A stretch of 64,000 nt of DNA from Mesoflavibacter profundi (GTDB taxonomy: Bacteria; Bacteroidota; Bacteroidia; Flavobacteriales; Flavobacteriaceae). Below are positions 1 through 64,000 of the stretch, in pieces; the first letter of the stretch is position 1; each line of letters starts with the position of its first letter. The notes under the pieces are model-generated. The model made no database searches. It saw only the letters and a program-made list of their open reading frames with translations, and had not been told where the DNA came from. The position numbers and the translations under genes are program-made. The DNA lies in assembly GCF_014764305.1 (NCBI RefSeq), contig NZ_CP061703.1, positions 1,005,501 through 1,069,500 on the forward strand, read 5' to 3'.

Positions 1-306
1 CGTGCAGAAAATGCACGTAACTTTTCACAATGTGATAGTTTATTAATGGGTAACGAATGTGGTGCACATACATTCCCGTACATTGAAGCAAAAAACAAAT
101 CGGCACAAATCGAACACGAAGCAACAACTAGTAAGATTGGTGAAGACCAAATCTTTTACTGTAATCAGCGTGGTATAGATACCGAAAAAGCAATTGCTTT
201 AATCGTAAATGGATTTAGTAAAGAAGTATTAAATAAATTACCTATGGAATTTGCAGTAGAAGCTCAAAAGCTTTTAGAAATTTCATTAGAAGGATCTGTA
301 GGTTAA
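1..306 (+). CDS. sufB: SufB, Fe-S cluster scaffold subunit (3' end only)
   Basis: The last 101 codons of SufB are present; the 5' part lies before the window and frame 1 is open from base 1. SufB is the scaffold subunit of the cytoplasmic SufBC2D complex on which Fe-S clusters are built. The visible part includes the stretch around [17 protein letters not shown] and the [17 protein letters not shown] region typical of the SufB C-terminal beta-helix core. The first ATG here (46) is internal, not a start. sufC, sufD, sufS and sufE downstream confirm the call. The next gene begins 11 bases after the stop, so co-transcription is likely. Confidence 0.95.
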
Positions 307-317
307 ACACATTCAAT

Positions 318-1184
318 ATGAAAAAAATAGTCATTCTTTTATTTACAGTTTTAAGTGTTGTGGCTTGTAAAAAAGACGCAAAACAAGAGCAAGACGTTGT
401 AGAAGAAAATAAAAAAGTACCATTAAAACTATACATGTTTGATGGTGGTACAGTACAAGTAAATATGCTTGGTATTTTTGCGCAAGACGATGCATACAAA
501 GACCAAAGTAAAACATTTGCAGATGCCATTTATTTAATACAACATCCTAAAGGAAATATATTATGGGATGCAGGATTATCAGAAGATTTAATAGATCAAA
601 AACCATTTACAACTTCAGAAGGAGCATTTACAGTAAGTCGTAAAGCAGGAATAGAAGAACAACTAAAGTCTATAGGCTTAACACCAAAGGACATTGATTA
701 TTTAGCGTTATCGCATACACATTTTGATCACTCTGGCTCAGCTTCAAAACTTACAGATGCTACTTGGATTGTACAAGAAGAAGAGTATAACTATGTAACT
801 AGCGAAGAGCAACAAACTGCTAATAAAGCAAACTATGATGCTATAAAAGACTTAAAAAACATTAAAAAAATCAATGGTGATTTTGATGTGTTTGGAGACG
901 GTAGCATTGTTATAGTATCTACACCAGGTCATACACCAGGTCACCAATCTTTATTTGTAGATTTAGATATGACTGGACCATTATTTCTAACAGGTGATTT
1001 ATATCATATGGAAGAAAGCAGGACACATCACAGAGTTCCTGTGTTTAACCATGATGTTGACCAAACATTAACTTCTATGGAAGTTTTTGAAAAATATGCA
1101 GAACAAAAAGGTGCAAGAGTTATAATACAACATTCACAAAACGATTATAACACTTTAAATCCTGCACCAGAACCAAATTTATAA
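318..1184 (+). CDS. Metallo-beta-lactamase-fold lipoprotein, AHL-lactonase-like
   Basis: This 288-aa protein starts with a lipoprotein signal peptide ending in a VVAC lipobox (Cys17), so it should be anchored in the envelope. It has the dinuclear-zinc motif HTHFDHSG (His133, His135, Asp137, His138), then PGHTPGH (His205), LTGDLYH (Asp227) and a late histidine (His272). This arrangement matches N-acyl homoserine lactonases of the AiiA/AttM type, but the fold also covers other lactonases and phosphodiesterases, so the substrate is unproven. It lies 11 bases after sufB and 2 bases before the next lipoprotein gene, apparently inside the suf transcript. A lactonase in a SUF operon is not an expected partner. 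Confidence 0.85.
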   Translation: MKKIVILLFTVLSVVACKKDAKQEQDVVEENKKVPLKLYMFDGGTVQVNMLGIFAQDDAYKDQSKTFADAIYLIQHPKGNILWDAGLSEDLIDQKPFTTSEGAFTVSRKAGIEEQLKSIGLTPKDIDYLALSHTHFDHSGSASKLTDATWIVQEEEYNYVTSEEQQTANKANYDAIKDLKNIKKINGDFDVFGDGSIVIVSTPGHTPGHQSLFVDLDMTGPLFLTGDLYHMEESRTHHRVPVFNHDVDQTLTSMEVFEKYAEQKGARVIIQHSQNDYNTLNPAPEPNL

Positions 1185-1186
1185 CC

Positions 1187-1570
1187 ATGAAAAAATTATT
1201 TTTAATCTGTACGCTTTGTATAGCGTTAGCTTGTAAAGAAGATAGTAAAAAAACATCTAACCAAGAGAACACGACTATCGAAACAAAAAGATTAGTAGGC
1301 GAATTTGTTTATTATGCAGATGCAGCAGTGTTTCAGGTAAAAAATGATATTTATGGTGTAATCATAGACGACCAAATGCAAGCTTTAAATAATGAAGCTA
1401 AAGCATTTAAAAAAGAAGCTACAGATATGGTCATTGCAGATGTAGAAGCACAAATTCTTGCAAAAAACAAAGATGAAGAAGGTTGGCCATATAAACTAAA
1501 AATTGAAAAAATATATAGTGTTAAAGCACTAGACCCAAATAAGAACGACGTTATTAAACTAGGAAAATAA
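1187..1570 (+). CDS. Small lipoprotein of unknown function
   Basis: This 127-aa protein has a lipoprotein signal peptide ([16 protein letters not shown], lipobox Cys16), then a low-complexity Lys/Ser/Thr linker and a small soluble domain. Phrases such as [14 protein letters not shown] and [16 protein letters not shown] suggest a compact beta-rich domain; I do not recognise the family. It is packed 2 bases after the metallo-beta-lactamase lipoprotein and 5 bases before sufC. It is therefore probably translated from the suf mRNA and may work with the upstream lipoprotein in the envelope. No function is proposed. Confidence 0.75.
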
Positions 1571-1575
1571 ATAGT

Positions 1576-2328
1576 ATGTTAAAGATAAATAACTTACACG
1601 CAAGCGTAGAAGAAAAATCTATATTAAAAGGAATTAACTTAGAAGTTAAACCAGGAGAAGTACATGCCATAATGGGACCAAATGGTTCTGGTAAAAGTAC
1701 ATTAGCTTCTGTAATTGCTGGTAAAGAAGACTATGAAGTAGAAGATGGAGACATCTTATTAGAAGGCGAAAACATAAACGAATTAGATGCAGAAGAACGC
1801 GCACACAAAGGTGTGTTTTTATCATTTCAATATCCAGTTGAAATTCCAGGAGTTTCTGTAACAAATTTTATGAAAACTGCTATTAACGAAACTAGAAAAG
1901 CAAAAGGTCTTGAAGAAATGCCTGCTAACGAGATGTTAAAGCTAATTCGTGAAAAATCAGAATTACTAGAGATAGATCGTAAGTTTTTATCTCGTTCTCT
2001 TAACGAAGGATTTTCTGGAGGAGAAAAGAAACGTAACGAGATTTTCCAAATGGCAATGCTAGAACCAAAATTAGCTATTCTTGACGAAACAGATTCTGGT
2101 TTAGATATTGACGCTTTACGTATCGTAGCAAACGGTGTAAACAAATTAAAAAGCAAAGACAATGCAGTTGTAGTAATTACGCATTACCAACGTTTATTAG
2201 ATTACATTGTACCAGATTATGTACACGTGTTATTAAATGGTCGTATCGTAAAATCTGGAACTAAAGAATTAGCTCTAGAGCTTGAAGCAAAAGGTTACGA
2301 TTGGATTAAAGAAGAAGTTGGCGCGTAA
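1576..2328 (+). CDS. sufC: SufC, ABC-type ATPase of Fe-S assembly
   Basis: This 250-aa protein is the cytoplasmic ATPase of the SufBC2D scaffold; ATP hydrolysis drives the rearrangement of SufB-SufD during cluster assembly. The Walker A motif GPNGSGKST is at residues 34-42, the ABC signature SGGEKKR at 147-153, and Walker B LAILDE at 166-171, followed by the SufC-typical TDSGLD. Length is normal for the family. It starts 5 bases after the preceding lipoprotein gene. A 118-base gap without a clear hairpin separates it from sufD. Confidence 0.97.
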
Positions 2329-2446
2329 GCACAAATTTAAAGTGGTTAAGTAATAAAAACTTTCCGCTTAACTTAAATTATGTAGAATAAGACAGCTTCA
2401 TAACGCATAAAGCGTTAAAGAAGACTGAATACAGAAGACTTAAAAA

Positions 2447-3760
2447 ATGAGTTTAAAAGAAAAATTAATTTCATCTTTCATGGCTTTCGAAAATCAAGTG
2501 GATGTAGACACAAAAATTCACGATATTCGAACAGAAGCTATTAAAGCTTTTGAAGATCAAGGATTTCCTACCAAAAAAGATGAAGCTTGGAAATATACCT
2601 CGTTAAAAAGTATCTTAAAACACGATTATAGCGTATTTCCTAAACAAGAAAACGCATTAGATTACAAAGATGTTAAGCAATATTTTATCCATGATATAGA
2701 TACCTATAAAATTGTATTTATCGATGGTAAATATTCCTCACATCTATCTCAAACAACACATGAAGAAATAGATGTTTGTTTGATGTCTGCAGCATTAACT
2801 AAACCTAAATACCAATTAGTTATAGAAAACTACTTTAATAAAGTAGCACAAAAAGACGGTATTTCATCATTAAACACTGCGTTTTCTAAAGAAGGTGCTT
2901 ACATCTATATTCCAAAAAACAAGGTAGTAAATAAGCCTATACAAATAGTACATTTTTCTACAGGAAACGAATCTTCTTTAATGTTACAACCGCGTAACTT
3001 AATAGTTGTTGAAGAAAATAGTCATGTACAAATTATAGAAAGACATCAATCTTTAACAGATAATCCAGTATTTACTAATAGTGTTACAGAGATTTTTGCA
3101 AATAAACGTGCTATTGTAGATTACTACAAAATCCAAAACGATAATGCTAATGCATCGTTAATAGACAATACGTTTGTAGAACAAAAACAAGAAAGTCACG
3201 CTTCAGTTCATACTTTTAGTTTTGGTGGTAAATTAACTAGAAACAATCTTAACTTTTACCAAAACGGAGAGCGCATAGATTCGACTTTAAAAGGTGTAAC
3301 TATACTTGCAGAAAAACAGCATGTAGATCACAATACATTAGTACATCATATAGAGCCTAATTGTGAAAGTCACCAAGATTACAAAGGTATTTTTGACGAT
3401 AACGCAACTGGTGTCTTTAATGGTAAAGTAATAGTTGAAAAAGAAGCGCAAAAAACAAATGCATTTCAAGCAAACAATAATATTTTAGTAAGCGACAAAG
3501 CTACAATTAACACAAAACCACAATTAGAGATTTTTGCAGACGATGTAAAATGCTCTCATGGTTGTACGATTGGACAATTAGACGAAAGCGCTATGTTTTA
3601 TTTACGTTCTCGTGGTATTCCAGAAAAGGAAGCCAGAGGATTATTAATGTTTGCATTTAGCAACAATGTACTAAGCTCGGTAAAAATACCAGAACTTAAA
3701 CAACGAATTACAAAACTTATTGCACTTAAATTAGGTGTCAATATAGGATTTGATTTATAA
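2447..3760 (+). CDS. sufD: SufD, Fe-S cluster assembly subunit
   Basis: This 437-aa protein is SufD, the partner of SufB in the cytoplasmic SufBC2D scaffold. The N-terminal helical region carries the family-typical DEAWKYTSLK motif near residue 45. The C-terminal beta-helix holds the conserved CSHGCTIGQLD block (about 368-378), followed by FYLRSRGIP. Length and position immediately after sufC fit. It is followed at once by a strong palindromic terminator (3761-3795), so it ends the first transcription unit. Confidence 0.97.
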   Translation: MSLKEKLISSFMAFENQVDVDTKIHDIRTEAIKAFEDQGFPTKKDEAWKYTSLKSILKHDYSVFPKQENALDYKDVKQYFIHDIDTYKIVFIDGKYSSHLSQTTHEEIDVCLMSAALTKPKYQLVIENYFNKVAQKDGISSLNTAFSKEGAYIYIPKNKVVNKPIQIVHFSTGNESSLMLQPRNLIVVEENSHVQIIERHQSLTDNPVFTNSVTEIFANKRAIVDYYKIQNDNANASLIDNTFVEQKQESHASVHTFSFGGKLTRNNLNFYQNGERIDSTLKGVTILAEKQHVDHNTLVHHIEPNCESHQDYKGIFDDNATGVFNGKVIVEKEAQKTNAFQANNNILVSDKATINTKPQLEIFADDVKCSHGCTIGQLDESAMFYLRSRGIPEKEARGLLMFAFSNNVLSSVKIPELKQRITKLIALKLGVNIGFDL

Positions 3761-3795
3761 AAAAAAGCAGCTAATTAATTAGCTGCTTTTTTTTT
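3761..3795. terminator. Bidirectional intrinsic terminator after sufD
   Basis: A perfect 20-base palindrome, GCAGCTAATTAATTAGCTGC (3767-3786), is flanked by A6 on the left and T9 on the right. It folds into an 8-bp stem with a TTAA loop and a U-tract, starting directly after the sufD stop. Confidence 0.93.
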
Positions 3796-3872
3796 ACACC
3801 AATTTAAAAATACGACAATTGCCTAATGTTATATGATATTATCGTCACTTAAATTTGACAAAAAACAATATC

Positions 3873-4682
3873 ATGAAAAACATAACCACTTTTCTTTGTC
3901 TATTTATCACGACGTTTTTAATAGCACAAAACAATCCGCCTATTAAAGAAGCTCCTGTAAACCCAATAATCTTAAAATATAAATTAGAACATTTTAATCT
4001 ATCAGGAACTATTAATACAGTTACCCTTAATAACTCTTGGCAATTACAATTTAATGAAGAAGGATTACTTGTTAAAGAATACAATAATGTTTACGATGCA
4101 AATAAAAAGCTAATTAAGGAATATAAGTATCCAGATAATACAACAATATTAGAAACAAAATATGAAGGCGAAAATGGTGTGATAAAAGCTAAATACACAC
4201 TTAACAACGATAAAAACATCATTAAATACGAAGTATTAGACACTAAAGATATTCCTGATTATTATATTCTAGACCCGATTACATACGAGTATAAAGACCA
4301 ATTACTTGTAAAAGAATCTTCAGATAAAAGTAAATATAACTATAACTACAAAACTGAAACAACAACATATAAATACGACAACAAAAAAAGACTAATACAA
4401 AGTAGTTTGTTTTATGATAATAAGGAACACATCGATTTTAGAAACACTTATGATTACTCTAAATTTAACGAAGGAAAAATTCTATTTTTAAAAGACAATG
4501 GGTATTATGAAATTAATCAAGACTACAATAGTAAAGGAACATTAACCTACGAAGTAGTTAAAGAAAACGGCTATCGTGCTAATCCATTATCTAAAGTCTA
4601 TCGTAATCCTATGTATGATGAACATGGTAATATATCTACTTTTAGTGATGGAGAATTTAGATATACGTATTTCAAAAAATAA
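3873..4682 (+). CDS. Secreted tyrosine-rich protein of unknown function
   Basis: This 269-aa protein starts with a Sec signal peptide (MKNITTFLCLFITTFLIAQ). The ATG at 3873 is chosen because the upstream in-frame TTG (3855) would add six residues before that signal. The mature part is rich in Tyr, Lys and Asn with loosely repeated units such as YEYKDQLLVKESSD and YKYDNKKRLIQSS, resembling YD/RHS-like beta-strand repeats. No catalytic motif is visible. A TAAATTTG (3850-3857) that fits the Bacteroidota -7 box lies just upstream. It stands alone between sufD and sufS after a terminator, and no link to Fe-S assembly can be seen. Confidence 0.7.
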   Translation: MKNITTFLCLFITTFLIAQNNPPIKEAPVNPIILKYKLEHFNLSGTINTVTLNNSWQLQFNEEGLLVKEYNNVYDANKKLIKEYKYPDNTTILETKYEGENGVIKAKYTLNNDKNIIKYEVLDTKDIPDYYILDPITYEYKDQLLVKESSDKSKYNYNYKTETTTYKYDNKKRLIQSSLFYDNKEHIDFRNTYDYSKFNEGKILFLKDNGYYEINQDYNSKGTLTYEVVKENGYRANPLSKVYRNPMYDEHGNISTFSDGEFRYTYFKK

Positions 4683-4727
4683 TCACTAAATAAATTATAA
4701 AAATTCCATTTTAAGCGTTACAAGTAG

Positions 4728-4735
4728 TAAATTTG
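4728..4735 (+). promoter_or_regulatory. Putative -7 box directly before sufS
   Basis: TAAATTTG fits the Bacteroidota -7 consensus TAnnTTTG and ends four bases before the sufS ATG (4740). Transcription from it would begin at or next to the start codon, giving an almost leaderless mRNA. No clear -33 TTG is visible. Confidence 0.4.
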
Positions 4736-4739
4736 TAAC

Positions 4740-5954
4740 ATGTTAGATATAAATAAAATTAGAGAAGATTTTCCAATACTTAAAAGGCAAGTAAACGGTA
4801 AACCTTTAGTGTATTTTGATAATGCTGCAACGTCGCAAACACCACAACAAGTCATAGATGTAATAGTAGATTATTATTCTAATTATAATGCAAATATACA
4901 TCGTGGTGTACATGCTTTAAGTCAGGAAGCGACAGATAAATATGAAGCTGCTCGTAAGACCATTCAAAATCATTTTAATGCTAAGCATGCTTACGAGATT
5001 ATTTTTACTTCTGGGACTACAGATAGTATAAATTTAATTGCAAATGGCTTTGCTTCACTTTTAAATGAAAAAGATGAACTTATCGTCTCTGCATTAGAAC
5101 ATCATAGCAACATCGTTCCTTGGCAAATGCTTTGCGAAAAAACAGGAGCTACGCTTAAAGTGATACCTATGACTTTAGAAGGAGAATTAGATTTGGAAGC
5201 CTATTCTAATCTACTTTCTAAAAACACTAAACTAGTCTTTGTTAATCATATTTCTAACGCATTAGGTACCATTAATCCAATTGAAACAATTATTGATAAG
5301 GCACATCAAGTTGGCGCTGCTGTTTTAATAGATGGTGCACAAGCTTGTCCACACATAAAACCAGATGTACAAGCATTAGATGTAGATTTTTACGTAACAT
5401 CTGCTCATAAAATATGTGGTCCAACAGGCGTTGGAATGCTTTATGGTAAAGAAGAATGGTTAAAAAAACTACCACCTTATCAAGGTGGCGGAGAAATGAT
5501 TGACCAAGTTACTTTTGAAAAAACCACGTACGCAGGTTTACCTCATAAATTTGAAGCAGGTACACCAAATATTTGTGGCGGAATTGCTTTTGGAGCTGCT
5601 TTAGACTATATGAATGCTATTGGCTTTGATAATATTGCTAATTATGAGCATGAACTTTTAGAATATGGCACTAGAAAACTTCTAGAAATTGAAGGCTTAA
5701 AAATCTACGGAACGTCTAAAAACAAAACATCGGTAATATCTTTCAATTTAGAAGGTATACATCCTTACGATGTTGGTACATTATTAGATAAAATGGGAAT
5801 TGCTGTACGTACTGGTCATCATTGTACGCAACCAATTATGGATTTTTATAAGATTCCGGGAACTGTAAGAGCATCGTTTTCGTTTTACAATACTAAAGAA
5901 GAAATTGATAAACTTGTAGAAGGCGTTAAAAAAGCAAAACTAATGTTAAGCTAA
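4740..5954 (+). CDS. sufS: SufS, cysteine desulfurase
   Basis: This 404-aa PLP enzyme is SufS. It removes sulfur from cysteine as an enzyme-bound persulfide and passes it to SufE for cluster building. The PLP-binding lysine is in SAHKICGP (Lys224) and the persulfide-forming cysteine is in RTGHHCTQP (Cys362). The N-terminal KPLVYFDNAATSQTP block is typical of group II desulfurases. The ATG at 4740 gives the canonical N-terminus MLDINKIREDFPILK and normal length. sufE follows after one intervening lipoprotein gene. Confidence 0.97.
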   Translation: MLDINKIREDFPILKRQVNGKPLVYFDNAATSQTPQQVIDVIVDYYSNYNANIHRGVHALSQEATDKYEAARKTIQNHFNAKHAYEIIFTSGTTDSINLIANGFASLLNEKDELIVSALEHHSNIVPWQMLCEKTGATLKVIPMTLEGELDLEAYSNLLSKNTKLVFVNHISNALGTINPIETIIDKAHQVGAAVLIDGAQACPHIKPDVQALDVDFYVTSAHKICGPTGVGMLYGKEEWLKKLPPYQGGGEMIDQVTFEKTTYAGLPHKFEAGTPNICGGIAFGAALDYMNAIGFDNIANYEHELLEYGTRKLLEIEGLKIYGTSKNKTSVISFNLEGIHPYDVGTLLDKMGIAVRTGHHCTQPIMDFYKIPGTVRASFSFYNTKEEIDKLVEGVKKAKLMLS

Positions 5955-6004
5955 AGTTTGGCGTCTTTTTTGTATTATTATATTAAAATTAAATACAAAA
6001 TAGA

Positions 6005-6478
6005 ATGAAAACTTTTACCCTAATCGTAATAACCATTATTTTAAATGCTTGCGGAGCATCTAAAAATATAACATCAGATGTAGAAAATGCTACATCAACA
6101 TCATCAAAATTATTACAAGAACAAGTTACAGTTATACAATATCAAGCAACATCTAGAGGATTATATAAAATGGTCGAAGCCAACAAAAACACCATTAATT
6201 ATCAAAACTCTAGAACAGAAAAAGCAACATCAAAACCTTGTAGCGAAGCAGATTGGTCAAATGTATTACAAAAGCTAAACACTATAGATGTATCTAAATT
6301 GGACCAAATAGAAGCGCCAACTAAAGCCCATCAATACGATGGTGCAGCATTAGCTACATTAACAATAATTAAAGACAATAAAACATACACTTCAACAACG
6401 TTTGATCATGGTAATCCTCCAAAACAATTAGAAGGAATTGTCAATCAACTATTAAGTTTTATGCCAGAAAAACAATAA
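6005..6478 (+). CDS. Small lipoprotein of unknown function
   Basis: This 157-aa protein has a short lipoprotein signal (MKTFTLIVITIILNAC, Cys16) followed by a Ser/Thr/Asn-rich linker. The C-terminal half contains a conserved-looking IKDNKTYTSTTFDHGNPP segment, so a small periplasmic or outer-membrane-anchored domain is likely. I do not recognise the family. It is 50 bases after sufS and on the same strand as the suf genes, but sufE just downstream appears to have its own promoter. Confidence 0.7.
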   Translation: MKTFTLIVITIILNACGASKNITSDVENATSTSSKLLQEQVTVIQYQATSRGLYKMVEANKNTINYQNSRTEKATSKPCSEADWSNVLQKLNTIDVSKLDQIEAPTKAHQYDGAALATLTIIKDNKTYTSTTFDHGNPPKQLEGIVNQLLSFMPEKQ

Positions 6479-6520
6479 CAGTTTTACTATACTTTTAGAA
6501 TAAAACTTAAGTATATTGTT

Positions 6521-6528
6521 TAATTTTG
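6521..6528 (+). promoter_or_regulatory. Putative sufE promoter -7 box
   Basis: TAATTTTG followed by CA matches TAnnTTTG. It lies 22 bases before the sufE ATG, giving a predicted leader of about 18 bases. A -33 TTG is not obvious. Confidence 0.5.
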
Positions 6529-6550
6529 CAGCTAATTAAAGTTTAGAAAA

Positions 6551-6976
6551 ATGCCAAGTATAAAAGAAATTCAAGACGAAATAATAGATGAGTTTTCAAT
6601 GTTTGAAGATTGGGAAGAGCGTTACCAATATATGATTGATCTTGGTAAAACCTTACCATTAATTGACGAGCAATTTAAAACAGAAGACCATATAATTAAA
6701 GGTTGTCAAAGTAAAGTTTGGGTACATGCTCAAATGGAAGACGATAAAGTAACCTTTACTGCAGATAGCGATGCAATTATTACCAAAGGAATAATAGCTA
6801 TTTTAATTCGTGTATTTTCAAATCAACATCCAAAAGATATTATCGACTCTGATACCGATTTTATAGATAAAATTGGATTAAAAGAGCATTTATCACCAAC
6901 AAGAGCAAATGGATTAGTAAGTATGATTAAACAAATTAAAATGTATGCGATTGCTTACCAAACACAATTAAAATAA
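6551..6976 (+). CDS. sufE: SufE, sulfur acceptor/transfer protein
   Basis: This 141-aa protein is SufE, which accepts persulfide sulfur from SufS and hands it to SufB. The acceptor cysteine sits in IIKGCQSKVW (Cys52), and the N-terminal DWEERYQYMIDLGK helix is family-typical. Length matches SufE proteins. It starts a compact run (sufE, DUF59, DUF2480) with gaps of 36 and 11 bases and is likely to have its own promoter. Confidence 0.96.
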   Translation: MPSIKEIQDEIIDEFSMFEDWEERYQYMIDLGKTLPLIDEQFKTEDHIIKGCQSKVWVHAQMEDDKVTFTADSDAIITKGIIAILIRVFSNQHPKDIIDSDTDFIDKIGLKEHLSPTRANGLVSMIKQIKMYAIAYQTQLK

Positions 6977-7012
6977 ATTTTGCTTACGCAGAAATAAAAC
7001 ATTAAACACACA

Positions 7013-7333
7013 ATGAGCACAATAGATACAGCAGAATTAGGAGAAAAAATAGTTAAGGTTTTAAAAACAATTTACGACCCAGAAATACCAGTAGATATTT
7101 ACGAATTAGGATTAATTTACGACGTATTAGTAAACGAAGACTACGAAGTAAAAATCCTAATGACCTTAACTACACCAAACTGTCCAGTTGCAGAAACTTT
7201 ACCTCTTGAAGTAGAAGAAAAAGTAAAATCTCTTAACGATATTAAAGATGCAGAAGTAGAGATTACTTTTGATCCACCATGGTCACAAGACTTAATGAGT
7301 GAAGAAGCTAAATTAGAATTAGGAATGCTATAA
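7013..7333 (+). CDS. MIP18/DUF59 family Fe-S assembly protein (SufT-like)
   Basis: This 106-aa cytoplasmic protein has the single MIP18 (DUF59) domain. It shows the motif YDPEIPVDIYELGLIYDV near residue 25, TTPNCPVAE with the conserved cysteine in the middle, and DPPWSQDLMSEEAK at the end. DUF59 proteins act in Fe-S cluster maturation or transfer, and this version is a standard member of Bacteroidota suf clusters. It sits between sufE and the DUF2480 gene. Confidence 0.92.
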   Translation: MSTIDTAELGEKIVKVLKTIYDPEIPVDIYELGLIYDVLVNEDYEVKILMTLTTPNCPVAETLPLEVEEKVKSLNDIKDAEVEITFDPPWSQDLMSEEAKLELGML

Positions 7334-7344
7334 AAGCAATCAAG

Positions 7345-7848
7345 ATGTCAGACCAAATTATTAATCGCGTAGCCAATAGCAAACTGCAAGTAATAGATCT
7401 AGAAGACTTCTATCCACCTGGTAAGCGTATTACTTTTGATATTAAAGATTGGCTTTACGAAGGGTTAGTTCTTAGAGAAAAAGATTTTAGAGCAAATATA
7501 AAAGCATACGATTGGTCACAACACAAAAACCAGTATGTAGCTATAACATGTAGTACAGATGCTATAATTCCTGATTGGGCATTTATGTTGTTGGTCGTTA
7601 ATTTAGAACCTTTTGTCGAAAAGTGCCATATTGGAACTTTAGAGGATTTAGAAACCTCAATCTACCAAGACAAAATCAACCAAATAGACGCAACAATTTA
7701 CCAAGATAAGCCAGTAATTATAAAAGGCTGCAGTAACAAGCCAGTGCCTATAAACGCTTACACAATGCTTACTTCTAAGCTTAAAAAACACGCAAAATCT
7801 ATCATGTACGGAGAAGCGTGTTCTTCAGTACCATTATTTAAGCGTTAA
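7345..7848 (+). CDS. DUF2480 family protein
   Basis: This 167-aa soluble protein matches DUF2480, a Bacteroidota family regularly found at the end of suf clusters. Recognisable parts are VIDLEDFYPPGKR near the N-terminus, KDFRANIKAYDW, and IKGCSNKPVPINAY with a cysteine, followed by GEACSSVPLFKR. No signal peptide is visible. The reaction is unknown; context suggests an Fe-S-related role. The gene begins 11 bases after the DUF59 gene. Confidence 0.88.
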   Translation: MSDQIINRVANSKLQVIDLEDFYPPGKRITFDIKDWLYEGLVLREKDFRANIKAYDWSQHKNQYVAITCSTDAIIPDWAFMLLVVNLEPFVEKCHIGTLEDLETSIYQDKINQIDATIYQDKPVIIKGCSNKPVPINAYTMLTSKLKKHAKSIMYGEACSSVPLFKR

Positions 7849-7929
7849 CAATTCTGTTAATTACTTATTTAACTGAATAACAACACTTTAACTTATATTT
7901 GTAATTTTAATTAAATGAAAGCTAAAGCG

Positions 7930-7937
7930 TATCTTTG
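7930..7937 (+). promoter_or_regulatory. -7 box of the DUF3078 gene
   Basis: TATCTTTG followed by CA is an exact TAnnTTTG element. It places transcription start near 7942, about 24 bases before the ATG at 7966. It lies downstream of the ATG at 7915, which argues against that earlier start. Confidence 0.7.
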
Positions 7938-7965
7938 CATCCGCTTTATTAAAAACTTAAATTTT

Positions 7966-8871
7966 ATGAAAAAAGTATTACTTATCGGAGCATTTGTATT
8001 TGGAATATTTACAGTAAACGCTCAAACAAAAGAAGAATTACAAGCTCAAAAAGCTGAAAAACAAGCACAAGCAGATAAATTTCAATCAGAAGCTAACGCT
8101 ATCCAAGCTCAAATAGATGCGTTACCAGGTTGGAGAGTTGGTGCTTTTGGTACTATTGGTGGAAGCATCTCAGAATTTAATAATTGGTATGCACAAGGTG
8201 CACCAAATAATGCATCTGGTAACATTGGTTTTACAGTAAACGGTTTTGCTAATTTAATAGAAGAGAAATTTTTCTGGCGTAATAACCTAAACGTAAACTT
8301 AGGTTGGGTAAAATTAGACAATAAAGATATTGATACAGATAGCAGTAAATTTCAAGAAAACACAGATGTTTTTAATGTTACTTCGCTTTATGGTAGAAAA
8401 ATAAGCGACAAATGGGCTGTATCTGGATTAGGAGAATACAGAACAACATTATTAAACAACTTTAATAATCCAGGTTATTTAGATCTTGGTGTTGGTGCAA
8501 CTTGGACTCCAATAGAAAATTTAGTAGTTGTGATTCACCCATTAAACTACAACTTTGTATTTGCAGATGAAGGTACTGTTTTTGAATCTTCTTTAGGTGC
8601 AAAATTTGTTGCAGATTATACAAGACAAATTGGTAAAATAAACTTTAAATCTAACTTTTCTGGTTTTGCTAGTTACAAAAGTAGTGACTACTCTAACTGG
8701 ACTTGGATTAACAGTTTTGGTTACACATTATGGAAAAAAATCGGAGTTGGTTTTGACTTTGGTTTAAGAAGCAACAAACAAGAAGCTGCTGCTTTCCAAG
8801 GTGTAAGTTTAGATAACGCAGATAACGAATTACAATCTTATTGGTTATTTGGTTTAAACTACAAACTATAA
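7966..8871 (+). CDS. DUF3078 outer-membrane beta-barrel protein
   Basis: This 301-aa protein has a signal peptide (MKKVLLIGAFVFGIFTVNAQ) and a short Gln/Ala-rich coiled-coil segment (about 21-48). A beta-strand-rich DUF3078 domain follows, with the sequence GGSISEFNNWYAQGAPNN and alternating aromatic strands up to a C-terminal GLNYKL. It probably forms an outer-membrane barrel. The ATG at 7966 is preferred over 7915 because the upstream extension would precede the signal peptide and include the promoter -7 box. It closes the suf region and is followed by a strong terminator. Confidence 0.88.
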   Translation: MKKVLLIGAFVFGIFTVNAQTKEELQAQKAEKQAQADKFQSEANAIQAQIDALPGWRVGAFGTIGGSISEFNNWYAQGAPNNASGNIGFTVNGFANLIEEKFFWRNNLNVNLGWVKLDNKDIDTDSSKFQENTDVFNVTSLYGRKISDKWAVSGLGEYRTTLLNNFNNPGYLDLGVGATWTPIENLVVVIHPLNYNFVFADEGTVFESSLGAKFVADYTRQIGKINFKSNFSGFASYKSSDYSNWTWINSFGYTLWKKIGVGFDFGLRSNKQEAAAFQGVSLDNADNELQSYWLFGLNYKL

Positions 8872-8893
8872 TTACTAATCTAGATTTAGATAT

Positions 8894-8926
8894 AAAAAAA
8901 GAGCTTCCAAACGGAAGCTCTTTTTT
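8894..8926. terminator. Bidirectional terminator between DUF3078 gene and hflX
   Basis: An 8-bp stem GAGCTTCC/GGAAGCTC (8901-8908, 8913-8920) with an AAAC loop is flanked by A7 and T6. It can serve both convergent genes. Confidence 0.93.
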
Positions 8927-8944
8927 ATTTATAATATTTATAGT

Positions 8945-10174
8945 TTACTCTTCTTCTCCTAAATTTTCATAATCGTAATCTGGATACAAGAAGTGATTAT
9001 AAGGAAAACGAGTAACGTGTATTTCTCTAACCTCATCGTAAACACGCTTTTTAAATTCTTCTAAATTCCTTTTATTTAATGCCGATATAAATAGAGCATT
9101 GTTCTCTCCTACGCGATTCATCCAAGTACGTTTCCATTCATTTAAAGAATAATGGTCAGATGTACGTTCTGCAGTTAAATCGGTTTCATCAAATGGCTCT
9201 GCTTTATAAGCATCAATTTTATTAAACACCATGATTGTTGGCTTATCTGCACTATCAATTTCGTCTAAAATCTTGTTAACCGATGCAATATGTTCTTCAA
9301 AATTTGGATGCGAAATATCTACAACATGAAGTAATAAATCTGCTTCACGTACTTCATCTAACGTACTTTTAAAACTTTCTACCAATTGCGTTGGTAGCTT
9401 ACGGATAAAACCAACGGTATCGGTAAGCAAAAACGGTAAATTTTGAATCACAACCTTTCTAACCGTAGTATCTAAAGTTGCAAATAGTTTGTTTTCAGCA
9501 AAAACTTCAGACTTACTAATAGTATTCATCAAAGTAGATTTACCAACGTTAGTATAACCAACTAAAGCAACACGTACCATTTTACCACGATTACCGCGTT
9601 GAACTGCCATTTGCTTGTCTATGGTTTTAATTTTTGCTTTTAGAAGCGCAATTTTATCACGTACAATACGTCTATCGGTTTCAATCTCGGTTTCTCCTGG
9701 TCCACGCATTCCAATACCTCCTTTTTGACGTTCAAGGTGCGTCCACATTCCTTTAAGTCTTGGTAACAAGTATTCGCATTGCGCTAATTCTACCTGCGTA
9801 CGTGCATAACTGGTTTGCGCACGTTGTGCAAAAATATCTAAGATTAAGTTGGTACGATCTAATACTTTCACGCCTAAAATCTTACTAATATTGCGTTCTT
9901 GCGCAGCGCTAAGTTCGTCATCAAAAATAGCGGTACCAATTTCATTATCTTCTATAAACTGTCTAACCTGTTCCATTTTACCTGTTCCAATAAAGGTCTT
10001 TGGATTGGGCATTTCCATTTTTTGAGTAAATCGTTTTTTTACTTCTCCACCAGCAGTATAGGTTAAAAACTCCAACTCATCTAAATATTCTTTAGATTGA
10101 GCTTCGTCTTGATCTTTGGTTACTACACCAATTAATACTGCACTTTCTAATTCTATGTCTTTTTTCTCTAGCAT
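8945..10174 (-). CDS. hflX: HflX, ribosome-associated GTPase
   Basis: This 409-aa protein is the cytoplasmic GTPase HflX, which binds 50S/70S ribosomes and helps rescue or split stalled ribosomes. The N-terminal HflX domain is followed by the family signature GMRGPGETEIETDRR (155-169). The G domain has G1 GYTNVGKS (206-213), G3 DTVG (252-255) and G4 NKID (318-321). The C-terminal extension ends in an acidic tail. It is transcribed convergently to the suf cluster and divergently from the next gene. Confidence 0.96.
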   Translation of the reverse strand: MLEKKDIELESAVLIGVVTKDQDEAQSKEYLDELEFLTYTAGGEVKKRFTQKMEMPNPKTFIGTGKMEQVRQFIEDNEIGTAIFDDELSAAQERNISKILGVKVLDRTNLILDIFAQRAQTSYARTQVELAQCEYLLPRLKGMWTHLERQKGGIGMRGPGETEIETDRRIVRDKIALLKAKIKTIDKQMAVQRGNRGKMVRVALVGYTNVGKSTLMNTISKSEVFAENKLFATLDTTVRKVVIQNLPFLLTDTVGFIRKLPTQLVESFKSTLDEVREADLLLHVVDISHPNFEEHIASVNKILDEIDSADKPTIMVFNKIDAYKAEPFDETDLTAERTSDHYSLNEWKRTWMNRVGENNALFISALNKRNLEEFKKRVYDEVREIHVTRFPYNHFLYPDYDYENLGEEE

Positions 10175-10190
10175 ATAATAATTTATACTA

Positions 10191-10198
10191 CAAATTTA
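10191..10198 (-). promoter_or_regulatory. Putative hflX promoter -7 box
   Basis: On the minus strand this reads TAAATTTG, matching TAnnTTTG, 16 bases upstream of the hflX start codon. It is one half of a divergent promoter region only 79 bases long. Confidence 0.5.
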
Positions 10199-10215
10199 CA
10201 TAATTGTAACCACAA

Positions 10216-10223
10216 TAAATTTG
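10216..10223 (+). promoter_or_regulatory. Putative -7 box for the EEP-family gene
   Basis: TAAATTTG on the plus strand fits TAnnTTTG and lies 30 bases before the TTG start at 10254. It is the other half of the divergent promoter region shared with hflX. Confidence 0.45.
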
Positions 10224-10253
10224 CTATTTTTAGGCTTTTAAAATAATTCGCTT

Positions 10254-11219
10254 TTGAAGTTTAATATATTTAAATCTAAAACCAATAAACAAACTGTTGC
10301 TTTTTATAATATCGAAAACCTTTTTGATATTTATAATGACGATTTTACTCGCGATGATGATTATATTCCAACATCTGAAAAACGTTGGACTGTAAAAAGA
10401 TATAAGAATAAATTACGTAAAATAGGCTATGCTATTTCTAATATTGGAAGAAAAGAAACCAACAGTCATCCAGCAATTATAGGCTTAGCCGAAGTAGAAA
10501 ACGAAGCAGTTATTAAAGATCTTATTACTTCAAAACATTTAAAAGAATATAATTATAGCTTCGTACATTACGATAGTCAAGATGAACGAGGAATTGATGT
10601 GGCGTTTTTATACGATTCTAAAAAATTTGAAGTCACACATTCAGAAATTTTCACCTTTACTTTAACTGATGAAGTTGGTTTACCCGATTACACCAGAGAT
10701 ATTTTATTAGTTTCTGGTTTATTTTTAGATGAAAAAATTCATTTTATAGTTAACCATTGGCCTTCTAGAAGAAGTGGCGATGTTGCAACAGAACATAAAC
10801 GAATAACAGCTTCTAACCAAGTACAGTCCATAATTAATCAATTAAATACCACATATAATAATCCTAAAATTGTGGTTATGGGAGATTTTAACGACGATCC
10901 TTTTAGTAACAGCATCAAACAGCTAGTAAACAATATTGGCTTATTTAATCCTATGGATACCTTATTATCTATAGATCGTGGTACGACTTGCCATAATTTT
11001 GAATGGAATTTATTTGACCAAATAATTATAACTCATAATTTTTTTGAACGAAAAGCTAAAACTTTACGTTTTGTCAAAGCAGATATTTACGACGCCGATT
11101 TTTTAAAACAATATGATGGAAAATATAAAGGTTTACCCTATCGTACTTATGTTGGTAAATCTTATAAAGGTGGATATAGCGACCATTTTCCTGTGTATAT
11201 GATTTTAAACAAAAAATAA
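10254..11219 (+). CDS. Endonuclease/exonuclease/phosphatase family protein, cytoplasmic
   Basis: This 321-aa protein of the EEP superfamily (DNase I/phosphodiesterase fold) has no signal peptide. Visible motifs are VAFYNIENLFD near the N-terminus (metal-binding Asn), GLAEVENE (catalytic Glu), NHWPSRR, VVMGDFNDDP and a C-terminal GGYSDHFPVY (Asp-His pair). The start is a TTG at 10254; no in-frame ATG lies before the conserved core, so this non-ATG start looks genuine. The family hydrolyses phosphodiester bonds in nucleic acids, lipids or inositol phosphates, and the substrate here is unknown. It is divergent from hflX and upstream of PUL A, probably not part of it. Confidence 0.85.
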   Translation: MKFNIFKSKTNKQTVAFYNIENLFDIYNDDFTRDDDYIPTSEKRWTVKRYKNKLRKIGYAISNIGRKETNSHPAIIGLAEVENEAVIKDLITSKHLKEYNYSFVHYDSQDERGIDVAFLYDSKKFEVTHSEIFTFTLTDEVGLPDYTRDILLVSGLFLDEKIHFIVNHWPSRRSGDVATEHKRITASNQVQSIINQLNTTYNNPKIVVMGDFNDDPFSNSIKQLVNNIGLFNPMDTLLSIDRGTTCHNFEWNLFDQIIITHNFFERKAKTLRFVKADIYDADFLKQYDGKYKGLPYRTYVGKSYKGGYSDHFPVYMILNKK

Positions 11220-11272
11220 GTTTTTCAATATTTTGTAATTTTATTATACTTAAAAACGCAGATTAGTTTTTA

Positions 11273-14047
11273 ATGAAATTTAAAACCATAATATCAATCC
11301 TATTTGCTTTTACAATTAACATTGTACAAGCACAGTATACGCCTTATTTTGAAAACTATTCTTTATCAAAATACAATGCTGGAAATCAAAATTGGGGAAT
11401 TTCAGTTGCTACTAACGGTAAAGTTTATGTCGCAAATAATAAAGGATTACTGGTATTTAATGGTTTAAATTGGAAATTACACACGTTACCTAATAAAACT
11501 ACAATTAGATCTGTCTTAGCTGTTAAAGATAGAATCTATACAGGTTCTTATGAAGAATTTGGATATTGGAAATTCAATTCTAAAGGCGAACTTTTATACA
11601 CGTCTCTAACTTCAGAAAACACAAAGTTTTCTGCTAGTGAAGAGTTTTGGCAAATTCTTAATCTTGATCAAAAGATAATCTTTAGGTCTTTTCAAAATGT
11701 ATATATTTTAGAAGATGAAACCATTACAAGAATACGTCCTCAATCTACCGTAATAACTTGTAATATTATTAAAGATCAACTTTATATATCTACACTTAAT
11801 AGCGGAGTTTATAAATTATTAAAATCAAAACAGTTAATACCAGTTATTAATGATAATGAGTTAAAAAACACAAAGATAGTATCAGTTTCAGCTTATAAAG
11901 ACAAACTACTAATTACTACTGCTTTAAAAGGTTGTTTTTTTTATGATAATGAAAAACTAACACCAGCTAATTTTAATATTAATGATGATTTAAAAAGATA
12001 TCAGCTTAATAGTTTTTCAGCTTTAAACAATGGTAACTTAGTTTTTGGTACCATAAAAAATGGTGTGTTTATAACCAATAATTCTGGACAATTATTATAT
12101 AACTTAAATAAAGAAAATGGATTGGCTAACAACACTATTTTAAACACAATAGTAAGTCAAGACACTAATATTTGGTTGTGCTTAGATAATGGGTTATCAA
12201 AAATAGATTTAAGTAATAATATTTCTTATTACAATGATGTAACAGGAAAATTAGGTGCTGTATACGATGTACTAACTCATCAAAATACGATTTACATTGG
12301 CAGTAATACCGGATTGTATTATTTGGATAATGACAATAAATTAAACTTTATAGATGGTACGCAAGGACAAGTTTGGGATTTAAAAATAATTGACAATCAA
12401 TTATTTTGTGGTCATAACGATGGTACATTTATTATCGATGGTACATCTGCTTCACTAATTTCAAATTATACTGGTGGATGGACTATAAAAAAAGTCCCAG
12501 AAAAAAATATTTACATACAAGGTACATATGCTGGATTAGTAAAATTTTCTAAAAACAACTCCAACTGGACGTCAAGTCACTTAGGAAAAACTACAGATCC
12601 AATACGGTTTTTAGAGTTTGAAGACAAACAAAACATTTGGGCTGCAAATGCCTATAAAGGGTTAAGTAAAATTAAACTTAATACAAATTTAGACTCTATT
12701 GTTACGGTTAATAATTATATAAACAAAGGATTACAAAGCGATTATAACATTAAAGTTTATAAAATAAAAAACAACATTTGCTTTAAGACTAATAACGGAT
12801 GGAAAAAATACGAACCCTTACAAGATAGTATTGTTTCTTATAAATTTTTAAACTCAAAAATTGGGGAAAACTCAGATTTAATTTCTGCAACCAACCTTAA
12901 CGATCTATTTTTTAAAAATGAAACAGGAATTATAAAACTAGATCAGCAAAACAACATTAGGCAAATATTAACTAGAAACTATTACGACAATCGTGTAATT
13001 GTAGGTTATGAAAATATTTCAAAACTTAATGATAGTACTTACGCATTAAACCTAAACGATGGGTTTTTACTATTTAACGCTAATAAATTATTAAATAACT
13101 ATACACCAAAAGTTCCAACAATAGAGCAAATTAAAGTTAACAACGTAAAAGTTAATTTAGACTCTAGCATGGTACAAATACCTAATAATGGTAAAGTACA
13201 TATTAATATTGCATCGCCGTTATCTAAGAATCACTATTTTGAGTATAGCTTAGATACAGATAATAACAAATGGGAAAAGGTAGATAATGAGACGTTAATA
13301 TTATCAAACCTTAAAAACGGTGATTTTTATGTTGCATTTAGAACAACAAATAAAGCTGGAGAATCCTCTAAACCCAACCTATTAAAATTACATGTTTTAC
13401 CACCTTGGTATAAATCTAGTACTGGATTTTTATTGTATTTGTTAGCTGCGTTAATGCTAACCATGCTATTTTACTTACTACATAAAAGAAAAATAAAAAA
13501 AGAACAACGCATACTACAAATACAACATAAAAAAGAACAACAGCAAATACTAAAAGAAAAAAACATTGAAAATGAACGAAAACTTGTAGAACTTAAAAAT
13601 GAAGCTTTAGAAAACGAAATCAAACTTAAGAGCAAACAATTAGCAAACACTGCTATCGCGTTAGTAAAGAAAAACGAAGCTTTATTAGAAATTAAAAAAG
13701 ATTTACAAGTAAACGAAGGACAGTTTAGCAACAAATTAATCAATAAAAGACTGCAAAAAAAGATAGATCAAACCATAGGCAACAAAGACCAATGGGAAAT
13801 ATTTGAATACAATTTTAATCAAGTTCATGAAAAGTTTTTTAACCAATTAAAAGACAAACATCCTAAACTATCACATAAAGATTTAAAGCTTTCTGCCTAC
13901 ATCAAAATGAATTTGACTACAAAAGAAATTGCGCCACTTATGAACATTTCAACAAGAGGTGTAGAAACTCATAGATACAGATTAAAACAAAGATTAGACC
14001 TATCTAAAGAAGATAGTTTAACAGATTACCTTAATAGTTTTAACTAA
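11273..14047 (+). CDS. SusR-like membrane-spanning regulator (propeller sensor, LuxR-type HTH)
   Basis: This 924-aa protein has a signal peptide (1-21), then a periplasmic two-component-regulator beta-propeller (about 22-630) with repeats such as TNNSGQLLYNLNKENGL. A Y_Y_Y domain follows (about 640-715; HYFEYSLDTDNNKW), then one transmembrane helix (about 718-736). A basic coiled coil (740-830) leads to a C-terminal LuxR-type helix-turn-helix (about 865-910; LTTKEIAPLMNISTRGVETH). It lacks the kinase, receiver and AraC domains of hybrid two-component systems, so signal and DNA binding are joined in one chain, as in SusR of Bacteroides. It lies directly before susC and probably senses oligosaccharides released by the locus. 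TACGTCA repeats downstream are candidate binding sites. Confidence 0.9.
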   Translation: MKFKTIISILFAFTINIVQAQYTPYFENYSLSKYNAGNQNWGISVATNGKVYVANNKGLLVFNGLNWKLHTLPNKTTIRSVLAVKDRIYTGSYEEFGYWKFNSKGELLYTSLTSENTKFSASEEFWQILNLDQKIIFRSFQNVYILEDETITRIRPQSTVITCNIIKDQLYISTLNSGVYKLLKSKQLIPVINDNELKNTKIVSVSAYKDKLLITTALKGCFFYDNEKLTPANFNINDDLKRYQLNSFSALNNGNLVFGTIKNGVFITNNSGQLLYNLNKENGLANNTILNTIVSQDTNIWLCLDNGLSKIDLSNNISYYNDVTGKLGAVYDVLTHQNTIYIGSNTGLYYLDNDNKLNFIDGTQGQVWDLKIIDNQLFCGHNDGTFIIDGTSASLISNYTGGWTIKKVPEKNIYIQGTYAGLVKFSKNNSNWTSSHLGKTTDPIRFLEFEDKQNIWAANAYKGLSKIKLNTNLDSIVTVNNYINKGLQSDYNIKVYKIKNNICFKTNNGWKKYEPLQDSIVSYKFLNSKIGENSDLISATNLNDLFFKNETGIIKLDQQNNIRQILTRNYYDNRVIVGYENISKLNDSTYALNLNDGFLLFNANKLLNNYTPKVPTIEQIKVNNVKVNLDSSMVQIPNNGKVHINIASPLSKNHYFEYSLDTDNNKWEKVDNETLILSNLKNGDFYVAFRTTNKAGESSKPNLLKLHVLPPWYKSSTGFLLYLLAALMLTMLFYLLHKRKIKKEQRILQIQHKKEQQQILKEKNIENERKLVELKNEALENEIKLKSKQLANTAIALVKKNEALLEIKKDLQVNEGQFSNKLINKRLQKKIDQTIGNKDQWEIFEYNFNQVHEKFFNQLKDKHPKLSHKDLKLSAYIKMNLTTKEIAPLMNISTRGVETHRYRLKQRLDLSKEDSLTDYLNSFN

Positions 14048-14067
14048 AAAAATACGTTATTCTGCTA

Positions 14068-14177
14068 TACGTCAATACTACGTCACGATAACGTTGTAGT
14101 TGCATTATTACTATATTTTTAACGGTTTAACAGTACGTCAATACTGGTATTTATTAATAAATGGTTAACATGACGTA
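14068..14177 (+). promoter_or_regulatory. TACGTCA repeat cluster upstream of susC (PUL A)
   Basis: TACGTCA occurs at 14068-14074, 14079-14085 and 14134-14140, and inverted (TGACGTA) at 14171-14177. A related TACGTTA is at 14053-14059. The first two direct copies are 11 bases apart, one helical turn. The longer word TACGTCAATACT is repeated exactly at 14068 and 14134, 66 bases apart. The cluster fills most of the 209-base gap between the regulator and susC and is a good candidate operator for the SusR-like protein. Confidence 0.6.
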
Positions 14178-14256
14178 ATCAAAATGTAATACGATTTATA
14201 AATTTTAGTTAAATAGCTGTTAATTTTACTTCACTAACATTCTAAAATAAAAATAC

Positions 14257-17200
14257 ATGAGAACAAAAATTAATTTTTTATTCTTCTTGTTATTGAGTGT
14301 ATGTATGTATGCTCAAGACAAAACCATAACAGGTACCGTAACAAGTTCTGACGATGGTTTACCCTTACCTGGTGTAAATGTTGTCGTTCCTAATACAAAT
14401 AACGGAACAAGTACAGACTTTGACGGTAACTATAGCATCACAGTAAACCAAGGTGATGTTTTAGAGTTTAGCTACTTAGGCTTTAAAACTCAACAGATAA
14501 CAATAAGTAATCAAACTACTGTAAATGTAGATTTAGAAATTAATGCTTCAGACTTAGAAGAAGTTGTAATTATTGGATACGGATCTCAAAAAAAATCTGA
14601 TCTAACAGGTGCTATTACTACAGTAAAATCTGAAGAAATAGAAAAAACACCAAATAGTAATGTAATGCAATCATTACAAGGTAAAGTTGCAGGATTACAA
14701 ATCACCAGTAATGGATCTCCAGGAGATTCGCCTAATGTTAGAGTTCGTGGTGTAAACTCAATTTTTGCTGGCGGAAATCCTTTATATGTTGTAGATGGTG
14801 TTTGGTATGATAACATCGATTTTTTAGACAATAGCCAAATAGAATCTGTTTCTGTATTAAAAGATATGTCTTCTACTGCAATTTTTGGTCAAAGAGGTAG
14901 TAACGGTGTAATTATTATAGAGACTAAAGGTGGAAAACAAAACAGAAAACCTGTTATTACTTACAATGGTTATACAGGTATACAACATGCACAAAATGTT
15001 GTAAAAATGGCAAATGCAGAACAGTTTGTAACTATGGCTTACGAGTCAGGATCTGAAGCAGATATACAATACGTACTAAATGCTATGCAACGCTATGGTA
15101 GAAGTCGAGTTAACCCAAATATTCCAGATGTAAACACAGATTGGTATAAAGAAGTATTAAGAGATGCTCCAATATCAAGTCATAGTATTGGTGTTTCTGG
15201 TGGAGGAGAACACACTAATTACGGTTTAAATACAAGTTATTTTTCTCAAGAAGGTATACTGGATATGAAAAATGAATACGAACGTTTTAATATTCAAGGT
15301 AACATAGATGTAGAAGTATCAGATCGTTTTAAAATTGGAGTAAACAGTGCGTTTAGTAATGCTACAAAATATAATCCTGAAAACGGAGCTTGGTTCCAAG
15401 CGTATTTTGCAGTACCTATTTTACCTAAATTTGATTACCAAAATGAAGAGGCGTCTCCTATTCCATTTTCAGATGCAACTCAATTAGGATATAGAGGATC
15501 TCAAAATCCATTTCCTGTTATGACTTTCAACAACAATCAATTAAAGATTAGAAAGTTACTAACAAGTATTTATGGAGAATATTACATAATTCCTGATAAG
15601 TTATCGTTTAAAACAACTTATTATAACGATTACTCTACTATTTTAGAAAGAAATGTAAGATTACCGTATTTCATTTCAGAAAATTCTCAAAGAGAAACCT
15701 CTTCTATTAGAAGAGCTAATTTAACCACATCAAATCAAATGTGGGATAACCTTTTAACTTACTCGGACACATTTAACAAACATAGTTTAAAAGTTATTGC
15801 TGGTACATCTTATCGTGACGAGCAATATAACTCGTTTGCAGCTACCGGAAACGATATTCAAGCGGTTAGTTTAGAATCTTCATGGTATTTAAATTTTGCA
15901 GATCCTACAACTTTTAGTAATCAGGTATCAGAAATTGGAGATCGCTTCTATTCTATGTCTTATTTAGGAAGAATCGAATATAGCTTTGATGATAAATACT
16001 TATTTAATGCTACTTTAAGACATGAAGGTGATGGTAGATTCCCTAAAAAAATATGGGAAACAACTCCTCAATTTGGTTTAGGTTGGGTAATATCTAATGA
16101 GCAGTTTTTAGAAAACAATTCAATTATAGATTTTTTAAAGGTTAGAGGTACATGGGGACAATTAGCTAATGGTGCTTTAGGAGGAAGTTCTGGAGAACGT
16201 ACAATTAATCAAATAGTTACAGCTATTGGCGATGTTGCAACAAACGGTATAGTTAGCACAAGTACATTTAATGACTTACAAAGAGAAATTATTGAAGAAA
16301 CCAACTTTGGTATTAGCGCTAGATTATTTAATAATAGTTTAAGTATAGAGGCAGATTATTACATACGTGACACTAAAAATTTAGTAGTTTCTAGAGAAGT
16401 TCCTATTACTGGAAACACCATTTTAGATAATGCAGGAGAAATGAGAAATAAAGGTTTTGAATTTGCTGCAAATTGGAATCATACTATTAACGATAACTGG
16501 AATTTTTCTATTGGAGGAAATATTGCAACCTTACATAACGAAGTTACTAGCGTAGATACAGAAAGAGGTTACATAGATACAGGAAGTGCAGAGTTTAGAC
16601 AACGTGTAATGGTTGGAGAACCTGTAAATGCATTCTTTGGACTTGAAGTAGCTGGTGTCTATCAAAATGAAACCGAAGTTGCTAACGATCCAATTGCTGT
16701 AGATAATAACTTAGAACCTGGTGATTTTAAATACGTAGATCAAAACAACGATGGAATAATAGATGATAATGATAGAACAGTAATTGGTTCTTACTTACCT
16801 ACGTTTAATTATGGTGCTAATTTAAAAGTAAGCTATAAAAACTTTGATCTTTCTGTAGATGTTCAAGGTCAATCTGGTAATCAAATCCTAAATCGTAAAC
16901 GTGGTGAAGTCATTTTTACTAACGACACTAATATAGATGCAGATTTTGCAATTAATAGATGGCATGGTGAAGGTACTACTAATTCTTATCCGTCTTCTGC
17001 TGGTAGACGTAAAGGATGGAATCAAAGAATGAGTACATTTTTTGTTGAAGATGGCGGTTATTTCAGAATTCAAAATATTCAATTAGCATATAATATTCCT
17101 AGTGGAACATTTGGCAAAAACATGCCAGAAACAAGAGTGTATTTTACAGCAGATAGACCATTTACATTCTTTAATTACAATGGATTTAGCCCAGAAGTTT

Positions 17201-17271
17201 CTAATGGTGTAGATAGACAAACTTATCCTATTCCTGCTGTATATTCAATAGGAGTTAATGTAAAAATTTAA
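14257..17271 (+). CDS. susC: SusC-like TonB-dependent receptor (PUL A)
   Basis: This 1004-aa protein is an outer-membrane TonB-dependent transporter of the SusC/RagA family. It has a signal peptide (1-20) and a carboxypeptidase-regulatory-like domain (about 22-100) with DGLPLPGVNV and TSTDFDGNYSI. A short TonB-box region with EEVVIIGYG follows, then a plug domain (about 110-225; SLQGKVAGLQI, RGSNGVIIIETKGG) and a long 22-strand barrel ending in YSIGVNVKI. It should import oligosaccharides captured by the SusD partner 12 bases downstream. The locus enzymes suggest beta-1,2-glucan oligosaccharides as cargo, an inference from context. Confidence 0.95.
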   Translation: MRTKINFLFFLLLSVCMYAQDKTITGTVTSSDDGLPLPGVNVVVPNTNNGTSTDFDGNYSITVNQGDVLEFSYLGFKTQQITISNQTTVNVDLEINASDLEEVVIIGYGSQKKSDLTGAITTVKSEEIEKTPNSNVMQSLQGKVAGLQITSNGSPGDSPNVRVRGVNSIFAGGNPLYVVDGVWYDNIDFLDNSQIESVSVLKDMSSTAIFGQRGSNGVIIIETKGGKQNRKPVITYNGYTGIQHAQNVVKMANAEQFVTMAYESGSEADIQYVLNAMQRYGRSRVNPNIPDVNTDWYKEVLRDAPISSHSIGVSGGGEHTNYGLNTSYFSQEGILDMKNEYERFNIQGNIDVEVSDRFKIGVNSAFSNATKYNPENGAWFQAYFAVPILPKFDYQNEEASPIPFSDATQLGYRGSQNPFPVMTFNNNQLKIRKLLTSIYGEYYIIPDKLSFKTTYYNDYSTILERNVRLPYFISENSQRETSSIRRANLTTSNQMWDNLLTYSDTFNKHSLKVIAGTSYRDEQYNSFAATGNDIQAVSLESSWYLNFADPTTFSNQVSEIGDRFYSMSYLGRIEYSFDDKYLFNATLRHEGDGRFPKKIWETTPQFGLGWVISNEQFLENNSIIDFLKVRGTWGQLANGALGGSSGERTINQIVTAIGDVATNGIVSTSTFNDLQREIIEETNFGISARLFNNSLSIEADYYIRDTKNLVVSREVPITGNTILDNAGEMRNKGFEFAANWNHTINDNWNFSIGGNIATLHNEVTSVDTERGYIDTGSAEFRQRVMVGEPVNAFFGLEVAGVYQNETEVANDPIAVDNNLEPGDFKYVDQNNDGIIDDNDRTVIGSYLPTFNYGANLKVSYKNFDLSVDVQGQSGNQILNRKRGEVIFTNDTNIDADFAINRWHGEGTTNSYPSSAGRRKGWNQRMSTFFVEDGGYFRIQNIQLAYNIPSGTFGKNMPETRVYFTADRPFTFFNYNGFSPEVSNGVDRQTYPIPAVYSIGVNVKI

Positions 17272-17283
17272 AAAAAGCGCAAC

Positions 17284-18813
17284 ATGAAAAAAACACATTT
17301 AAAATTACAACAGCTAGCGCTACTGTTAGCAATATCAATTACACTATTTAACTGTAATGATAAATTAGAAGAAAACGACGGACAAGTAGGTACTGCAGAT
17401 CTAGATTACACAGTTTCTGAAGACATGATTTTACCTCTTGTTGGTGCATACTCAACTACATATACTCGCGGTTGGGAAGATCCATTATTAGTTGGCGTAA
17501 GAGGTGACGATGTAAATGCAGGCGGACTTGGTGACCAACCACTTTTTGCAGAAACAGACCTTTTTAATTATGATAATGGGTTTTGGATGTACAATCAAGT
17601 TTGGAAAAACTTTTATGGCGACATCGTAGATGTCTTAAATGCAGGAGAAGTAATTGCGCAATACAAACAATTTGCAACTGGTCAATATGTAGATTTAGCA
17701 GATCAATACATTGCAGAAACTAAAGTACTAAGCGGTTTCCAACACTTACAAATGTCTAAACTTTGGGGAGATATTTTTATTATAACAAACTCAGATCCTA
17801 GAGCAGACTTAGAAAATGGAGTTGCTACAAAAATGCAAATCATGCAATACGTTTCAGATTTAATGGACGAAGCTATTCCTTACCTTCCAGATATGAGACC
17901 AAACGAGCGTCAAGATATTCCTGGCGGAGTAACAAAATACACTGCTTTAGCTGTAAAAGCATTAGCTAATCTTGAAATGGAAAATTATCAAGGTGTAGCA
18001 GAAGCGACAGAACAAATTATAAGTTCAGATAAATTTAGCCTTCATCCAGACTACTATCAATTATTTAAAAAACCAGGAAAGCTTAGTGATGAGAACTTAT
18101 TTGAACTTCAATTCTCAGATTATAATACAGAATCTGGAGACGTAAACAATCACCTATTTGCGCCTTTTGGTCCTACAAGTTGGACACCTGTTGTATCTAC
18201 AGCATCTGGCGGTTGGGGATTTTATGAACCAAGCTTAAAATTTATCAAATTTATGTTAGATAGAAATGATGAAACTAGGCTAGTTACAAGCGTATGTTTT
18301 ACACCAAGAGGTATTGACGAGATAATGGAAGACCCAAATTATGCAACCTTACCTAGTTACATCTCAAACACTACACTATCTGGAGATATTTTTAACGATT
18401 ATCCTAGAGCAATGTTTGCTAGTGGAAAACATTATTTACCATCAATACAATTAACACCAGAAAGAAATAGCTACGGATCAAGTAAAAACTTAATCGTGAT
18501 TAGATATGCAGAAATTCTTTTAATGTATGCAGAAGCTTTAACTCAAGGTGCAAGTGGTACAATCATGACCGCAGATCAAGCAGTAAATACCGTAAGAAGC
18601 AGAGTTGATATGGCTCCATTAACAGGTGTAACTCTAGATGATGTAATGGACGAAAAATTTGCAGAATTAGCAATGGAATGGGGCGTACGTTATTTTGACA
18701 TGATACGATTAGATAGATATGACGAGCTTAGTTATGAAGGCAGAACTTTTACTGCAGAAGACGAGTTACTACCATATCCTCAAGCACAAGTAGACTTATT
18801 ACCTCTTGAATAA
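17284..18813 (+). CDS. susD: SusD/RagB-like surface glycan-binding lipoprotein (PUL A)
   Basis: This 509-aa lipoprotein (lipobox LFNC, Cys24) has the SusD architecture: an N-terminal helical TPR-like part (SDLMDEAIPYLPDM), then the C-terminal region with SSKNLIVIRYAEILLMYAEA and MEWGVRYFDMIRLDR. It caps the SusC barrel at the cell surface and passes oligosaccharides to it. It lies 12 bases after susC and 12 bases before the LamG lipoprotein gene, so the three form one tight unit. Confidence 0.95.
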   Translation: MKKTHLKLQQLALLLAISITLFNCNDKLEENDGQVGTADLDYTVSEDMILPLVGAYSTTYTRGWEDPLLVGVRGDDVNAGGLGDQPLFAETDLFNYDNGFWMYNQVWKNFYGDIVDVLNAGEVIAQYKQFATGQYVDLADQYIAETKVLSGFQHLQMSKLWGDIFIITNSDPRADLENGVATKMQIMQYVSDLMDEAIPYLPDMRPNERQDIPGGVTKYTALAVKALANLEMENYQGVAEATEQIISSDKFSLHPDYYQLFKKPGKLSDENLFELQFSDYNTESGDVNNHLFAPFGPTSWTPVVSTASGGWGFYEPSLKFIKFMLDRNDETRLVTSVCFTPRGIDEIMEDPNYATLPSYISNTTLSGDIFNDYPRAMFASGKHYLPSIQLTPERNSYGSSKNLIVIRYAEILLMYAEALTQGASGTIMTADQAVNTVRSRVDMAPLTGVTLDDVMDEKFAELAMEWGVRYFDMIRLDRYDELSYEGRTFTAEDELLPYPQAQVDLLPLE

Positions 18814-18825
18814 AACAATTAGATT

Positions 18826-20538
18826 ATGAAAAATTTATATAAAATAATAAGTGTTTTTGCAATTATACTTTCAATAACATCTTGTGAAGATGGTATAGAT
18901 CCAATAACACAAATTAATCCAGGACCAGATGCTGGTGCACCAGTTGTAGAAATAGCCTATCCAACAGATGGTACAACTATACAAGATTTAAATTTAGAAA
19001 GTACTATAGACATAGAATTTGAAGTACAAGATGATATAGAAATATCAAGCGTTATAGTTAATGTAGACGGAAATCAAACCGCTAGTTTTAATTCTTTTGT
19101 AGACTATAGAATATTTCAAACAACTGTAACAAAAGACGGTATTACAACAGGTGATCATACACTAGAAATCATAGCAACAGATATTTCTGGTAATCAAACC
19201 ATTCAAATTGTTACTTTTAGCAAAGAGCCACCTTACACGCCTTTATTTAACGGCGAGTTTTTATACATGCCTTTTGATGGTGTATATACAGATTTAATTT
19301 CTATCACAAATCCAGAACAAATAGGTAATCCTCAATTTGCTGGTGTAAGTTATGATGGTTCTAATGCATTTAAAGCAACTACAGATTCTTACTTATCTTT
19401 CGAGTTAGATCAATCTAACCTTGGTGACGAGTTTACAGGTGCATTTTGGTATAAAGTAGATGCGTCTCCAGACCGATCTGGTATTCTAACAATTGGTGAT
19501 GATGCTGCAGACCGTTTTCAAGGGTTTAGGTTATTTAGAGAAGGAAACTCTTCCAGTCAAAGAATAAAACTAAACGTTGGAACTGGTACTGGAGAAAGTT
19601 GGAATGACGGTGATGTAATAGATGTAACAGCAGAAGAATGGGTACATGTTGCGTTTACTATTTCTCCAACAGAAACAGTAATCTATTTTAACGGTTTACC
19701 TGTTAATACAGCAACACCTTCTGGTGCAATAGACTGGACTAACTGTACAGATTTAGTAATTGGAGCTGGCGGACCTACTTTTGACTATTGGGGACACAAT
19801 TCTGATAATAGTGTAATGGACGAATTAAGGTTGTTTAGTGTTGCAATGTCTCAATCAGAAATTCAAAATTTAATAGACGTAACAAGTCCTTACGAACCTC
19901 TTTATCAAGAAAAATTTTATATGCCTTTTGATGGTAGTAATTTCGATTTTGTTGGAAGTACAGATGCAACTGTAATAGGTAATACACTTTTCGCTGGAGA
20001 AAGCTACGAAGGTTCTAACGCCTTTTTATCGGCAACAGACTCTTATTTAACCTATCCTATATCTAACATTTTTGGCTCTACTACAGCCTTTAGTGCAACA
20101 TTCTGGTACAAAGTAAGTGCTACACCAGATAGAGCTGGTATACTTACAGTTGGTGATGATGCTGCAGACCGTTTTCAAGGATTTAGATTATTTAGAGAAG
20201 GAAATGCTACCGAACAAAGAATAAAAGCAAATATAGGAACTGGTACAGGTGAAAGTTGGAACGATGGTGATGTAATTACTGTTGCTGCTGGAGAATGGGT
20301 ACATATTGCCTTAACCGTTTCTGAAACAGAAAGCAAAATATATTTTAATGGAACTGAAGTTAATACTAACGCCTTATCTAATCCGGTAGATTGGACTAAT
20401 TGTACCGAAATAGTTATTGGTGCTGGCGGACCTACTTTTGATTATTGGGGACACGCATCAGATAGTAGTCCAATGGACGAACTAAGATTATTTGACAGAG
20501 CGTTAACTTCAGAAGAAATTAATAACATGATAGACTAG
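18826..20538 (+). CDS. Surface lipoprotein with Ig-like and two LamG domains (SusE/F position)
   Basis: This 570-aa lipoprotein (lipobox ITSC, Cys20) has an N-terminal Ig-like domain (about 40-130; VVEIAYPTDGTTI). Two tandem LamG/concanavalin-A-like domains follow, at about 145-345 and 362-570. The two are close copies: DDAADRFQGFRLFREGN and GTGTGESWNDGDVI occur in both, and each starts with YMPFDG and ends with DELRLF. No catalytic glutamate motif of GH16 is visible, so binding rather than hydrolysis is the likely role. It occupies the place of SusE/SusF-type surface glycan-binding proteins. Confidence 0.88.
   Translation: MKNLYKIISVFAIILSITSCEDGIDPITQINPGPDAGAPVVEIAYPTDGTTIQDLNLESTIDIEFEVQDDIEISSVIVNVDGNQTASFNSFVDYRIFQTTVTKDGITTGDHTLEIIATDISGNQTIQIVTFSKEPPYTPLFNGEFLYMPFDGVYTDLISITNPEQIGNPQFAGVSYDGSNAFKATTDSYLSFELDQSNLGDEFTGAFWYKVDASPDRSGILTIGDDAADRFQGFRLFREGNSSSQRIKLNVGTGTGESWNDGDVIDVTAEEWVHVAFTISPTETVIYFNGLPVNTATPSGAIDWTNCTDLVIGAGGPTFDYWGHNSDNSVMDELRLFSVAMSQSEIQNLIDVTSPYEPLYQEKFYMPFDGSNFDFVGSTDATVIGNTLFAGESYEGSNAFLSATDSYLTYPISNIFGSTTAFSATFWYKVSATPDRAGILTVGDDAADRFQGFRLFREGNATEQRIKANIGTGTGESWNDGDVITVAAGEWVHIALTVSETESKIYFNGTEVNTNALSNPVDWTNCTEIVIGAGGPTFDYWGHASDSSPMDELRLFDRALTSEEINNMID
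19261..20535 (+). repeat. Tandem duplication encoding two LamG domains
   Basis: About 19261-19870 and 19912-20535 encode homologous LamG units. Identical protein blocks (DDAADRFQGFRLFREGN, ESWNDGDVI, GAGGPTFDYWGH) recur in the same order. DNA is also close, for example the ctgcagaccgttttcaagg stretch seen in both. This indicates a fairly recent internal duplication. Confidence 0.85.
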
Positions 20539-20586
20539 AATAATTAATAGCAAAATTTCATATTTAGATTTAGTCTAATACTCACG

Positions 20587-20625
20587 CTTTAGCTGTATTT
20601 ATACTATTTATAAATGCAGCTAAAG
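20587..20625 (+). promoter_or_regulatory. Strong intercistronic hairpin between binding genes and enzyme genes
   Basis: Bases 20587-20603 pair with 20609-20625 to give a 17-bp stem (16 Watson-Crick pairs, one G-T) with the 5-base loop CTATT. No U-tract follows, so it is not a standard intrinsic terminator. It sits in the 107-base gap after the susC-susD-LamG genes and before the GH144 genes. An mRNA-stabilising or processing stem that keeps the upstream genes more abundant is a reasonable reading. Confidence 0.6.
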
Positions 20626-20645
20626 TATTTAACCCTATCCATTAA

Positions 20646-22013
20646 ATGACATTATTTAAGCAAAATACGGTATTTTACCTTATTGTTTGTACACTTATTA
20701 TTAGTTGTAAAAACAATAATCAAAACAAAACTACAGACACTAATAACACGACCAAAACCTTAAGTGATAATGAATTGTTAGACACCATTCAAAAACAAAC
20801 GTTCAATTATTTTTGGGAAGGTGCAGAACCTAATTCTGGACTTGCTAGAGAACGTATTCATATGGATAATGTTTATCCAACGTCTCCAAAAAACACAGTC
20901 ACAACAGGCGGAAGTGGTTTTGGTGTCATGGCTATTCTAATTGGTATAGAAAGAGGCTGGATTACTAAAGACGAAGCCTTAAAAAGATATACTAAAATTG
21001 TTAATTTTTTAGAAAAGGCAGATCGTTTTCATGGTGCTTGGCCTCATTGGATAAATGGAGAAACAGGTAAAGTACTTGCATTTAGCAAAAAAGATAATGG
21101 TGGCGATTTAGTAGAAACAGCTTTTTTAATTCAAGGTCTTTTAACAGTATCAGAATATTATAAAAACGGTAATAAAGAGGAACAAGAACTTGTATCCAAG
21201 ATTAATAAACTTTGGAGAGAAGTAGAATGGGATTGGTATACTAAAGGTGGAGAAGATGTGCTGTATTGGCATTGGTCACCAGAGTATAAATGGGAAATGA
21301 ATTTTCCTGTTGGTGGCTATAATGAGTGTTTAATAATGTATGTTTTAGCTGCAGCATCTCCAACACATTCTATATCTAAAGAAGTATATGAAAAAGGTTG
21401 GGCTAGAAATGGACAAATAAAATCTCAAGACAGCATGTATAACCACGAGCTTGTTTTAGATTATTTTGAACATGATGAAGCTGCTATTGGTCCATTATTC
21501 TGGGCACATTACTCCTATTTAGGCTTAAATCCTAAAGGATTAAAAGACCAATATGCAGACTATTGGAAACTTACTCAAAACCATGCAAAAATTCATTATA
21601 GTTATGCAAAAGATAACCCTAAAAACTATAAAGGATATGGAGATAGTCTTTGGGGATTAACTTCAAGCTATTCCTTTAAAGGATATTCTGGACATAGACC
21701 TGGTGCAGATTTGGGTGTTATTGCTCCTACTGCTGCACTTTCATCTTTTCCATACACGCCTAAAGAAAGCATGCAAATGCTAAGGTATCTATACACTAAG
21801 CAAGATACATTAATTGGTAAATATGGTCCTTACGATGCGTTTAGTTTAGAACAAAAATGGGCTTTACCTAGATATTTGGCTATAGATCAAGGACCAATTC
21901 CAGTAATGATAGAAAATTACAGGACTGGTTTATTCTGGAAACTATTTATGCAAAATGAAGACGTTAAAAAAGGATTAGAAAAATTACAATTTACCGTTAA
22001 TAGTACTTTATAA
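20646..22013 (+). CDS. GH144-type endo-beta-1,2-glucanase lipoprotein, copy 1
   Basis: This 455-aa lipoprotein (lipobox IISC, Cys21) belongs to the glycoamylase-like family (PF10091), which includes GH144 endo-beta-1,2-glucanases. It has (alpha/alpha)6-barrel motifs: TFNYFWEGAEPNSGLARER, VTTGGSGFGVMAI, FHGAWPHWINGETG, and the acidic block DNGGDLVETA with Asp154 and Glu157. WHWSPEYKWEMNFP and AIDQGPIPVMIENYRTGL follow. Length is normal. Substrate cannot be proven from sequence because other activities occur in the wider family. The stop overlaps the start of copy 2 by one base (TAATG), so the two are translationally coupled. Confidence 0.85.
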   Translation: MTLFKQNTVFYLIVCTLIISCKNNNQNKTTDTNNTTKTLSDNELLDTIQKQTFNYFWEGAEPNSGLARERIHMDNVYPTSPKNTVTTGGSGFGVMAILIGIERGWITKDEALKRYTKIVNFLEKADRFHGAWPHWINGETGKVLAFSKKDNGGDLVETAFLIQGLLTVSEYYKNGNKEEQELVSKINKLWREVEWDWYTKGGEDVLYWHWSPEYKWEMNFPVGGYNECLIMYVLAAASPTHSISKEVYEKGWARNGQIKSQDSMYNHELVLDYFEHDEAAIGPLFWAHYSYLGLNPKGLKDQYADYWKLTQNHAKIHYSYAKDNPKNYKGYGDSLWGLTSSYSFKGYSGHRPGADLGVIAPTAALSSFPYTPKESMQMLRYLYTKQDTLIGKYGPYDAFSLEQKWALPRYLAIDQGPIPVMIENYRTGLFWKLFMQNEDVKKGLEKLQFTVNSTL

Positions 22014-23362
22014 TGCAAAGAGTATATTTCATCTTTATATTAATAGTAATGTCTTGCTCTTCCAGCGAAGGTCCAGGCTATCAAGAACCTTATAATCCTG
22101 ATAACAATCCTGAAGTAATTCCTATTTCTAACGAAGATTTACTAAATCTTACCCAACAATTAACGTTTAAATATTTTTGGGATTTTGCAAATACACCTTC
22201 GGGCGCTGCAAGAGAACGTTACCATGTAGATAATCCAAATTTAAATAGTAATGTAGTAACTACTGGCGGTAGTGGTTTTGGTCTAATGGCTATACTTGTA
22301 GGTATAGAAAGAGGTTACATTACCAGATCTAAAGCAGTTGTTAGATTACAAACCATTTTAGATTTTTTTGAAAACGCAGATAGATTTCATGGTGCATGGT
22401 CACATTGGATAGATGGTAATTCGGGAAATACAATTCCCTTTAGTTCTTTAGACAATGGTGGCGATTTGGTTGAAACAGCTTTTCTAGCTCAAGGTTTAAT
22501 TTGTATAAAAGAATATTTTAAAAACGGAACTCAAGAAGAACAAAACCTTGCCAATCAAGCAGATAATCTATGGAAAGGTGTAGAATGGGATTGGTATACA
22601 CAAAATCAAGAGACGCTATATTGGCATTGGAGTCCAAATCACAATTTTGATATTAATTTAGAATTAAAAGGCTATAACGAAACTCTAATAACATATATAC
22701 TAGCCGCAGCATCGCCAGATTATCCTATAAACCCAAATGTATACACAAATGGTTGGGCTAACAATGGTGCTATTGTAACTTCAGAAAACCAATATAATAC
22801 GCCTTTAATTTTAGATCATGCTGGTGCAGGAACTGGTCCTTTATTTTGGGCGCATTATTCCTATTTAGGCTTAAATCCAAATAATCTGTCAGATCAATAT
22901 GCTGATTATTGGAGTTTAAATAAAAATCATACAACTATCAATTATCAACATTGTGTTTCAAATCCAAATAATTTTACTGGTTACGGTTCAAATTGTTGGG
23001 GATTAACCGCAAGTTATTCTAGAAATAATGACGGAAGCGTTGGCTATAATGCTCACGATCCAGAAAACGATACTGGCGTAATTTCGCCAACTGCAGCAAT
23101 AAGCTCCATACCTTATACACCAGAAAAATCTCTAGCTGCTATGCAATTCTTCTATCAACAAGGCGAAGACTTACTTGGTCCAGCTGGATTTTATGATGCT
23201 TTTAGTCCGCATTATAATTGGTACACAAAAAGATACTTAGCAATAGATCAAGGTCCAGAAATTATAATGATAGAAAACTATCGTTCTGGTTTACTTTGGA
23301 ATTTATTTATGCAAAACCAAGACATCCAAAACGGTCTAAATACGTTAGGATTTTCATATTAA
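22013..23362 (+). CDS. GH144-type endo-beta-1,2-glucanase lipoprotein, copy 2
   Basis: This 449-aa lipoprotein (lipobox VMSC, Cys15) is a paralogue of the preceding gene product with the same landmarks in order: FKYFWDFANTPSGAARER, VTTGGSGFGLMAI, FHGAWSHWIDGNSG and DNGGDLVETA (Asp151, Glu154). WHWSPNHNFDINLELKGYNE and AIDQGPEIIMIENYRSGL follow. Differences in the loops (for example YNTPLILDHAGAGTGP instead of the LDYFEHDEAAIGP region) suggest altered specificity or product length. It starts inside the stop codon of copy 1. The two lipoproteins could act one at the surface and one in the periplasm, but sequence alone does not show which. Confidence 0.85.
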   Translation: MQRVYFIFILIVMSCSSSEGPGYQEPYNPDNNPEVIPISNEDLLNLTQQLTFKYFWDFANTPSGAARERYHVDNPNLNSNVVTTGGSGFGLMAILVGIERGYITRSKAVVRLQTILDFFENADRFHGAWSHWIDGNSGNTIPFSSLDNGGDLVETAFLAQGLICIKEYFKNGTQEEQNLANQADNLWKGVEWDWYTQNQETLYWHWSPNHNFDINLELKGYNETLITYILAAASPDYPINPNVYTNGWANNGAIVTSENQYNTPLILDHAGAGTGPLFWAHYSYLGLNPNNLSDQYADYWSLNKNHTTINYQHCVSNPNNFTGYGSNCWGLTASYSRNNDGSVGYNAHDPENDTGVISPTAAISSIPYTPEKSLAAMQFFYQQGEDLLGPAGFYDAFSPHYNWYTKRYLAIDQGPEIIMIENYRSGLLWNLFMQNQDIQNGLNTLGFSY

Positions 23363-23374
23363 AAAGATAAAATA

Positions 23375-24166
23375 ATGAAACTTTTAAAAAACAAATTCAC
23401 TGTATGTTTTTTCCTTTTATCGGTAATTACAGTTGCTCAAAATGATGCATTTGAAGAAAAATTTCATATTAAAAACAGTGATACACTTAAGTATCGTATA
23501 ATGTATCCAGAACATTTTTCAAAAGACAAAAAATATCCTGTCGTGTTATTTCTTCATGGAGCTGGAGAACGTGGTAACGACAACCAAAAACAACTTACGC
23601 ATGGTAGTAAATTGTTTACAGATAAAATAAATCGTGGTGCTTTTCCTGCTATTGTTATTTTCCCTCAATGTCCAACAGATAGTTATTGGTCAAATGCAGA
23701 AGTAGATAGAAGTAGTTATCCAATTAGTTTAACGTTTCCAAAGGAAAAAGAAGCGACAATAGCTTTACAATTAGTAATTGATTTAATGCAAAACATTACT
23801 AAAAACAACTATGTAGATAACTCTAAAATATACGTTGGAGGATTATCTATGGGCGGAATGGGCACATTCGAAATTATTTCAAGACAACCCAATCTATTTG
23901 CAGCTGCTTTTGCTATTTGTGGTGGCGGTAATACAGAAAATGTTACAAACTTTGCAACAAAAGTCCCTATGTGGATCTTTCATGGTGCAAAAGATAATGT
24001 TGTAAAACCTCAATTATCTGTACAAATGGTAAATGCCATAATTAATGCTGGCGGAACACCAAATTTTACATTATATGCAGAAGACAATCATAACTCTTGG
24101 GATAGTGCTTTTGCAGAACCTAAACTTCTAACTTGGTTATTTTCAAACACAAAAACTAATGAATAA
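23375..24166 (+). CDS. Secreted alpha/beta-hydrolase esterase (PHB-depolymerase/PET-like)
   Basis: This 263-aa protein has a cleavable signal peptide (about 1-21, ending VITVAQ) and an alpha/beta-hydrolase fold. The oxyanion region is LFLHGAGERGNDN, the nucleophile elbow GLSMGG (Ser158), with probable Asp207 (GAKDNVV) and His239 (EDNHNSW). Such proteins are common in carbohydrate loci as carbohydrate or feruloyl-type esterases. Here it would remove ester groups from the glycan, though the leaving group is unknown. It overlaps the GH3 gene by 8 bases, which supports one operon. Confidence 0.82.
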   Translation: MKLLKNKFTVCFFLLSVITVAQNDAFEEKFHIKNSDTLKYRIMYPEHFSKDKKYPVVLFLHGAGERGNDNQKQLTHGSKLFTDKINRGAFPAIVIFPQCPTDSYWSNAEVDRSSYPISLTFPKEKEATIALQLVIDLMQNITKNNYVDNSKIYVGGLSMGGMGTFEIISRQPNLFAAAFAICGGGNTENVTNFATKVPMWIFHGAKDNVVKPQLSVQMVNAIINAGGTPNFTLYAEDNHNSWDSAFAEPKLLTWLFSNTKTNE

Positions 24167-26471
24167 AAAAACAATTAATCCATTATATACTATAGTACTT
24201 TTTATTACAATTTTTAGTTGTAATACTAGCACTAACACATCATCAACAAGTTCAAATAATCCCTTTGAAGCTAAAGTAGATTCAATTATAAAATTAATGA
24301 CTTTAGAAGAAAAATTAGGACAGTTAAACTTGCCTTCTTCAGGAGATATAACTACTGGTCAAGCCCAAAGCTCTAACATTGCTAAAAAAATAGAAGAAGG
24401 CAAAGTTGGTGGACTTTTTAACATTAAAACCGTAGAAAAAATTAGAGCTGTTCAACAAATAGCTGTAGAAAAAAGCAGACTAGGAATACCTTTAATTTTT
24501 GGTATGGATGTTATTCATGGTTATAAAACTACGTTTCCAATTCCGTTAGGATTATCTACATCTTGGGATATGCCTATGATTGAAAAAACTGCTAGAGTCG
24601 CAGCTCAAGAAGCTAGTGCAGATGGTATAAACTGGACATTCTCGCCAATGGTAGATGTATCTAGAGATCCGCGTTGGGGAAGAATTTCGGAAGGAAATGG
24701 TGAAGACGCTTATTTAGGCAGTCAAATTGCAAAAGCTATGGTAAAAGGTTACCAACAAGATAATCTTAGTGATAATAATACTTTAATGTCTTGTGTAAAA
24801 CATTTTGCATTATATGGCGCTTCAGAAGCTGGTAGAGATTACAATACCGTAGACATGAGTAAAATTAGAATGTATAATGAATATCTTCCGCCTTACAAAG
24901 CAGCAATAGACCAAGGTGTTGGATCTGTAATGGCATCGTTTAACGAAATTGATGGTATTCCTGCAACTGGTAACAAATGGTTGCTTACAGACTTATTAAG
25001 AACCGATTGGAAATTTAATGGTTTTGTAGTATCAGACTATACAGGTGTAAGCGAAATGATAGACCATGGTATGGGCGATTTACAGCAAGTTTCGGCTTTA
25101 GCTTTAAGTGCTGGAACAGATATGGATATGGTTTCAGAAGGATTTTTAAACACATTAAAAAAATCTGTTGAAGAACATAAAATCTCTATCGCAGAAATTG
25201 ATTTAGCTGTTAAACGCATTTTAACTGCAAAATACCAACTTGGTTTATTTGATGATCCTTACAAGTATTGTAATGAAGAACGAGCTAAAACAGAAATATT
25301 TACAAAAGAAAATAAAGATTTTGCTAGAAAAGTATCTGCAGAATCTATGGTTTTACTTAAAAACGAAAACGAAACTTTACCTTTAAAAAAATCTGGAACA
25401 ATTGCCCTAATAGGTCCATTAGCCAATACTGCTGTAAATATGGCTGGTACTTGGAGTGTTGCAACAGATCAAGAAAAATCAATAACAGTTTTAGATGGAT
25501 TAAAATCGGTAATTGGCGATAAAGCAAACATAAACTATGCTAAAGGTAGTAATGTGGATTATGATTTGACGTTAGAACAAAGAGGAACCATGTTTGGTAA
25601 AGACATACCAAGAGATAACAAAACAGATAAACAGCTTTTAGACGAAGCGTTAGCAATTGCTAATAAATCGGATGTTATTGTTGCTACTTTAGGAGAAGCA
25701 GCAGAATACAGTGGAGAAAGCAGTAGTAGAACAAATCTAGACATTCCACAATCACAAAAAGACTTATTAAACGCTTTACTAAAAACAGGAAAACCAGTAG
25801 TTTTAGTATTGTTTACAGGAAGACCGTTAGTTTTAGTTGAAGAAGACAAAAATGTTCCTGCAATATTAAACGTATGGTTTCCTGGTAGTGAAGCAGGATT
25901 AGCAATTGCAGATGTACTATTTGGAGACATTAATCCATCTGCAAAATTAACAACTACTTTCCCTAGACATGTTGGCCAAATTCCTCTTTTTTATAACCAT
26001 AAAAATACAGGAAGACCTTTAGGTAATACAGATGGAAAATTTGAGAAATTTAGAAGTAATTATTTAGATGTGCGTAATGAGCCTTTATACCCATTTGGCT
26101 ACGGTTTAAGTTACACAACGTTTAAATATAGCCCAATAAAACTTAGTAAAAACAACTTAAATTCAACAGACACAATTACTGTATCTGTAGACGTTAGTAA
26201 TACAGGAAATTATGATGGTAAAGAAGTTGTACAATTATACATTAGAGACCTAATTGGTACAGTAACAAGGCCTGTAAAAGAATTAAAAGGGTTTCAAAAA
26301 ATATTTATTAAAAAGGGGGAAACAGTAACTGTAGATTTTAAAATTTCAATTGAAGATTTAAAATTCTATAATTACGACTTAGACTATATTGCAGAAGATG
26401 GAGATTTTGAGATATTTGTAGGAACAGATTCTAATACAACTAGAAAAGCTGTAATTACATTAACTCAATAA
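24159..26471 (+). CDS. GH3 beta-glucosidase lipoprotein (BglX-like)
   Basis: This 770-aa glycoside hydrolase family 3 enzyme has a lipoprotein signal (lipobox IFSC, Cys21). The N-terminal TIM barrel has GIPLIFGMDVIHGYKTTFP, SPMVDVSRDPRWGRISEG and SCVKHFALYG; the nucleophile is Asp293 in VVSDYTG. The alpha/beta sandwich (about 400-620; GEAAEYSGESSSRTNLDIP) and a C-terminal FnIII-like domain follow. The nucleophile is followed by Tyr rather than the more common Trp, still seen in active relatives. It should release glucose from beta-linked gluco-oligosaccharides, probably in the periplasm, completing the work of the GH144 enzymes. Confidence 0.93.
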   Translation: MNKKTINPLYTIVLFITIFSCNTSTNTSSTSSNNPFEAKVDSIIKLMTLEEKLGQLNLPSSGDITTGQAQSSNIAKKIEEGKVGGLFNIKTVEKIRAVQQIAVEKSRLGIPLIFGMDVIHGYKTTFPIPLGLSTSWDMPMIEKTARVAAQEASADGINWTFSPMVDVSRDPRWGRISEGNGEDAYLGSQIAKAMVKGYQQDNLSDNNTLMSCVKHFALYGASEAGRDYNTVDMSKIRMYNEYLPPYKAAIDQGVGSVMASFNEIDGIPATGNKWLLTDLLRTDWKFNGFVVSDYTGVSEMIDHGMGDLQQVSALALSAGTDMDMVSEGFLNTLKKSVEEHKISIAEIDLAVKRILTAKYQLGLFDDPYKYCNEERAKTEIFTKENKDFARKVSAESMVLLKNENETLPLKKSGTIALIGPLANTAVNMAGTWSVATDQEKSITVLDGLKSVIGDKANINYAKGSNVDYDLTLEQRGTMFGKDIPRDNKTDKQLLDEALAIANKSDVIVATLGEAAEYSGESSSRTNLDIPQSQKDLLNALLKTGKPVVLVLFTGRPLVLVEEDKNVPAILNVWFPGSEAGLAIADVLFGDINPSAKLTTTFPRHVGQIPLFYNHKNTGRPLGNTDGKFEKFRSNYLDVRNEPLYPFGYGLSYTTFKYSPIKLSKNNLNSTDTITVSVDVSNTGNYDGKEVVQLYIRDLIGTVTRPVKELKGFQKIFIKKGETVTVDFKISIEDLKFYNYDLDYIAEDGDFEIFVGTDSNTTRKAVITLTQ

Positions 26472-26478
26472 TTTTAAA

Positions 26479-27363
26479 ATGAAACACTTAACATATCTAA
26501 TATTTTTTATTTCGTTGTTTTCTTTTTCTCAAAAAAAAGAAACTTATATCTATGCCATAAAAGGTAAAGACACATTAAAATTAGATATTTATAAACCAAG
26601 ACGTGTAAAGAAAAACCAAAAACTTCCTGTTTTTGTTTGGATGCATGGTGGCGGATTTTCTGGAGGAACAAGAGATAATAAATATGAAAAAAAGCTAGCC
26701 AAATATGTTGCAAAAAAACAAGGCTATGTTAGTGTTTCCATTTCATATAGGTTATTAAGAAAGGGAACTAAAACAGGATTTGGCTGCAATTGTTCTAAAC
26801 AAGAAAAACTAGAAACATTTAAACAAGCTGCAATAGATTATTTAGATGCAGTAAACTATTTAATAACGCATTCAGACAAATTTAATATAGACACTTCCAA
26901 AATTATTGCTGGAGGAAGTAGTGCTGGCGCAGAAGGTGTTTTAAATGCAGTTTACATGAAACCATATTTTATAGAAGATTTAGAACCATATAATCAAATA
27001 AAATTTGCTGGAGTAATGTCTTGTGCTGGCGCTATGGTAGATGCAAATTACATTTCAGATAAAAACGCAATTCCTACAGTTATGCTTCATGGAACAAAGG
27101 ATCCATTAGTACCTTTTGACAATGCACCGCATCACTTTTGTAAAAAAGATCAGCCTGGTTATATATTTTTAGATGGCTCTAATGTTATAGCAAATAAATT
27201 ACATCAATTAAATTCCTCGTATTATTTTAAAGTTATTAATGATGCAGGTCATGAAATAGCTGGTATACCTTTTAAAGATTTAAAAAAAATATTCGAATTT
27301 TTTAATCAAACCATAATCGAGCAAGACATTGTTCAAACCAAAATTTTTAAAACAAAAAAATAA
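26479..27363 (+). CDS. Secreted alpha/beta-hydrolase, carboxylesterase/BD-FAE type
   Basis: This 294-aa protein has a short signal peptide (about 1-17, ending LFSFSQ). The oxyanion motif is HGGGFSGGTRDN and the nucleophile elbow GGSSAGAEG (Ser148); the probable triad is completed by Asp208 (GTKDPLVP) and His258 (DAGHEIAG). The HGGG motif points to the hormone-sensitive-lipase/BD-FAE group, distinct from the other esterase of this locus. It probably removes acyl groups from the glycan. The stop overlaps the next ATG by one base. Confidence 0.83.
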   Translation: MKHLTYLIFFISLFSFSQKKETYIYAIKGKDTLKLDIYKPRRVKKNQKLPVFVWMHGGGFSGGTRDNKYEKKLAKYVAKKQGYVSVSISYRLLRKGTKTGFGCNCSKQEKLETFKQAAIDYLDAVNYLITHSDKFNIDTSKIIAGGSSAGAEGVLNAVYMKPYFIEDLEPYNQIKFAGVMSCAGAMVDANYISDKNAIPTVMLHGTKDPLVPFDNAPHHFCKKDQPGYIFLDGSNVIANKLHQLNSSYYFKVINDAGHEIAGIPFKDLKKIFEFFNQTIIEQDIVQTKIFKTKK

Positions 27364-29198
27364 TGAAATTCTTATATTTTATTTTAACCACATTACTAAT
27401 ATTACAATCATGTGTTAATAATAAAATTCCTGAAACAAAATCTTCTGTAAAAAACGTAATTGATACCACACAAACCTACATCAATCCGCTAGACATCGAT
27501 TATACCTATATGGTTTATAATTCTGCCAGAAATCAATCGTATCGTTCTGGTGCAGATCCAGCTGTAATTGAGTTTAAAGGCGAATATTATATGTTCGTCA
27601 CACGATCTTTTGGGTATTGGCATTCCACAGATTTAGTTAACTGGAAATTCATCAAACCACAACAATGGTTTTTTGAAGGTAGCAACGCACCAACAGCGTT
27701 CAACTACAAAGATTCTTTAGTTTATTTTGCTGGCGATCCGGCAGGTTACGGAAGTATTTTATATACCGACGATCCTAAAAAAGGGTTATGGACACCAACT
27801 GCTTCCATTTCAAATAACATTCAAGATTCCGAATTATTTATTGATGACGATGGTAAGTCGTATTTGTATTGGGGAAGTTCTAACGTGCATCCTATTCGCG
27901 TAAAAATGCTGAATAAAGACGACCGTTTTTTAGAAACTGGCGATAGAGAAGAGTTGATAAATTTAGATGAAGAAAAGCACGGTTGGGAACGTTTTGGCGA
28001 AAACAACTTTCATCCAACTTTAAAAGAAGGTTATATGGAAGGCGCGTCAATGACCAAACACAATGGAAAGTACTATTTACAATATGCAGCGCCAGGCACA
28101 CAATTTAATGTCTATGCAGATGGTGTGTATGTTGGCGATTCGCCACTTGGACCTTTCACCTATATGAAAAATAATCCAATGAGTTTTAAACCTGGCGGAT
28201 TTACCAATGGTGCAGGACACGGTATTACAGTAAAACAAACCAACGGTCAATACTGGCATTTTGCGACAATGGCATTGGCATCTAACGCACAATGGGAACG
28301 TCGTTTATGTATGTTTCCTACCTATTTTGACGAAGATGGTTTAATGTACAGCAACACATCGTACGGCGATTATCCTCGTTATGGTGCTAATCATCCATCA
28401 AAAGCTGGACAACATAATGGCTGGATGTTATTATCGTATAAAGGCAATGTAACTGTATCGTCTTCACTTCAACAAATCATGAAATTTACGTCTAATGATG
28501 ATGAAGTTGAAGTCAAAGAAATCCCAACAGAAAAAAATTCTGAAGGACAAATAACTTCAAAAGTTTTAACCGACGAAAACCCTAAAACCTTTTGGGTTGC
28601 CGAAGCTAACGACGATAAACAATGGATCACAATCGAATTGTTAAATGAAGGAACCGTACACGCCATTCAGTTAAATTATCACGATCACGAATCAGGAATT
28701 TACACACGTGTTGAAGGTTTAAAACATCAATTTACTATTGAAACTTCAGTAGATGGTAAAAACTGGAAAACGGTTGTAGATAGAAGTAAATCTGATATTG
28801 ATGCACCAAACGCTTACCTAGTTTTAGATGAACCTGTAAAAGCAAAATTCGTTAGATATAACAATATAAAAGTACCAGGAAATAACTTCGCCATGTCCGA
28901 AGTTAGAGTTTTTGGTTTAGGCTTAGGTGAAGCACCAAAAAAGGTCGCTAACATTAAAATTAGTCGTGAAAAAGACCGTAGAGACATTTCATTTTCTTGG
29001 GATAAAGTTGAAGGCGCACAAGGTTATAACATACGTTGGGGAATTGCACCAGACAAATTGTACCAATCTTGGCAAGTTTACGATACTAATTCACACTTTA
29101 TGCGCTGCTTAGATAGAGATACGCCGTATTATTTTACCATTGAAGCTTTTAATCAAAATGGAATTTCGGAACTTAGTGAAATACAATATATCGAGTAA
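27363..29198 (+). CDS. GH43-like protein with F5/8 type C and FnIII domains, lipoprotein
   Basis: This 611-aa protein has a lipoprotein signal (lipobox LQSC, Cys17), then a five-bladed GH43-type domain (about 45-365). Likely catalytic residues are Asp65 (GADPAVIE), Asp155 (IQDSELFIDDDG) and Glu226 (YMEGASM). An F5/8 type C (discoidin) carbohydrate-binding domain follows (about 385-520), then FnIII (about 525-611). All three expected acids are present, so it should be active. GH43 enzymes usually act on arabinose, xylose or galactose linkages, so it may remove a side group from the glucan; the sugar cannot be named. It is coupled to the genes on both sides. Confidence 0.83.
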   Translation: MKFLYFILTTLLILQSCVNNKIPETKSSVKNVIDTTQTYINPLDIDYTYMVYNSARNQSYRSGADPAVIEFKGEYYMFVTRSFGYWHSTDLVNWKFIKPQQWFFEGSNAPTAFNYKDSLVYFAGDPAGYGSILYTDDPKKGLWTPTASISNNIQDSELFIDDDGKSYLYWGSSNVHPIRVKMLNKDDRFLETGDREELINLDEEKHGWERFGENNFHPTLKEGYMEGASMTKHNGKYYLQYAAPGTQFNVYADGVYVGDSPLGPFTYMKNNPMSFKPGGFTNGAGHGITVKQTNGQYWHFATMALASNAQWERRLCMFPTYFDEDGLMYSNTSYGDYPRYGANHPSKAGQHNGWMLLSYKGNVTVSSSLQQIMKFTSNDDEVEVKEIPTEKNSEGQITSKVLTDENPKTFWVAEANDDKQWITIELLNEGTVHAIQLNYHDHESGIYTRVEGLKHQFTIETSVDGKNWKTVVDRSKSDIDAPNAYLVLDEPVKAKFVRYNNIKVPGNNFAMSEVRVFGLGLGEAPKKVANIKISREKDRRDISFSWDKVEGAQGYNIRWGIAPDKLYQSWQVYDTNSHFMRCLDRDTPYYFTIEAFNQNGISELSEIQYIE

Positions 29199-29199
29199 A

Positions 29200-30036
29200 A
29201 TGAAATATCTTTTTCTTATCCTATTTTCAATTTCAACATTAAGTCTTGCTCAAGATTACACTGCAATGACTTATAATATTAAATTAGATTTTCCAAAAGA
29301 AGGCGAAAACAGTTGGCAAAACCGTAAGCCTTTTTTTATTAATCAAATCAAGTTTTACGAGCCTGATGTTTTAGGTGTACAAGAAGCTATGCCAAACCAG
29401 ATGAAAGATATGGATAGCTTATTAACAGATTACAGTTATATTGGTGTTGGTCGTGATGATGGTAAAAATAAAGGTGAATTTTCAGCAATTTTTTATAAAA
29501 ATAAAGAGTTAAAAGTACTTCAATCGTCAACTTTTTGGTTGTCCCAAACTCCAGACAAAGTAAGTATAGGTTGGGATGCAGTTTGTAATCGTGTTTGTAC
29601 TTATGCTTTATTTCAACATAAAAAAACAAAAGAAACATTTTGGGTATTTAACACGCATTTTGATCATGTAGGTGAAGTTGCTAGAGAAAAAAGTGCGGCG
29701 TTAATTCTAAAAAAAATAAACACATTAAACACAAAAAACTATCCGGTTTTATTAATGGGCGATTTTAATTTAGAGCCAAAAAGCAGTCCTATTTTATCGA
29801 TTAAAGAAAAATTAAATGATAGTAATTCTGTTGCCAAATTAGTTTTTGGTCCAACAGGAACATACAATGGTTTTAATTTTAATATCGCAGTAAAAACAAG
29901 AATTGATTATGTATTTGTATCAAAATCATCTATTTTAGTCAAAAAATATGCAGTTTTAAGTGATAATTGGGAAACAAAATATCCATCAGATCACTTACCT
30001 GTTTATATCAATTTTAAACTAACTAAAACTAAATAA
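29200..30036 (+). CDS. Secreted endonuclease/exonuclease/phosphatase-family phosphodiesterase
   Basis: This 278-aa protein has a signal peptide (MKYLFLILFSISTLSLAQ) and one EEP domain. Visible motifs are AMTYNIKLDFP (Asn), VLGVQEAMPNQ (catalytic Glu), NTHFDHVG, LLMGDFNLEP and the terminal YPSDHLPVY. The ATG at 29200 is chosen because it starts the signal peptide one base after the GH43 stop; an ATG at 29140 lies inside the GH43 gene. Secreted EEP proteins occur in some carbohydrate loci without an assigned role. Here it could cleave phosphodiester substituents such as phosphoglycerol from the glycan, which is inference. The transporter gene follows after 2 bases. Confidence 0.82.
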   Translation: MKYLFLILFSISTLSLAQDYTAMTYNIKLDFPKEGENSWQNRKPFFINQIKFYEPDVLGVQEAMPNQMKDMDSLLTDYSYIGVGRDDGKNKGEFSAIFYKNKELKVLQSSTFWLSQTPDKVSIGWDAVCNRVCTYALFQHKKTKETFWVFNTHFDHVGEVAREKSAALILKKINTLNTKNYPVLLMGDFNLEPKSSPILSIKEKLNDSNSVAKLVFGPTGTYNGFNFNIAVKTRIDYVFVSKSSILVKKYAVLSDNWETKYPSDHLPVYINFKLTKTK

Positions 30037-30038
30037 AC

Positions 30039-31691
30039 ATGATTGGAATAATCTCCTTTGTAGGATTTACAGCGTTGGTTGCTGTAATTTCTTACTTTGC
30101 TACAATTAAAACCAACGAAAATACATCCGATGGTTATTTTTTAGGTGGACGAAGTCTTACTGCTGGCGTTATTGCAGGATCATTACTTTTAACTAACCTA
30201 TCTACAGAGCAAATAGTAGGTTTAAATGGTAGTGCTTATAAAGACGGACTATCTGTAATGGCTTGGGAAACATTAGCTGCAATTGCAATGGTAGTAACTG
30301 CTATATTTTTATTACCAAGATATTTAAAAGGTGGACTAACTACTGTACCACAATTTTTGGCAAAACGATTTGATGTCACTACAAAAACAATAACTTCTGG
30401 TTTATTTTTAACTGGTTATGTAGTAGTACTATTACCGGTAATTTTATATTCTGGATCTGTAGCAATTAGTGGTATGTTTGATATTCCAACACTATTAGGT
30501 GTTTCAGATCAATCTGCAATTGTAATTTGTATTTGGGGAATTGGATTAATTGGATCTGTGTATGCGGTTTTTGGAGGATTAAAAGCTGTAGCTGTTTCAG
30601 ATTCTATAAATGCAATTGGTTTATTAATTGGTGGTATTTTAATTCCTGTTTTTGGTTTAATAGCTTTAGGCGAAGGTGACTTTTTCACTGGATTAGATGC
30701 TCTTGTAAATACTCATCCAGAACGTTTTGACTCTACTGGCGAAAGCTGGCAAGAAGTACCGTTTGTAACAATTTTTACAGGAATGATGCTTGTTCAGTTA
30801 TTTTATTGGGGAACAAACCAACAAATTATACAACGTGCTTTAGGTGCTAAAAACTTAGCTGAAGGACAAAAAGGTTTATTATTAGCTTCGTTTTTAAAAA
30901 TATTAGGACCAATTATTCTTGTTATACCAGGTATGATTGCCTATCAATATTTTGATGGAAATCTAGCTTCTAGTGATTTAGCTTATCCAGAATTAGTAAG
31001 AGCTGTATTACCAAAACCACTAATTGGTTTTTTTGCAGCAGTTTTATTTGGGGCAATCTTAAGCTCGTTTAATAGTGTTTTAAATAGCTCGGTTACTTTA
31101 TTTGGAATTGATATTTACAAACAACACATAAATCCACAAGCTCCGGAAAAAACCATAGTTAAATACGGAAAAATATTTGGTGTTTGTCTAGCTATAGCTG
31201 CAATGTTTATCGCACCATTAATTGCTAATGCTGGAAGTTTATTTAATTATTTACAGCAAATAAATGGTATTTATAGTATTCCAATTTTTACTATTATAGT
31301 TGTTGGTTACTTAACAAAACGTGTTCCTGCAATTGCTGCAAAAATTGGGATTATTTCTGGTTCGGTCTTATATATTATAAGTCAGTTTTGGATTGGACCA
31401 AGTCGTGTAGAAGCTGCATTAGAAAAAGCTAAAGCTACAGGCATTACAGATCCACAAGCCTTAAGAGTTGTTGAAGCAGATGCTTATCCTCATTTTTTAC
31501 ATATTATGGCAATTTTATTTATCGCCAACGTGATAATAATGTTAATTATAGGAAAAATAAAACCAAGAGAAACTCCTTTTGTTTTAGAATATACTAAACA
31601 AGTGTCTATAGAGCCTTATAAATATGTAAAACAATTTGGGCTAGTAATATGCGCAATTGTAATTGCTATTTACATTTTATTTGCTAAATAA
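30039..31691 (+). CDS. Sodium/solute symporter (SSS family, SGLT-like)
   Basis: This 550-aa inner-membrane protein of the SSS/SLC5 family has about 13-14 predicted transmembrane helices. Landmarks are GYFLGGRSL near the N-terminus, LTNLSTEQIVGLNG, VFGGLKAVAVSD and FYWGTNQQIIQRALGAKN, all typical of sodium/glucose cotransporters. It should bring the released monosaccharide from the periplasm into the cytoplasm and is the last gene of PUL A. A strong terminator follows. Confidence 0.9.
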   Translation: MIGIISFVGFTALVAVISYFATIKTNENTSDGYFLGGRSLTAGVIAGSLLLTNLSTEQIVGLNGSAYKDGLSVMAWETLAAIAMVVTAIFLLPRYLKGGLTTVPQFLAKRFDVTTKTITSGLFLTGYVVVLLPVILYSGSVAISGMFDIPTLLGVSDQSAIVICIWGIGLIGSVYAVFGGLKAVAVSDSINAIGLLIGGILIPVFGLIALGEGDFFTGLDALVNTHPERFDSTGESWQEVPFVTIFTGMMLVQLFYWGTNQQIIQRALGAKNLAEGQKGLLLASFLKILGPIILVIPGMIAYQYFDGNLASSDLAYPELVRAVLPKPLIGFFAAVLFGAILSSFNSVLNSSVTLFGIDIYKQHINPQAPEKTIVKYGKIFGVCLAIAAMFIAPLIANAGSLFNYLQQINGIYSIPIFTIIVVGYLTKRVPAIAAKIGIISGSVLYIISQFWIGPSRVEAALEKAKATGITDPQALRVVEADAYPHFLHIMAILFIANVIIMLIIGKIKPRETPFVLEYTKQVSIEPYKYVKQFGLVICAIVIAIYILFAK

Positions 31692-31696
31692 TAAAT

Positions 31697-31728
31697 AAAA
31701 AAGGCTCGCTTAAAGCGAGCCTTTTTTA
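31697..31728. terminator. Bidirectional terminator between PUL A and ssb
   Basis: GGCTCGCTT (31703-31711) pairs with AAGCGAGCC (31713-31721); at least seven GC-rich pairs close a small loop. The stem is flanked by A6 and T6, so it fits both the symporter gene and convergent ssb. Confidence 0.92.
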
Positions 31729-31741
31729 TTTAATTTGATAC

Positions 31742-32074
31742 CTATTTACTAAGCATCAACAACTCGTTACATACTACTTCTGTAACATAACGTTTATTTC
31801 CATCTTTATCTTCCCAAACACGATTGGTTAATTTACCTTCTATAGCAATTTCTTGACCTTTAGTTACATATTCTTCAACTACTTTTACTAAACCATTTTT
31901 AACAACTATATTGTGCCAATACGCACGTTCTACTTTGTTGCCATTTTTGTCTTTGTAGCTATCGTCTGTTGCAAGACTAAATTTAGCCATTTTGTTTCCG
32001 TCGTTAAAGGTTACAATTTCTGGATCTTGTCCTAATCTACCAATCAACTGTACTTTGTTTTTTAATGCGTTCAT
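31742..32074 (-). CDS. ssb: Single-stranded DNA-binding protein, short form
   Basis: This 110-aa protein consists of one OB-fold SSB domain: NKVQLIGRLGQDPE at the N-terminus, then AYWHNIVV, VVEEYVTKGQEIAIEGKL and KRYVTEVVC. It ends at LLMLSK directly after the OB-fold. The Gly/Pro/Gln-rich linker and acidic C-terminal tip (DDDIPF-like) of replicative SSB are absent. That tip recruits partner proteins, so this is probably a paralogue used in repair, competence or stress rather than the main SSB. The stop is natural and sits next to a clean terminator, so truncation by mutation is not evident. Confidence 0.92.
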   Translation of the reverse strand: MNALKNKVQLIGRLGQDPEIVTFNDGNKMAKFSLATDDSYKDKNGNKVERAYWHNIVVKNGLVKVVEEYVTKGQEIAIEGKLTNRVWEDKDGNKRYVTEVVCNELLMLSK

Positions 32075-32132
32075 AATTTTAATTTTTAATGTTAAACAGT
32101 TAATACTATCGAGTTCTTATGTTTCGACAGTG

Positions 32133-32140
32133 CAAAGATG
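32133..32140 (-). promoter_or_regulatory. Putative ssb promoter -7 box
   Basis: On the minus strand this reads CATCTTTG followed by CA, one mismatch from TAnnTTTG. It lies 58 bases upstream of the ssb start codon. Confidence 0.4.
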
Positions 32141-32251
32141 AGACAGCTTGCAAGTTTTATTCGGTTGTTACCTATTTAATGTCGAATGTAATCGTTTGTT
32201 GTCGTTTGTAAATGTTTTTTATTTGAAACAAAAAGGCTACTTTTACCAGTA

Positions 32252-32902
32252 ATGAAAAGACTTTTAAGCTACCTCTACCCGATTACTAAAAAAATAAAAT
32301 CTAAGTATAGCGATACTTTAGAAATTACTTGGTACAACGGAAAAAAGCATTTAAACACTAAAAATGCTAACTATTCTTACGGTAGTTTACAGCTCATTTT
32401 AAAGGTTGGATTAAAGCAAATCAACCTAAAAACCGTAGAGAATATTTTGGTTTTAGGTCTTGGTGGCGGAAGTGTTATAGAAACATTACGAAAAGATTTC
32501 AACTATAAAAAACAGATTTACGGTGTAGATATTGATCCTGTAATTATTGATTTAGCTAAAGAAGAATTCAGCTTAAAAACAGATCAAAATCTTAAGATAA
32601 TTTGTCAAGATGCTGTTGATTTTTTAGATGAAACTCATTTGAATTTTGACCTCATCATCATAGATATTTTTATTGATACCGAAGTGCCAAACTTTGTTTT
32701 AGAAGAACATTTTTGGACAGCAATTTTAAAAACAGCTTCGGCAAAACACCAAATCATTTTTAATGCTGCTTTACATCAAAATAACGACCAGAAGTTAGCT
32801 AGCATTATTTCAATTTTAAATCAAAACAAGTACAAAACTGAAACTTTAAATAAATTAAATGGTACCAATACGTTATTAATTGCCCAACGTAACCATTTGT
32901 AA
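32252..32902 (+). CDS. Spermidine-synthase-like methyltransferase-fold protein
   Basis: This 216-aa protein has a Rossmann fold of the spermidine synthase/SAM-dependent type. The nucleotide-binding motif is LVLGLGGGSVIE (about residue 70), followed by the acidic strand end YGVDIDPVI and the region DLIIIDIFIDTEVP. It is shorter than true SpeE (about 280 aa) and lacks a clear N-terminal strand domain, so polyamine synthesis is uncertain; a methyltransferase-like role is possible. It is divergent from ssb and 41 bases before the next gene. Confidence 0.75.
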   Translation: MKRLLSYLYPITKKIKSKYSDTLEITWYNGKKHLNTKNANYSYGSLQLILKVGLKQINLKTVENILVLGLGGGSVIETLRKDFNYKKQIYGVDIDPVIIDLAKEEFSLKTDQNLKIICQDAVDFLDETHLNFDLIIIDIFIDTEVPNFVLEEHFWTAILKTASAKHQIIFNAALHQNNDQKLASIISILNQNKYKTETLNKLNGTNTLLIAQRNHL

Positions 32903-32943
32903 ATGAATAATTTTTGTACCTTAATCTCTTTAATTTCATTGTT

Positions 32944-33435
32944 ATGAAACAACTTGCTATTATCTTTTATTTATTCTTTATTTCGTTTACCTACGCGCAG
33001 AACAACACATTAAAATTTACTGAAAACTCAGTGTCACCAGAAGCTAAATTAAGCGATGTGTCTTGGATTGCTGGTCACTGGAAAGGTGAAGCTTTTGGAG
33101 GCATTACAGAAGAAATTTGGAGTCCGCCATTAGGAGATTCTATGATGTTTTCTTTCAAATTAGTTGTAGATCAAAAAGTAGTTTTTTATGAAATAGGTGG
33201 CATTAAAGAAGTAGACAATACCTTACTTTTTCAACTAAAACATTTTGGAGCCGATTTTAAAGGTTGGGAAGAAAAAGACGAAACTGTTGATGCTAAATTG
33301 GTGAAAATTGAAGGTAATCGCGTGTATTTTGATCAATTTACTTTTGAAAAAATTAGCGATAACGAAATAAATATTTACGTCGTTATTGCAGATGAAGGTG
33401 ACGTAGATGAAGTAAAATTTAATTACAAAAAATAA
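32944..33435 (+). CDS. DUF6265 family secreted protein
   Basis: This 163-aa protein has a signal peptide (MKQLAIIFYLFFISFTYAQ); the ATG at 32944 is preferred over an upstream TTG because it starts the signal. The mature domain has SDVSWIAGHWKGEAFGG and EEIWSPPLGDSMMFSFK, which match DUF6265, a lipocalin-like beta-sheet family of unknown role. It ends immediately before the ATG of the GNAT gene (no gap), so the two are likely co-translated. Confidence 0.82.
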   Translation: MKQLAIIFYLFFISFTYAQNNTLKFTENSVSPEAKLSDVSWIAGHWKGEAFGGITEEIWSPPLGDSMMFSFKLVVDQKVVFYEIGGIKEVDNTLLFQLKHFGADFKGWEEKDETVDAKLVKIEGNRVYFDQFTFEKISDNEINIYVVIADEGDVDEVKFNYKK

Positions 33436-33972
33436 ATGACCTTTAATATTGAAACCGAGCGTTTACTACTTCGCGAAATGCGTGACGAAGATCTTGATGG
33501 CTTATTTACTTTAGACAGTAATCCAAACGTACATAAATATTTAGGCAATAGACCAATAAAGACCAAAGCAGAAGCGCAAACCGTAATAGATAGTGTAAAA
33601 CAACAATACAAACAACGTGGTATTGGCAGATTTACAGTCATAGAAAAAGCAACTGGCAACTTTGTAGGTTGGTCTGGTTTACGTCTTAACACCGAATATA
33701 ATATGAATGGCTTCACAACATATTATGACATTGGCTACCGCCTAATTGAAGACTATTGGGGAAAAGGCTACGCTACCGAATCTGGTAAAGCTGCTGCAAA
33801 ATACGCGTTTGAAGTTTTAAATTTAAAACGTCTTTATGCTACAACGCACATAGATAATCAAGCATCACACAATGCGTTATTAAAAATTGGTTTACACTAT
33901 TTAAACGATTTTTATTTTCCGCCAGAAAAAATGACTTTACGTTGGTATAAAATTAATAATCCAAAACTATGA
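33436..33972 (+). CDS. GNAT N-acetyltransferase, RimJ/RimL type
   Basis: This 178-aa cytoplasmic protein has the N-terminal TERLLLREMRDEDLDGLF motif and the acetyl-CoA pyrophosphate-binding loop YWGKGYATES (about residues 110-119). It ends with NPKL after the last strands. The RimJ/RimL group acetylates N-termini of ribosomal proteins or small molecules; this one's substrate is unknown. The stop overlaps the next start (ATGA, 33969-33972). Confidence 0.88.
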   Translation: MTFNIETERLLLREMRDEDLDGLFTLDSNPNVHKYLGNRPIKTKAEAQTVIDSVKQQYKQRGIGRFTVIEKATGNFVGWSGLRLNTEYNMNGFTTYYDIGYRLIEDYWGKGYATESGKAAAKYAFEVLNLKRLYATTHIDNQASHNALLKIGLHYLNDFYFPPEKMTLRWYKINNPKL

Positions 33973-34316
33973 GTAAAACCTGTCCAGAATGTGGCGACAA
34001 AATAGTTGGAAGAATTGATAAAAAATTCTGTTCTGATGGTTGTCGTAACTCGTATAACAATAAATTAAACAAAGACGGAAAAAATTTAATTAGAAATATA
34101 AATAACCGTTTACGTAAAAATTGGCGCATATTAGAGGCTTTAAATCCTGAACAAAAAACAAAAACTACGCGTACAAAATTGATAGAAAAAGGATTTGATT
34201 TTAATTACTTTACTAGCATTTACACAACAAAAGCAGGAACCATATATTACTTTGTGTACGACCAAGGTTATTTACCTTTAGATAATGATTTTTATGCACT
34301 TGTAAAACGACAATAA
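33969..34316 (+). CDS. Small zinc-finger protein
   Basis: This 115-aa protein has an N-terminal zinc ribbon or knuckle with four cysteines (CPEC at residues 5-8, then CSDGC about 12 residues later). A basic helical segment (NRLRKNWRILEALNP) and a small C-terminal domain follow. Similar four-cysteine heads occur in DUF2116-like proteins. Nucleic-acid or protein binding is possible. It is translationally coupled to the GNAT gene and followed by a terminator. Confidence 0.72.
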   Translation: MSKTCPECGDKIVGRIDKKFCSDGCRNSYNNKLNKDGKNLIRNINNRLRKNWRILEALNPEQKTKTTRTKLIEKGFDFNYFTSIYTTKAGTIYYFVYDQGYLPLDNDFYALVKRQ

Positions 34317-34350
34317 AAAAAGCCTTAATGCAAAAACATTAAGGCTTTTC
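34314..34350. terminator. Bidirectional terminator after the zinc-finger gene
   Basis: AGCCTTAATG (34321-34330) pairs with CATTAAGGCT (34337-34346) around a CAAAAA loop, with A-rich left and T4 right flanks. It also suits convergent ompA-like transcription. Confidence 0.9.
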
Positions 34351-34368
34351 TATAGTAATTATAAGTGT

Positions 34369-35556
34369 TTATTTTAAAGTCACTTTTAGTTTAGCTCTTC
34401 TATTTAAAGCTCTTCCTTCTTTTGTATTATTTGTTGCAGCAGGATTTTCTTCTCCATAGTTATTTGTTGTAAATAAAGACTTATCTACACCTTTAGATAC
34501 TAAATAATCCATTACACTATTAATTCTTTTTTGTGATAGTGATTTGTTGTAATTATCAGAACCTATACTATCTGCATAACCATCTACTTGGATGTTTACT
34601 TCACTTCTATCTTTAGCTTCTTGACTTAAAATATCTAAAACTTCTTTTGCATTATTATTTAATTCAGAACTATCAAAATCAAAGTAAATAGCACTAGAAA
34701 TTTCTTTAGGAGCAACAGTAACAACAGGAACTGTTTCCTCTTCCTCTTCTACAACTACAGGAACTGGACAACCGTTATCTGTACCTTTTTGGTTAGGACA
34801 TTTATCTAATGTATCTGGATAACCGTCTCCATCTGTATCTGCACAACCAGCATATTCTGCTAATCCAGCAACATTTGGACATAAATCCATATCATCTGTT
34901 ACGCCATCTCCATCTGAGTCTGGTTTTTCAATAATTTTCTTTTCCTTAATATGGTAAACAAATCCAACTGAGTGTTGGAAGTGCTTTGTAAGATAATCTT
35001 TAAAAGCATGTTTATAAGTACTTTCTGCTTTTAGAGAAATATTATCAGATAAATTAAACACTAATCCTAACGATCCGTTTAATGTACCTGCACCAACAAG
35101 ATTGTCTGTACCTTGCGCATTAGAAAACGTATTAAAAGGACCTTCTTCTATCCAAGTATATCCACCACCAATTCCAATTACAGGAGAAATAACTGTGTTG
35201 TCTAAAAAGGTATATTTTAAAGATCCGTCTAATCCAATGTAATCTAAATTGTCTACAGGTATTCTGTCTACAGTATTTGTTTCTCCCCATTTAGATAATT
35301 GGGTATAAGTCGCTCTAGCGCCTAAAGCTAATTTTGAAGTTAAATTTTTAGAAACATCAACGTATAGACCTAAATTCCAATGGTCATTTACATTAAAATA
35401 TTCGTCAAAGTAATCGCCTTGAGGTGAATTTTCACCAACAGGATAAACATCTATTGCACTTACACCAAAACCTACAGACCAATATTTTGAATCTTCTTGG
35501 GCAAAAGCGCTTAATGTAATAAATGTAAACAGTGTAAAAAGTAATTTTCTATTCAT
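34369..35556 (-). CDS. OmpA-family outer-membrane protein with TSP3 repeats
   Basis: This 395-aa protein has a signal peptide (1-19, ending LSAFAQ) and an N-terminal eight-strand-type beta-barrel (about 20-200). Calcium-binding thrombospondin type 3 repeats follow (about 205-260; DSDGDGVTDDMDLCP, DTDGDGYPDTLDKCP), then a Val/Glu-rich linker and an OmpA peptidoglycan-binding domain (about 285-395). That domain has IQVDGYADSIGSDNYNKSLS and GEENPAATN. It should link the outer membrane to peptidoglycan. Similar proteins are abundant major OMPs in Flavobacteria. Confidence 0.93.
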   Translation of the reverse strand: MNRKLLFTLFTFITLSAFAQEDSKYWSVGFGVSAIDVYPVGENSPQGDYFDEYFNVNDHWNLGLYVDVSKNLTSKLALGARATYTQLSKWGETNTVDRIPVDNLDYIGLDGSLKYTFLDNTVISPVIGIGGGYTWIEEGPFNTFSNAQGTDNLVGAGTLNGSLGLVFNLSDNISLKAESTYKHAFKDYLTKHFQHSVGFVYHIKEKKIIEKPDSDGDGVTDDMDLCPNVAGLAEYAGCADTDGDGYPDTLDKCPNQKGTDNGCPVPVVVEEEEETVPVVTVAPKEISSAIYFDFDSSELNNNAKEVLDILSQEAKDRSEVNIQVDGYADSIGSDNYNKSLSQKRINSVMDYLVSKGVDKSLFTTNNYGEENPAATNNTKEGRALNRRAKLKVTLK

Positions 35557-35581
35557 AATTTTTTAGTTTATTGGGTTAGTG

Positions 35582-35589
35582 CAAAGCTA
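35582..35589 (-). promoter_or_regulatory. -7 box of the OmpA-family gene
   Basis: On the minus strand this reads TAGCTTTG followed by CA, an exact TAnnTTTG match, 25 bases upstream of the start codon. Confidence 0.6.
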
Positions 35590-35709
35590 CTTTACCTTTG
35601 GTTAAAAAATTATTAAAGCTTACATAATAAGCCATAATTTTAAGTTAATATTTAACATGTATTTGTAACTTTAGTTAAAAAAAGGCACTAATAATTAACA
35701 TTTCACTTT

Positions 35710-36399
35710 ATGGAAAAAATTACTGTTATATCTATTATAATTGTTGTTATTGCTTTAATTGCGTTTTTAGTTTACTTTTTTAGCGCAAAAACTATCATAT
35801 TAAGACGTTTAAAAAAATTACGCTTTAGTAAAATTGGTAGTTTACAAAATCATCATTATTCTAAAGTTGAAGGCAATGCACTTAACGTTAACCAACCTTT
35901 AATTGCACCTTTAAGTAAACGCGAATGTGTGTTTTATCAGATTTTAATTGAAAAGAAAGTAGGCAGCGGTAAAAATTCGCGTTGGAAAACTGTTGTTGAT
36001 GAGGAAAAGATTCAAGATTTTTTTGTGGAGCAAACAGGCGAAAGATTGCTAATTTTCCCAAAGCAAAATCCCGAAAATTATTATGCCTATTTAGTGTCTG
36101 ATAAAAAGGCAAATTCAGGTACATTTAATGATCCAACACCAGAATTTAAATCACTTTTAGATAATTATGGTATAGAATCTACCGGACTTTTTGGTTTCAA
36201 CAAACAATTACGTTACCGCGAATCTATCATAGAAGTTGGCGAGCGTATTACTGTTGCTGGCTATGTAAAATGGGTAGAATTAGAACAGCCTGTTTCAGAC
36301 TACAACTATTCTCGTGTAGCAACATTAGTGGCAAAAGACAAAAACAAGATTTTAATTACAGATACTACAGAAGCTTTAAAACCAAAACACGGTCGTTAA
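35710..36399 (+). CDS. Membrane protein with GIDE-like domain
   Basis: This 229-aa protein has one N-terminal transmembrane helix (about 4-25) and a large cytoplasmic domain resembling GIDE, named from eukaryotic MUL1/GIDE E3 ligases. Visible landmarks are KVEGNALNVNQPLIAPLSKREC, then FFVEQTGERLLIFP and a closing VGERITVAGYVKW strand. No RING finger is present, so it is not a ubiquitin ligase; bacterial homologues have no firm function. Its stop overlaps the stop of the convergent CBS gene by four bases. Confidence 0.7.
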   Translation: MEKITVISIIIVVIALIAFLVYFFSAKTIILRRLKKLRFSKIGSLQNHHYSKVEGNALNVNQPLIAPLSKRECVFYQILIEKKVGSGKNSRWKTVVDEEKIQDFFVEQTGERLLIFPKQNPENYYAYLVSDKKANSGTFNDPTPEFKSLLDNYGIESTGLFGFNKQLRYRESIIEVGERITVAGYVKWVELEQPVSDYNYSRVATLVAKDKNKILITDTTEALKPKHGR

Positions 36400-36863
36400 G
36401 GTTTCCAATTATGTCCTTTTAATTGCATCGCAGCTTTTAAAATATCTTTTTGGCTTATTTGACCAACTAACTTACCGTCTTCTACAATAGGAAAACGTCT
36501 ACGTTTAGCACTTAAAAACTTATTGGCAGCATCAAAAATATTTAAGTTTCCATCTATAGTTTCAACATTTTTAATCATGTGATTTTCTACCAAACTATCT
36601 TGTGTTGGTGCGTTGTAGTATCTACTTTCACTAATTTGTTTTATGCAATCACCTTCAGAGATTATTCCTATCAATTCGTTATTATCGTTAATAACTGGTC
36701 CACCAGAAATTTTATTTTTTATTAACGTTTCTACGACATCTTCTACAGTTTGATTAGGTTTAAAAGTTATTAAATCTTTAGTCATATAATCTTTCACCTT
36801 TAACGATACATCGTCAACCATTTGCTGTCCTTTTTTAGGCGCTTCAAAACTTTTAATTCCCAT
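36396..36863 (-). CDS. Tandem CBS-domain protein
   Basis: This 155-aa protein contains two CBS domains (about 25-80 and 92-150): KDYMTKDLITFKPNQTVEDV, GGPVINDNNELIGIISEGD, then ENHMIKNVETIDGN and RRFPIVEDGKLVGQISQKD. A CBS pair binds adenine nucleotides and often gates or regulates a partner protein. No other domain is fused. The start at 36863 gives a complete first domain. It is a stand-alone regulator of unknown target. Confidence 0.9.
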   Translation of the reverse strand: MGIKSFEAPKKGQQMVDDVSLKVKDYMTKDLITFKPNQTVEDVVETLIKNKISGGPVINDNNELIGIISEGDCIKQISESRYYNAPTQDSLVENHMIKNVETIDGNLNIFDAANKFLSAKRRRFPIVEDGKLVGQISQKDILKAAMQLKGHNWKP

Positions 36864-36974
36864 AGTTTTAAGTATTTAGTTTAACTAAAGTTACTTATTT
36901 TCAGTCACTTATCCTAAGTATTTATTCCACTATTATTTTATTACTTTTATATCACTAAACAAAAACCACCAAAA

Positions 36975-39278
36975 ATGTTTAAAAAATTAATAGCAGTTTT
37001 AATTATATGTGCTTCTGTTTATTTAAGTTTTGAGGCTTTACTTCCTAATAAAATTTCAAATTTAGACACACCATTAACACAATTCTCTACAGATAGAGCT
37101 TTGGTGCATTTAGCCGAAATTTCTAAAGCGCCACATTACACAGGCAATAAAGAAAATGAACGTGTTAGACGTTATATTATTTCTGAACTTGAAAAACTAG
37201 GTTTAACTACCCAAACTCAAGAAGGTTACATAAATAGTAAATGGAATAATTTTACTAAACCTGTAAATATTTTAGCCCGAATTAAAGGCGAAAGTAATAG
37301 CAAAGCTTTAATGCTGTTAACACATTACGATAGTAATCCGCATTCGTCCATTGGAGCAAGTGATGCTGGATCTGGCGTTGTTACCATTTTAGAAGGTTTA
37401 CGTGCGTATTTAGCTGAAGGAAACACACCAAAAAACGATATTATTGTTTGCATTACAGACGCTGAAGAATTAGGCTTAAATGGTGCCGAATTATTTGTAA
37501 ATAAACATCCTTGGGCAAAAGATGTTGGTTTAGTTTTAAACTTTGAAGCTAGAGGAAGTGGCGGACCAAGTTATATGCTTATTGAAACTAATGGCGGAAA
37601 TGCTAATTTGATGAAAGAATTTGTGGCTGCAAATCCGCAATATCCAGTAGCCAACAGTTTAGCCTATAGTATTTACAAAATGCTACCAAACGATACCGAT
37701 TTAACCGTTTTTAGACGCGATGGCGATATTGAAGGTTTTAACTTTGCATTTATCGACGATCATTTTGATTATCACACAGTAAAAGATAATTACCAAAGGT
37801 TAGACAGAACAACTTTAGAGCATCAAGGTACTTACCTTATGCCATTACTAAAACACTTTAGTCAAGCCAATTTAAATACTGTAAAAAGTACTGAAGATAA
37901 CGTTTACTTTAACATTCCGTTTTTTAAAACTATCACTTATCCTTTTAAATGGATTATGCCAATGTTAATAGTGGCTATACTACTGTTTTTTTCAATAGTA
38001 GTTTATGGATTTAGACAAAAGCAACTTAATACAAAAGATATTGGTAAAGGATTTGTTGCTTATAGTTTTTCTTTAATATTTTCTGGACTTTTGGTCTTCT
38101 TTGGTTGGCAATTAATTTTAATTATTTATCCAGAATACACCGAAATTTTACATGACTTCACCTATAATGGTCACACCTATATTTGGCTATCTGTTTTAAT
38201 AACTTTAAGCATTAGTTTTTGGGTATACAGTAAGCTTAAAAAAGTAAACAATCTTGGTAATTTACTAGTTGCTCCACTAACGTTTTGGATAATTATTTGC
38301 TGTTTAGTGGCTTTAAAATTAAAAGGAGCAAGTTTTTTTGTAATTCCGTTATATTTTGGGTTATTAGCCTTATTTGTTCTTGTAAAACAATACAAACCTA
38401 ATCTTGTTTTATTAGCCATTTTAACCATGCCCGTATTACTAATCATGTCTCCTTTTGTTAAAATGTTTCCTGTTGGATTAGGACTTAAAATTTTATTTGT
38501 TTCGGCAATATTAGTTGTACTTATTTTTGGATTATGCTTACCAGTTTTTGGACATTTAAAACATAAAACTAGATGGAGTTTTTCATTTTTAATACTTTCA
38601 ATAATTGCATTTTTAAGTGCACATTTTAATTCTAGCTTTACTGAAGATAGACCAAAACCTAATAGCTTAGTCTACGCAATAGACTCTGATACAAAAACTG
38701 CTTATTGGGCTACTTACGATAATAATTTAGATAGCTACACTAAAAACTTTATAGATACTACTTCTAATAATAACACACTATTTAATGCTAATACATTTGG
38801 AAGTAAATATGGAACAGGATTTAGTTTTACTAAAAAAGCGCCTTTAAAAAACATAGCAGAACCAACCATACAAATAAGCAAAGACACTATAATAGATAAA
38901 TTACGATCTTATACCATTTGCATTACACCTAATAGAGATATACAACGATTAGAAGTGTTTGCAGACAGCACAATGGTATTTAAAAAAATGGTCTTAAATG
39001 GTGTAGAAATCACAAAAGAAAACAAAGAAGACAATACTGTATTTAAACAACGAAAAAACAACCGTTTGTTTTGTTATTACACAACAGATCAAAACTATCT
39101 AGAGCTAGATATTACTGTACCAATAGATCAAAAAACAACACTTCAACTATACGAAGCGTCTAATGATTTGTTAGAAAATAATCTGTTTACAATACCTAAA
39201 CGATTGTCTTGGATGATTCCAAAACCATTTGTTTTAAATGATGCCATAATTATAAAAAAAACCATTACAATAGATTAA
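36975..39278 (+). CDS. M28 family zinc peptidase with multi-pass membrane domain (ERMP1-like)
   Basis: This 767-aa protein has an N-terminal membrane anchor, then an extracytoplasmic M28 aminopeptidase domain (about 30-300). Zinc ligands and catalytic residues are His117 (LLTHYDSN), Asp130 (ASDAGSG), Glu164/165 (TDAEELG), a Glu in LNFEARGSGG and the late His in DYHTVKDN. About eight transmembrane helices follow (roughly 320-560), then a soluble C-terminal beta domain. The layout recalls eukaryotic ERMP1/Fxna peptidases. It probably trims peptides at the inner-membrane periplasmic face. Confidence 0.88.
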   Translation: MFKKLIAVLIICASVYLSFEALLPNKISNLDTPLTQFSTDRALVHLAEISKAPHYTGNKENERVRRYIISELEKLGLTTQTQEGYINSKWNNFTKPVNILARIKGESNSKALMLLTHYDSNPHSSIGASDAGSGVVTILEGLRAYLAEGNTPKNDIIVCITDAEELGLNGAELFVNKHPWAKDVGLVLNFEARGSGGPSYMLIETNGGNANLMKEFVAANPQYPVANSLAYSIYKMLPNDTDLTVFRRDGDIEGFNFAFIDDHFDYHTVKDNYQRLDRTTLEHQGTYLMPLLKHFSQANLNTVKSTEDNVYFNIPFFKTITYPFKWIMPMLIVAILLFFSIVVYGFRQKQLNTKDIGKGFVAYSFSLIFSGLLVFFGWQLILIIYPEYTEILHDFTYNGHTYIWLSVLITLSISFWVYSKLKKVNNLGNLLVAPLTFWIIICCLVALKLKGASFFVIPLYFGLLALFVLVKQYKPNLVLLAILTMPVLLIMSPFVKMFPVGLGLKILFVSAILVVLIFGLCLPVFGHLKHKTRWSFSFLILSIIAFLSAHFNSSFTEDRPKPNSLVYAIDSDTKTAYWATYDNNLDSYTKNFIDTTSNNNTLFNANTFGSKYGTGFSFTKKAPLKNIAEPTIQISKDTIIDKLRSYTICITPNRDIQRLEVFADSTMVFKKMVLNGVEITKENKEDNTVFKQRKNNRLFCYYTTDQNYLELDITVPIDQKTTLQLYEASNDLLENNLFTIPKRLSWMIPKPFVLNDAIIIKKTITID

Positions 39279-39322
39279 AACCTTATTTGGTTTATTTTAA
39301 GATAAATAACAAATTAATTTTT

Positions 39323-39330
39323 TAGTTTTG
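39323..39330 (+). promoter_or_regulatory. Putative -7 box for the TPR gene
   Basis: TAGTTTTG fits TAnnTTTG and lies 20 bases upstream of the ATG at 39351. Confidence 0.4.
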
Positions 39331-39350
39331 AAACTCAAAATTTTAATACA

Positions 39351-40052
39351 ATGAAACACTTAATCTACGCAGTAATTGTCTTGTTTTCTTTAAACATAAC
39401 GGCACAAAACAACAATGATTTAATCGCGCATTACGAAGCGTATTATAAACAAATGAAAACACAAGGAGATGTACAAGGTATTATTAACGCCTTAACACAT
39501 TTAAATGTCTTAAAACCTTCTAAAGAACGAAAAGATACTTTAGCCTATGTGTATTATAAGAATAATAAATTTAATCAAGCCTTAAATACTATTGGAATAG
39601 AAGATAATGCTAACGATTCTGATATGGCTTTAGAAGTTAAAGCTGTAGCTTTAAAAACATTAGGAGAATTAGAATTAGCCTTACCATTTTATTTAAAGAT
39701 TTATAATAAAACTGAAAATCCGCAAGTGGCTTATGAAATTGCAGAAATTAATCTGAATCTAAATAAATTAACAGAAGCTAAAAACTATGTAAACCTTGGA
39801 TTATCTAAAGTTACAGACAAACAAGGTAAAACTTATTTTGAAACGCAGCAGCCTTATACTGTACCTTTAAAAGCTGGTTTTTACTATTTAGACGCCTTAA
39901 TTATTTACAACCAAAATAAAGAAAACAACCTTGGATTAGCTGTAAATAAATTAGACGAAGCAATTGCTCTAGCTCCTGCATTTAACATGGCAAATATTGC
40001 AAAAAACGCCTTAATGCAACAAAAAAAGGAAAGTACTACAACTAAAGAATAA
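39351..40052 (+). CDS. Secreted TPR-repeat protein
   Basis: This 233-aa protein has a signal peptide (MKHLIYAVIVLFSLNITAQ). Helical tetratricopeptide-like repeats fill most of the rest, for example DTLAYVYYKNNKFNQALNTI, KTLGELELALPFYLKIYN and EIAEINLNLNKLTEAKNYV. It should act as a periplasmic protein-binding scaffold. No partner is evident; a strong terminator follows. Confidence 0.8.
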   Translation: MKHLIYAVIVLFSLNITAQNNNDLIAHYEAYYKQMKTQGDVQGIINALTHLNVLKPSKERKDTLAYVYYKNNKFNQALNTIGIEDNANDSDMALEVKAVALKTLGELELALPFYLKIYNKTENPQVAYEIAEINLNLNKLTEAKNYVNLGLSKVTDKQGKTYFETQQPYTVPLKAGFYYLDALIIYNQNKENNLGLAVNKLDEAIALAPAFNMANIAKNALMQQKKESTTTKE

Positions 40053-40070
40053 ACCTAAGTAGTTAACTAT

Positions 40071-40103
40071 AAAAAAAGCCTTCAGATGTCTGAAGGCTTT
40101 TTT
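40071..40103. terminator. Bidirectional terminator between TPR and M13 peptidase genes
   Basis: GCCTTCAGA (40078-40086) pairs with TCTGAAGGC (40089-40097), flanked by A7 and T6. It can end both convergent genes. Confidence 0.92.
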
Positions 40104-40121
40104 ATTATATGAAGGTGTTGC

Positions 40122-42224
40122 TTACCAAATTCTAACTCGATCTTCTGGAGCAATATACATTTTGTCTCCTTCTTTAATTCCAAATGCTTCATAAAAAGCA
40201 TCTACATTTAGTAAAGGTTGTACAGCTCTTGTCATTCCAGGAGAATGTGGATCTGTTTTTATTCTTGTTTTTAAAGCATCGTCACGCATTTTTGTACGCC
40301 ATACTGTTGCCCAACTCATAAAAAAGCGTTGTTCTGGTGTAAATCCATCTATAGTTTCGGTTGGTCTACCATCTTGCTCATAGCTTAACTGTAAAGCATC
40401 ATAAGCAGCTAAAACACCACCTAAATCACCAATATTTTCACCTAAAGTAAATTTACCGTTTATATTGGTTTCTGGTAAAACTTCGATAGCAGAATATTGA
40501 TCTGCAAGATCAGAACCTAACTCTTCAAATTGTTTTAAATCTTCGTCTGTCCACCAGTTATTTAGGTTTCCATCTTTATCATAACGTGCTCCAGAATCGT
40601 CAAAACTATGAGATATTTCGTGACCTATTACAGCACCTATTCCTCCATAATTCACAGCATCGTCTGCATTAAAGTTATAAAATGGTGGTTGTAAAATTGC
40701 AGCAGGAAATACAATTTCGTTGTATGCTGGATTAAAGTATGCATTAACAATTTGAGGTGCCATATACCATTCTGACTTATCTACTGGCTTGTCTAATTTA
40801 TTAATATCTTCTTTAAAATTCCATGCTCTTGCATTAAGTGCATTTTGTAGGTAAGATCCACCTTCTTCAACACTTTTTATTTCTAATTCAGAGTAATCTT
40901 TCCACTTGTCTGGATAAGCAATTTTTACGGTAGTTGCTTGAAGTTTTTCTATAGCTTTTTGCTTAGTTTCTTCACTCATCCACTCTAAATTTTTAATTCT
41001 ATTTTCAAAAGCAAGTATAACGTTTTGAATCATTTTTTCTGCTTTTGCTTTTGCTTCTGGCGGAAACTTTTTGTCAACGTATAATTTACCTAAAGCTTCA
41101 CCAATAGTACCGTTTAAAGCACCTAAAGCTCTTTCTTCTCTTGGTCTTTGTTTTTTAGCTCCGTTAAGTTCTTTTCCGTAGAATTCCCAATTAGCTGTTT
41201 CTAATTCTGTGCTTAAAAATCCTGCAGCATTATTAAAAGTTTGCCATTTTAGGTAAGACTTCCAATTATCTACGTTGTTGTCTGCTAATACTTCATGTAA
41301 TCTATTAAAATATCCTAAATCGCCAACAATTACTGTATCTAAGTCTTTTAGTCCTACGCCAGATAAAAATGCTTTCCAGTCTACTTCTGGAACCATTTTT
41401 TGAACTTGCTCTATAGATCTTGGGTTATATCTTTTACGAGCATCACGTCTATCTACTTTATCCATTTTAGCTTCTTCAAGACGCGTCTCAAATGCTAATA
41501 TTTGTTCTGCTTGCTCTTTTGCTTCTTCTTCAGTATCTCCTAAATATTGTAGCATTCTTGTAATATGAGCTACGTATTTTTCTCTTTTTTCTTTAGAGTC
41601 TGCATCGTCTTTAACGTAATAATCTCTATCTGGTAAACCTGTACTTCCGCCACCTAAGTAAGCTACATTACGATTACTATCTTTTGGATCTGCTCCAACG
41701 CCAACACCATATAATCCTCCACCACCAACTGGTTCCATTTCAATCATATAGTTTTGTAAGTCTTCGATAGTGTTTATAGCTTCAATTTTTGCTAAATATG
41801 GTTTTACTGGATCTAATCCTGCTTTATTACGACCAACGGTATCCATGATAGTTTGGTAGTAAAAAACCGCCTTTTCTTGATCAGAACCTGGAACTACATT
41901 TATAGATTTGATGTCCTTATCATTAGACATTGCATCTTTTAAAATTGATAATGCGTCTGCATCTGTTTTTTTTCTTAATTCGTTAAAGCTTCCCCAAACG
42001 GTTCTGTCTTCTGGAATTTCGTTAGTTTCTAACCATTTACCGTTTACGTATTTAAAGAAGTCTTCGCTTGGTTTTACAGATGTATCCATATAATCTGTAT
42101 TTATTCCTGGAACTACTTCTAGTTGTGCTGTTTCTTCTACAGGTTGTTTTTCTTCTTTACAACCAACAAGAACAACGCCTCCTAAAGCACTTAAGAGAGC
42201 TAATTGTTTAAAGTTGAATTTCAT
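40122..42224 (-). CDS. pepO: M13 family zinc metallopeptidase, lipoprotein (PepO/neprilysin-like)
   Basis: This 700-aa protein has a lipoprotein signal (lipobox LVGC, Cys22) and the full M13 architecture. The N-terminal domain contains DFFKYVNGKWLETNEIP. The catalytic domain has GAVIGHEISHSFDD (HEISH at 535-539), ENIGDLGG carrying the third zinc ligand, and the C-terminal arginine-containing EDRVRIW. Neprilysin-type enzymes cleave short peptides. The lipid anchor places it in the periplasm or on the outer membrane. Confidence 0.93.
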   Translation of the reverse strand: MKFNFKQLALLSALGGVVLVGCKEEKQPVEETAQLEVVPGINTDYMDTSVKPSEDFFKYVNGKWLETNEIPEDRTVWGSFNELRKKTDADALSILKDAMSNDKDIKSINVVPGSDQEKAVFYYQTIMDTVGRNKAGLDPVKPYLAKIEAINTIEDLQNYMIEMEPVGGGGLYGVGVGADPKDSNRNVAYLGGGSTGLPDRDYYVKDDADSKEKREKYVAHITRMLQYLGDTEEEAKEQAEQILAFETRLEEAKMDKVDRRDARKRYNPRSIEQVQKMVPEVDWKAFLSGVGLKDLDTVIVGDLGYFNRLHEVLADNNVDNWKSYLKWQTFNNAAGFLSTELETANWEFYGKELNGAKKQRPREERALGALNGTIGEALGKLYVDKKFPPEAKAKAEKMIQNVILAFENRIKNLEWMSEETKQKAIEKLQATTVKIAYPDKWKDYSELEIKSVEEGGSYLQNALNARAWNFKEDINKLDKPVDKSEWYMAPQIVNAYFNPAYNEIVFPAAILQPPFYNFNADDAVNYGGIGAVIGHEISHSFDDSGARYDKDGNLNNWWTDEDLKQFEELGSDLADQYSAIEVLPETNINGKFTLGENIGDLGGVLAAYDALQLSYEQDGRPTETIDGFTPEQRFFMSWATVWRTKMRDDALKTRIKTDPHSPGMTRAVQPLLNVDAFYEAFGIKEGDKMYIAPEDRVRIW

Positions 42225-42267
42225 TTTATAAGTATATTAAAAAAGTTAGTTTTATGATTTACAAGAT

Positions 42268-42310
42268 ATAAAAAAAGCGCCTATATACTTGATATAAGAC
42301 GCTTTTTTTA
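42268..42310 (-). terminator. Terminator of the T9SS propeller gene
   Basis: AAAAAAAGCG (42270-42279) pairs with CGCTTTTTTT (42300-42309), with a further imperfect inner stem. On the minus strand a U-tract follows the stem, 16 bases after the propeller gene stop. Confidence 0.8.
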
Positions 42311-42325
42311 AGTTTATATTAACTG

Positions 42326-45300
42326 TTATTTAACAATTAGTTTTTTAAAGATTTGACTGGTTTTAGATTGTAAACTTAACATATAAATACCAGTTTGATA
42401 TTTACTTAAATCTATTTGTACACCTGTGTTATCTATAAATTGTTTTTCTTTATTTAATACTACTTTTCCTGTGATATCAGTAATTGTAATTTTAAACTCA
42501 TCTTTCACTTGAGTCTTAATATTAAAAACACCTGAAGATGGATTAGGGTAGATATTAAAACTAGGATTTTGGAATTCAGAAATACTTAAAGGCGAACCTT
42601 CTATCACTGGATTATCTATAATTACTCCTTCCTGAGTTACAGATTGATCGGAATGAAATACAAATCTGTACATAAAACTTGTTTCTGAATTAAATGCAGT
42701 CAAATCATATGAATATTGAGTCATAATTGTATTAGATCCAGTCCATTGTGCACCAGGACAGTTATAACAAGTACCATTTTCTCCTGAAGTTGTATCGCTA
42801 TTATACCAATTTGTATCTAATGCTGTACCTAACACATTCCAGTCTTGACCTTGATTAATCGAATATTCTACATACATTATATCCCAATCTTGTTCTAGTT
42901 GAAACGCTAAATCAAACTTTAAAATTGGTGCTACTAATGTTGTTAAATCAAAACATTCTGAAACTAAATAACTTTTTGTGTTATTAGCATATTGTCCTGA
43001 CAAATTAGTCCCGTAAACATTTGTACTGTTTACAAATGCGTTTAATACAGTACCACTTGCTAAACCTCTTTCCCAGTATTGAGATGATGCGCCTTCATCA
43101 TAAACAAGAAGTTCTTCTTGTGGTGTCTCAAATGTGTTTACTACTAAAGTTGTTCCTGTAGATGTAGATTTAATATTTACCGTTTCAGAATCATTATTTT
43201 GTGCAAACGCATCATTAGCAATATTAGAAGTAACATTAAAGGTATGTAACCCTTTATCTAAAGTAAATGAAGGCAGAGCAATTGTTAACGCTGTTTGACT
43301 TGCTAACGTACCTGTCCAAGTAAATGAATTTGGTGTACCATCTATTGTGTAAACAAAATCTATACTTGTAATTGTATTTTGTCCATTATTAAATACTTCC
43401 ACATCTGGAGCTAAAGTAGCATTACATTCTATTAATTGACTTATTCCATTTACAGCTACTAATTTTATATCGTCCATTGGAACTTCAAACGGAATTGCAG
43501 ATTGCCATATACCTCTACCATAAGTTGCAGCAGTAATGTTATTATCGTTTAAATTAATTTCTAAATCTCTTACCGATACATTAGGTAGACTATTATTAAA
43601 TAATTGCCAAGTTAAAGTATCATCATCATATCTATAAACACCTAAACTTGTTCCTAAAAATAATGGGTTTTTAGAATGAAGTGCTTGATGCTTTATAATA
43701 TTTTTTGTTACCGCAGGTAAACCACTTGTTATGCTAGTAAAATTATTTCCTCCATCTGTAGATTTAAACACTTGACCTAATGGACCAGAAGTTGTTACAT
43801 AAACAATAGAATTATCTGTATTATTAACTTCGATAGATGTGATATTTGAAGAAAAAGTATTTATTGTAGAAAAAGTAATACCATTAGTTGTACTTTTTCT
43901 TAGTGTAGAATTAGTTGCTACGTAGATGTTATCTGGATTTATTTCATCTATTTCTAACACGTCTATATTTGTTCCAAAAGAAGAAGAAACAGCAGACCAA
44001 TCGCTACCAACTAATTTATAAAGACTAGAATATCCTGCAAATAATTCGCCATTATTACTCATTGCAAGCGGTGTAATCCAATTACCATTTTCTCCAGTAG
44101 GCGCTCCAATTGCACCAGTTAAATTAGATCCAGCGTTGGTAGAATAATACAAACCGCCACCACCTTGAATAAATCCGTAATAGTTATTAGAATTATTTGG
44201 ATCTATTGCTGTTTCCATTCCATCTGCTCCGTAATAATTTTTCCATTGTCCGTTTGAATAGGCATGACCACCATTATCTTGTAATCCTCCAACCATCTTA
44301 GTAGAAGTTTGTTTAGATACTGCTATTCTATAAAATTGACTTATTTGCATACCAGCGGTAAGATCTGTAAAACTTGTACCTGCATTATCAGATTTATAAA
44401 AACCACCATCTGTTCCGGCAAATAATTCACCATCAAAAAATCTTAAATAATGAATATCTGCATGTGTATACGTACTTGAAAAAGGAGAACTCCAATTATT
44501 TAATTTTGTAAATGTGTTACCGCCATCACTGGTTTTCCAAATATTTAAAACACCAGTATAAACTTCATTTTCATTGGTATCTGAAACAGCCATAGCCATA
44601 TCAAACCAGGTTTGAGTTGATTCAAAAATATCACCAACAGATGCTTGATTTGCTACTGTTGTAAAACTTGCACCAGAATTTGAAGATTTATATAAGCCTA
44701 AAAAAGAATATCCGTTATCTGAAGCTAAAACATAAACTACATTTGGATTAGCTGGAGTAACATCTAAAACATATCTTGAAATATTACTAAAAGGCAAACC
44801 GCTAGTCACCACATTAAAGCTTTCTCCACCATCTAATGATCTATAAAATCTATTTGCTGAAACAGCGTATATCGTATTTGGATTTGAAGGATTGATCTTA
44901 ATATCTGTTATATTAATACCTGCAGTCCCGTTACTAAATCCACTAGAATTTTGATTAGACCATGTTACACCTGCATCTGTAGTTTTAAAAACACCATTAT
45001 TTGTAGCAACCCATAGAATATTTGAATTAGTAGGATGCATATAAATATCGTTCATAGAAGTTGGAGAGTTTCCTGGATTTAATCCAGTGGTATTCCATGT
45101 TTGTCCTCCATCTGTAGATTTCATTACTCCAACACTGTAAGAATCTCCAGCATCATCATCTCCAGTAGCAATATAAATTATATCTGAATTATTATAATCT
45201 ACAGCTATTCCGGATACTCCTATTTGAGGTAAATCATCTGTAGTTGTTGCCCATGTACTACCAGAATCTGTAGATTTCCAAATTCCACCAGCTGGTGCAC

Positions 45301-45760
45301 CTGCATAAAGAGTATTTATATTATTAGGATCTTTAACTATTACATTAACTCGTCCTTGACCAGAAGACCATGAACCTGTATTTGTATGTGTAAAAGGTCC
45401 TACAGGTTGCCAATTACTTGCATCTGCAATACTGTTGCTTCTTTGTGTATTAGACTGATTCTTTACTTCAAGATAAGTATCCCATAATTCTTTAGCAGTT
45501 GGTAAAGTCCCATCTTGTTTAACGTAATTAGACCAATAAGATTCCCATCTTTTAAAAGGTTTATACCCACTACCTCTTGCAGTATAATCTTTATCTAACC
45601 AATAGTCGTTAAAAGCATTAACAATTTGATTAAATGTAAGTTGCTGCTTACTATTTTCAGAGCTTGCTTTAAGTTGTTTTAGCCAAGGTGCTTCTTGGTT
45701 AAATTGTGAATAAACAGATGTAATACTTAAAAGTAGAGTTAAAAGTATAATTTTTTTCAT
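42326..45760 (-). CDS. Large secreted Asp-box beta-propeller protein with T9SS sorting domain
   Basis: This 1144-aa protein has a signal peptide (MKKIILLTLLLSITSVYSQ). The start at 45760 is chosen because the longer frame (from 45829) puts 23 extra residues before that signal. Most of the chain is sortilin/BNR-like propeller repeats with Asp-box motifs such as STDSGSTWAT, STDGGQTWNT and TTDAGVTWSN. A beta-sandwich region follows, and the last ~80 residues form a type A T9SS C-terminal signal (FNIYPNPSSGVFNI, then GIYMLSLQS and KKLIVK). It should be exported through the type IX system and attached to or released from the surface. No catalytic residues are recognised. Confidence 0.92.
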   Translation of the reverse strand: MKKIILLTLLLSITSVYSQFNQEAPWLKQLKASSENSKQQLTFNQIVNAFNDYWLDKDYTARGSGYKPFKRWESYWSNYVKQDGTLPTAKELWDTYLEVKNQSNTQRSNSIADASNWQPVGPFTHTNTGSWSSGQGRVNVIVKDPNNINTLYAGAPAGGIWKSTDSGSTWATTTDDLPQIGVSGIAVDYNNSDIIYIATGDDDAGDSYSVGVMKSTDGGQTWNTTGLNPGNSPTSMNDIYMHPTNSNILWVATNNGVFKTTDAGVTWSNQNSSGFSNGTAGINITDIKINPSNPNTIYAVSANRFYRSLDGGESFNVVTSGLPFSNISRYVLDVTPANPNVVYVLASDNGYSFLGLYKSSNSGASFTTVANQASVGDIFESTQTWFDMAMAVSDTNENEVYTGVLNIWKTSDGGNTFTKLNNWSSPFSSTYTHADIHYLRFFDGELFAGTDGGFYKSDNAGTSFTDLTAGMQISQFYRIAVSKQTSTKMVGGLQDNGGHAYSNGQWKNYYGADGMETAIDPNNSNNYYGFIQGGGGLYYSTNAGSNLTGAIGAPTGENGNWITPLAMSNNGELFAGYSSLYKLVGSDWSAVSSSFGTNIDVLEIDEINPDNIYVATNSTLRKSTTNGITFSTINTFSSNITSIEVNNTDNSIVYVTTSGPLGQVFKSTDGGNNFTSITSGLPAVTKNIIKHQALHSKNPLFLGTSLGVYRYDDDTLTWQLFNNSLPNVSVRDLEINLNDNNITAATYGRGIWQSAIPFEVPMDDIKLVAVNGISQLIECNATLAPDVEVFNNGQNTITSIDFVYTIDGTPNSFTWTGTLASQTALTIALPSFTLDKGLHTFNVTSNIANDAFAQNNDSETVNIKSTSTGTTLVVNTFETPQEELLVYDEGASSQYWERGLASGTVLNAFVNSTNVYGTNLSGQYANNTKSYLVSECFDLTTLVAPILKFDLAFQLEQDWDIMYVEYSINQGQDWNVLGTALDTNWYNSDTTSGENGTCYNCPGAQWTGSNTIMTQYSYDLTAFNSETSFMYRFVFHSDQSVTQEGVIIDNPVIEGSPLSISEFQNPSFNIYPNPSSGVFNIKTQVKDEFKITITDITGKVVLNKEKQFIDNTGVQIDLSKYQTGIYMLSLQSKTSQIFKKLIVK

Positions 45761-45774
45761 GAGGCAATTTTTTA

Positions 45775-45782
45775 CAAAAATA
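45775..45782 (-). promoter_or_regulatory. Putative -7 box of the T9SS propeller gene
   Basis: On the minus strand this reads TATTTTTG, matching TAnnTTTG, 14 bases upstream of the start at 45760. It lies inside the longer frame, supporting the shorter start. Confidence 0.45.
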
Positions 45783-45848
45783 ATGTATTTTAGATAACAA
45801 ACTGATAAACAGAGCTTTTTTAACGTCAAATGAGATTTTTTAGAGTAT

Positions 45849-46355
45849 TTATTCGGTTTTATTTAAAAGCTTTTCTTTGTAAATACTATCTGCTTCTTGT
45901 TTAATTCTTACAACTTGTTTTACATCTGGATTAGGAATGGTTATAGATAACACATAATGTTTTACTTTCCATCCATCATTTGTAAGTTCCATTATTCCAG
46001 ATCCTCTACAAATTTCCATTTGTGTATCTAGCAGCTCGTCAAACCATGCTAAATTTTCAGATTTATTTAAATACACATTTCGTTGTAAAGCTTTAAAAGA
46101 CCATGCTTTTCCTTTTTCAAAATAAGGTTTACAAAATGTTTTAAATTCTTCTAATTGCCAATTTTCGGAAGCATCTGTACCAATAAATACAGCATCTTCT
46201 GTCATTAGATTAAAGTAAGCGTTAAAATCGGCTTTAGATGCAGCGTTATGCCAATCGTCAATTATATTATTTATTTTATGTTTTAAAGTGTCTTGTCCAT
46301 GAACGATTATTAAAAAAAAAGTAAATAAGATTGTTAAATAGTGTTGTGTTTTCAT
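45849..46355 (-). CDS. Secreted NTF2-like (SnoaL/DUF4440-type) protein
   Basis: This 168-aa protein has a signal peptide (about 1-20, ending VHGQ) and one NTF2-like cone-shaped domain. Recognisable are DWHNAASKADFNAYFNLM and EDAVFIGTDASENW, then AWFDELLDTQM and a terminal strand NDGWKVKHYVLSI. Such domains bind small ligands or act as simple enzymes; no catalytic set is assigned. It is 2 bases from the upstream lipoprotein gene on the same strand, so the two are co-transcribed. Confidence 0.82.
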   Translation of the reverse strand: MKTQHYLTILFTFFLIIVHGQDTLKHKINNIIDDWHNAASKADFNAYFNLMTEDAVFIGTDASENWQLEEFKTFCKPYFEKGKAWSFKALQRNVYLNKSENLAWFDELLDTQMEICRGSGIMELTNDGWKVKHYVLSITIPNPDVKQVVRIKQEADSIYKEKLLNKTE

Positions 46356-46357
46356 AA

Positions 46358-46879
46358 CTAATAAGGTCTTTCTATGTTTTGACTATCTTTTTCTACTTTT
46401 TTATTTATTTGAAGATTTAAATTAGAAAAAGCGACAAAAACTTCTTTTACTGCCAGTAACTTCTCTTTTTTGGATATTGCTTGAAGTGCAACAAGTCCTT
46501 TTAACTTTAATAATTGAGTTTTTAAAGCTAATACACGTGCTTGTATAGATTGAGTTTTTATTGGTTCTGGAATTGTGTTTTCTAAATCTTTAATTGCAGA
46601 ATTAAACACTTCTATATCCGCTGTAAAAAAACTAAAATCCGCTTGCTTTAAACTCTCGACAGCATCAGCTATAGTAATATATGGCTGCCAAGATGCCATT
46701 ACTTTATCTGTTTTAATATCTAAACCAATATCTGTAAAATTAATTTGTTTTAAATCTTCTTTTGAAATTGAAGTAGAATCTAATATTTCTGTAGTTATAT
46801 CTTCATTTACTTCCTTATTATTTTTTTTACAACTAACACTTAAAATGCAACAAATTATACAGATACAAATAGTTTTCAT
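46358..46879 (-). CDS. Helical lipoprotein of unknown function
   Basis: This 173-aa protein has a lipoprotein signal (MKTICICIICCILSVSC, Cys17), then a Lys/Asn/Glu linker and a mostly alpha-helical domain, for example ADAVESLKQADFSFFTADIE and VLALKTQLLKLKGLVALQ. The ATG at 46879 is preferred over an upstream TTG. The family is not recognised. It precedes the NTF2-like gene with a 2-base gap. Confidence 0.7.
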   Translation of the reverse strand: MKTICICIICCILSVSCKKNNKEVNEDITTEILDSTSISKEDLKQINFTDIGLDIKTDKVMASWQPYITIADAVESLKQADFSFFTADIEVFNSAIKDLENTIPEPIKTQSIQARVLALKTQLLKLKGLVALQAISKKEKLLAVKEVFVAFSNLNLQINKKVEKDSQNIERPY

Positions 46880-47034
46880 AAACAAATAATTATTATCAAA
46901 ACAAATATAACTGATACTAATTGTAATTCTTAATTATTAACTAATCTTTTGTTGTAATTTTTAGCATTTTTTTATTGAAATATCTTTAAAAATGTTCTTA
47001 TTTTTGAACAAAAATTTGCATAATTCATTACTAA

Positions 47035-47988
47035 ATGAGTGAAAAAATATTAATTATAGGAGCTTGTGGACAAATTGGATCTGAGTTAACCTATAAACTT
47101 AGAGAAATATACGGCAACCAAAATGTTATTGCTAGTGATATAAATTACAATAATCTTGAATTAGTTAACTCTGGTACTTTTGAGATTATAGATGCTATGG
47201 ATTATGCTTCACTTAAAATATGCTGTGAAAAACATAATATAGATACCATTTATCTTATGGCTGCAATACTAAGTGCAACCGGAGAAAAATACCCAATGAA
47301 AGCATGGGATTTAAATATGCAATCCTTATTTCATGTTCTAAATTTAGCAAAAGCTAAAGCAGTTAAAAAAATCTTTTGGCCTTCTAGTATTGCTGTATTT
47401 GGACCTACAACACCTAAACAAGATACGCCACAACGTACAGTTATGGAGCCAACTACTGTTTATGGTATTACTAAACAAGTTGGAGAACGATGGTGCGAAT
47501 ATTACCACGAAAAATACGATGTAGATGTTAGAAGCTTAAGATATCCAGGATTAATTAGTTGGAAAACCTTACCTGGTGGAGGAACTACAGATTATGCTGT
47601 AGAAATTTACCATGAAGCTTTAAAAACTAACAGTTACGAGTGTTTTTTATCTGAAGACACAGAACTACCAATGATGTATATGGATGATGCGATAGATGCT
47701 ACAATTAAATTAATGACCGCAAATCCAGAACAAGTAAAAATAAGATCTTCTTACAATCTATCTGGAATTAGTTTTACACCAAAACAAATTGCTAATTCTA
47801 TAAGAAAACAACTACCAGAATTTAAAATAACTTACAAACCAGATTTTAGACAAAATATAGCAAACTCTTGGCCTAGTAGTATAAATGATTCTAATGCAAG
47901 AAAAGACTGGAATTGGAAACACAACTTTGATTTAGATAATATCACAAATCAAATGCTTAGCAATCTTAAATCTAAAAGAACTGATTAA
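47035..47988 (+). CDS. NAD-dependent epimerase/dehydratase-like SDR, probable L-threonine 3-dehydrogenase
   Basis: This 317-aa extended short-chain dehydrogenase has the NAD-binding motif GACGQIGSE (about 9-17) and the catalytic YGITK (Tyr-x3-Lys). Segments SLRYPGLISWKTLPGGGTTDYA and LPMMYMDDAIDATIKLM are characteristic of the epimerase-like threonine dehydrogenases. That enzyme oxidises L-threonine to 2-amino-3-ketobutyrate. UDP-sugar epimerase activity is the alternative. It lies 151 bases upstream of the fructan genes and is probably not part of that locus. Confidence 0.82.
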   Translation: MSEKILIIGACGQIGSELTYKLREIYGNQNVIASDINYNNLELVNSGTFEIIDAMDYASLKICCEKHNIDTIYLMAAILSATGEKYPMKAWDLNMQSLFHVLNLAKAKAVKKIFWPSSIAVFGPTTPKQDTPQRTVMEPTTVYGITKQVGERWCEYYHEKYDVDVRSLRYPGLISWKTLPGGGTTDYAVEIYHEALKTNSYECFLSEDTELPMMYMDDAIDATIKLMTANPEQVKIRSSYNLSGISFTPKQIANSIRKQLPEFKITYKPDFRQNIANSWPSSINDSNARKDWNWKHNFDLDNITNQMLSNLKSKRTD

Positions 47989-48040
47989 CAGTGTTTTATT
48001 TCTGTTTTTAAAGAAAATTTATAATTCTGCACTAAAATTT

Positions 48041-48056
48041 ACTAAAACGTTTTCGT
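48041..48056 (+). promoter_or_regulatory. Candidate LacI-family operator before the MFS gene
   Basis: ACTAAAACGTTTTCGT is a 16-base CG-centred palindrome with one mismatched pair; its core AAAACGTTTT is perfect. It shares AACGTTTTCGT with the site before the second susC. It lies 83 bases upstream of the MFS start. Confidence 0.65.
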
Positions 48057-48074
48057 GTTTAAATAACCAAGTTT

Positions 48075-48088
48075 AAACTACGTAGTTT
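48075..48088 (+). promoter_or_regulatory. Second perfect palindrome before the MFS gene
   Basis: AAACTACGTAGTTT is a perfect 14-base CG-centred palindrome, 51 bases upstream of the MFS ATG. Its sequence differs from the AACGTTTTCGT sites, so it may be bound by another regulator or be a second, divergent LacI site. Confidence 0.35.
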
Positions 48089-48139
48089 GTTTAATTGAGA
48101 GCTATTCAATTAATTTAGCCTTAACTAAACAAACTAACT

Positions 48140-49489
48140 ATGAAAAGTAAAACAACCTTTTGGTCGTTAACTGTTGCTATTGCTGGATTTTTATTTGGCT
48201 TTGATACAGTTGTAATCTCTGGAGCAAACGAACCAATCAAAGCACTTTGGAATACCTCTCCTTTATTTCACGGGACATTTATTATGTCTATGGCGTTATG
48301 GGGAACAGTAATTGGCGCTTTACTTGGCGGTATTCCTGCAGATAAATTTGGTAGAAAGAAAACATTATTCTGGATTGGAATTTTATTTCTAGTTTCTGCT
48401 TTAGGATCTGCGTTTGCAGTAGACAAATACTCATTTTCATTTTTTAGGTTTATAGGCGGAATTGGCGTTGGAGCATCGTCTGTAGTTGCACCTATGTATA
48501 TTTCAGAAATTTCAAGTGCTAAAAACAGAGGTAAACTAGTTGCTTTATACCAGTTTAATATTGTCTTTGGAATACTAATCGCCTATTTTTCAAACTTATG
48601 GCTACAAGGTTTTGATGGAGCAAATGATTGGCGATGGATGTTAGGTGTAGAAGCAATTCCTGCTTTAATTTATTGTGTTATGATTTTAGGCGTACCTCGA
48701 AGTCCGCGTTGGCTTACAATAACAGCTAATAATCACGAAGAAGCTTTAAAAATCCTTAAAATAACTCACGATAATAACGAAGCAGAAACCAAACTAGATG
48801 AAATAAAAAAAGAAATAAACACAACGGAAAAAAACACAACTAGTGTCTTTAAGAAAAAATATAACTTTCCTTTATTACTAGCGTTTCTTGTTGCCTTTTT
48901 TAATCAATTATCTGGCATAAACTTTCTTCTATATTATGCACCAGAAATTTTTGGTAGAGCAGGCATAGAAAACCCATTTTTAGCATCAGTCTATGTTGGT
49001 GTAGCCAATCTAATTTTTACAATATTAGGCATGTCCTTAATTGATAAATTTGGCCGAAAACAACTATTAATAATAGGATCTATAGGTTATATAATTAGTC
49101 TATCTGTAGTAGCTTGGGCTTTTAAAGTTAGTGCAGATGCTGTAATCCTACTTACATTTATTATTTTATTTGTGGTTTCTCATGCAATTGGTCAAGGTGC
49201 AATAATTTGGGTGTTTATTTCAGAAATTTTCCCTAATAAAGTAAGAGCTATGGGAAACTCCTTTGGATGTGGCACACATTGGGTTTTCGCAGCAATAATA
49301 ACATTAATCACACCTGTATTTTTAGATAAAAATGAAGGCATCTTTAACGATAATCCTTGGCCAATATTTGCATTTTTTGCCTTTATGATGGTATTACAAC
49401 TTGCATTTGCATTGTTTATAATGCCTGAAACTAAAGGAATCTCTCTTGAAGATTTAAGTAAAAAACTTGTCAAAGATGAAACTAATTAA
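48140..49489 (+). CDS. Sugar porter, MFS family (probable fructose importer)
   Basis: This 449-aa inner-membrane protein has 12 predicted helices and sugar-porter signatures. These are GFLFGFDTVVISGA at the N-terminus, DKFGRKKTLFW after helix 2, VPRSPRWL, NQLSGINFLLYYAPEIF in helix 7 and MPETKGISLEDL at the end. GH32 and fructokinase genes directly downstream make fructose the likely substrate. The GH32 ATG lies inside its last codons (14-base overlap), so expression is coupled. Confidence 0.92.
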   Translation: MKSKTTFWSLTVAIAGFLFGFDTVVISGANEPIKALWNTSPLFHGTFIMSMALWGTVIGALLGGIPADKFGRKKTLFWIGILFLVSALGSAFAVDKYSFSFFRFIGGIGVGASSVVAPMYISEISSAKNRGKLVALYQFNIVFGILIAYFSNLWLQGFDGANDWRWMLGVEAIPALIYCVMILGVPRSPRWLTITANNHEEALKILKITHDNNEAETKLDEIKKEINTTEKNTTSVFKKKYNFPLLLAFLVAFFNQLSGINFLLYYAPEIFGRAGIENPFLASVYVGVANLIFTILGMSLIDKFGRKQLLIIGSIGYIISLSVVAWAFKVSADAVILLTFIILFVVSHAIGQGAIIWVFISEIFPNKVRAMGNSFGCGTHWVFAAIITLITPVFLDKNEGIFNDNPWPIFAFFAFMMVLQLAFALFIMPETKGISLEDLSKKLVKDETN

Positions 49490-51062
49490 ATCGCTTCTTT
49501 TTTTATCATTAATAATCATGTCTTGTAAAGAACAAACTAATACTAAAGAATACCAAGTTATGTCTTTTAACGAAGAACAATTATATAGACCAAATTTTCA
49601 TTTTACACCACAAAATAACTGGATGAACGATCCTAACGGAATGTTTTATTTAGATGGCGAATATCATTTATTTTTTCAATACTATCCTGAAGATAACATT
49701 TGGGGACCAATGCATTGGGGACACGCAATTAGCAACGATTTAATTACTTGGGAAGAGTTACCAATTGCGCTTTACCCAGATGATTTAGGGTATATTTTTT
49801 CTGGAAGTGCAGTTGTAGATATTAATAATACAAGCGGATTTGGTAAAGATGGCAAAACTCCAATAATCGCGATGTTTACTTACCACGATGCTATCGCAGA
49901 AAAAAAAGGCAAAATAGATTACCAAACTCAAGGTATTGCTTATTCTTTAGACAAAGGAAGAACTTGGACAAAATATAGTGGTAATCCTGTATTACCTAAT
50001 CCGGGAATAAAAGATTTTAGAGACCCAAAAATATATTGGGACCAAGATCACAACCAATGGTTAATGACGTTAGCAACCTACGAGAAAACATTTTTTTACA
50101 GTTCTAAAGACCTAAAAAAATGGGATTTACTATCAGATTTTGGTGAGTTTTTAGGTAATCATGATGGTGTTTGGGAATGCCCAGATTTTTTCCCTATTAC
50201 TATTAACGGTACAGATACAAAAAAATGGGTTTTACTTCAAAGTATAAATCCTGGTCATATAAATGGCGGATCTGGAACACAATATTTTGTAGGAGATTTT
50301 GATGGAAAAACTTTTAAATTAGATACTATTTTTCAAAATCAACTAGAAAAAAAAGAAGCAATATGGTTAGATTTTGGTAGAGATAATTACGCTGGTGTAA
50401 CTTGGTCAAATATACCTAAAGAAGATGGAAGAAAACTATTTATTGGTTGGATGTCTAATTGGGAATACGCGCAACAAGTCCCTACTAAAAAATGGCGAAG
50501 CGCTATGACAACAGCTAGAACTTTAGAACTAGAATTAATAAATAACCAATACTTTTTAACGTCTAAACCTGTTAAAGAATTAAACACATATCTAAATAAA
50601 ATATCTACTACAAAAGACGTCAAATTAATAGGTAACAAAAACATTATAAATAATAATAGTGACCTATTAAATAAAGCGTCTGTGTATTTAAAAATTTCAG
50701 ATTTAAAGGAAGATGTTTACACCCTAAAATTATCTAACTCTAAAAATGAAGTGGTAGAATTTGGATTAAACAACATAAACAATAACGTTTTTATTGACAG
50801 GTCTAAATCTGGTGATTTAAGCTTTTCTAATAAATTTGCAAATAGTGTTTCTAAAGCGACGTTAGATGAAACATTGACTGAAATTGATATTCACATCTTG
50901 ATTGATAAAACTTCGGTTGAAATATTTTACAATAATGGTACTACAGTTATGACAGAAATATTTTTCCCTTCAATACCTTTTGAAAATTTAGATTTATATA
51001 CAAAAAACAAGTCTACTTCAATTATAAAAACATTAGAAATAAGCCAAATAAACTCAAAATAA
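49476..51062 (+). CDS. GH32 beta-fructosidase lipoprotein (levanase/inulinase type)
   Basis: This 528-aa protein has a lipoprotein signal (lipobox IMSC, Cys18); the ATG at 49476 is used, as an upstream TTG adds only three residues. The five-bladed propeller has NWMNDPNG with nucleophile Asp52, FRDPK with Asp183 and WECPDF with acid/base Glu234. A C-terminal beta-sandwich follows (about 380-528; IDKTSVEIFYNNGTTVMTE). It should release fructose from levan, inulin or sucrose-like fructans in the periplasm or at the surface. Endo or exo mode cannot be decided here. Confidence 0.93.
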   Translation: MKLIKSLLFLSLIIMSCKEQTNTKEYQVMSFNEEQLYRPNFHFTPQNNWMNDPNGMFYLDGEYHLFFQYYPEDNIWGPMHWGHAISNDLITWEELPIALYPDDLGYIFSGSAVVDINNTSGFGKDGKTPIIAMFTYHDAIAEKKGKIDYQTQGIAYSLDKGRTWTKYSGNPVLPNPGIKDFRDPKIYWDQDHNQWLMTLATYEKTFFYSSKDLKKWDLLSDFGEFLGNHDGVWECPDFFPITINGTDTKKWVLLQSINPGHINGGSGTQYFVGDFDGKTFKLDTIFQNQLEKKEAIWLDFGRDNYAGVTWSNIPKEDGRKLFIGWMSNWEYAQQVPTKKWRSAMTTARTLELELINNQYFLTSKPVKELNTYLNKISTTKDVKLIGNKNIINNNSDLLNKASVYLKISDLKEDVYTLKLSNSKNEVVEFGLNNINNNVFIDRSKSGDLSFSNKFANSVSKATLDETLTEIDIHILIDKTSVEIFYNNGTTVMTEIFFPSIPFENLDLYTKNKSTSIIKTLEISQINSK

Positions 51063-51064
51063 AT

Positions 51065-51943
51065 ATGAAAACCTTTACTTGTTTTGGCGAAGTCCTTTGG
51101 GATGTATTTCCTGATCACCAAATTATTGGTGGCGCACCATTAAATGTTGCATTAAGATTAAAATCTTTCACAAAAAATGTTTCAATTATTAGTGCAATTG
51201 GTAATGATAATTTGGGCGAGCAATTATTAACCTACTTAGATAGTAATGATTTAACCTCAAAATATATACAAACAAACAATAATTATCCAACAGGACAAGT
51301 TTTGGTGACTCTTGATCAAAATGGATCTGCAAGTTACGATATTAAAAATCCGTCTGTATGGGATTTTATATCTACTAACCAAAGTAATATTGACTTAGTA
51401 AAAACTAGTGATGTATTTATATATGGTAGTTTGGTCTGTCGTAATTCCACTTCAAAAAACACATTATTTACTTTGTTAGAACATGCAAAATTTAAGGTTT
51501 TTGATGTTAATTTAAGAGCGCCTTATTATGAATTTGAAACACTTTTTAAATTAATGGATTTTGCAGATTTTATTAAGTTTAATGATGAAGAATTAGAACT
51601 AATCTCAAAAGAAATAAATACAGGCTTTTCAACTATAGAAGATAATATGAAAGCCATTTCTAATACATTTAATGCTTCTCATGTTTGTGTAACAAAAGGA
51701 GATAAAGGCGCTATATTATTAGTAAATGGTAAATTTTATGAAAGCAAAGGATATAAAGTAAAGGTAAAAGATACGGTTGGTGCTGGCGACTCATTTCTTG
51801 CTACACTAATTTATCAAATACAAAGCTTTGGTAATTATGAAAAAGCTATAGATTATGCCTGCGCAATTGGTGCGTTAGTAGCAGGATCTAATGGCGCAAA
51901 TCCTAAATTAAATCAAGAAGAAATAAATAACTTAATGCTTTAA
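51065..51943 (+). CDS. Fructokinase, PfkB family
   Basis: This 292-aa cytoplasmic sugar kinase has the N-terminal FGEVLWDVFPDHQIIGGAPL substrate-binding region and the C-terminal signature DTVGAGDSF with catalytic base Asp242. It should phosphorylate imported fructose to fructose-6-phosphate. It starts 2 bases after the GH32 gene. Its 3' end overlaps the convergent lacI-like gene by 12 bases, so no terminator lies between them. Confidence 0.92.
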   Translation: MKTFTCFGEVLWDVFPDHQIIGGAPLNVALRLKSFTKNVSIISAIGNDNLGEQLLTYLDSNDLTSKYIQTNNNYPTGQVLVTLDQNGSASYDIKNPSVWDFISTNQSNIDLVKTSDVFIYGSLVCRNSTSKNTLFTLLEHAKFKVFDVNLRAPYYEFETLFKLMDFADFIKFNDEELELISKEINTGFSTIEDNMKAISNTFNASHVCVTKGDKGAILLVNGKFYESKGYKVKVKDTVGAGDSFLATLIYQIQSFGNYEKAIDYACAIGALVAGSNGANPKLNQEEINNLML

Positions 51944-52957
51944 AGTAGAGTCTCTAATAATTACTTTTGTTGGTATTTCGACAGTTTCGTAGATAACATT
52001 CCTGTTATTTTTGTGATCATCAATTTCTTCTAAAAGCATCTTAAAAGCTGCTTCTCCCATTTCATAACCTGGTTGATTTACAGTAGACAATCTTGGTGTT
52101 GTAATTTTTGTTAAAAACCAATTACTAAAACCTATAATCGAAATATCTTCAGGTATGCTTAACCCTAATTCTTGAAGTCTAACTAATGCGCCTGTTGCTA
52201 ATAAATCTGTCATAGCAAAAACACCGTCTATATCTTTGTGATTTCTATAAATATCTTCTGCAATCTCTTTACCATCTTTAAAAGACAAGTTTTTAGTTTC
52301 AAAAACTAAATTATTATCAAACTCAATATTAAAATGTTTAAGAGCTCTTTTATACCCTTTAAATCTGTCAATTGTAGTTTGTGGTTTTAATGGTCCTCTT
52401 ATATGAGCTACTTTTTTACAACCACTTTCAATAAGGTGTTTAGTGGCATCAAAAGCAGCTTTTTCGTCATCTATTACTATTTTATGACAATTAATTAGTT
52501 TAGATATTTTATCATATAAAACAACTGGTACGCCACTATCTTTTATATGTTTAACATGTTTGTGATCTACGGTATTATCTGCTAAAGAAATTAAAATTCC
52601 GTCTACATTTTTGTTAAGTAATAATTCTATTTGTTTTTTTTCAACCTCATATTTCTCATCAGATTGTAAGGTAATTACTAAATAACCTTCTTTTTCTGCA
52701 GCTTTTACAACACCTAAAATAATATTAGCAAAAAAATGATGTACGATTTCTGGAATAATTAAGCCTATAATTTTAGACTCTTGGTTTCTTAAACTTTGTG
52801 CATAAGAATTTGGCGTGTAGTTAAGTTTTTCTGCCAATTCCTTCACCTTCTTTTTAGTTGCAAAACTTATGTCTGGATAATCTTTTAAAGCTTTAGAAAC
52901 TGTTGCTACCGATAAGCCTAATGTAGCAGCAATTTTACTTAATGTAGGTTTAGACAT
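51932..52957 (-). CDS. LacI-family transcriptional regulator
   Basis: This 341-aa protein has an N-terminal LacI helix-turn-helix (LSKIAATLGLSVATVSKAL, about 5-23) with a hinge helix (about 47-55). A periplasmic-binding-protein-like effector domain follows (60-340; IIGLIIPEIVHHFFANIILG, DGVFAMTDLLATGA, TTPRLSTVNQPGYEMGEAAF). It is divergent from the susC gene by 297 bases and convergent with the fructokinase gene. It probably senses fructose or a phosphorylated derivative and binds the two CG-centred palindromes. Confidence 0.94.
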   Translation of the reverse strand: MSKPTLSKIAATLGLSVATVSKALKDYPDISFATKKKVKELAEKLNYTPNSYAQSLRNQESKIIGLIIPEIVHHFFANIILGVVKAAEKEGYLVITLQSDEKYEVEKKQIELLLNKNVDGILISLADNTVDHKHVKHIKDSGVPVVLYDKISKLINCHKIVIDDEKAAFDATKHLIESGCKKVAHIRGPLKPQTTIDRFKGYKRALKHFNIEFDNNLVFETKNLSFKDGKEIAEDIYRNHKDIDGVFAMTDLLATGALVRLQELGLSIPEDISIIGFSNWFLTKITTPRLSTVNQPGYEMGEAAFKMLLEEIDDHKNNRNVIYETVEIPTKVIIRDSTLKH

Positions 52958-53101
52958 TTATTTTAAGAAAAATTTAAAGTTTAACATATTAGCAATATAT
53001 CAATAAAATAATACTAATTCGCAATAAATTTCATTAAATATTTATGCAAATCAAACTTTTAAAGCCTTATAAATACTGAAATGACAACACCGAAAACTTT
53101 T

Positions 53102-53115
53102 CGATAACGTTTTCG
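53102..53115 (+). promoter_or_regulatory. Candidate LacI-family operator before susC (PUL B)
   Basis: CGATAACGTTTTCG is a CG-centred 14-base palindrome with one mismatched pair and shares AACGTTTTCGT with the site before the MFS gene. A weak -7-like TATCTTTT is at 53144-53151, so the site would lie near -47. The rest of the 297-base gap (52958-53254) is AT-rich and shows nothing further except a small 7-bp inverted repeat (53227-53241) close to the susC start. Confidence 0.65.
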
Positions 53116-53254
53116 TTAAAAAAAAGAGGTGTTTTTTTGAGAATATCTTTTTTTAATGCCGAAAAAAAATAAAATTCGTAAATTGATTAACATTAAATTA
53201 ACAATAATGTTTATCTTAATTAAAAGAATTAGTAACTAATTAACTAAATCAAAT

Positions 53255-56224
53255 ATGAAAAACAAATTACTTAAACAAGTTTGGCTGCTATGCCTATTGC
53301 TTTTTGGAGGTTTTGTTTCGGCGCAGACAGTTACGGGTACTGTATCTGAGGCAAATGGACCTTTACCTGGTGTTAACATCATTGAAAAAGGGACTTCCAA
53401 TGGAACTCAAACCGATTTTGACGGTAATTATTCTCTTGATTTATCATCAAGTAATGCCACATTAGTCTTTAGCTATTTAGGGTATACAACTCAAGAAGTT
53501 GCCGTAAATGGTCAAACAAGTATTAACATTACCTTACAAGAAGATGCTGCACAGTTAGCAGAAGTTGTTGTAGTTGGTTATGGTAGTACAACAAAAAAAG
53601 AAATTACTTCGGCTGTAACCAAAGTAGATGAAGAGTCTTTTAACAAAGGTACTATTAATAGTCCTTCAGAGCTTTTACAAGGTAAAGTTGCAGGTTTAAG
53701 TATTTACAACAAAGGAGGAAATCCTAACGAAGATGCTGTAATTAGATTAAGAGGTATCTCTACAGTAGGATCTAACTCGTCTCCTTTAATCGTTATTGAT
53801 GGTGTAATTGGTGCATCATTAAACAATATTGACCCAAGTGATATCGAAAGTATGACGGTATTAAAAGATGGATCTGCTGCAGCAATCTATGGTTCTCGTG
53901 GTTCTAGTGGTGTTATTATTGTAACTACTAAAAAAGGTAAGTCTGGTGCTACTCAAATTAGTTATAACGGATCTGTAGCTTCTGCAACTATTGCAAATAC
54001 AGTAGATATTATGAGTGCTGATGAGTTTATTGAAGCTGGTGGAGTAAATTTAGGAAGTAAAACAGATTGGTTAGATCTTGTAACAAGAAATGCCATTACT
54101 AACGTACACAACTTTGCAGTTTCTGGAGGATATGACGATACTAATTTTAGAGTATCTACTAACTTTAGAGATGCACAAGGTATATTAGATGGATCTGGAT
54201 TTAAGCAATTTAACACAAGATTTAATGGTAAAACTGCTTTTTTAGATGACAAATTAAAAGTAGATTTTAATGCATCTTACACAAAGCGTGATAGTGATTT
54301 TAGTTTTAATGATGCATTACGTTATGCTATATTATACAACCCAACAGCTCCTGTATTTGGAGATGATTCACCATACGACTTTAACTCACCTCAATACGGT
54401 GGATATTTTGAAACATTAGGTTTATTTGACAGTTTTAACCCTGTTTCTATTATAAACCAAAATTCAAACACTGGAAGAAGAACAGAGTTTACTTACAGTG
54501 CAAACTTAAAATATTTACTTACAGACGATATTACTCTTAACGGATTATATTCAGAACAAATTTCAAATTATACAAACCAAGAGTATTACAGAACTACTTC
54601 TTTATATAGAGGTAATGCTGCAAGTCCAGACAGAAAAGGTCGTGCAAGAAAATACACTGGTGAAAGTAGATTTAAATTATTTGAGATCTATGGAGATTGG
54701 AATAAAGATTTCTCTGACAAGTTAAATGTTAAATTAACTGGAGGATATTCTTGGCAACAATCAAACACTAGTGATTACTTTATTAGTGTTGGTGGATTTG
54801 CTAATGAAGACACTGCAGGTTTAGACTTTGATAATGCTTTAGAATTTTCTAATGAATTAATAGTACTATCAAGTGATTTAGATATAAACAGTAATAAATC
54901 TCCTGACCAACGTATTATCGCTTTCTTTGGTAGATTAAATGCTACTTGGGACGATGCTATATTCTTTAACGCTTCATTACGTCAAGAAGGTGCTACTATT
55001 TTAGGAGAAAACAATAGATGGGGATTATTTCCAGCTTTAGGTTTAGGTGTAGATTTAAATAAGTATTTAAATTTAGACGGTACAGATTTATTTAAAGTAC
55101 GTTTAGGATATGGTGTTACAGGATCTTTACCATCTACATATGGTCGTTCTCAAAACCAATACGGTTTATTAGGAAGCGCAGTAAGTTTAACTGTAGCAGG
55201 AAATCCTGATTTAAAATGGGAAGAAAAAGCTGAAACCAACTTAGGTATCGAATATAACGCTGGTAGATTTACTTCTACATTAGATTTATATACTAGAAAA
55301 GTATCTGACTTCATATTAGAAGTACCAGCAGATATTGCTGTATACGGTGTTGGAACAAGAGTAGAAAACGTTGGAGATTTGTCTACAAAAGGTTTAGAAT
55401 TAGCTGTTAATTATGACATTATTAAAAAAGACGATTTAACTTATAACTCTGGAATAGTATTTTCAACTTACAAGTCTACTTTAGATAAATTTAATGGCGC
55501 TAGAACTTTAAGAGGTAACTTAGGTGCTCCAGGACAAAACGATACAGCTGTGATATTAGTTGCAGAAGGTGAAGAGATTGGTCAAATTTATGGTGCACTA
55601 TGGGATGGAACTGTTACTAATGGTAGCCAAAACTTTGTAGATGTAAATGGTGATGGTAGTATAGATGTAAACCAAGAAATTGGAAATGTAGGAGACGGAG
55701 ATTTAACTAAGTTAGGTAAAGGTATTCCTGATTTTGAATTAGGTTGGTCACACTCTTTACAATATAAAAACTGGGATGTAAATGCATTTTTTAGAGGTGC
55801 TTTTGGACATAGTTTAGTAAATAACTTTAGAGTATTTTATGAGCCAAGAGTTGGTTCTCAAGGATCATACAACTTAGTTAATACAGAATATGCAGATCCT
55901 AATATTACTAATGCTAAATTCAGCTCATTATATGTTGAAAAAGCAGATTTCTTAAAATTAGATAACATTTCTGTAGGATATACTTTTGATATTAAAGAAA
56001 ACAATTATATAAAAGATGTTAGATTATCTTTAAGTGCTCAAAATTTATTCACTATTACAAATTATTCAGGTGCAGATCCAGAACCATCATTAACAGATAG
56101 AGGATCTATAGATAACGGAGGTTTCTTAACTCAAGCTCCAGATCCCTTAACACCTGGTATAGATAGAAGATATAATTACTTCGCGTCAAGAACAGTAACT
56201 TTTGGCGTTAATGTTAATTTTTAA
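53255..56224 (+). CDS. susC: SusC-like TonB-dependent receptor (PUL B)
   Basis: This 989-aa outer-membrane protein has a signal peptide (about 1-23, ending GGFVSAQ) and a carboxypeptidase-regulatory-like domain (about 24-100; NGPLPGVNIIEKGTSNGTQ). A TonB-box-like AEVVVVGYGS, a plug domain (about 115-225; LLQGKVAGLSI, SRGSSGVIIVTTKKG) and a C-terminal barrel ending TFGVNVNF follow. With SusD 11 bases downstream it should import fructo-oligosaccharides, inferred from the neighbouring GH32, fructokinase and LacI genes. Confidence 0.95.
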   Translation: MKNKLLKQVWLLCLLLFGGFVSAQTVTGTVSEANGPLPGVNIIEKGTSNGTQTDFDGNYSLDLSSSNATLVFSYLGYTTQEVAVNGQTSINITLQEDAAQLAEVVVVGYGSTTKKEITSAVTKVDEESFNKGTINSPSELLQGKVAGLSIYNKGGNPNEDAVIRLRGISTVGSNSSPLIVIDGVIGASLNNIDPSDIESMTVLKDGSAAAIYGSRGSSGVIIVTTKKGKSGATQISYNGSVASATIANTVDIMSADEFIEAGGVNLGSKTDWLDLVTRNAITNVHNFAVSGGYDDTNFRVSTNFRDAQGILDGSGFKQFNTRFNGKTAFLDDKLKVDFNASYTKRDSDFSFNDALRYAILYNPTAPVFGDDSPYDFNSPQYGGYFETLGLFDSFNPVSIINQNSNTGRRTEFTYSANLKYLLTDDITLNGLYSEQISNYTNQEYYRTTSLYRGNAASPDRKGRARKYTGESRFKLFEIYGDWNKDFSDKLNVKLTGGYSWQQSNTSDYFISVGGFANEDTAGLDFDNALEFSNELIVLSSDLDINSNKSPDQRIIAFFGRLNATWDDAIFFNASLRQEGATILGENNRWGLFPALGLGVDLNKYLNLDGTDLFKVRLGYGVTGSLPSTYGRSQNQYGLLGSAVSLTVAGNPDLKWEEKAETNLGIEYNAGRFTSTLDLYTRKVSDFILEVPADIAVYGVGTRVENVGDLSTKGLELAVNYDIIKKDDLTYNSGIVFSTYKSTLDKFNGARTLRGNLGAPGQNDTAVILVAEGEEIGQIYGALWDGTVTNGSQNFVDVNGDGSIDVNQEIGNVGDGDLTKLGKGIPDFELGWSHSLQYKNWDVNAFFRGAFGHSLVNNFRVFYEPRVGSQGSYNLVNTEYADPNITNAKFSSLYVEKADFLKLDNISVGYTFDIKENNYIKDVRLSLSAQNLFTITNYSGADPEPSLTDRGSIDNGGFLTQAPDPLTPGIDRRYNYFASRTVTFGVNVNF

Positions 56225-56235
56225 AATAAAACACT

Positions 56236-57840
56236 ATGAAAAATATTTATAAATCAATTTTATTCTGTGGCTCTCTTCTATTATTAGGAAGTTGTACAGA
56301 TTTAGATGAAAATTTGGTAGGAGACCCAAACTCGGAGTTTACAATTCCATTACCAGAATCATTTGATGGTGGTGGACCTGGACCAAGTGATGCTTTAAGT
56401 AATGCATTTAACCAATTAAGAGAATCAGGCTCTGCAAACCATGGTGGATACTGGTCTGTTCAATCTGTATCTACAGATGAAATGGCAGTAACACAAAAAG
56501 GTGGAGACTGGTATGATGGTGGTATTTGGATAGATATGCACAGACATACATTTACATCTACTAATGGACCAATAAATGGAGCTTGGGGACAACAGTACAC
56601 AGCAATTGCTGCTTGTAACTCTTCAATAGCTGATGGCGGATTAGATGCAAATCAAATGGCTCAAGCAAAAACTTTAAGAGCATTTTTCTATTACAGATTA
56701 TTAGATATGTATGGTAGAGTAAAATTAATTACTACTCCTGGAGTAGATGCTCCACAATCTACCAGAACAGAAGTATTTGATTTTGTAGAGAGCGAATTGT
56801 TAGATGCCTTAGGTATTTCATCGGTATCTGCAACTATGGACTTATCATCTAGTCCATTGACTACAGCTCAAGATCCATACAGAGTAAACCAGTTTGCAGC
56901 GTTAGGATTATTAGCTAAATTATATTTAAATGCTGAAGTTTACACAGGTACAGACAGATATTCTGAAGCTTCTATTGCTGCTAGTTATGTAATTGATAAT
57001 GGAGGTTATATGCTTTGTGATACTGGTTGTACAGTAGAAAATGTAGGAAAAAGACCTGGTGTAGATACTGATCCTGATATGTTAGAAGGATATGCAGCAG
57101 TATTTGCTCCTAACAATTTCAACAATCCTGAAATAATTTGGTCAATACCTTATGACAATGTTGCAGGACCAAATATGAACTTTGCGCAAATGTCTTTACA
57201 CTATTCAAGTCAATTTACTTGGAATTTAGCAAATCAACCTTGGAATGGTTATTCTGCATTAGAGGATTTCTATAATTCTTATGATGATGCTGATGCTCGT
57301 AAAACAGCTAACTTTATCGTAGGTCCTCAATTAGATGCTGGTGGATCTGCTATATTAGATTATGCTGCAACAGATGGTCAACTTGAATTAGACTATACTC
57401 CAGATATTAACGAGTTAGAGCCAAATGCATCTAGAAAAGGTGGTGCAAGATTAGGAAAATTTAGCTTCCGTCAAGGACAACAGGATAATATGGATAACGA
57501 TTTCCCTATAATCAGACTTGGTGATTTATACTTAATACGTGCTGAAGCAGACGCAAGAGTTGCAGGTAACTGGAACATGGCGTTACCTGATGTTAACACT
57601 ATTAGATTACGTGCTGGAGTACCTGTATTAAATACTATTGATGCTGATGAATTCTTAGCTGAAAGAGGTCGTGAAATGTTTATGGAAGTTACTAGAAGAC
57701 AAGATTTAATCCGTTTTGGAAAATGGGGAGATTCTTGGTGGGAAAAGACAAACTCTGATAACTTTAGAACTGTATTCCCAATACCTCAAGAACAAATTGA
57801 TGCTTCTGATGGTAGTTTAACACAAAATCCAGGATACTAA
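56236..57840 (+). CDS. susD: SusD/RagB-like surface glycan-binding lipoprotein (PUL B)
   Basis: This 534-aa lipoprotein (lipobox LGSC, Cys20) is the SusD partner. The N-terminal part has DALSNAFNQLRESGSANHGG and a helical QAKTLRAFFYYRLLDMYGRV. The C-terminal part has DFPIIRLGDLYLIRAEADAR, REMFMEVTRRQDLIRFGKW and VFPIPQEQID, all family-typical. It binds the glycan at the surface and covers the SusC barrel. A terminator follows 42 bases later. Confidence 0.95.
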   Translation: MKNIYKSILFCGSLLLLGSCTDLDENLVGDPNSEFTIPLPESFDGGGPGPSDALSNAFNQLRESGSANHGGYWSVQSVSTDEMAVTQKGGDWYDGGIWIDMHRHTFTSTNGPINGAWGQQYTAIAACNSSIADGGLDANQMAQAKTLRAFFYYRLLDMYGRVKLITTPGVDAPQSTRTEVFDFVESELLDALGISSVSATMDLSSSPLTTAQDPYRVNQFAALGLLAKLYLNAEVYTGTDRYSEASIAASYVIDNGGYMLCDTGCTVENVGKRPGVDTDPDMLEGYAAVFAPNNFNNPEIIWSIPYDNVAGPNMNFAQMSLHYSSQFTWNLANQPWNGYSALEDFYNSYDDADARKTANFIVGPQLDAGGSAILDYAATDGQLELDYTPDINELEPNASRKGGARLGKFSFRQGQQDNMDNDFPIIRLGDLYLIRAEADARVAGNWNMALPDVNTIRLRAGVPVLNTIDADEFLAERGREMFMEVTRRQDLIRFGKWGDSWWEKTNSDNFRTVFPIPQEQIDASDGSLTQNPGY

Positions 57841-57879
57841 CAACAAATAACTAACTAACAAACTAAGTTTTTGTTTATA

Positions 57880-57920
57880 TTTAAAACGGGTTAACCAGCT
57901 TTTGGCTAACCCGTTTTATT
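57880..57920. terminator. Terminator after susD (PUL B)
   Basis: AAAACGGGTTA (57883-57893) pairs with TAACCCGTTTT (57907-57917), with a small inner CCA/TGG stem. The T-tract is short (T4), so partial read-through into the VCBS genes is possible. Confidence 0.82.
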
Positions 57921-57942
57921 AATTAATAAGTATAGTTTATAA

Positions 57943-60900
57943 TTGAAATATTTATCATACATAATCATAGTATTTACACTTTATTCTTGTACTAAGAAAA
58001 ATGAAGTGGAATCTAATTCACCTTCATCTTTATTTAAAATTAAAGATAGTACTAACATTACTTTTGCAAACACACTTATTGAAACCGAAACGTTAAACCC
58101 TTATACTTATAAAAACTTTTATAATGGTGGCGGAGTTGCAATTGGAGACATAAATAATGATGGATTAGAAGATATATTTTTCACAGGTAATTTGGTAAAC
58201 AACAAACTTTATTTAAATAAAGGAAACTGGAAATTTGTGGATATTACTAATAAAGCCAAAGTAGCAAGTGATGATGTATGGTCTTCTGGAGTTACTTTTG
58301 TCGATATAAATCACGATGGGTTTTTAGATATATATGTTTGTAAAGCTGGTCCACCAAGTAACAAACCTAACAGACATAACGAATTATTTATTAATAATGG
58401 TGACCTGACCTTTACAGAACAATCAAAAAAATATGGATTAGACTTTGTAGGTTTAGCTGTACAAGCTAATTTTTTTGATTACGACAAAGATGGAGACTTA
58501 GACTGCTACCTACTTAATAACTCAATTAGATCGGTAGGAAATTACGATTTAATAAAAGACCAACGTTTAAAATCTACTACATCGGGTAATAAATTTCTTA
58601 AAAATGAAAATGGTGTATTTGTAGATGTAACAGAAGAAGCAAATATATATTCTAGTGCAATAGGATTTGGATTAGGAATTACTGTAAGTGATTATAATAA
58701 TGACGATTGGCCAGATATATTTATTTCTAATGATTTTTTTGAAAGAGATTACTTATACATCAATCAAAAAGATGGTACGTTTAAAGAAAATCTTCAAAAC
58801 CAATTTAATTCAATTTCTATGGGATCTATGGGCGCAGATGCTGCCGATTTAGATAACGATTCTAACATAGACATAATGGTTACAGAAATGTTACCAAAAT
58901 CTTTAAATAGACAGCGTACTAAGACATTATTTGAATCTTGGAATAAATACGACTTGGCAGTAAAAAAAGGATATCATCATCAATTTTCAAGAAATGCACT
59001 ACATAAAAATTTAGGAGATAGCACGTTTCTAGAAATAAGCAGATTTTCTAATGTTGCAGCTTCAGAATGGAGTTGGGCATCTTTGTTATTTGATGCCGAT
59101 AATGATGGTTACAAAGATATTTTTATAAGTAATGGTATTGTAAAAGATTTATTAGATAGAGACTACTTAGTTTATATGGCTAATGAAGATCAAATAAGAG
59201 AAATGATTAAGAATGATAAAAATGTAATGGAAAAACTTATCAATCTAATGCCTTCTCAACCAGTATCTAATGCGGCTTTTAAAAACTTAGGTGATTTTCA
59301 ATTTGAAGACGTTGCTAAAAAATGGGGATTAGAACAACCTAGTTTTAGTAATGGTAGCGCTTACGGAGATCTTGATAACGATGGTGACTTAGATTTAGTA
59401 GTAAACAATATAAATAGTGAAGCGTTTATTTACGAAAACACAACAGATACAACAACCAACAAAAGCATAACAATAAAACTTAAAGGTAGTAACCAAAACA
59501 CAAAAGCGATTGGCGCAAAAGCAGAAATTTATTACAACAATACTTATAGCGTATTAGAAAACTATCCTTCACGAGGTTTTGAAAGCTCAATTTCAAACCA
59601 CTTATTATTTGGAGTCAACAATTCCAACAAAATAGACAGCTTAATAATTACTTGGCCAAACAATACGGTTACAAAAGTTTCAGATTTAAAAACCAATAAA
59701 ACTTATGAGTTTTTTCAAGATGAAGCAAATACAACTACACAACAAAACAACACTAAGGACGATCAAATATTAAAATCTGTAACGCCAATATTTAATTTCA
59801 TTCATAATGAAAATCACGCAGTAGATTTTAATCGCGAACAGTTATTACCAGAAATGTATAATAACGAAGGTCCAAAAATGATTACTGCAGATATCAATAA
59901 CGACAACATATTAGATATCTATATTTGTGGTGCTAAGGGACAATCTGGCAAGCTATTTATATCCTCAAAAAACAATATCTTCAAAGAAGTAACACAACCA
60001 TTTTTAGCAAATGCTAAATCGGAAGATACTAACGCTATCTTTTTAGATAGTGATAATGATGGAGATTTAGATCTTTACGTAACTAGTGGAAGCAAAGAAT
60101 TTTCAAAATTTGATTTTTCATTAAATGATAGATTATACGTAAATGATGGAAATGAAAATTTCACGATATCAAACACAGTTTTACCATTTAAAACACCTAT
60201 AAGCACATCGGTTGCAACTGCTTACGATTACGACCAAGATGGAGATTTAGATATATTCTTGGGCGAACGTTTTAAAGTTGAAACCTATGGCTTACCAGCA
60301 AGCGGTTATATCTTAAAAAATAATGGTAAAAATAATTTCGAATTAATTCAACCTAAAGCATTACAAAACATAGGTTTAATTACAGATGCTGCTTGGGAAG
60401 ACTTTAATAATGATGGTGTTAAAGACTTGATAATAGTTGGTGAATGGATGCCAATTTCAATATTTATAAACCAAAACGGAACATTAGTCAATAAAACCGA
60501 AGATTATGGCTTTAAAGACACAAATGGATTCTGGAAAACATTAAAACTAGCAGATGTTAATCATGATGGTAAAACAGATATAATTGTTGGTAATAAAGGG
60601 ACTAATACATTTTTTAAAGAAGGGCTAAAAATGTTTGTCTCAGATTTTGACAATAACGGTAGCGCAGAACAAATTATTTGTCATCAACTAAACGACAAAT
60701 ACTATCCTATATTGGATAGAGACGAACTTATTGCACAACTACCAAGCTTAAAACAAAAGCTTTTATATTATAAAGATTATGCTAACGCAGATATTAACTC
60801 TATTTTTTCTGAAGAGCAATTAAATAAAGCTTATAAAACACGTATTAACCGTGTTAAAACAAGCCTATTTTTAAATAAAAATAATACATTTAAAGAGTTT

Positions 60901-61209
60901 AAGTTACCAAGTCAAATACAATACTCTAATGTAGAAGCAATAGAAGTTTTAGATGCAAATAATGATGATTTTAATGATATTATTTTTGGAGGAAATCAAT
61001 ACTTAGTAAAACCACAATTTGGTCGACAAGATGCTTCTAAAGGCTGGATCGTTTATGGAGATAAAAAACAACCATTTAAAACAGCCAAATCATTAAATAT
61101 TAATGGGCAAATTAGAGATTTTAAAACTTTAAGATTAAATAATAAAAACTACATTCTAACAACAATTAATAATAGCAGCTTAAAATTTTATGAAATTCTA
61201 CACAACTAA
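57943..61209 (+). CDS. VCBS/FG-GAP and ASPIC/UnbV repeat lipoprotein, copy 1
   Basis: This 1088-aa lipoprotein (lipobox LYSC, Cys16) starts at a TTG: an in-frame TAA lies immediately upstream, and no ATG lies before the signal peptide. It contains many FG-GAP/VCBS calcium-binding loops (DINNDGLED, DINHDGFLD, DYDKDGDLD, DADNDGYKD). An ASPIC/UnbV domain follows at about 525-600 (IGAKAEIYYNNTYS), and a second propeller occupies the C-terminal half. Such proteins are common next to SusC/SusD pairs in marine Flavobacteria and are thought to bind glycans or proteins at the surface. The role is unknown. Confidence 0.88.
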   Translation: MKYLSYIIIVFTLYSCTKKNEVESNSPSSLFKIKDSTNITFANTLIETETLNPYTYKNFYNGGGVAIGDINNDGLEDIFFTGNLVNNKLYLNKGNWKFVDITNKAKVASDDVWSSGVTFVDINHDGFLDIYVCKAGPPSNKPNRHNELFINNGDLTFTEQSKKYGLDFVGLAVQANFFDYDKDGDLDCYLLNNSIRSVGNYDLIKDQRLKSTTSGNKFLKNENGVFVDVTEEANIYSSAIGFGLGITVSDYNNDDWPDIFISNDFFERDYLYINQKDGTFKENLQNQFNSISMGSMGADAADLDNDSNIDIMVTEMLPKSLNRQRTKTLFESWNKYDLAVKKGYHHQFSRNALHKNLGDSTFLEISRFSNVAASEWSWASLLFDADNDGYKDIFISNGIVKDLLDRDYLVYMANEDQIREMIKNDKNVMEKLINLMPSQPVSNAAFKNLGDFQFEDVAKKWGLEQPSFSNGSAYGDLDNDGDLDLVVNNINSEAFIYENTTDTTTNKSITIKLKGSNQNTKAIGAKAEIYYNNTYSVLENYPSRGFESSISNHLLFGVNNSNKIDSLIITWPNNTVTKVSDLKTNKTYEFFQDEANTTTQQNNTKDDQILKSVTPIFNFIHNENHAVDFNREQLLPEMYNNEGPKMITADINNDNILDIYICGAKGQSGKLFISSKNNIFKEVTQPFLANAKSEDTNAIFLDSDNDGDLDLYVTSGSKEFSKFDFSLNDRLYVNDGNENFTISNTVLPFKTPISTSVATAYDYDQDGDLDIFLGERFKVETYGLPASGYILKNNGKNNFELIQPKALQNIGLITDAAWEDFNNDGVKDLIIVGEWMPISIFINQNGTLVNKTEDYGFKDTNGFWKTLKLADVNHDGKTDIIVGNKGTNTFFKEGLKMFVSDFDNNGSAEQIICHQLNDKYYPILDRDELIAQLPSLKQKLLYYKDYANADINSIFSEEQLNKAYKTRINRVKTSLFLNKNNTFKEFKLPSQIQYSNVEAIEVLDANNDDFNDIIFGGNQYLVKPQFGRQDASKGWIVYGDKKQPFKTAKSLNINGQIRDFKTLRLNNKNYILTTINNSSLKFYEILHN

Positions 61210-61759
61210 ATTTACGTTACTTTTCTTAATTCTAGTAAGTGTTTCTTGTCAATCAGACTACACCAAATTAGTAAAGTCTGAATTAAACAGTGGTAAAGAA
61301 TATAACACCATTTTTCATGGGTTAAAATTTGGTCAATCTCAAAAAGAATTTTTTGAAACCTGTTGGAATCTAAACAAAAAAGGATTGGCTACTCATGGTG
61401 GAAACAACCAAAATGTAAAAATTGTTTTACAACCAGAAGACAGTACAAAAACAACAGAAAAAATAAACATGTTGTTCTATCCTAAATTTAGTCCAGAGAA
61501 TAACATTATTGCAATGGATGTAACGTTTACTTATGTAGCCTGGTCACCTTGGAACGATAATTTAAAATCAGAGCAATTATTTCCGGTAATTAAAGACAGT
61601 TTATTAAAATGGTATCCAGGTAACGATTTTATAAACGTTAAAAATGTACTAGTTAAAGTAGATGGCAATAGACAAATTCAACTAAACAAATCATCAGACA
61701 AAGATGTTTCTGTTGTAATAGAAGATTTAGCCTATAAATATAACAACATGAAAAAGTAA
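61190..61759 (+). CDS. Small lipoprotein between two VCBS genes, unknown function
   Basis: This 189-aa protein has a lipoprotein signal (lipobox SVSC, Cys20). A domain follows with IFHGLKFGQSQKEFFETCWN and MDVTFTYVAWSPWND, then LKWYPGNDFINV. I do not recognise the family. It overlaps the end of VCBS copy 1 by 20 bases and lies 11 bases before VCBS copy 2, so the three are one translational unit and probably work together. Confidence 0.78.
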   Translation: MKFYTTKFTLLFLILVSVSCQSDYTKLVKSELNSGKEYNTIFHGLKFGQSQKEFFETCWNLNKKGLATHGGNNQNVKIVLQPEDSTKTTEKINMLFYPKFSPENNIIAMDVTFTYVAWSPWNDNLKSEQLFPVIKDSLLKWYPGNDFINVKNVLVKVDGNRQIQLNKSSDKDVSVVIEDLAYKYNNMKK

Positions 61760-61770
61760 TAAATTTCCTT

Positions 61771-64000
61771 ATGAAATTAAAAACTATAATATATACACTT
61801 TGTACAGCTTCTATCCTATTTTCTTGTAAAAATAAAGAGGAAAACACAAAAAACGAAACCCAAAACGAAGCACCACAATTTCAATTGTTAGATGCTGCTA
61901 CAACAGGTATTAATTTTGAAAACAACTTAGTATCAACAGACGAATTTAACGTATACCGTTACCGAAATTTTTATAATGGTGGCGGCGTATCTATTGGAGA
62001 TATTAATAACGATGGTTTACAAGATATTTACCTAACCTCTAATCTCAATCAAAATAAACTTTATCTAAATAAAGGTAATTTTAAATTTGAAGATATTACA
62101 GACAAAGCAAAAGTTGGAGGCACAAAAGCATGGTCTACAGGAGTATCAATGGTAGATATAAATGCAGATGGATTTTTAGATATTTATGTATGTAACTCTG
62201 GAGATGTTAAAGGAGATAATAAACAAAACGAATTCTTTATCAATAACGGTGATGGCACATTTACAGATAAAGCCAAAGAATTAGGATTAGACGACAAAGG
62301 ATTTTCTACACACGCATCGTTTTTCGACTTTGATAACGATGGTGATTTGGATGTTTATCTTCTTAATAATTCCTATCAATCTATAGGATCATTCAACTTA
62401 AAGAAAAACGAACGACCAAAACGTGATGTTTTAGGTGGTGATAAACTATTTGAAAACAAAGAAGGTAAATTTATAGATATAAGCGAACAAGCTGGTATTT
62501 ATGGTAGTGTTATAGGATTTGGTCTTGGTGTAACTGTTGGAGACATGAATAATGATGGCTGGCAAGACATTTATGTTTCTAACGATTTTTTTGAGCGTGA
62601 TTACCTTTACATAAATCAAAAAAATGGCACGTTTAAAGAAACACTAACAACCTCTTTAAATTCTATTAGTGGTGCATCAATGGGAGCAGATGCTGCAGAT
62701 ATTAACAACGATGGATACAATGATATTTTTGTAACCGAAATGCTACCTAGTGAATACGAAAGACTTAAAACAGTTACCACTTTTGAAGATTGGAATAAAT
62801 ATCAATACAACGTAAAAAACGATTATTTCCATCAATTCACAAGAAATATGCTTCAGCTAAACAATAGTAATTTAACCTTTAGCGAAGTTGGTCGATTTAG
62901 TGGTGTAGAAGCATCAGACTGGAGTTGGGGCGCATTATTTTTTGACATGAACAACGATGGTTTAAAGGATTTATATATCGCTAACGGTATATATAAAGAT
63001 CTTACCAATCAAGATTACTTAAAGTATGTGTCTAACGAAGAAGTTGTACAATCCATAGTATCTGGAAATCAAGTAAATTATAAAAAATTAATAGACATTA
63101 TTCCTTCCAATAAGGTTAAAAATCACGCCTATATTAATCAAGGCGATTTACAATTTAAAAGAACTTATAACGGATTAAATACAGAAAGCTTTTCTAACGG
63201 ATCTGCTTATGGCGATTTAGATAATGATGGCGATTTAGATGTTGTAGTAAACAACGTTAACATGCCATTATTTGTGTATCAAAACACATTAGAAGACACT
63301 AAAACCAACTATTTAAAAGTTATTTTAAAAGGTGAAGGAAAAAATCTAAATGGTATTGGTGCAAAATTAAAATTAACTACAAAAAACAGTACTATATTTT
63401 TAGAACAACAACCTGTTAGAGGTTTTCAATCCTCTATGGACTTTAGGCCTAACTTTGGATTTACAGATACCGAAAATTTAATGCTAACCGTAACATGGCC
63501 AAGCGGAAAAGTTTCAACAATTAAAAATCCTAAACCAAATACTACCATTACTGTAGATGAAAAAGATGCGGTTAATAACAATCAAATTACTACAGCAACA
63601 GATGAAACTGCAGTTTTTAGTCCTTCTAAAAACATAATCGATTTTAAACATAACGAAAACAATTATGTAGACTTTAATGTTGATAGACTTTTACCTTTTA
63701 TGAGAAGTGCCGAAGGACCTAAAATGAGTTTAGGCGACGTAAATGGTGATGGACAAACAGATATTTACATTGGTGGATCTAAAGGATTTACAGGCTCATT
63801 ATACCTTCAAAACAACAACAGTTTTAAACGAAGTAATACAACTGTTTTTGATAGACAAAAATCTTCTGAAGATGCTGAAAGCTTATTTTTTGATGCCGAT
63901 AATGATGGAGATTTAGATCTTTATGTGTGTAGCGGTAGTGTAGAAACTTCAAAGTATAGTTCTAACTATCTTGATAAATTATATATAAACGATGGTAAAG
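61771..64000 (+). CDS. VCBS/FG-GAP and ASPIC/UnbV repeat lipoprotein, copy 2 (3' end missing)
   Basis: The ATG at 61771 opens a frame with no stop to the window end (743 codons). It has a lipoprotein signal (lipobox LFSC, Cys19) and is a clear paralogue of the gene at 57943. Shared order is FYNGGGVSIGDINNDGLQD, NKLYLNKGNFKF, VDINADGFLDIYVC, FFERDYLYINQK and an ASPIC/UnbV block IGAKLKLTTKNS. A second VCBS series begins near 63730 (LGDVNGDGQTDIYIGG). Surface binding is the likely role. Confidence 0.9.
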   Translation, partial: MKLKTIIYTLCTASILFSCKNKEENTKNETQNEAPQFQLLDAATTGINFENNLVSTDEFNVYRYRNFYNGGGVSIGDINNDGLQDIYLTSNLNQNKLYLNKGNFKFEDITDKAKVGGTKAWSTGVSMVDINADGFLDIYVCNSGDVKGDNKQNEFFINNGDGTFTDKAKELGLDDKGFSTHASFFDFDNDGDLDVYLLNNSYQSIGSFNLKKNERPKRDVLGGDKLFENKEGKFIDISEQAGIYGSVIGFGLGVTVGDMNNDGWQDIYVSNDFFERDYLYINQKNGTFKETLTTSLNSISGASMGADAADINNDGYNDIFVTEMLPSEYERLKTVTTFEDWNKYQYNVKNDYFHQFTRNMLQLNNSNLTFSEVGRFSGVEASDWSWGALFFDMNNDGLKDLYIANGIYKDLTNQDYLKYVSNEEVVQSIVSGNQVNYKKLIDIIPSNKVKNHAYINQGDLQFKRTYNGLNTESFSNGSAYGDLDNDGDLDVVVNNVNMPLFVYQNTLEDTKTNYLKVILKGEGKNLNGIGAKLKLTTKNSTIFLEQQPVRGFQSSMDFRPNFGFTDTENLMLTVTWPSGKVSTIKNPKPNTTITVDEKDAVNNNQITTATDETAVFSPSKNIIDFKHNENNYVDFNVDRLLPFMRSAEGPKMSLGDVNGDGQTDIYIGGSKGFTGSLYLQNNNSFKRSNTTVFDRQKSSEDAESLFFDADNDGDLDLYVCSGSVETSKYSSNYLDKLYINDGK

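Follow-up and report, generated by a model that had tools for sequence, protein, structure and literature searches.

Positions 11273-31691 (+ strand) of the window, meaning the whole 64,000-nucleotide stretch of Mesoflavibacter profundi DNA that was analysed, hold a known kind of beta-1,2-glucan PUL, in a variant that carries a phosphoesterase. With a probability of about 0.5, this Sus-type locus serves to degrade an acylated, phospho-decorated beta-1,2-glucan, most plausibly a periplasmic or cyclic glucan of Proteobacteria. Beta-1,2-glucan is a sugar chain produced mostly by other bacteria. The starting points of this reading are direct observations: the gene content, the operon-like layout, the intact catalytic residues and the phosphoesterases that turn up again in some of the related loci.

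The locus of this marine bacterium is a single, tightly packed, operon-like unit in which every gene points the same way, and neighbouring genes from SusC to SSF overlap by up to 8 bases or are at most 107 bp apart. Its susC/susD pair, co-directional CAZymes and regulator identify it as a Sus-type PUL. Pfam and NCBIfam profiles recovered all the genes named in the preliminary description, in the same order, on the same strand and at the same coordinates, together with an operon member absent from it, a LamG surface protein. The regulator (11273-14047) is SusR-like, with a long N-terminal sensor region and a C-terminal LuxR/GerE HTH (PF00196, residues 874-916) whose match is weak (23.6 bits, barely above the family cut-off); its homologues adjoin many GH144 loci. 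Next come the SusC TonB-dependent transporter (14257-17271; TIGR04056, 782 bits, 8e-235), the SusD-like surface glycan-binding protein (17284-18813; PF07980, 1.6e-21) and the LamG protein (18826-20538), a candidate surface glycan-binding protein with an Ig-like domain and two LamG_3 domains in tandem (PF13385 in two stretches, PF17957). The last gene encodes an SSF sodium:solute symporter (30039-31691; PF00474), perhaps for glucose uptake. On its 3' side lies a terminator-like stem-loop (31692-31732, 19-pair stem); the region has 11 sites of this kind where 7.2 would be expected. The scan placed it on the - strand, but the stem arms finish in A/T runs and the terminator could thus act both ways; it is entered here without a strand. 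An EEP gene upstream (10254-11219) lies outside the operon and belongs to a family (PF19580) different from that of the operon EEP; it was discarded as a member of the system, since no other ORF of loci L001-L199 has PF19580 as its best match.

The enzymes that would attack the backbone point strongly to beta-1,2-glucan. Both GH144 proteins, 'a' (20646-22013) and 'b' (22013-23362), are likely endo-beta-1,2-glucanases: they match PF10091 with 262 and 270 bits and CpSGL (5gzk/5gzh) with 590 and 513 bits, the alignment to CpSGL covering more than 90% of each protein. In pairwise alignments, both keep CpSGL residues D135, D139, E142 and E211, whose essential roles are set out in a section of PMC12102758, and beta-1,2-glucan is therefore their likely target. 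Their N-termini read most naturally as those of lipoproteins. The GH3 protein (24159-26471), a beta-glucosidase of the BglX type (NF011678, BglX equivalog, 931 bits), scores 1080 bits against 5xxl, which I take to be BT_3567; 3u48, 3u4a, 5tf0 and 9urf rank above it. According to an excerpt of PMC12369401, a B. thetaiotaomicron GH3 shares the linkage preference of Lin1840. GH3 accompanies GH144 in 35/36 order-level regions and in 23/40 class/phylum-level regions. The GH144 residues, the full-length similarity to CpSGL and the kinship of the GH3 thus support the earlier proposal of a beta-1,2-glucan backbone.

Three further enzymes may act on decorations of the chain. Esterase A (23375-24166) and esterase B (26479-27363) are secreted alpha/beta hydrolases that differ in best family: PF02230 for A, with 3doh ('esterase') as best PDB match, and PF20434 for B, which is of the BD-FAE type and has weak PDB relatives. 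The third is a GH43 with F5/8C and fn3 domains (27363-29198; PF04616, PF00754). GH43 enzymes use an Asp base, an Asp pKa modulator and a Glu acid; the corresponding D65, D155 and E226 are the same in every sequence of two alignments (18 and 34 sequences), which, with the PF04616 match, places the protein in the family and makes it look active. Among PDB entries no close characterised relative was found (best sequence match 47 bits). In a structure model of pLDDT 84.6 the best fold match was BT_3662, at 18-19% identity, and reading the specificity from structure was rejected because all the fold matches listed had at most 23% identity. The GH43 clade is almost confined to genomes with GH144 (66/66 and 76/79), and this strict tie makes it a directly assayable candidate for a new enzyme activity. 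On a glucose-only glycan such as OPG the GH43 has no evident role or known substrate, which counts against a pure OPG reading.

The secreted EEP-superfamily phosphoesterase (29200-30036; PF03372) most likely starts at the ATG at 29200, 1 bp past the GH43 stop, rather than at the TTG at 29140. The EEP motif residues with catalytic roles are Asn, Glu, His, Asp-Asn, Asp and Asp-His; all are invariant in 16 sequences, as expected of a member of the superfamily. By fold it resembles the mannosyl-6-phosphatase Bt3783 (4c1r, 39% identity), with 3g6s and 3mpr (function unstated) matching slightly better. In a tree it groups in a set of 17 sequences, all from GH144/GH43 loci (support 81/54). The EEP tree needs 4 changes, at least 1 of them forced, and a single entry into GH144 loci is compatible with its well-supported branches, a point that was counted against the phospho-decorated reading.

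Phosphoesterases recur in the GH144 loci of part of the relatives. Counting any of the non-homologous types (EEP, calcineurin-like and GDPD, the glycerophosphodiesterase family), 17/36 order-level GH144 loci carry one, whereas of 40 control PULs from what appears to be the same family only 1 does (Fisher 4e-6, rows related). The counts take in a presumed PHP type, read from a motif, which accounts for 1 of the 17 at order level (L006) and for 5 of the 23 named loci; the PHP-type proteins of L006 and relatives match no Pfam family, even at E 0.5. The order-level set excludes L004, which continues L003, and L038, L040 and L042, obtained via GH43. The 40 controls were hand-picked among the matches listed, from 14/15 genomes, and their annotation seeds came from GH144 loci, which biases the comparison toward these; re-searching the controls with iterated profiles raised their count to 2/40 (Fisher 3e-5 against 17/36, rows related). 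At class/phylum level, in a set that includes four loci with a weak PF10091 match where SusC was not seen (L070, L079-L081) and that, capped in size like the order-level set, shares genomes with it, the phosphoesterase types sought were absent from 37/40 GH144 loci and present in only 3/40 (Fisher 0.62 against control). GH3 and GH43 flank a GDPD in 10 loci of what appears to be one genus, g2, and GDPDs also occur in GH144 loci L054 and L166. On a GH43 tree of 125 rows, the calcineurin-like proteins (6 rows) require 6 changes, EEP 9 and GDPD 3, of which well-supported branches force at least 5, 7 and 2; these changes may be losses. Identical rows were removed from the GH43 and EEP trees, L198 being the same contig as L007. 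The earlier suggestion that the glycan is decorated and stripped by a phosphoesterase is therefore supported by comparison at order level, where unrelated types including GDPD recur, but finds no such support at class/phylum level.

Nor is the EEP particular to GH144 loci. Outside GH144 loci, 11 EEP loci were examined of 33 such matches above 200 bits; they were chosen partly for a nearby GDPD, and their composition is therefore no rate. EEP and GDPD occur as a pair in SusC/D glucan-type PULs holding GH16, GH30 or GH5, so that the EEP was rejected as a specific marker of beta-1,2-glucan, and GDPD-GH16 fusions exist in other glucan-type PULs. GDPD adjoins EEP in L206, L207, L208 and L218, a hint of glycerophosphodiester chemistry. 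EEPs of the same family also lie in regions without SusC (L213, L217, L219).

A different substrate is suggested by the loci most like that of the window. In the four best-matching named ones (L123-L126, from Winogradskyella MAGs, Mesoflavibacter and Kordia algicida) the stretch from GH3 to GH43 also encodes a GH2 and a sulfatase. GH2 recurs in 12 and the sulfatase in 13 of 17 close named loci, and L127 carries an additional GH97. The order-level sulfatases keep an intact C-G-P-S-R motif, and the best PDB match of the L009 copy is an unnamed putative sulfatase, followed by a GlcNAc-6-sulfatase. Marine GH144 PULs that add a sulfatase are described in passages of Lapebie et al. 2019 (PMC6499787), where a sulfated marine beta-1,2-glucan is proposed, and a Maribacter GH144 cluster has sulfatases (PMC8072126). 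It is thus possible, if doubtful, that the target is a sulfated or hetero-decorated marine beta-1,2-glucan, from an algal or bacterial exopolysaccharide, that this strain eats a less decorated form of it, and that the EEP deals with a minor phosphate; the GH43, like the GH97 of L127, would then reflect other sugars or alpha links. However, the sulfated glycan of those passages is a proposal and not an isolated substance, and the window operon holds neither sulfatase nor GH2 and so departs from the sulfatase-bearing marine type. A PF00884 search of the window genome gave two matches, neither related to the sister-locus sulfatase; one appears to be a membrane protein and the other to have no signal peptide, and a relocated sister-type sulfatase was rejected because both are of other types. 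The window genome keeps the EEP while having no sister-type sulfatase, an observation that was counted for a phospho-decorated glycan.

The 37 class/phylum-level loci without a phosphoesterase of the types sought and the same-family EEPs in regions without SusC would also suit a plain beta-1,2-glucan PUL whose EEP is a passenger, a secreted nuclease or phosphate scavenger that does not act on the glycan. This is improbable, given the 1-bp coupling of EEP to GH43, the unrelated phosphoesterases in like loci, the GDPD-GH16 fusions elsewhere and a nearest studied relative that, by name only, acts on a sugar phosphate. Less probable still is a drift of the GH144 pair to another beta-1,2-linked backbone, such as a heteroglycan with galactose or arabinose. 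The tie of the GH43 clade to GH144 genomes would fit such a drift, as would the GH35 beta-1,2-galactosidase in a Bacteroides xylanisolvens GH144 PUL mentioned in an extract of PMC11739564, but the pair keeps the essential residues and its full-length similarity to CpSGL.

For the preferred reading, a phospho-decorated beta-1,2-glucan, I infer the substrates, cell locations and order of steps as follows. Dead or leaking Proteobacteria would release the periplasmic or cyclic glucan, which SusD and the LamG protein would hold at the surface while the two surface GH144 proteins cleave the chain internally. SusC would import the sophoro-oligosaccharides, and the SusR-like regulator would sense an oligosaccharide; esterases A and B would take off acyl groups, the EEP a phospho-linked substituent (glycerol phosphate, ethanolamine phosphate or the like) and the GH43 a side unit, and the glucose freed by the GH3 would be taken up by the SSF symporter. 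E. coli OPG, in the account excerpted from PMC3818809, is a beta-1,2-glucan whose substituents are phosphoglycerol, phosphoethanolamine and succinyl groups. OPG as the source is plausible and is the weakest link: the earlier suggestion of it was not confirmed, given the EEP and GDPD of other glucan-type PULs, the GH43 without evident role and the sulfatase in most close marine sister loci, and no report of an OPG-degrading PUL was found among the open-licence papers listed. A broader scheme, offered tentatively, is that Bacteroidota hold necromass loci for periplasmic glucans, with GH144 for beta-1,2 and GH16/GH30/GDPD for beta-1,3/1,6 chains. These loci would share a removable kit of phosphodiesterases (EEP, GDPD and calcineurin-like enzymes) by which phosphoglycerol, phosphoethanolamine or phosphocholine is taken off, and a novel GH43 activity would go with beta-1,2-glucan. 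If true, marine bacteria would have dedicated machinery for eating the envelope glycans of other bacteria, phosphorus would be recycled besides carbon, and the substrate of a locus could be read from its GH144 genes; the GDPD-GH16 fusions would provide a second testable pair.

Among known proteins, Bt3783 belongs to the EEP superfamily and has the same fold, and its motif residues are kept in the window EEP; it is named as a mannose-6-phosphate phosphatase and not a diesterase, whereas the window gene sits with GH144. The GH144 domain of BDI_3064 (5z06), presumably an exo-type enzyme, matches the window proteins, but BDI_3064 has 712 residues with an N-terminal extension, and the window proteins are single-domain, like CpSGL. 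Exo-type GH144 is mentioned in a section of PMC12369401. For the GH3, 5xxl is a close homologue. With the abundant group of GH144 PULs in the passages of Lapebie et al. 2019 (PMC6499787) and with CpSGL, the locus has in common GH144, SusC/D, GH3 and the essential residues; it differs in being without the sulfatase of the marine form and in having two GH144 proteins, two esterases, a GH43, an EEP and an SSF symporter.

Twelve genes, all in one direction, fill 11273-31691 (+). Family scans read them, in order, as a regulator, SusC, SusD, a tandem LamG protein, two PF10091 (GH144) proteins, an esterase, a GH3 that passes the BglX equivalog cut-off, a BD-FAE esterase, a GH43 with F5/8C and fn3 modules, an EEP (PF03372 phosphoesterase) and an SSF symporter; gene calls and scans confirm the polysaccharide utilisation locus (PUL) named in the preliminary description, and it is of a known kind. 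From SusC to the symporter the largest gap is 107 bp and three neighbours overlap, counting the EEP (29200-30036) from the ATG at 29200, its most likely start, one base past the GH43 stop. A terminator-like stem of 19 pairs, listed on the - strand, lies 3' of the operon at 31692-31732. Read by eye, the N-termini of GH144a (20646-22013), GH144b (22013-23362), GH3 and GH43 resemble lipoprotein signals, and those of both esterases and the EEP secretion signals. Just upstream of the regulator, at 10254-11219, lies a second EEP, of a different family (PF19580), which is the best match of no other ORF among the fetched loci L001-L199. Another SusC/D locus, at 47035-61759, carries GH32, a sugar MFS transporter, a PfkB kinase, a LacI regulator and an FG-GAP/ASPIC protein, and I infer it to be a fructan-type PUL.

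The backbone targeted by the locus is likely to be beta-1,2-glucan, and on this point the earlier proposal stands. GH144a and GH144b match the endo-beta-1,2-glucanase CpSGL at 590 and 513 bits, each over more than 90% of its length. Both keep D135, D139, E142 and E211 (printed alignments, numbered by counting along 5gzh), whose mutation cuts CpSGL activity according to the accessible part of PMC12102758. Like CpSGL, and unlike the 712-residue BDI_3064, both are single-domain proteins. The GH3 matches 5xxl, which I take to be BT_3567, at 1080 bits, with four other entries scoring higher. A Lin1840-like linkage preference is stated for a B. thetaiotaomicron GH3 in the available text of PMC12369401. 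The two PF10091 genes of the locus are the only ones in the 3.09 Mb genome. GH144 homologues also occur on plasmids, such as NZ_OY725948.1 and rhizobial ones (92 records; Sinorhizobium 25, Rhizobium 13); the rhizobial carriers are presumably makers of cyclic beta-1,2-glucan.

Phosphoesterases were sought in four sets: 40 order-level regions, 40 class/phylum-level regions, 77 named loci surrounding relatives of the GH43 and, as controls, 40 SusC/D regions taken from 14 GH144-bearing genomes of the window's family. GH144 was present at >=100 bits in 36/40, 40/40 and 60/77 of the first three sets. Counting EEP, glycerophosphodiesterase (GDPD), calcineurin-like, PF01663 and a tentative PHP type, a phosphoesterase occurs in 17/36, 3/40 and 23/60 of these GH144 loci versus 1/40 controls. 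The Fisher values against controls (order-level, 3.7e-6; class/phylum-level, 0.62; pooled, 8.8e-4) are not true probabilities, because the rows are related and 10 of the 17 order-level positives are GDPD loci of a single genus of the family. In these ten, a GDPD (PF03009) lies between GH3 and GH43, one checked by Pfam and nine assigned by clustering with it. Scanning 32 complete GH144-bearing genomes gave 63 GDPD rows, ten at this site. Other loci hold a calcineurin-like enzyme (L014), EEP with a PF01663 enzyme (L048), GDPD (L054) or EEP with GDPD (L166). Iterated profiles added one control, L087 (EEP and a weak PF01663-type match), bringing the order-level value to 3e-5, and found no GDPD, calcineurin-like or PHP-type match in the 40 controls. 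Mapped onto a 125-protein GH43 tree, the EEP label requires 9 changes, calcineurin-like 6 (6 rows) and GDPD 3, of which well-supported branches force at least 7, 5 and 2, though some changes may be losses. Across 50 genomes of the family, 9 of 42 EEP matches above 200 bits lie at a GH144 locus, including the window EEP and its three next most similar EEPs. The phosphoesterase variant has recurrent support, mostly confined to the window's family and order.

EEPs away from GH144 were read in 11 loci, picked partly for a nearby GDPD, so that their make-up is not a rate. GDPD adjoins EEP in four (L206, L207, L208, L218) and shares an operon-like run with it in L209. Eight are PUL-like, seven of these with GH3, GH16, GH5 or GH30 genes (six proteins were confirmed as GH16, GH5 or GH30, the remainder read from sequence). 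Three GDPDs, directly adjacent to EEP in SusC-bearing loci, are fused to GH16 (L206, 8329-9903; L208, 8867-10444; L218, 7956-9512), physically joining a glycerophosphodiesterase to a beta-glucanase domain; 7ww4/7wwc, named beta-1,3(4)-glucanase, match GDPD over residues 5-233 of 480. On the EEP tree, the PUL members among these loci cluster (92/85) separately from the 17 EEPs that include the window's own; all 17 come from GH144/GH43 loci, though support for their grouping is low (81/54). Entry of EEPs into GH144 loci takes 4 changes, only 1 forced by well-supported branches. Since the EEP/GDPD pair accompanies GH3, GH16, GH5 and GH30 PULs too, it is a feature of glucan-type loci that differ in linkage. 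Such a spread speaks for a phosphodiester-bearing glycan and makes the EEP a poorer pointer to beta-1,2-glucan. Bradyrhizobium makes cyclic beta-1,3/1,6-glucans carrying phosphocholine, which would fit as targets of EEP/GDPD loci; fungal wall glucan with GPI remnants might fit.

The GH43 has three catalytic positions invariant among its relatives; comparison with PDB sequences gave no close solved relative, and the fold match, BT_3662, has 18-19% identity. Genomes with a strong GH43 match almost always bear GH144 (66/66 among 296 genomes, 76/79 among 392, the samples overlapping); the reverse fails, 12/78 and 68/144 GH144 genomes lacking the GH43. In L038, L040 and L042, from three sampled genomes that belong to a different family within the order, GH43 lies apart from the GH144 genes. 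Since glucose is the sole sugar of osmoregulated periplasmic glucans (OPGs) in the accessible part of PMC3818809, the GH43 is unexplained if OPGs are the substrate, unless it acts on glucosyl units.

The main rival substrate is a sulfated marine beta-1,2-glucan. Among named GH43 loci, those of a Winogradskyella MAG and Mesoflavibacter zeaxanthinifaciens come nearest (92 and 91% identity), which makes a marine member of the Flavobacteriaceae related to them the probable source of the window. The four named loci that match best (L123-L126) run GH3-GH2-esterase-sulfatase-GH43-EEP-MFS, L124 showing no esterase A. Sulfatase is present in 13 and GH2 in 12 of 17 close named loci. Order-level sulfatases keep a C-G-P-S-R motif (L004 is a cut-off fragment missing that region), class-level ones of L068 and L077 have C-S-P-S-R, and that of L009 is nearest to the 'putative sulfatase' 9s03, then to GlcNAc-6-sulfatase 5g2v. 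Against this rival, the window operon has neither sulfatase nor GH2, and carries SSF in place of MFS. Nor did a PF00884 scan reveal a sister-type sulfatase elsewhere in the genome: its two matches, a 534-residue membrane protein and an 865-residue one that reads as lacking a signal peptide, do not match it. Among other genes of GH144 loci, a GDSL lipase (PF13472 for L043, 6201-6866) in 11/40 class/phylum-level loci versus 0/40 controls is perhaps a further deacylation route, and a DUF4886 protein occurs in the GH144/GH43 loci L140 (11925-13691, between GH43 and EEP), L139 (14093-16090) and L056 (11688-13685).

Decorated OPGs, the substrate first suggested, remain plausible, with a probability between roughly a third and a half. 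The recurrence of phosphoesterases in the order speaks for them, the GH43 and the EEP/GDPD pairs in loci of other linkages against. No earlier report of phosphoesterases in GH144 loci was found in the open-licence literature; where the accessible part of PMC6499787 mentions phosphodiesterases, it does so solely in connection with susC/D loci that lack CAZymes. In that same part, Lapebie et al. (2019) describe GH144 PULs as abundant, with a sulfatase added in marine ones, for which they already proposed a sulfated marine glycan, and the available text of PMC8072126 describes a GH144 cluster of Maribacter that includes sulfatases.
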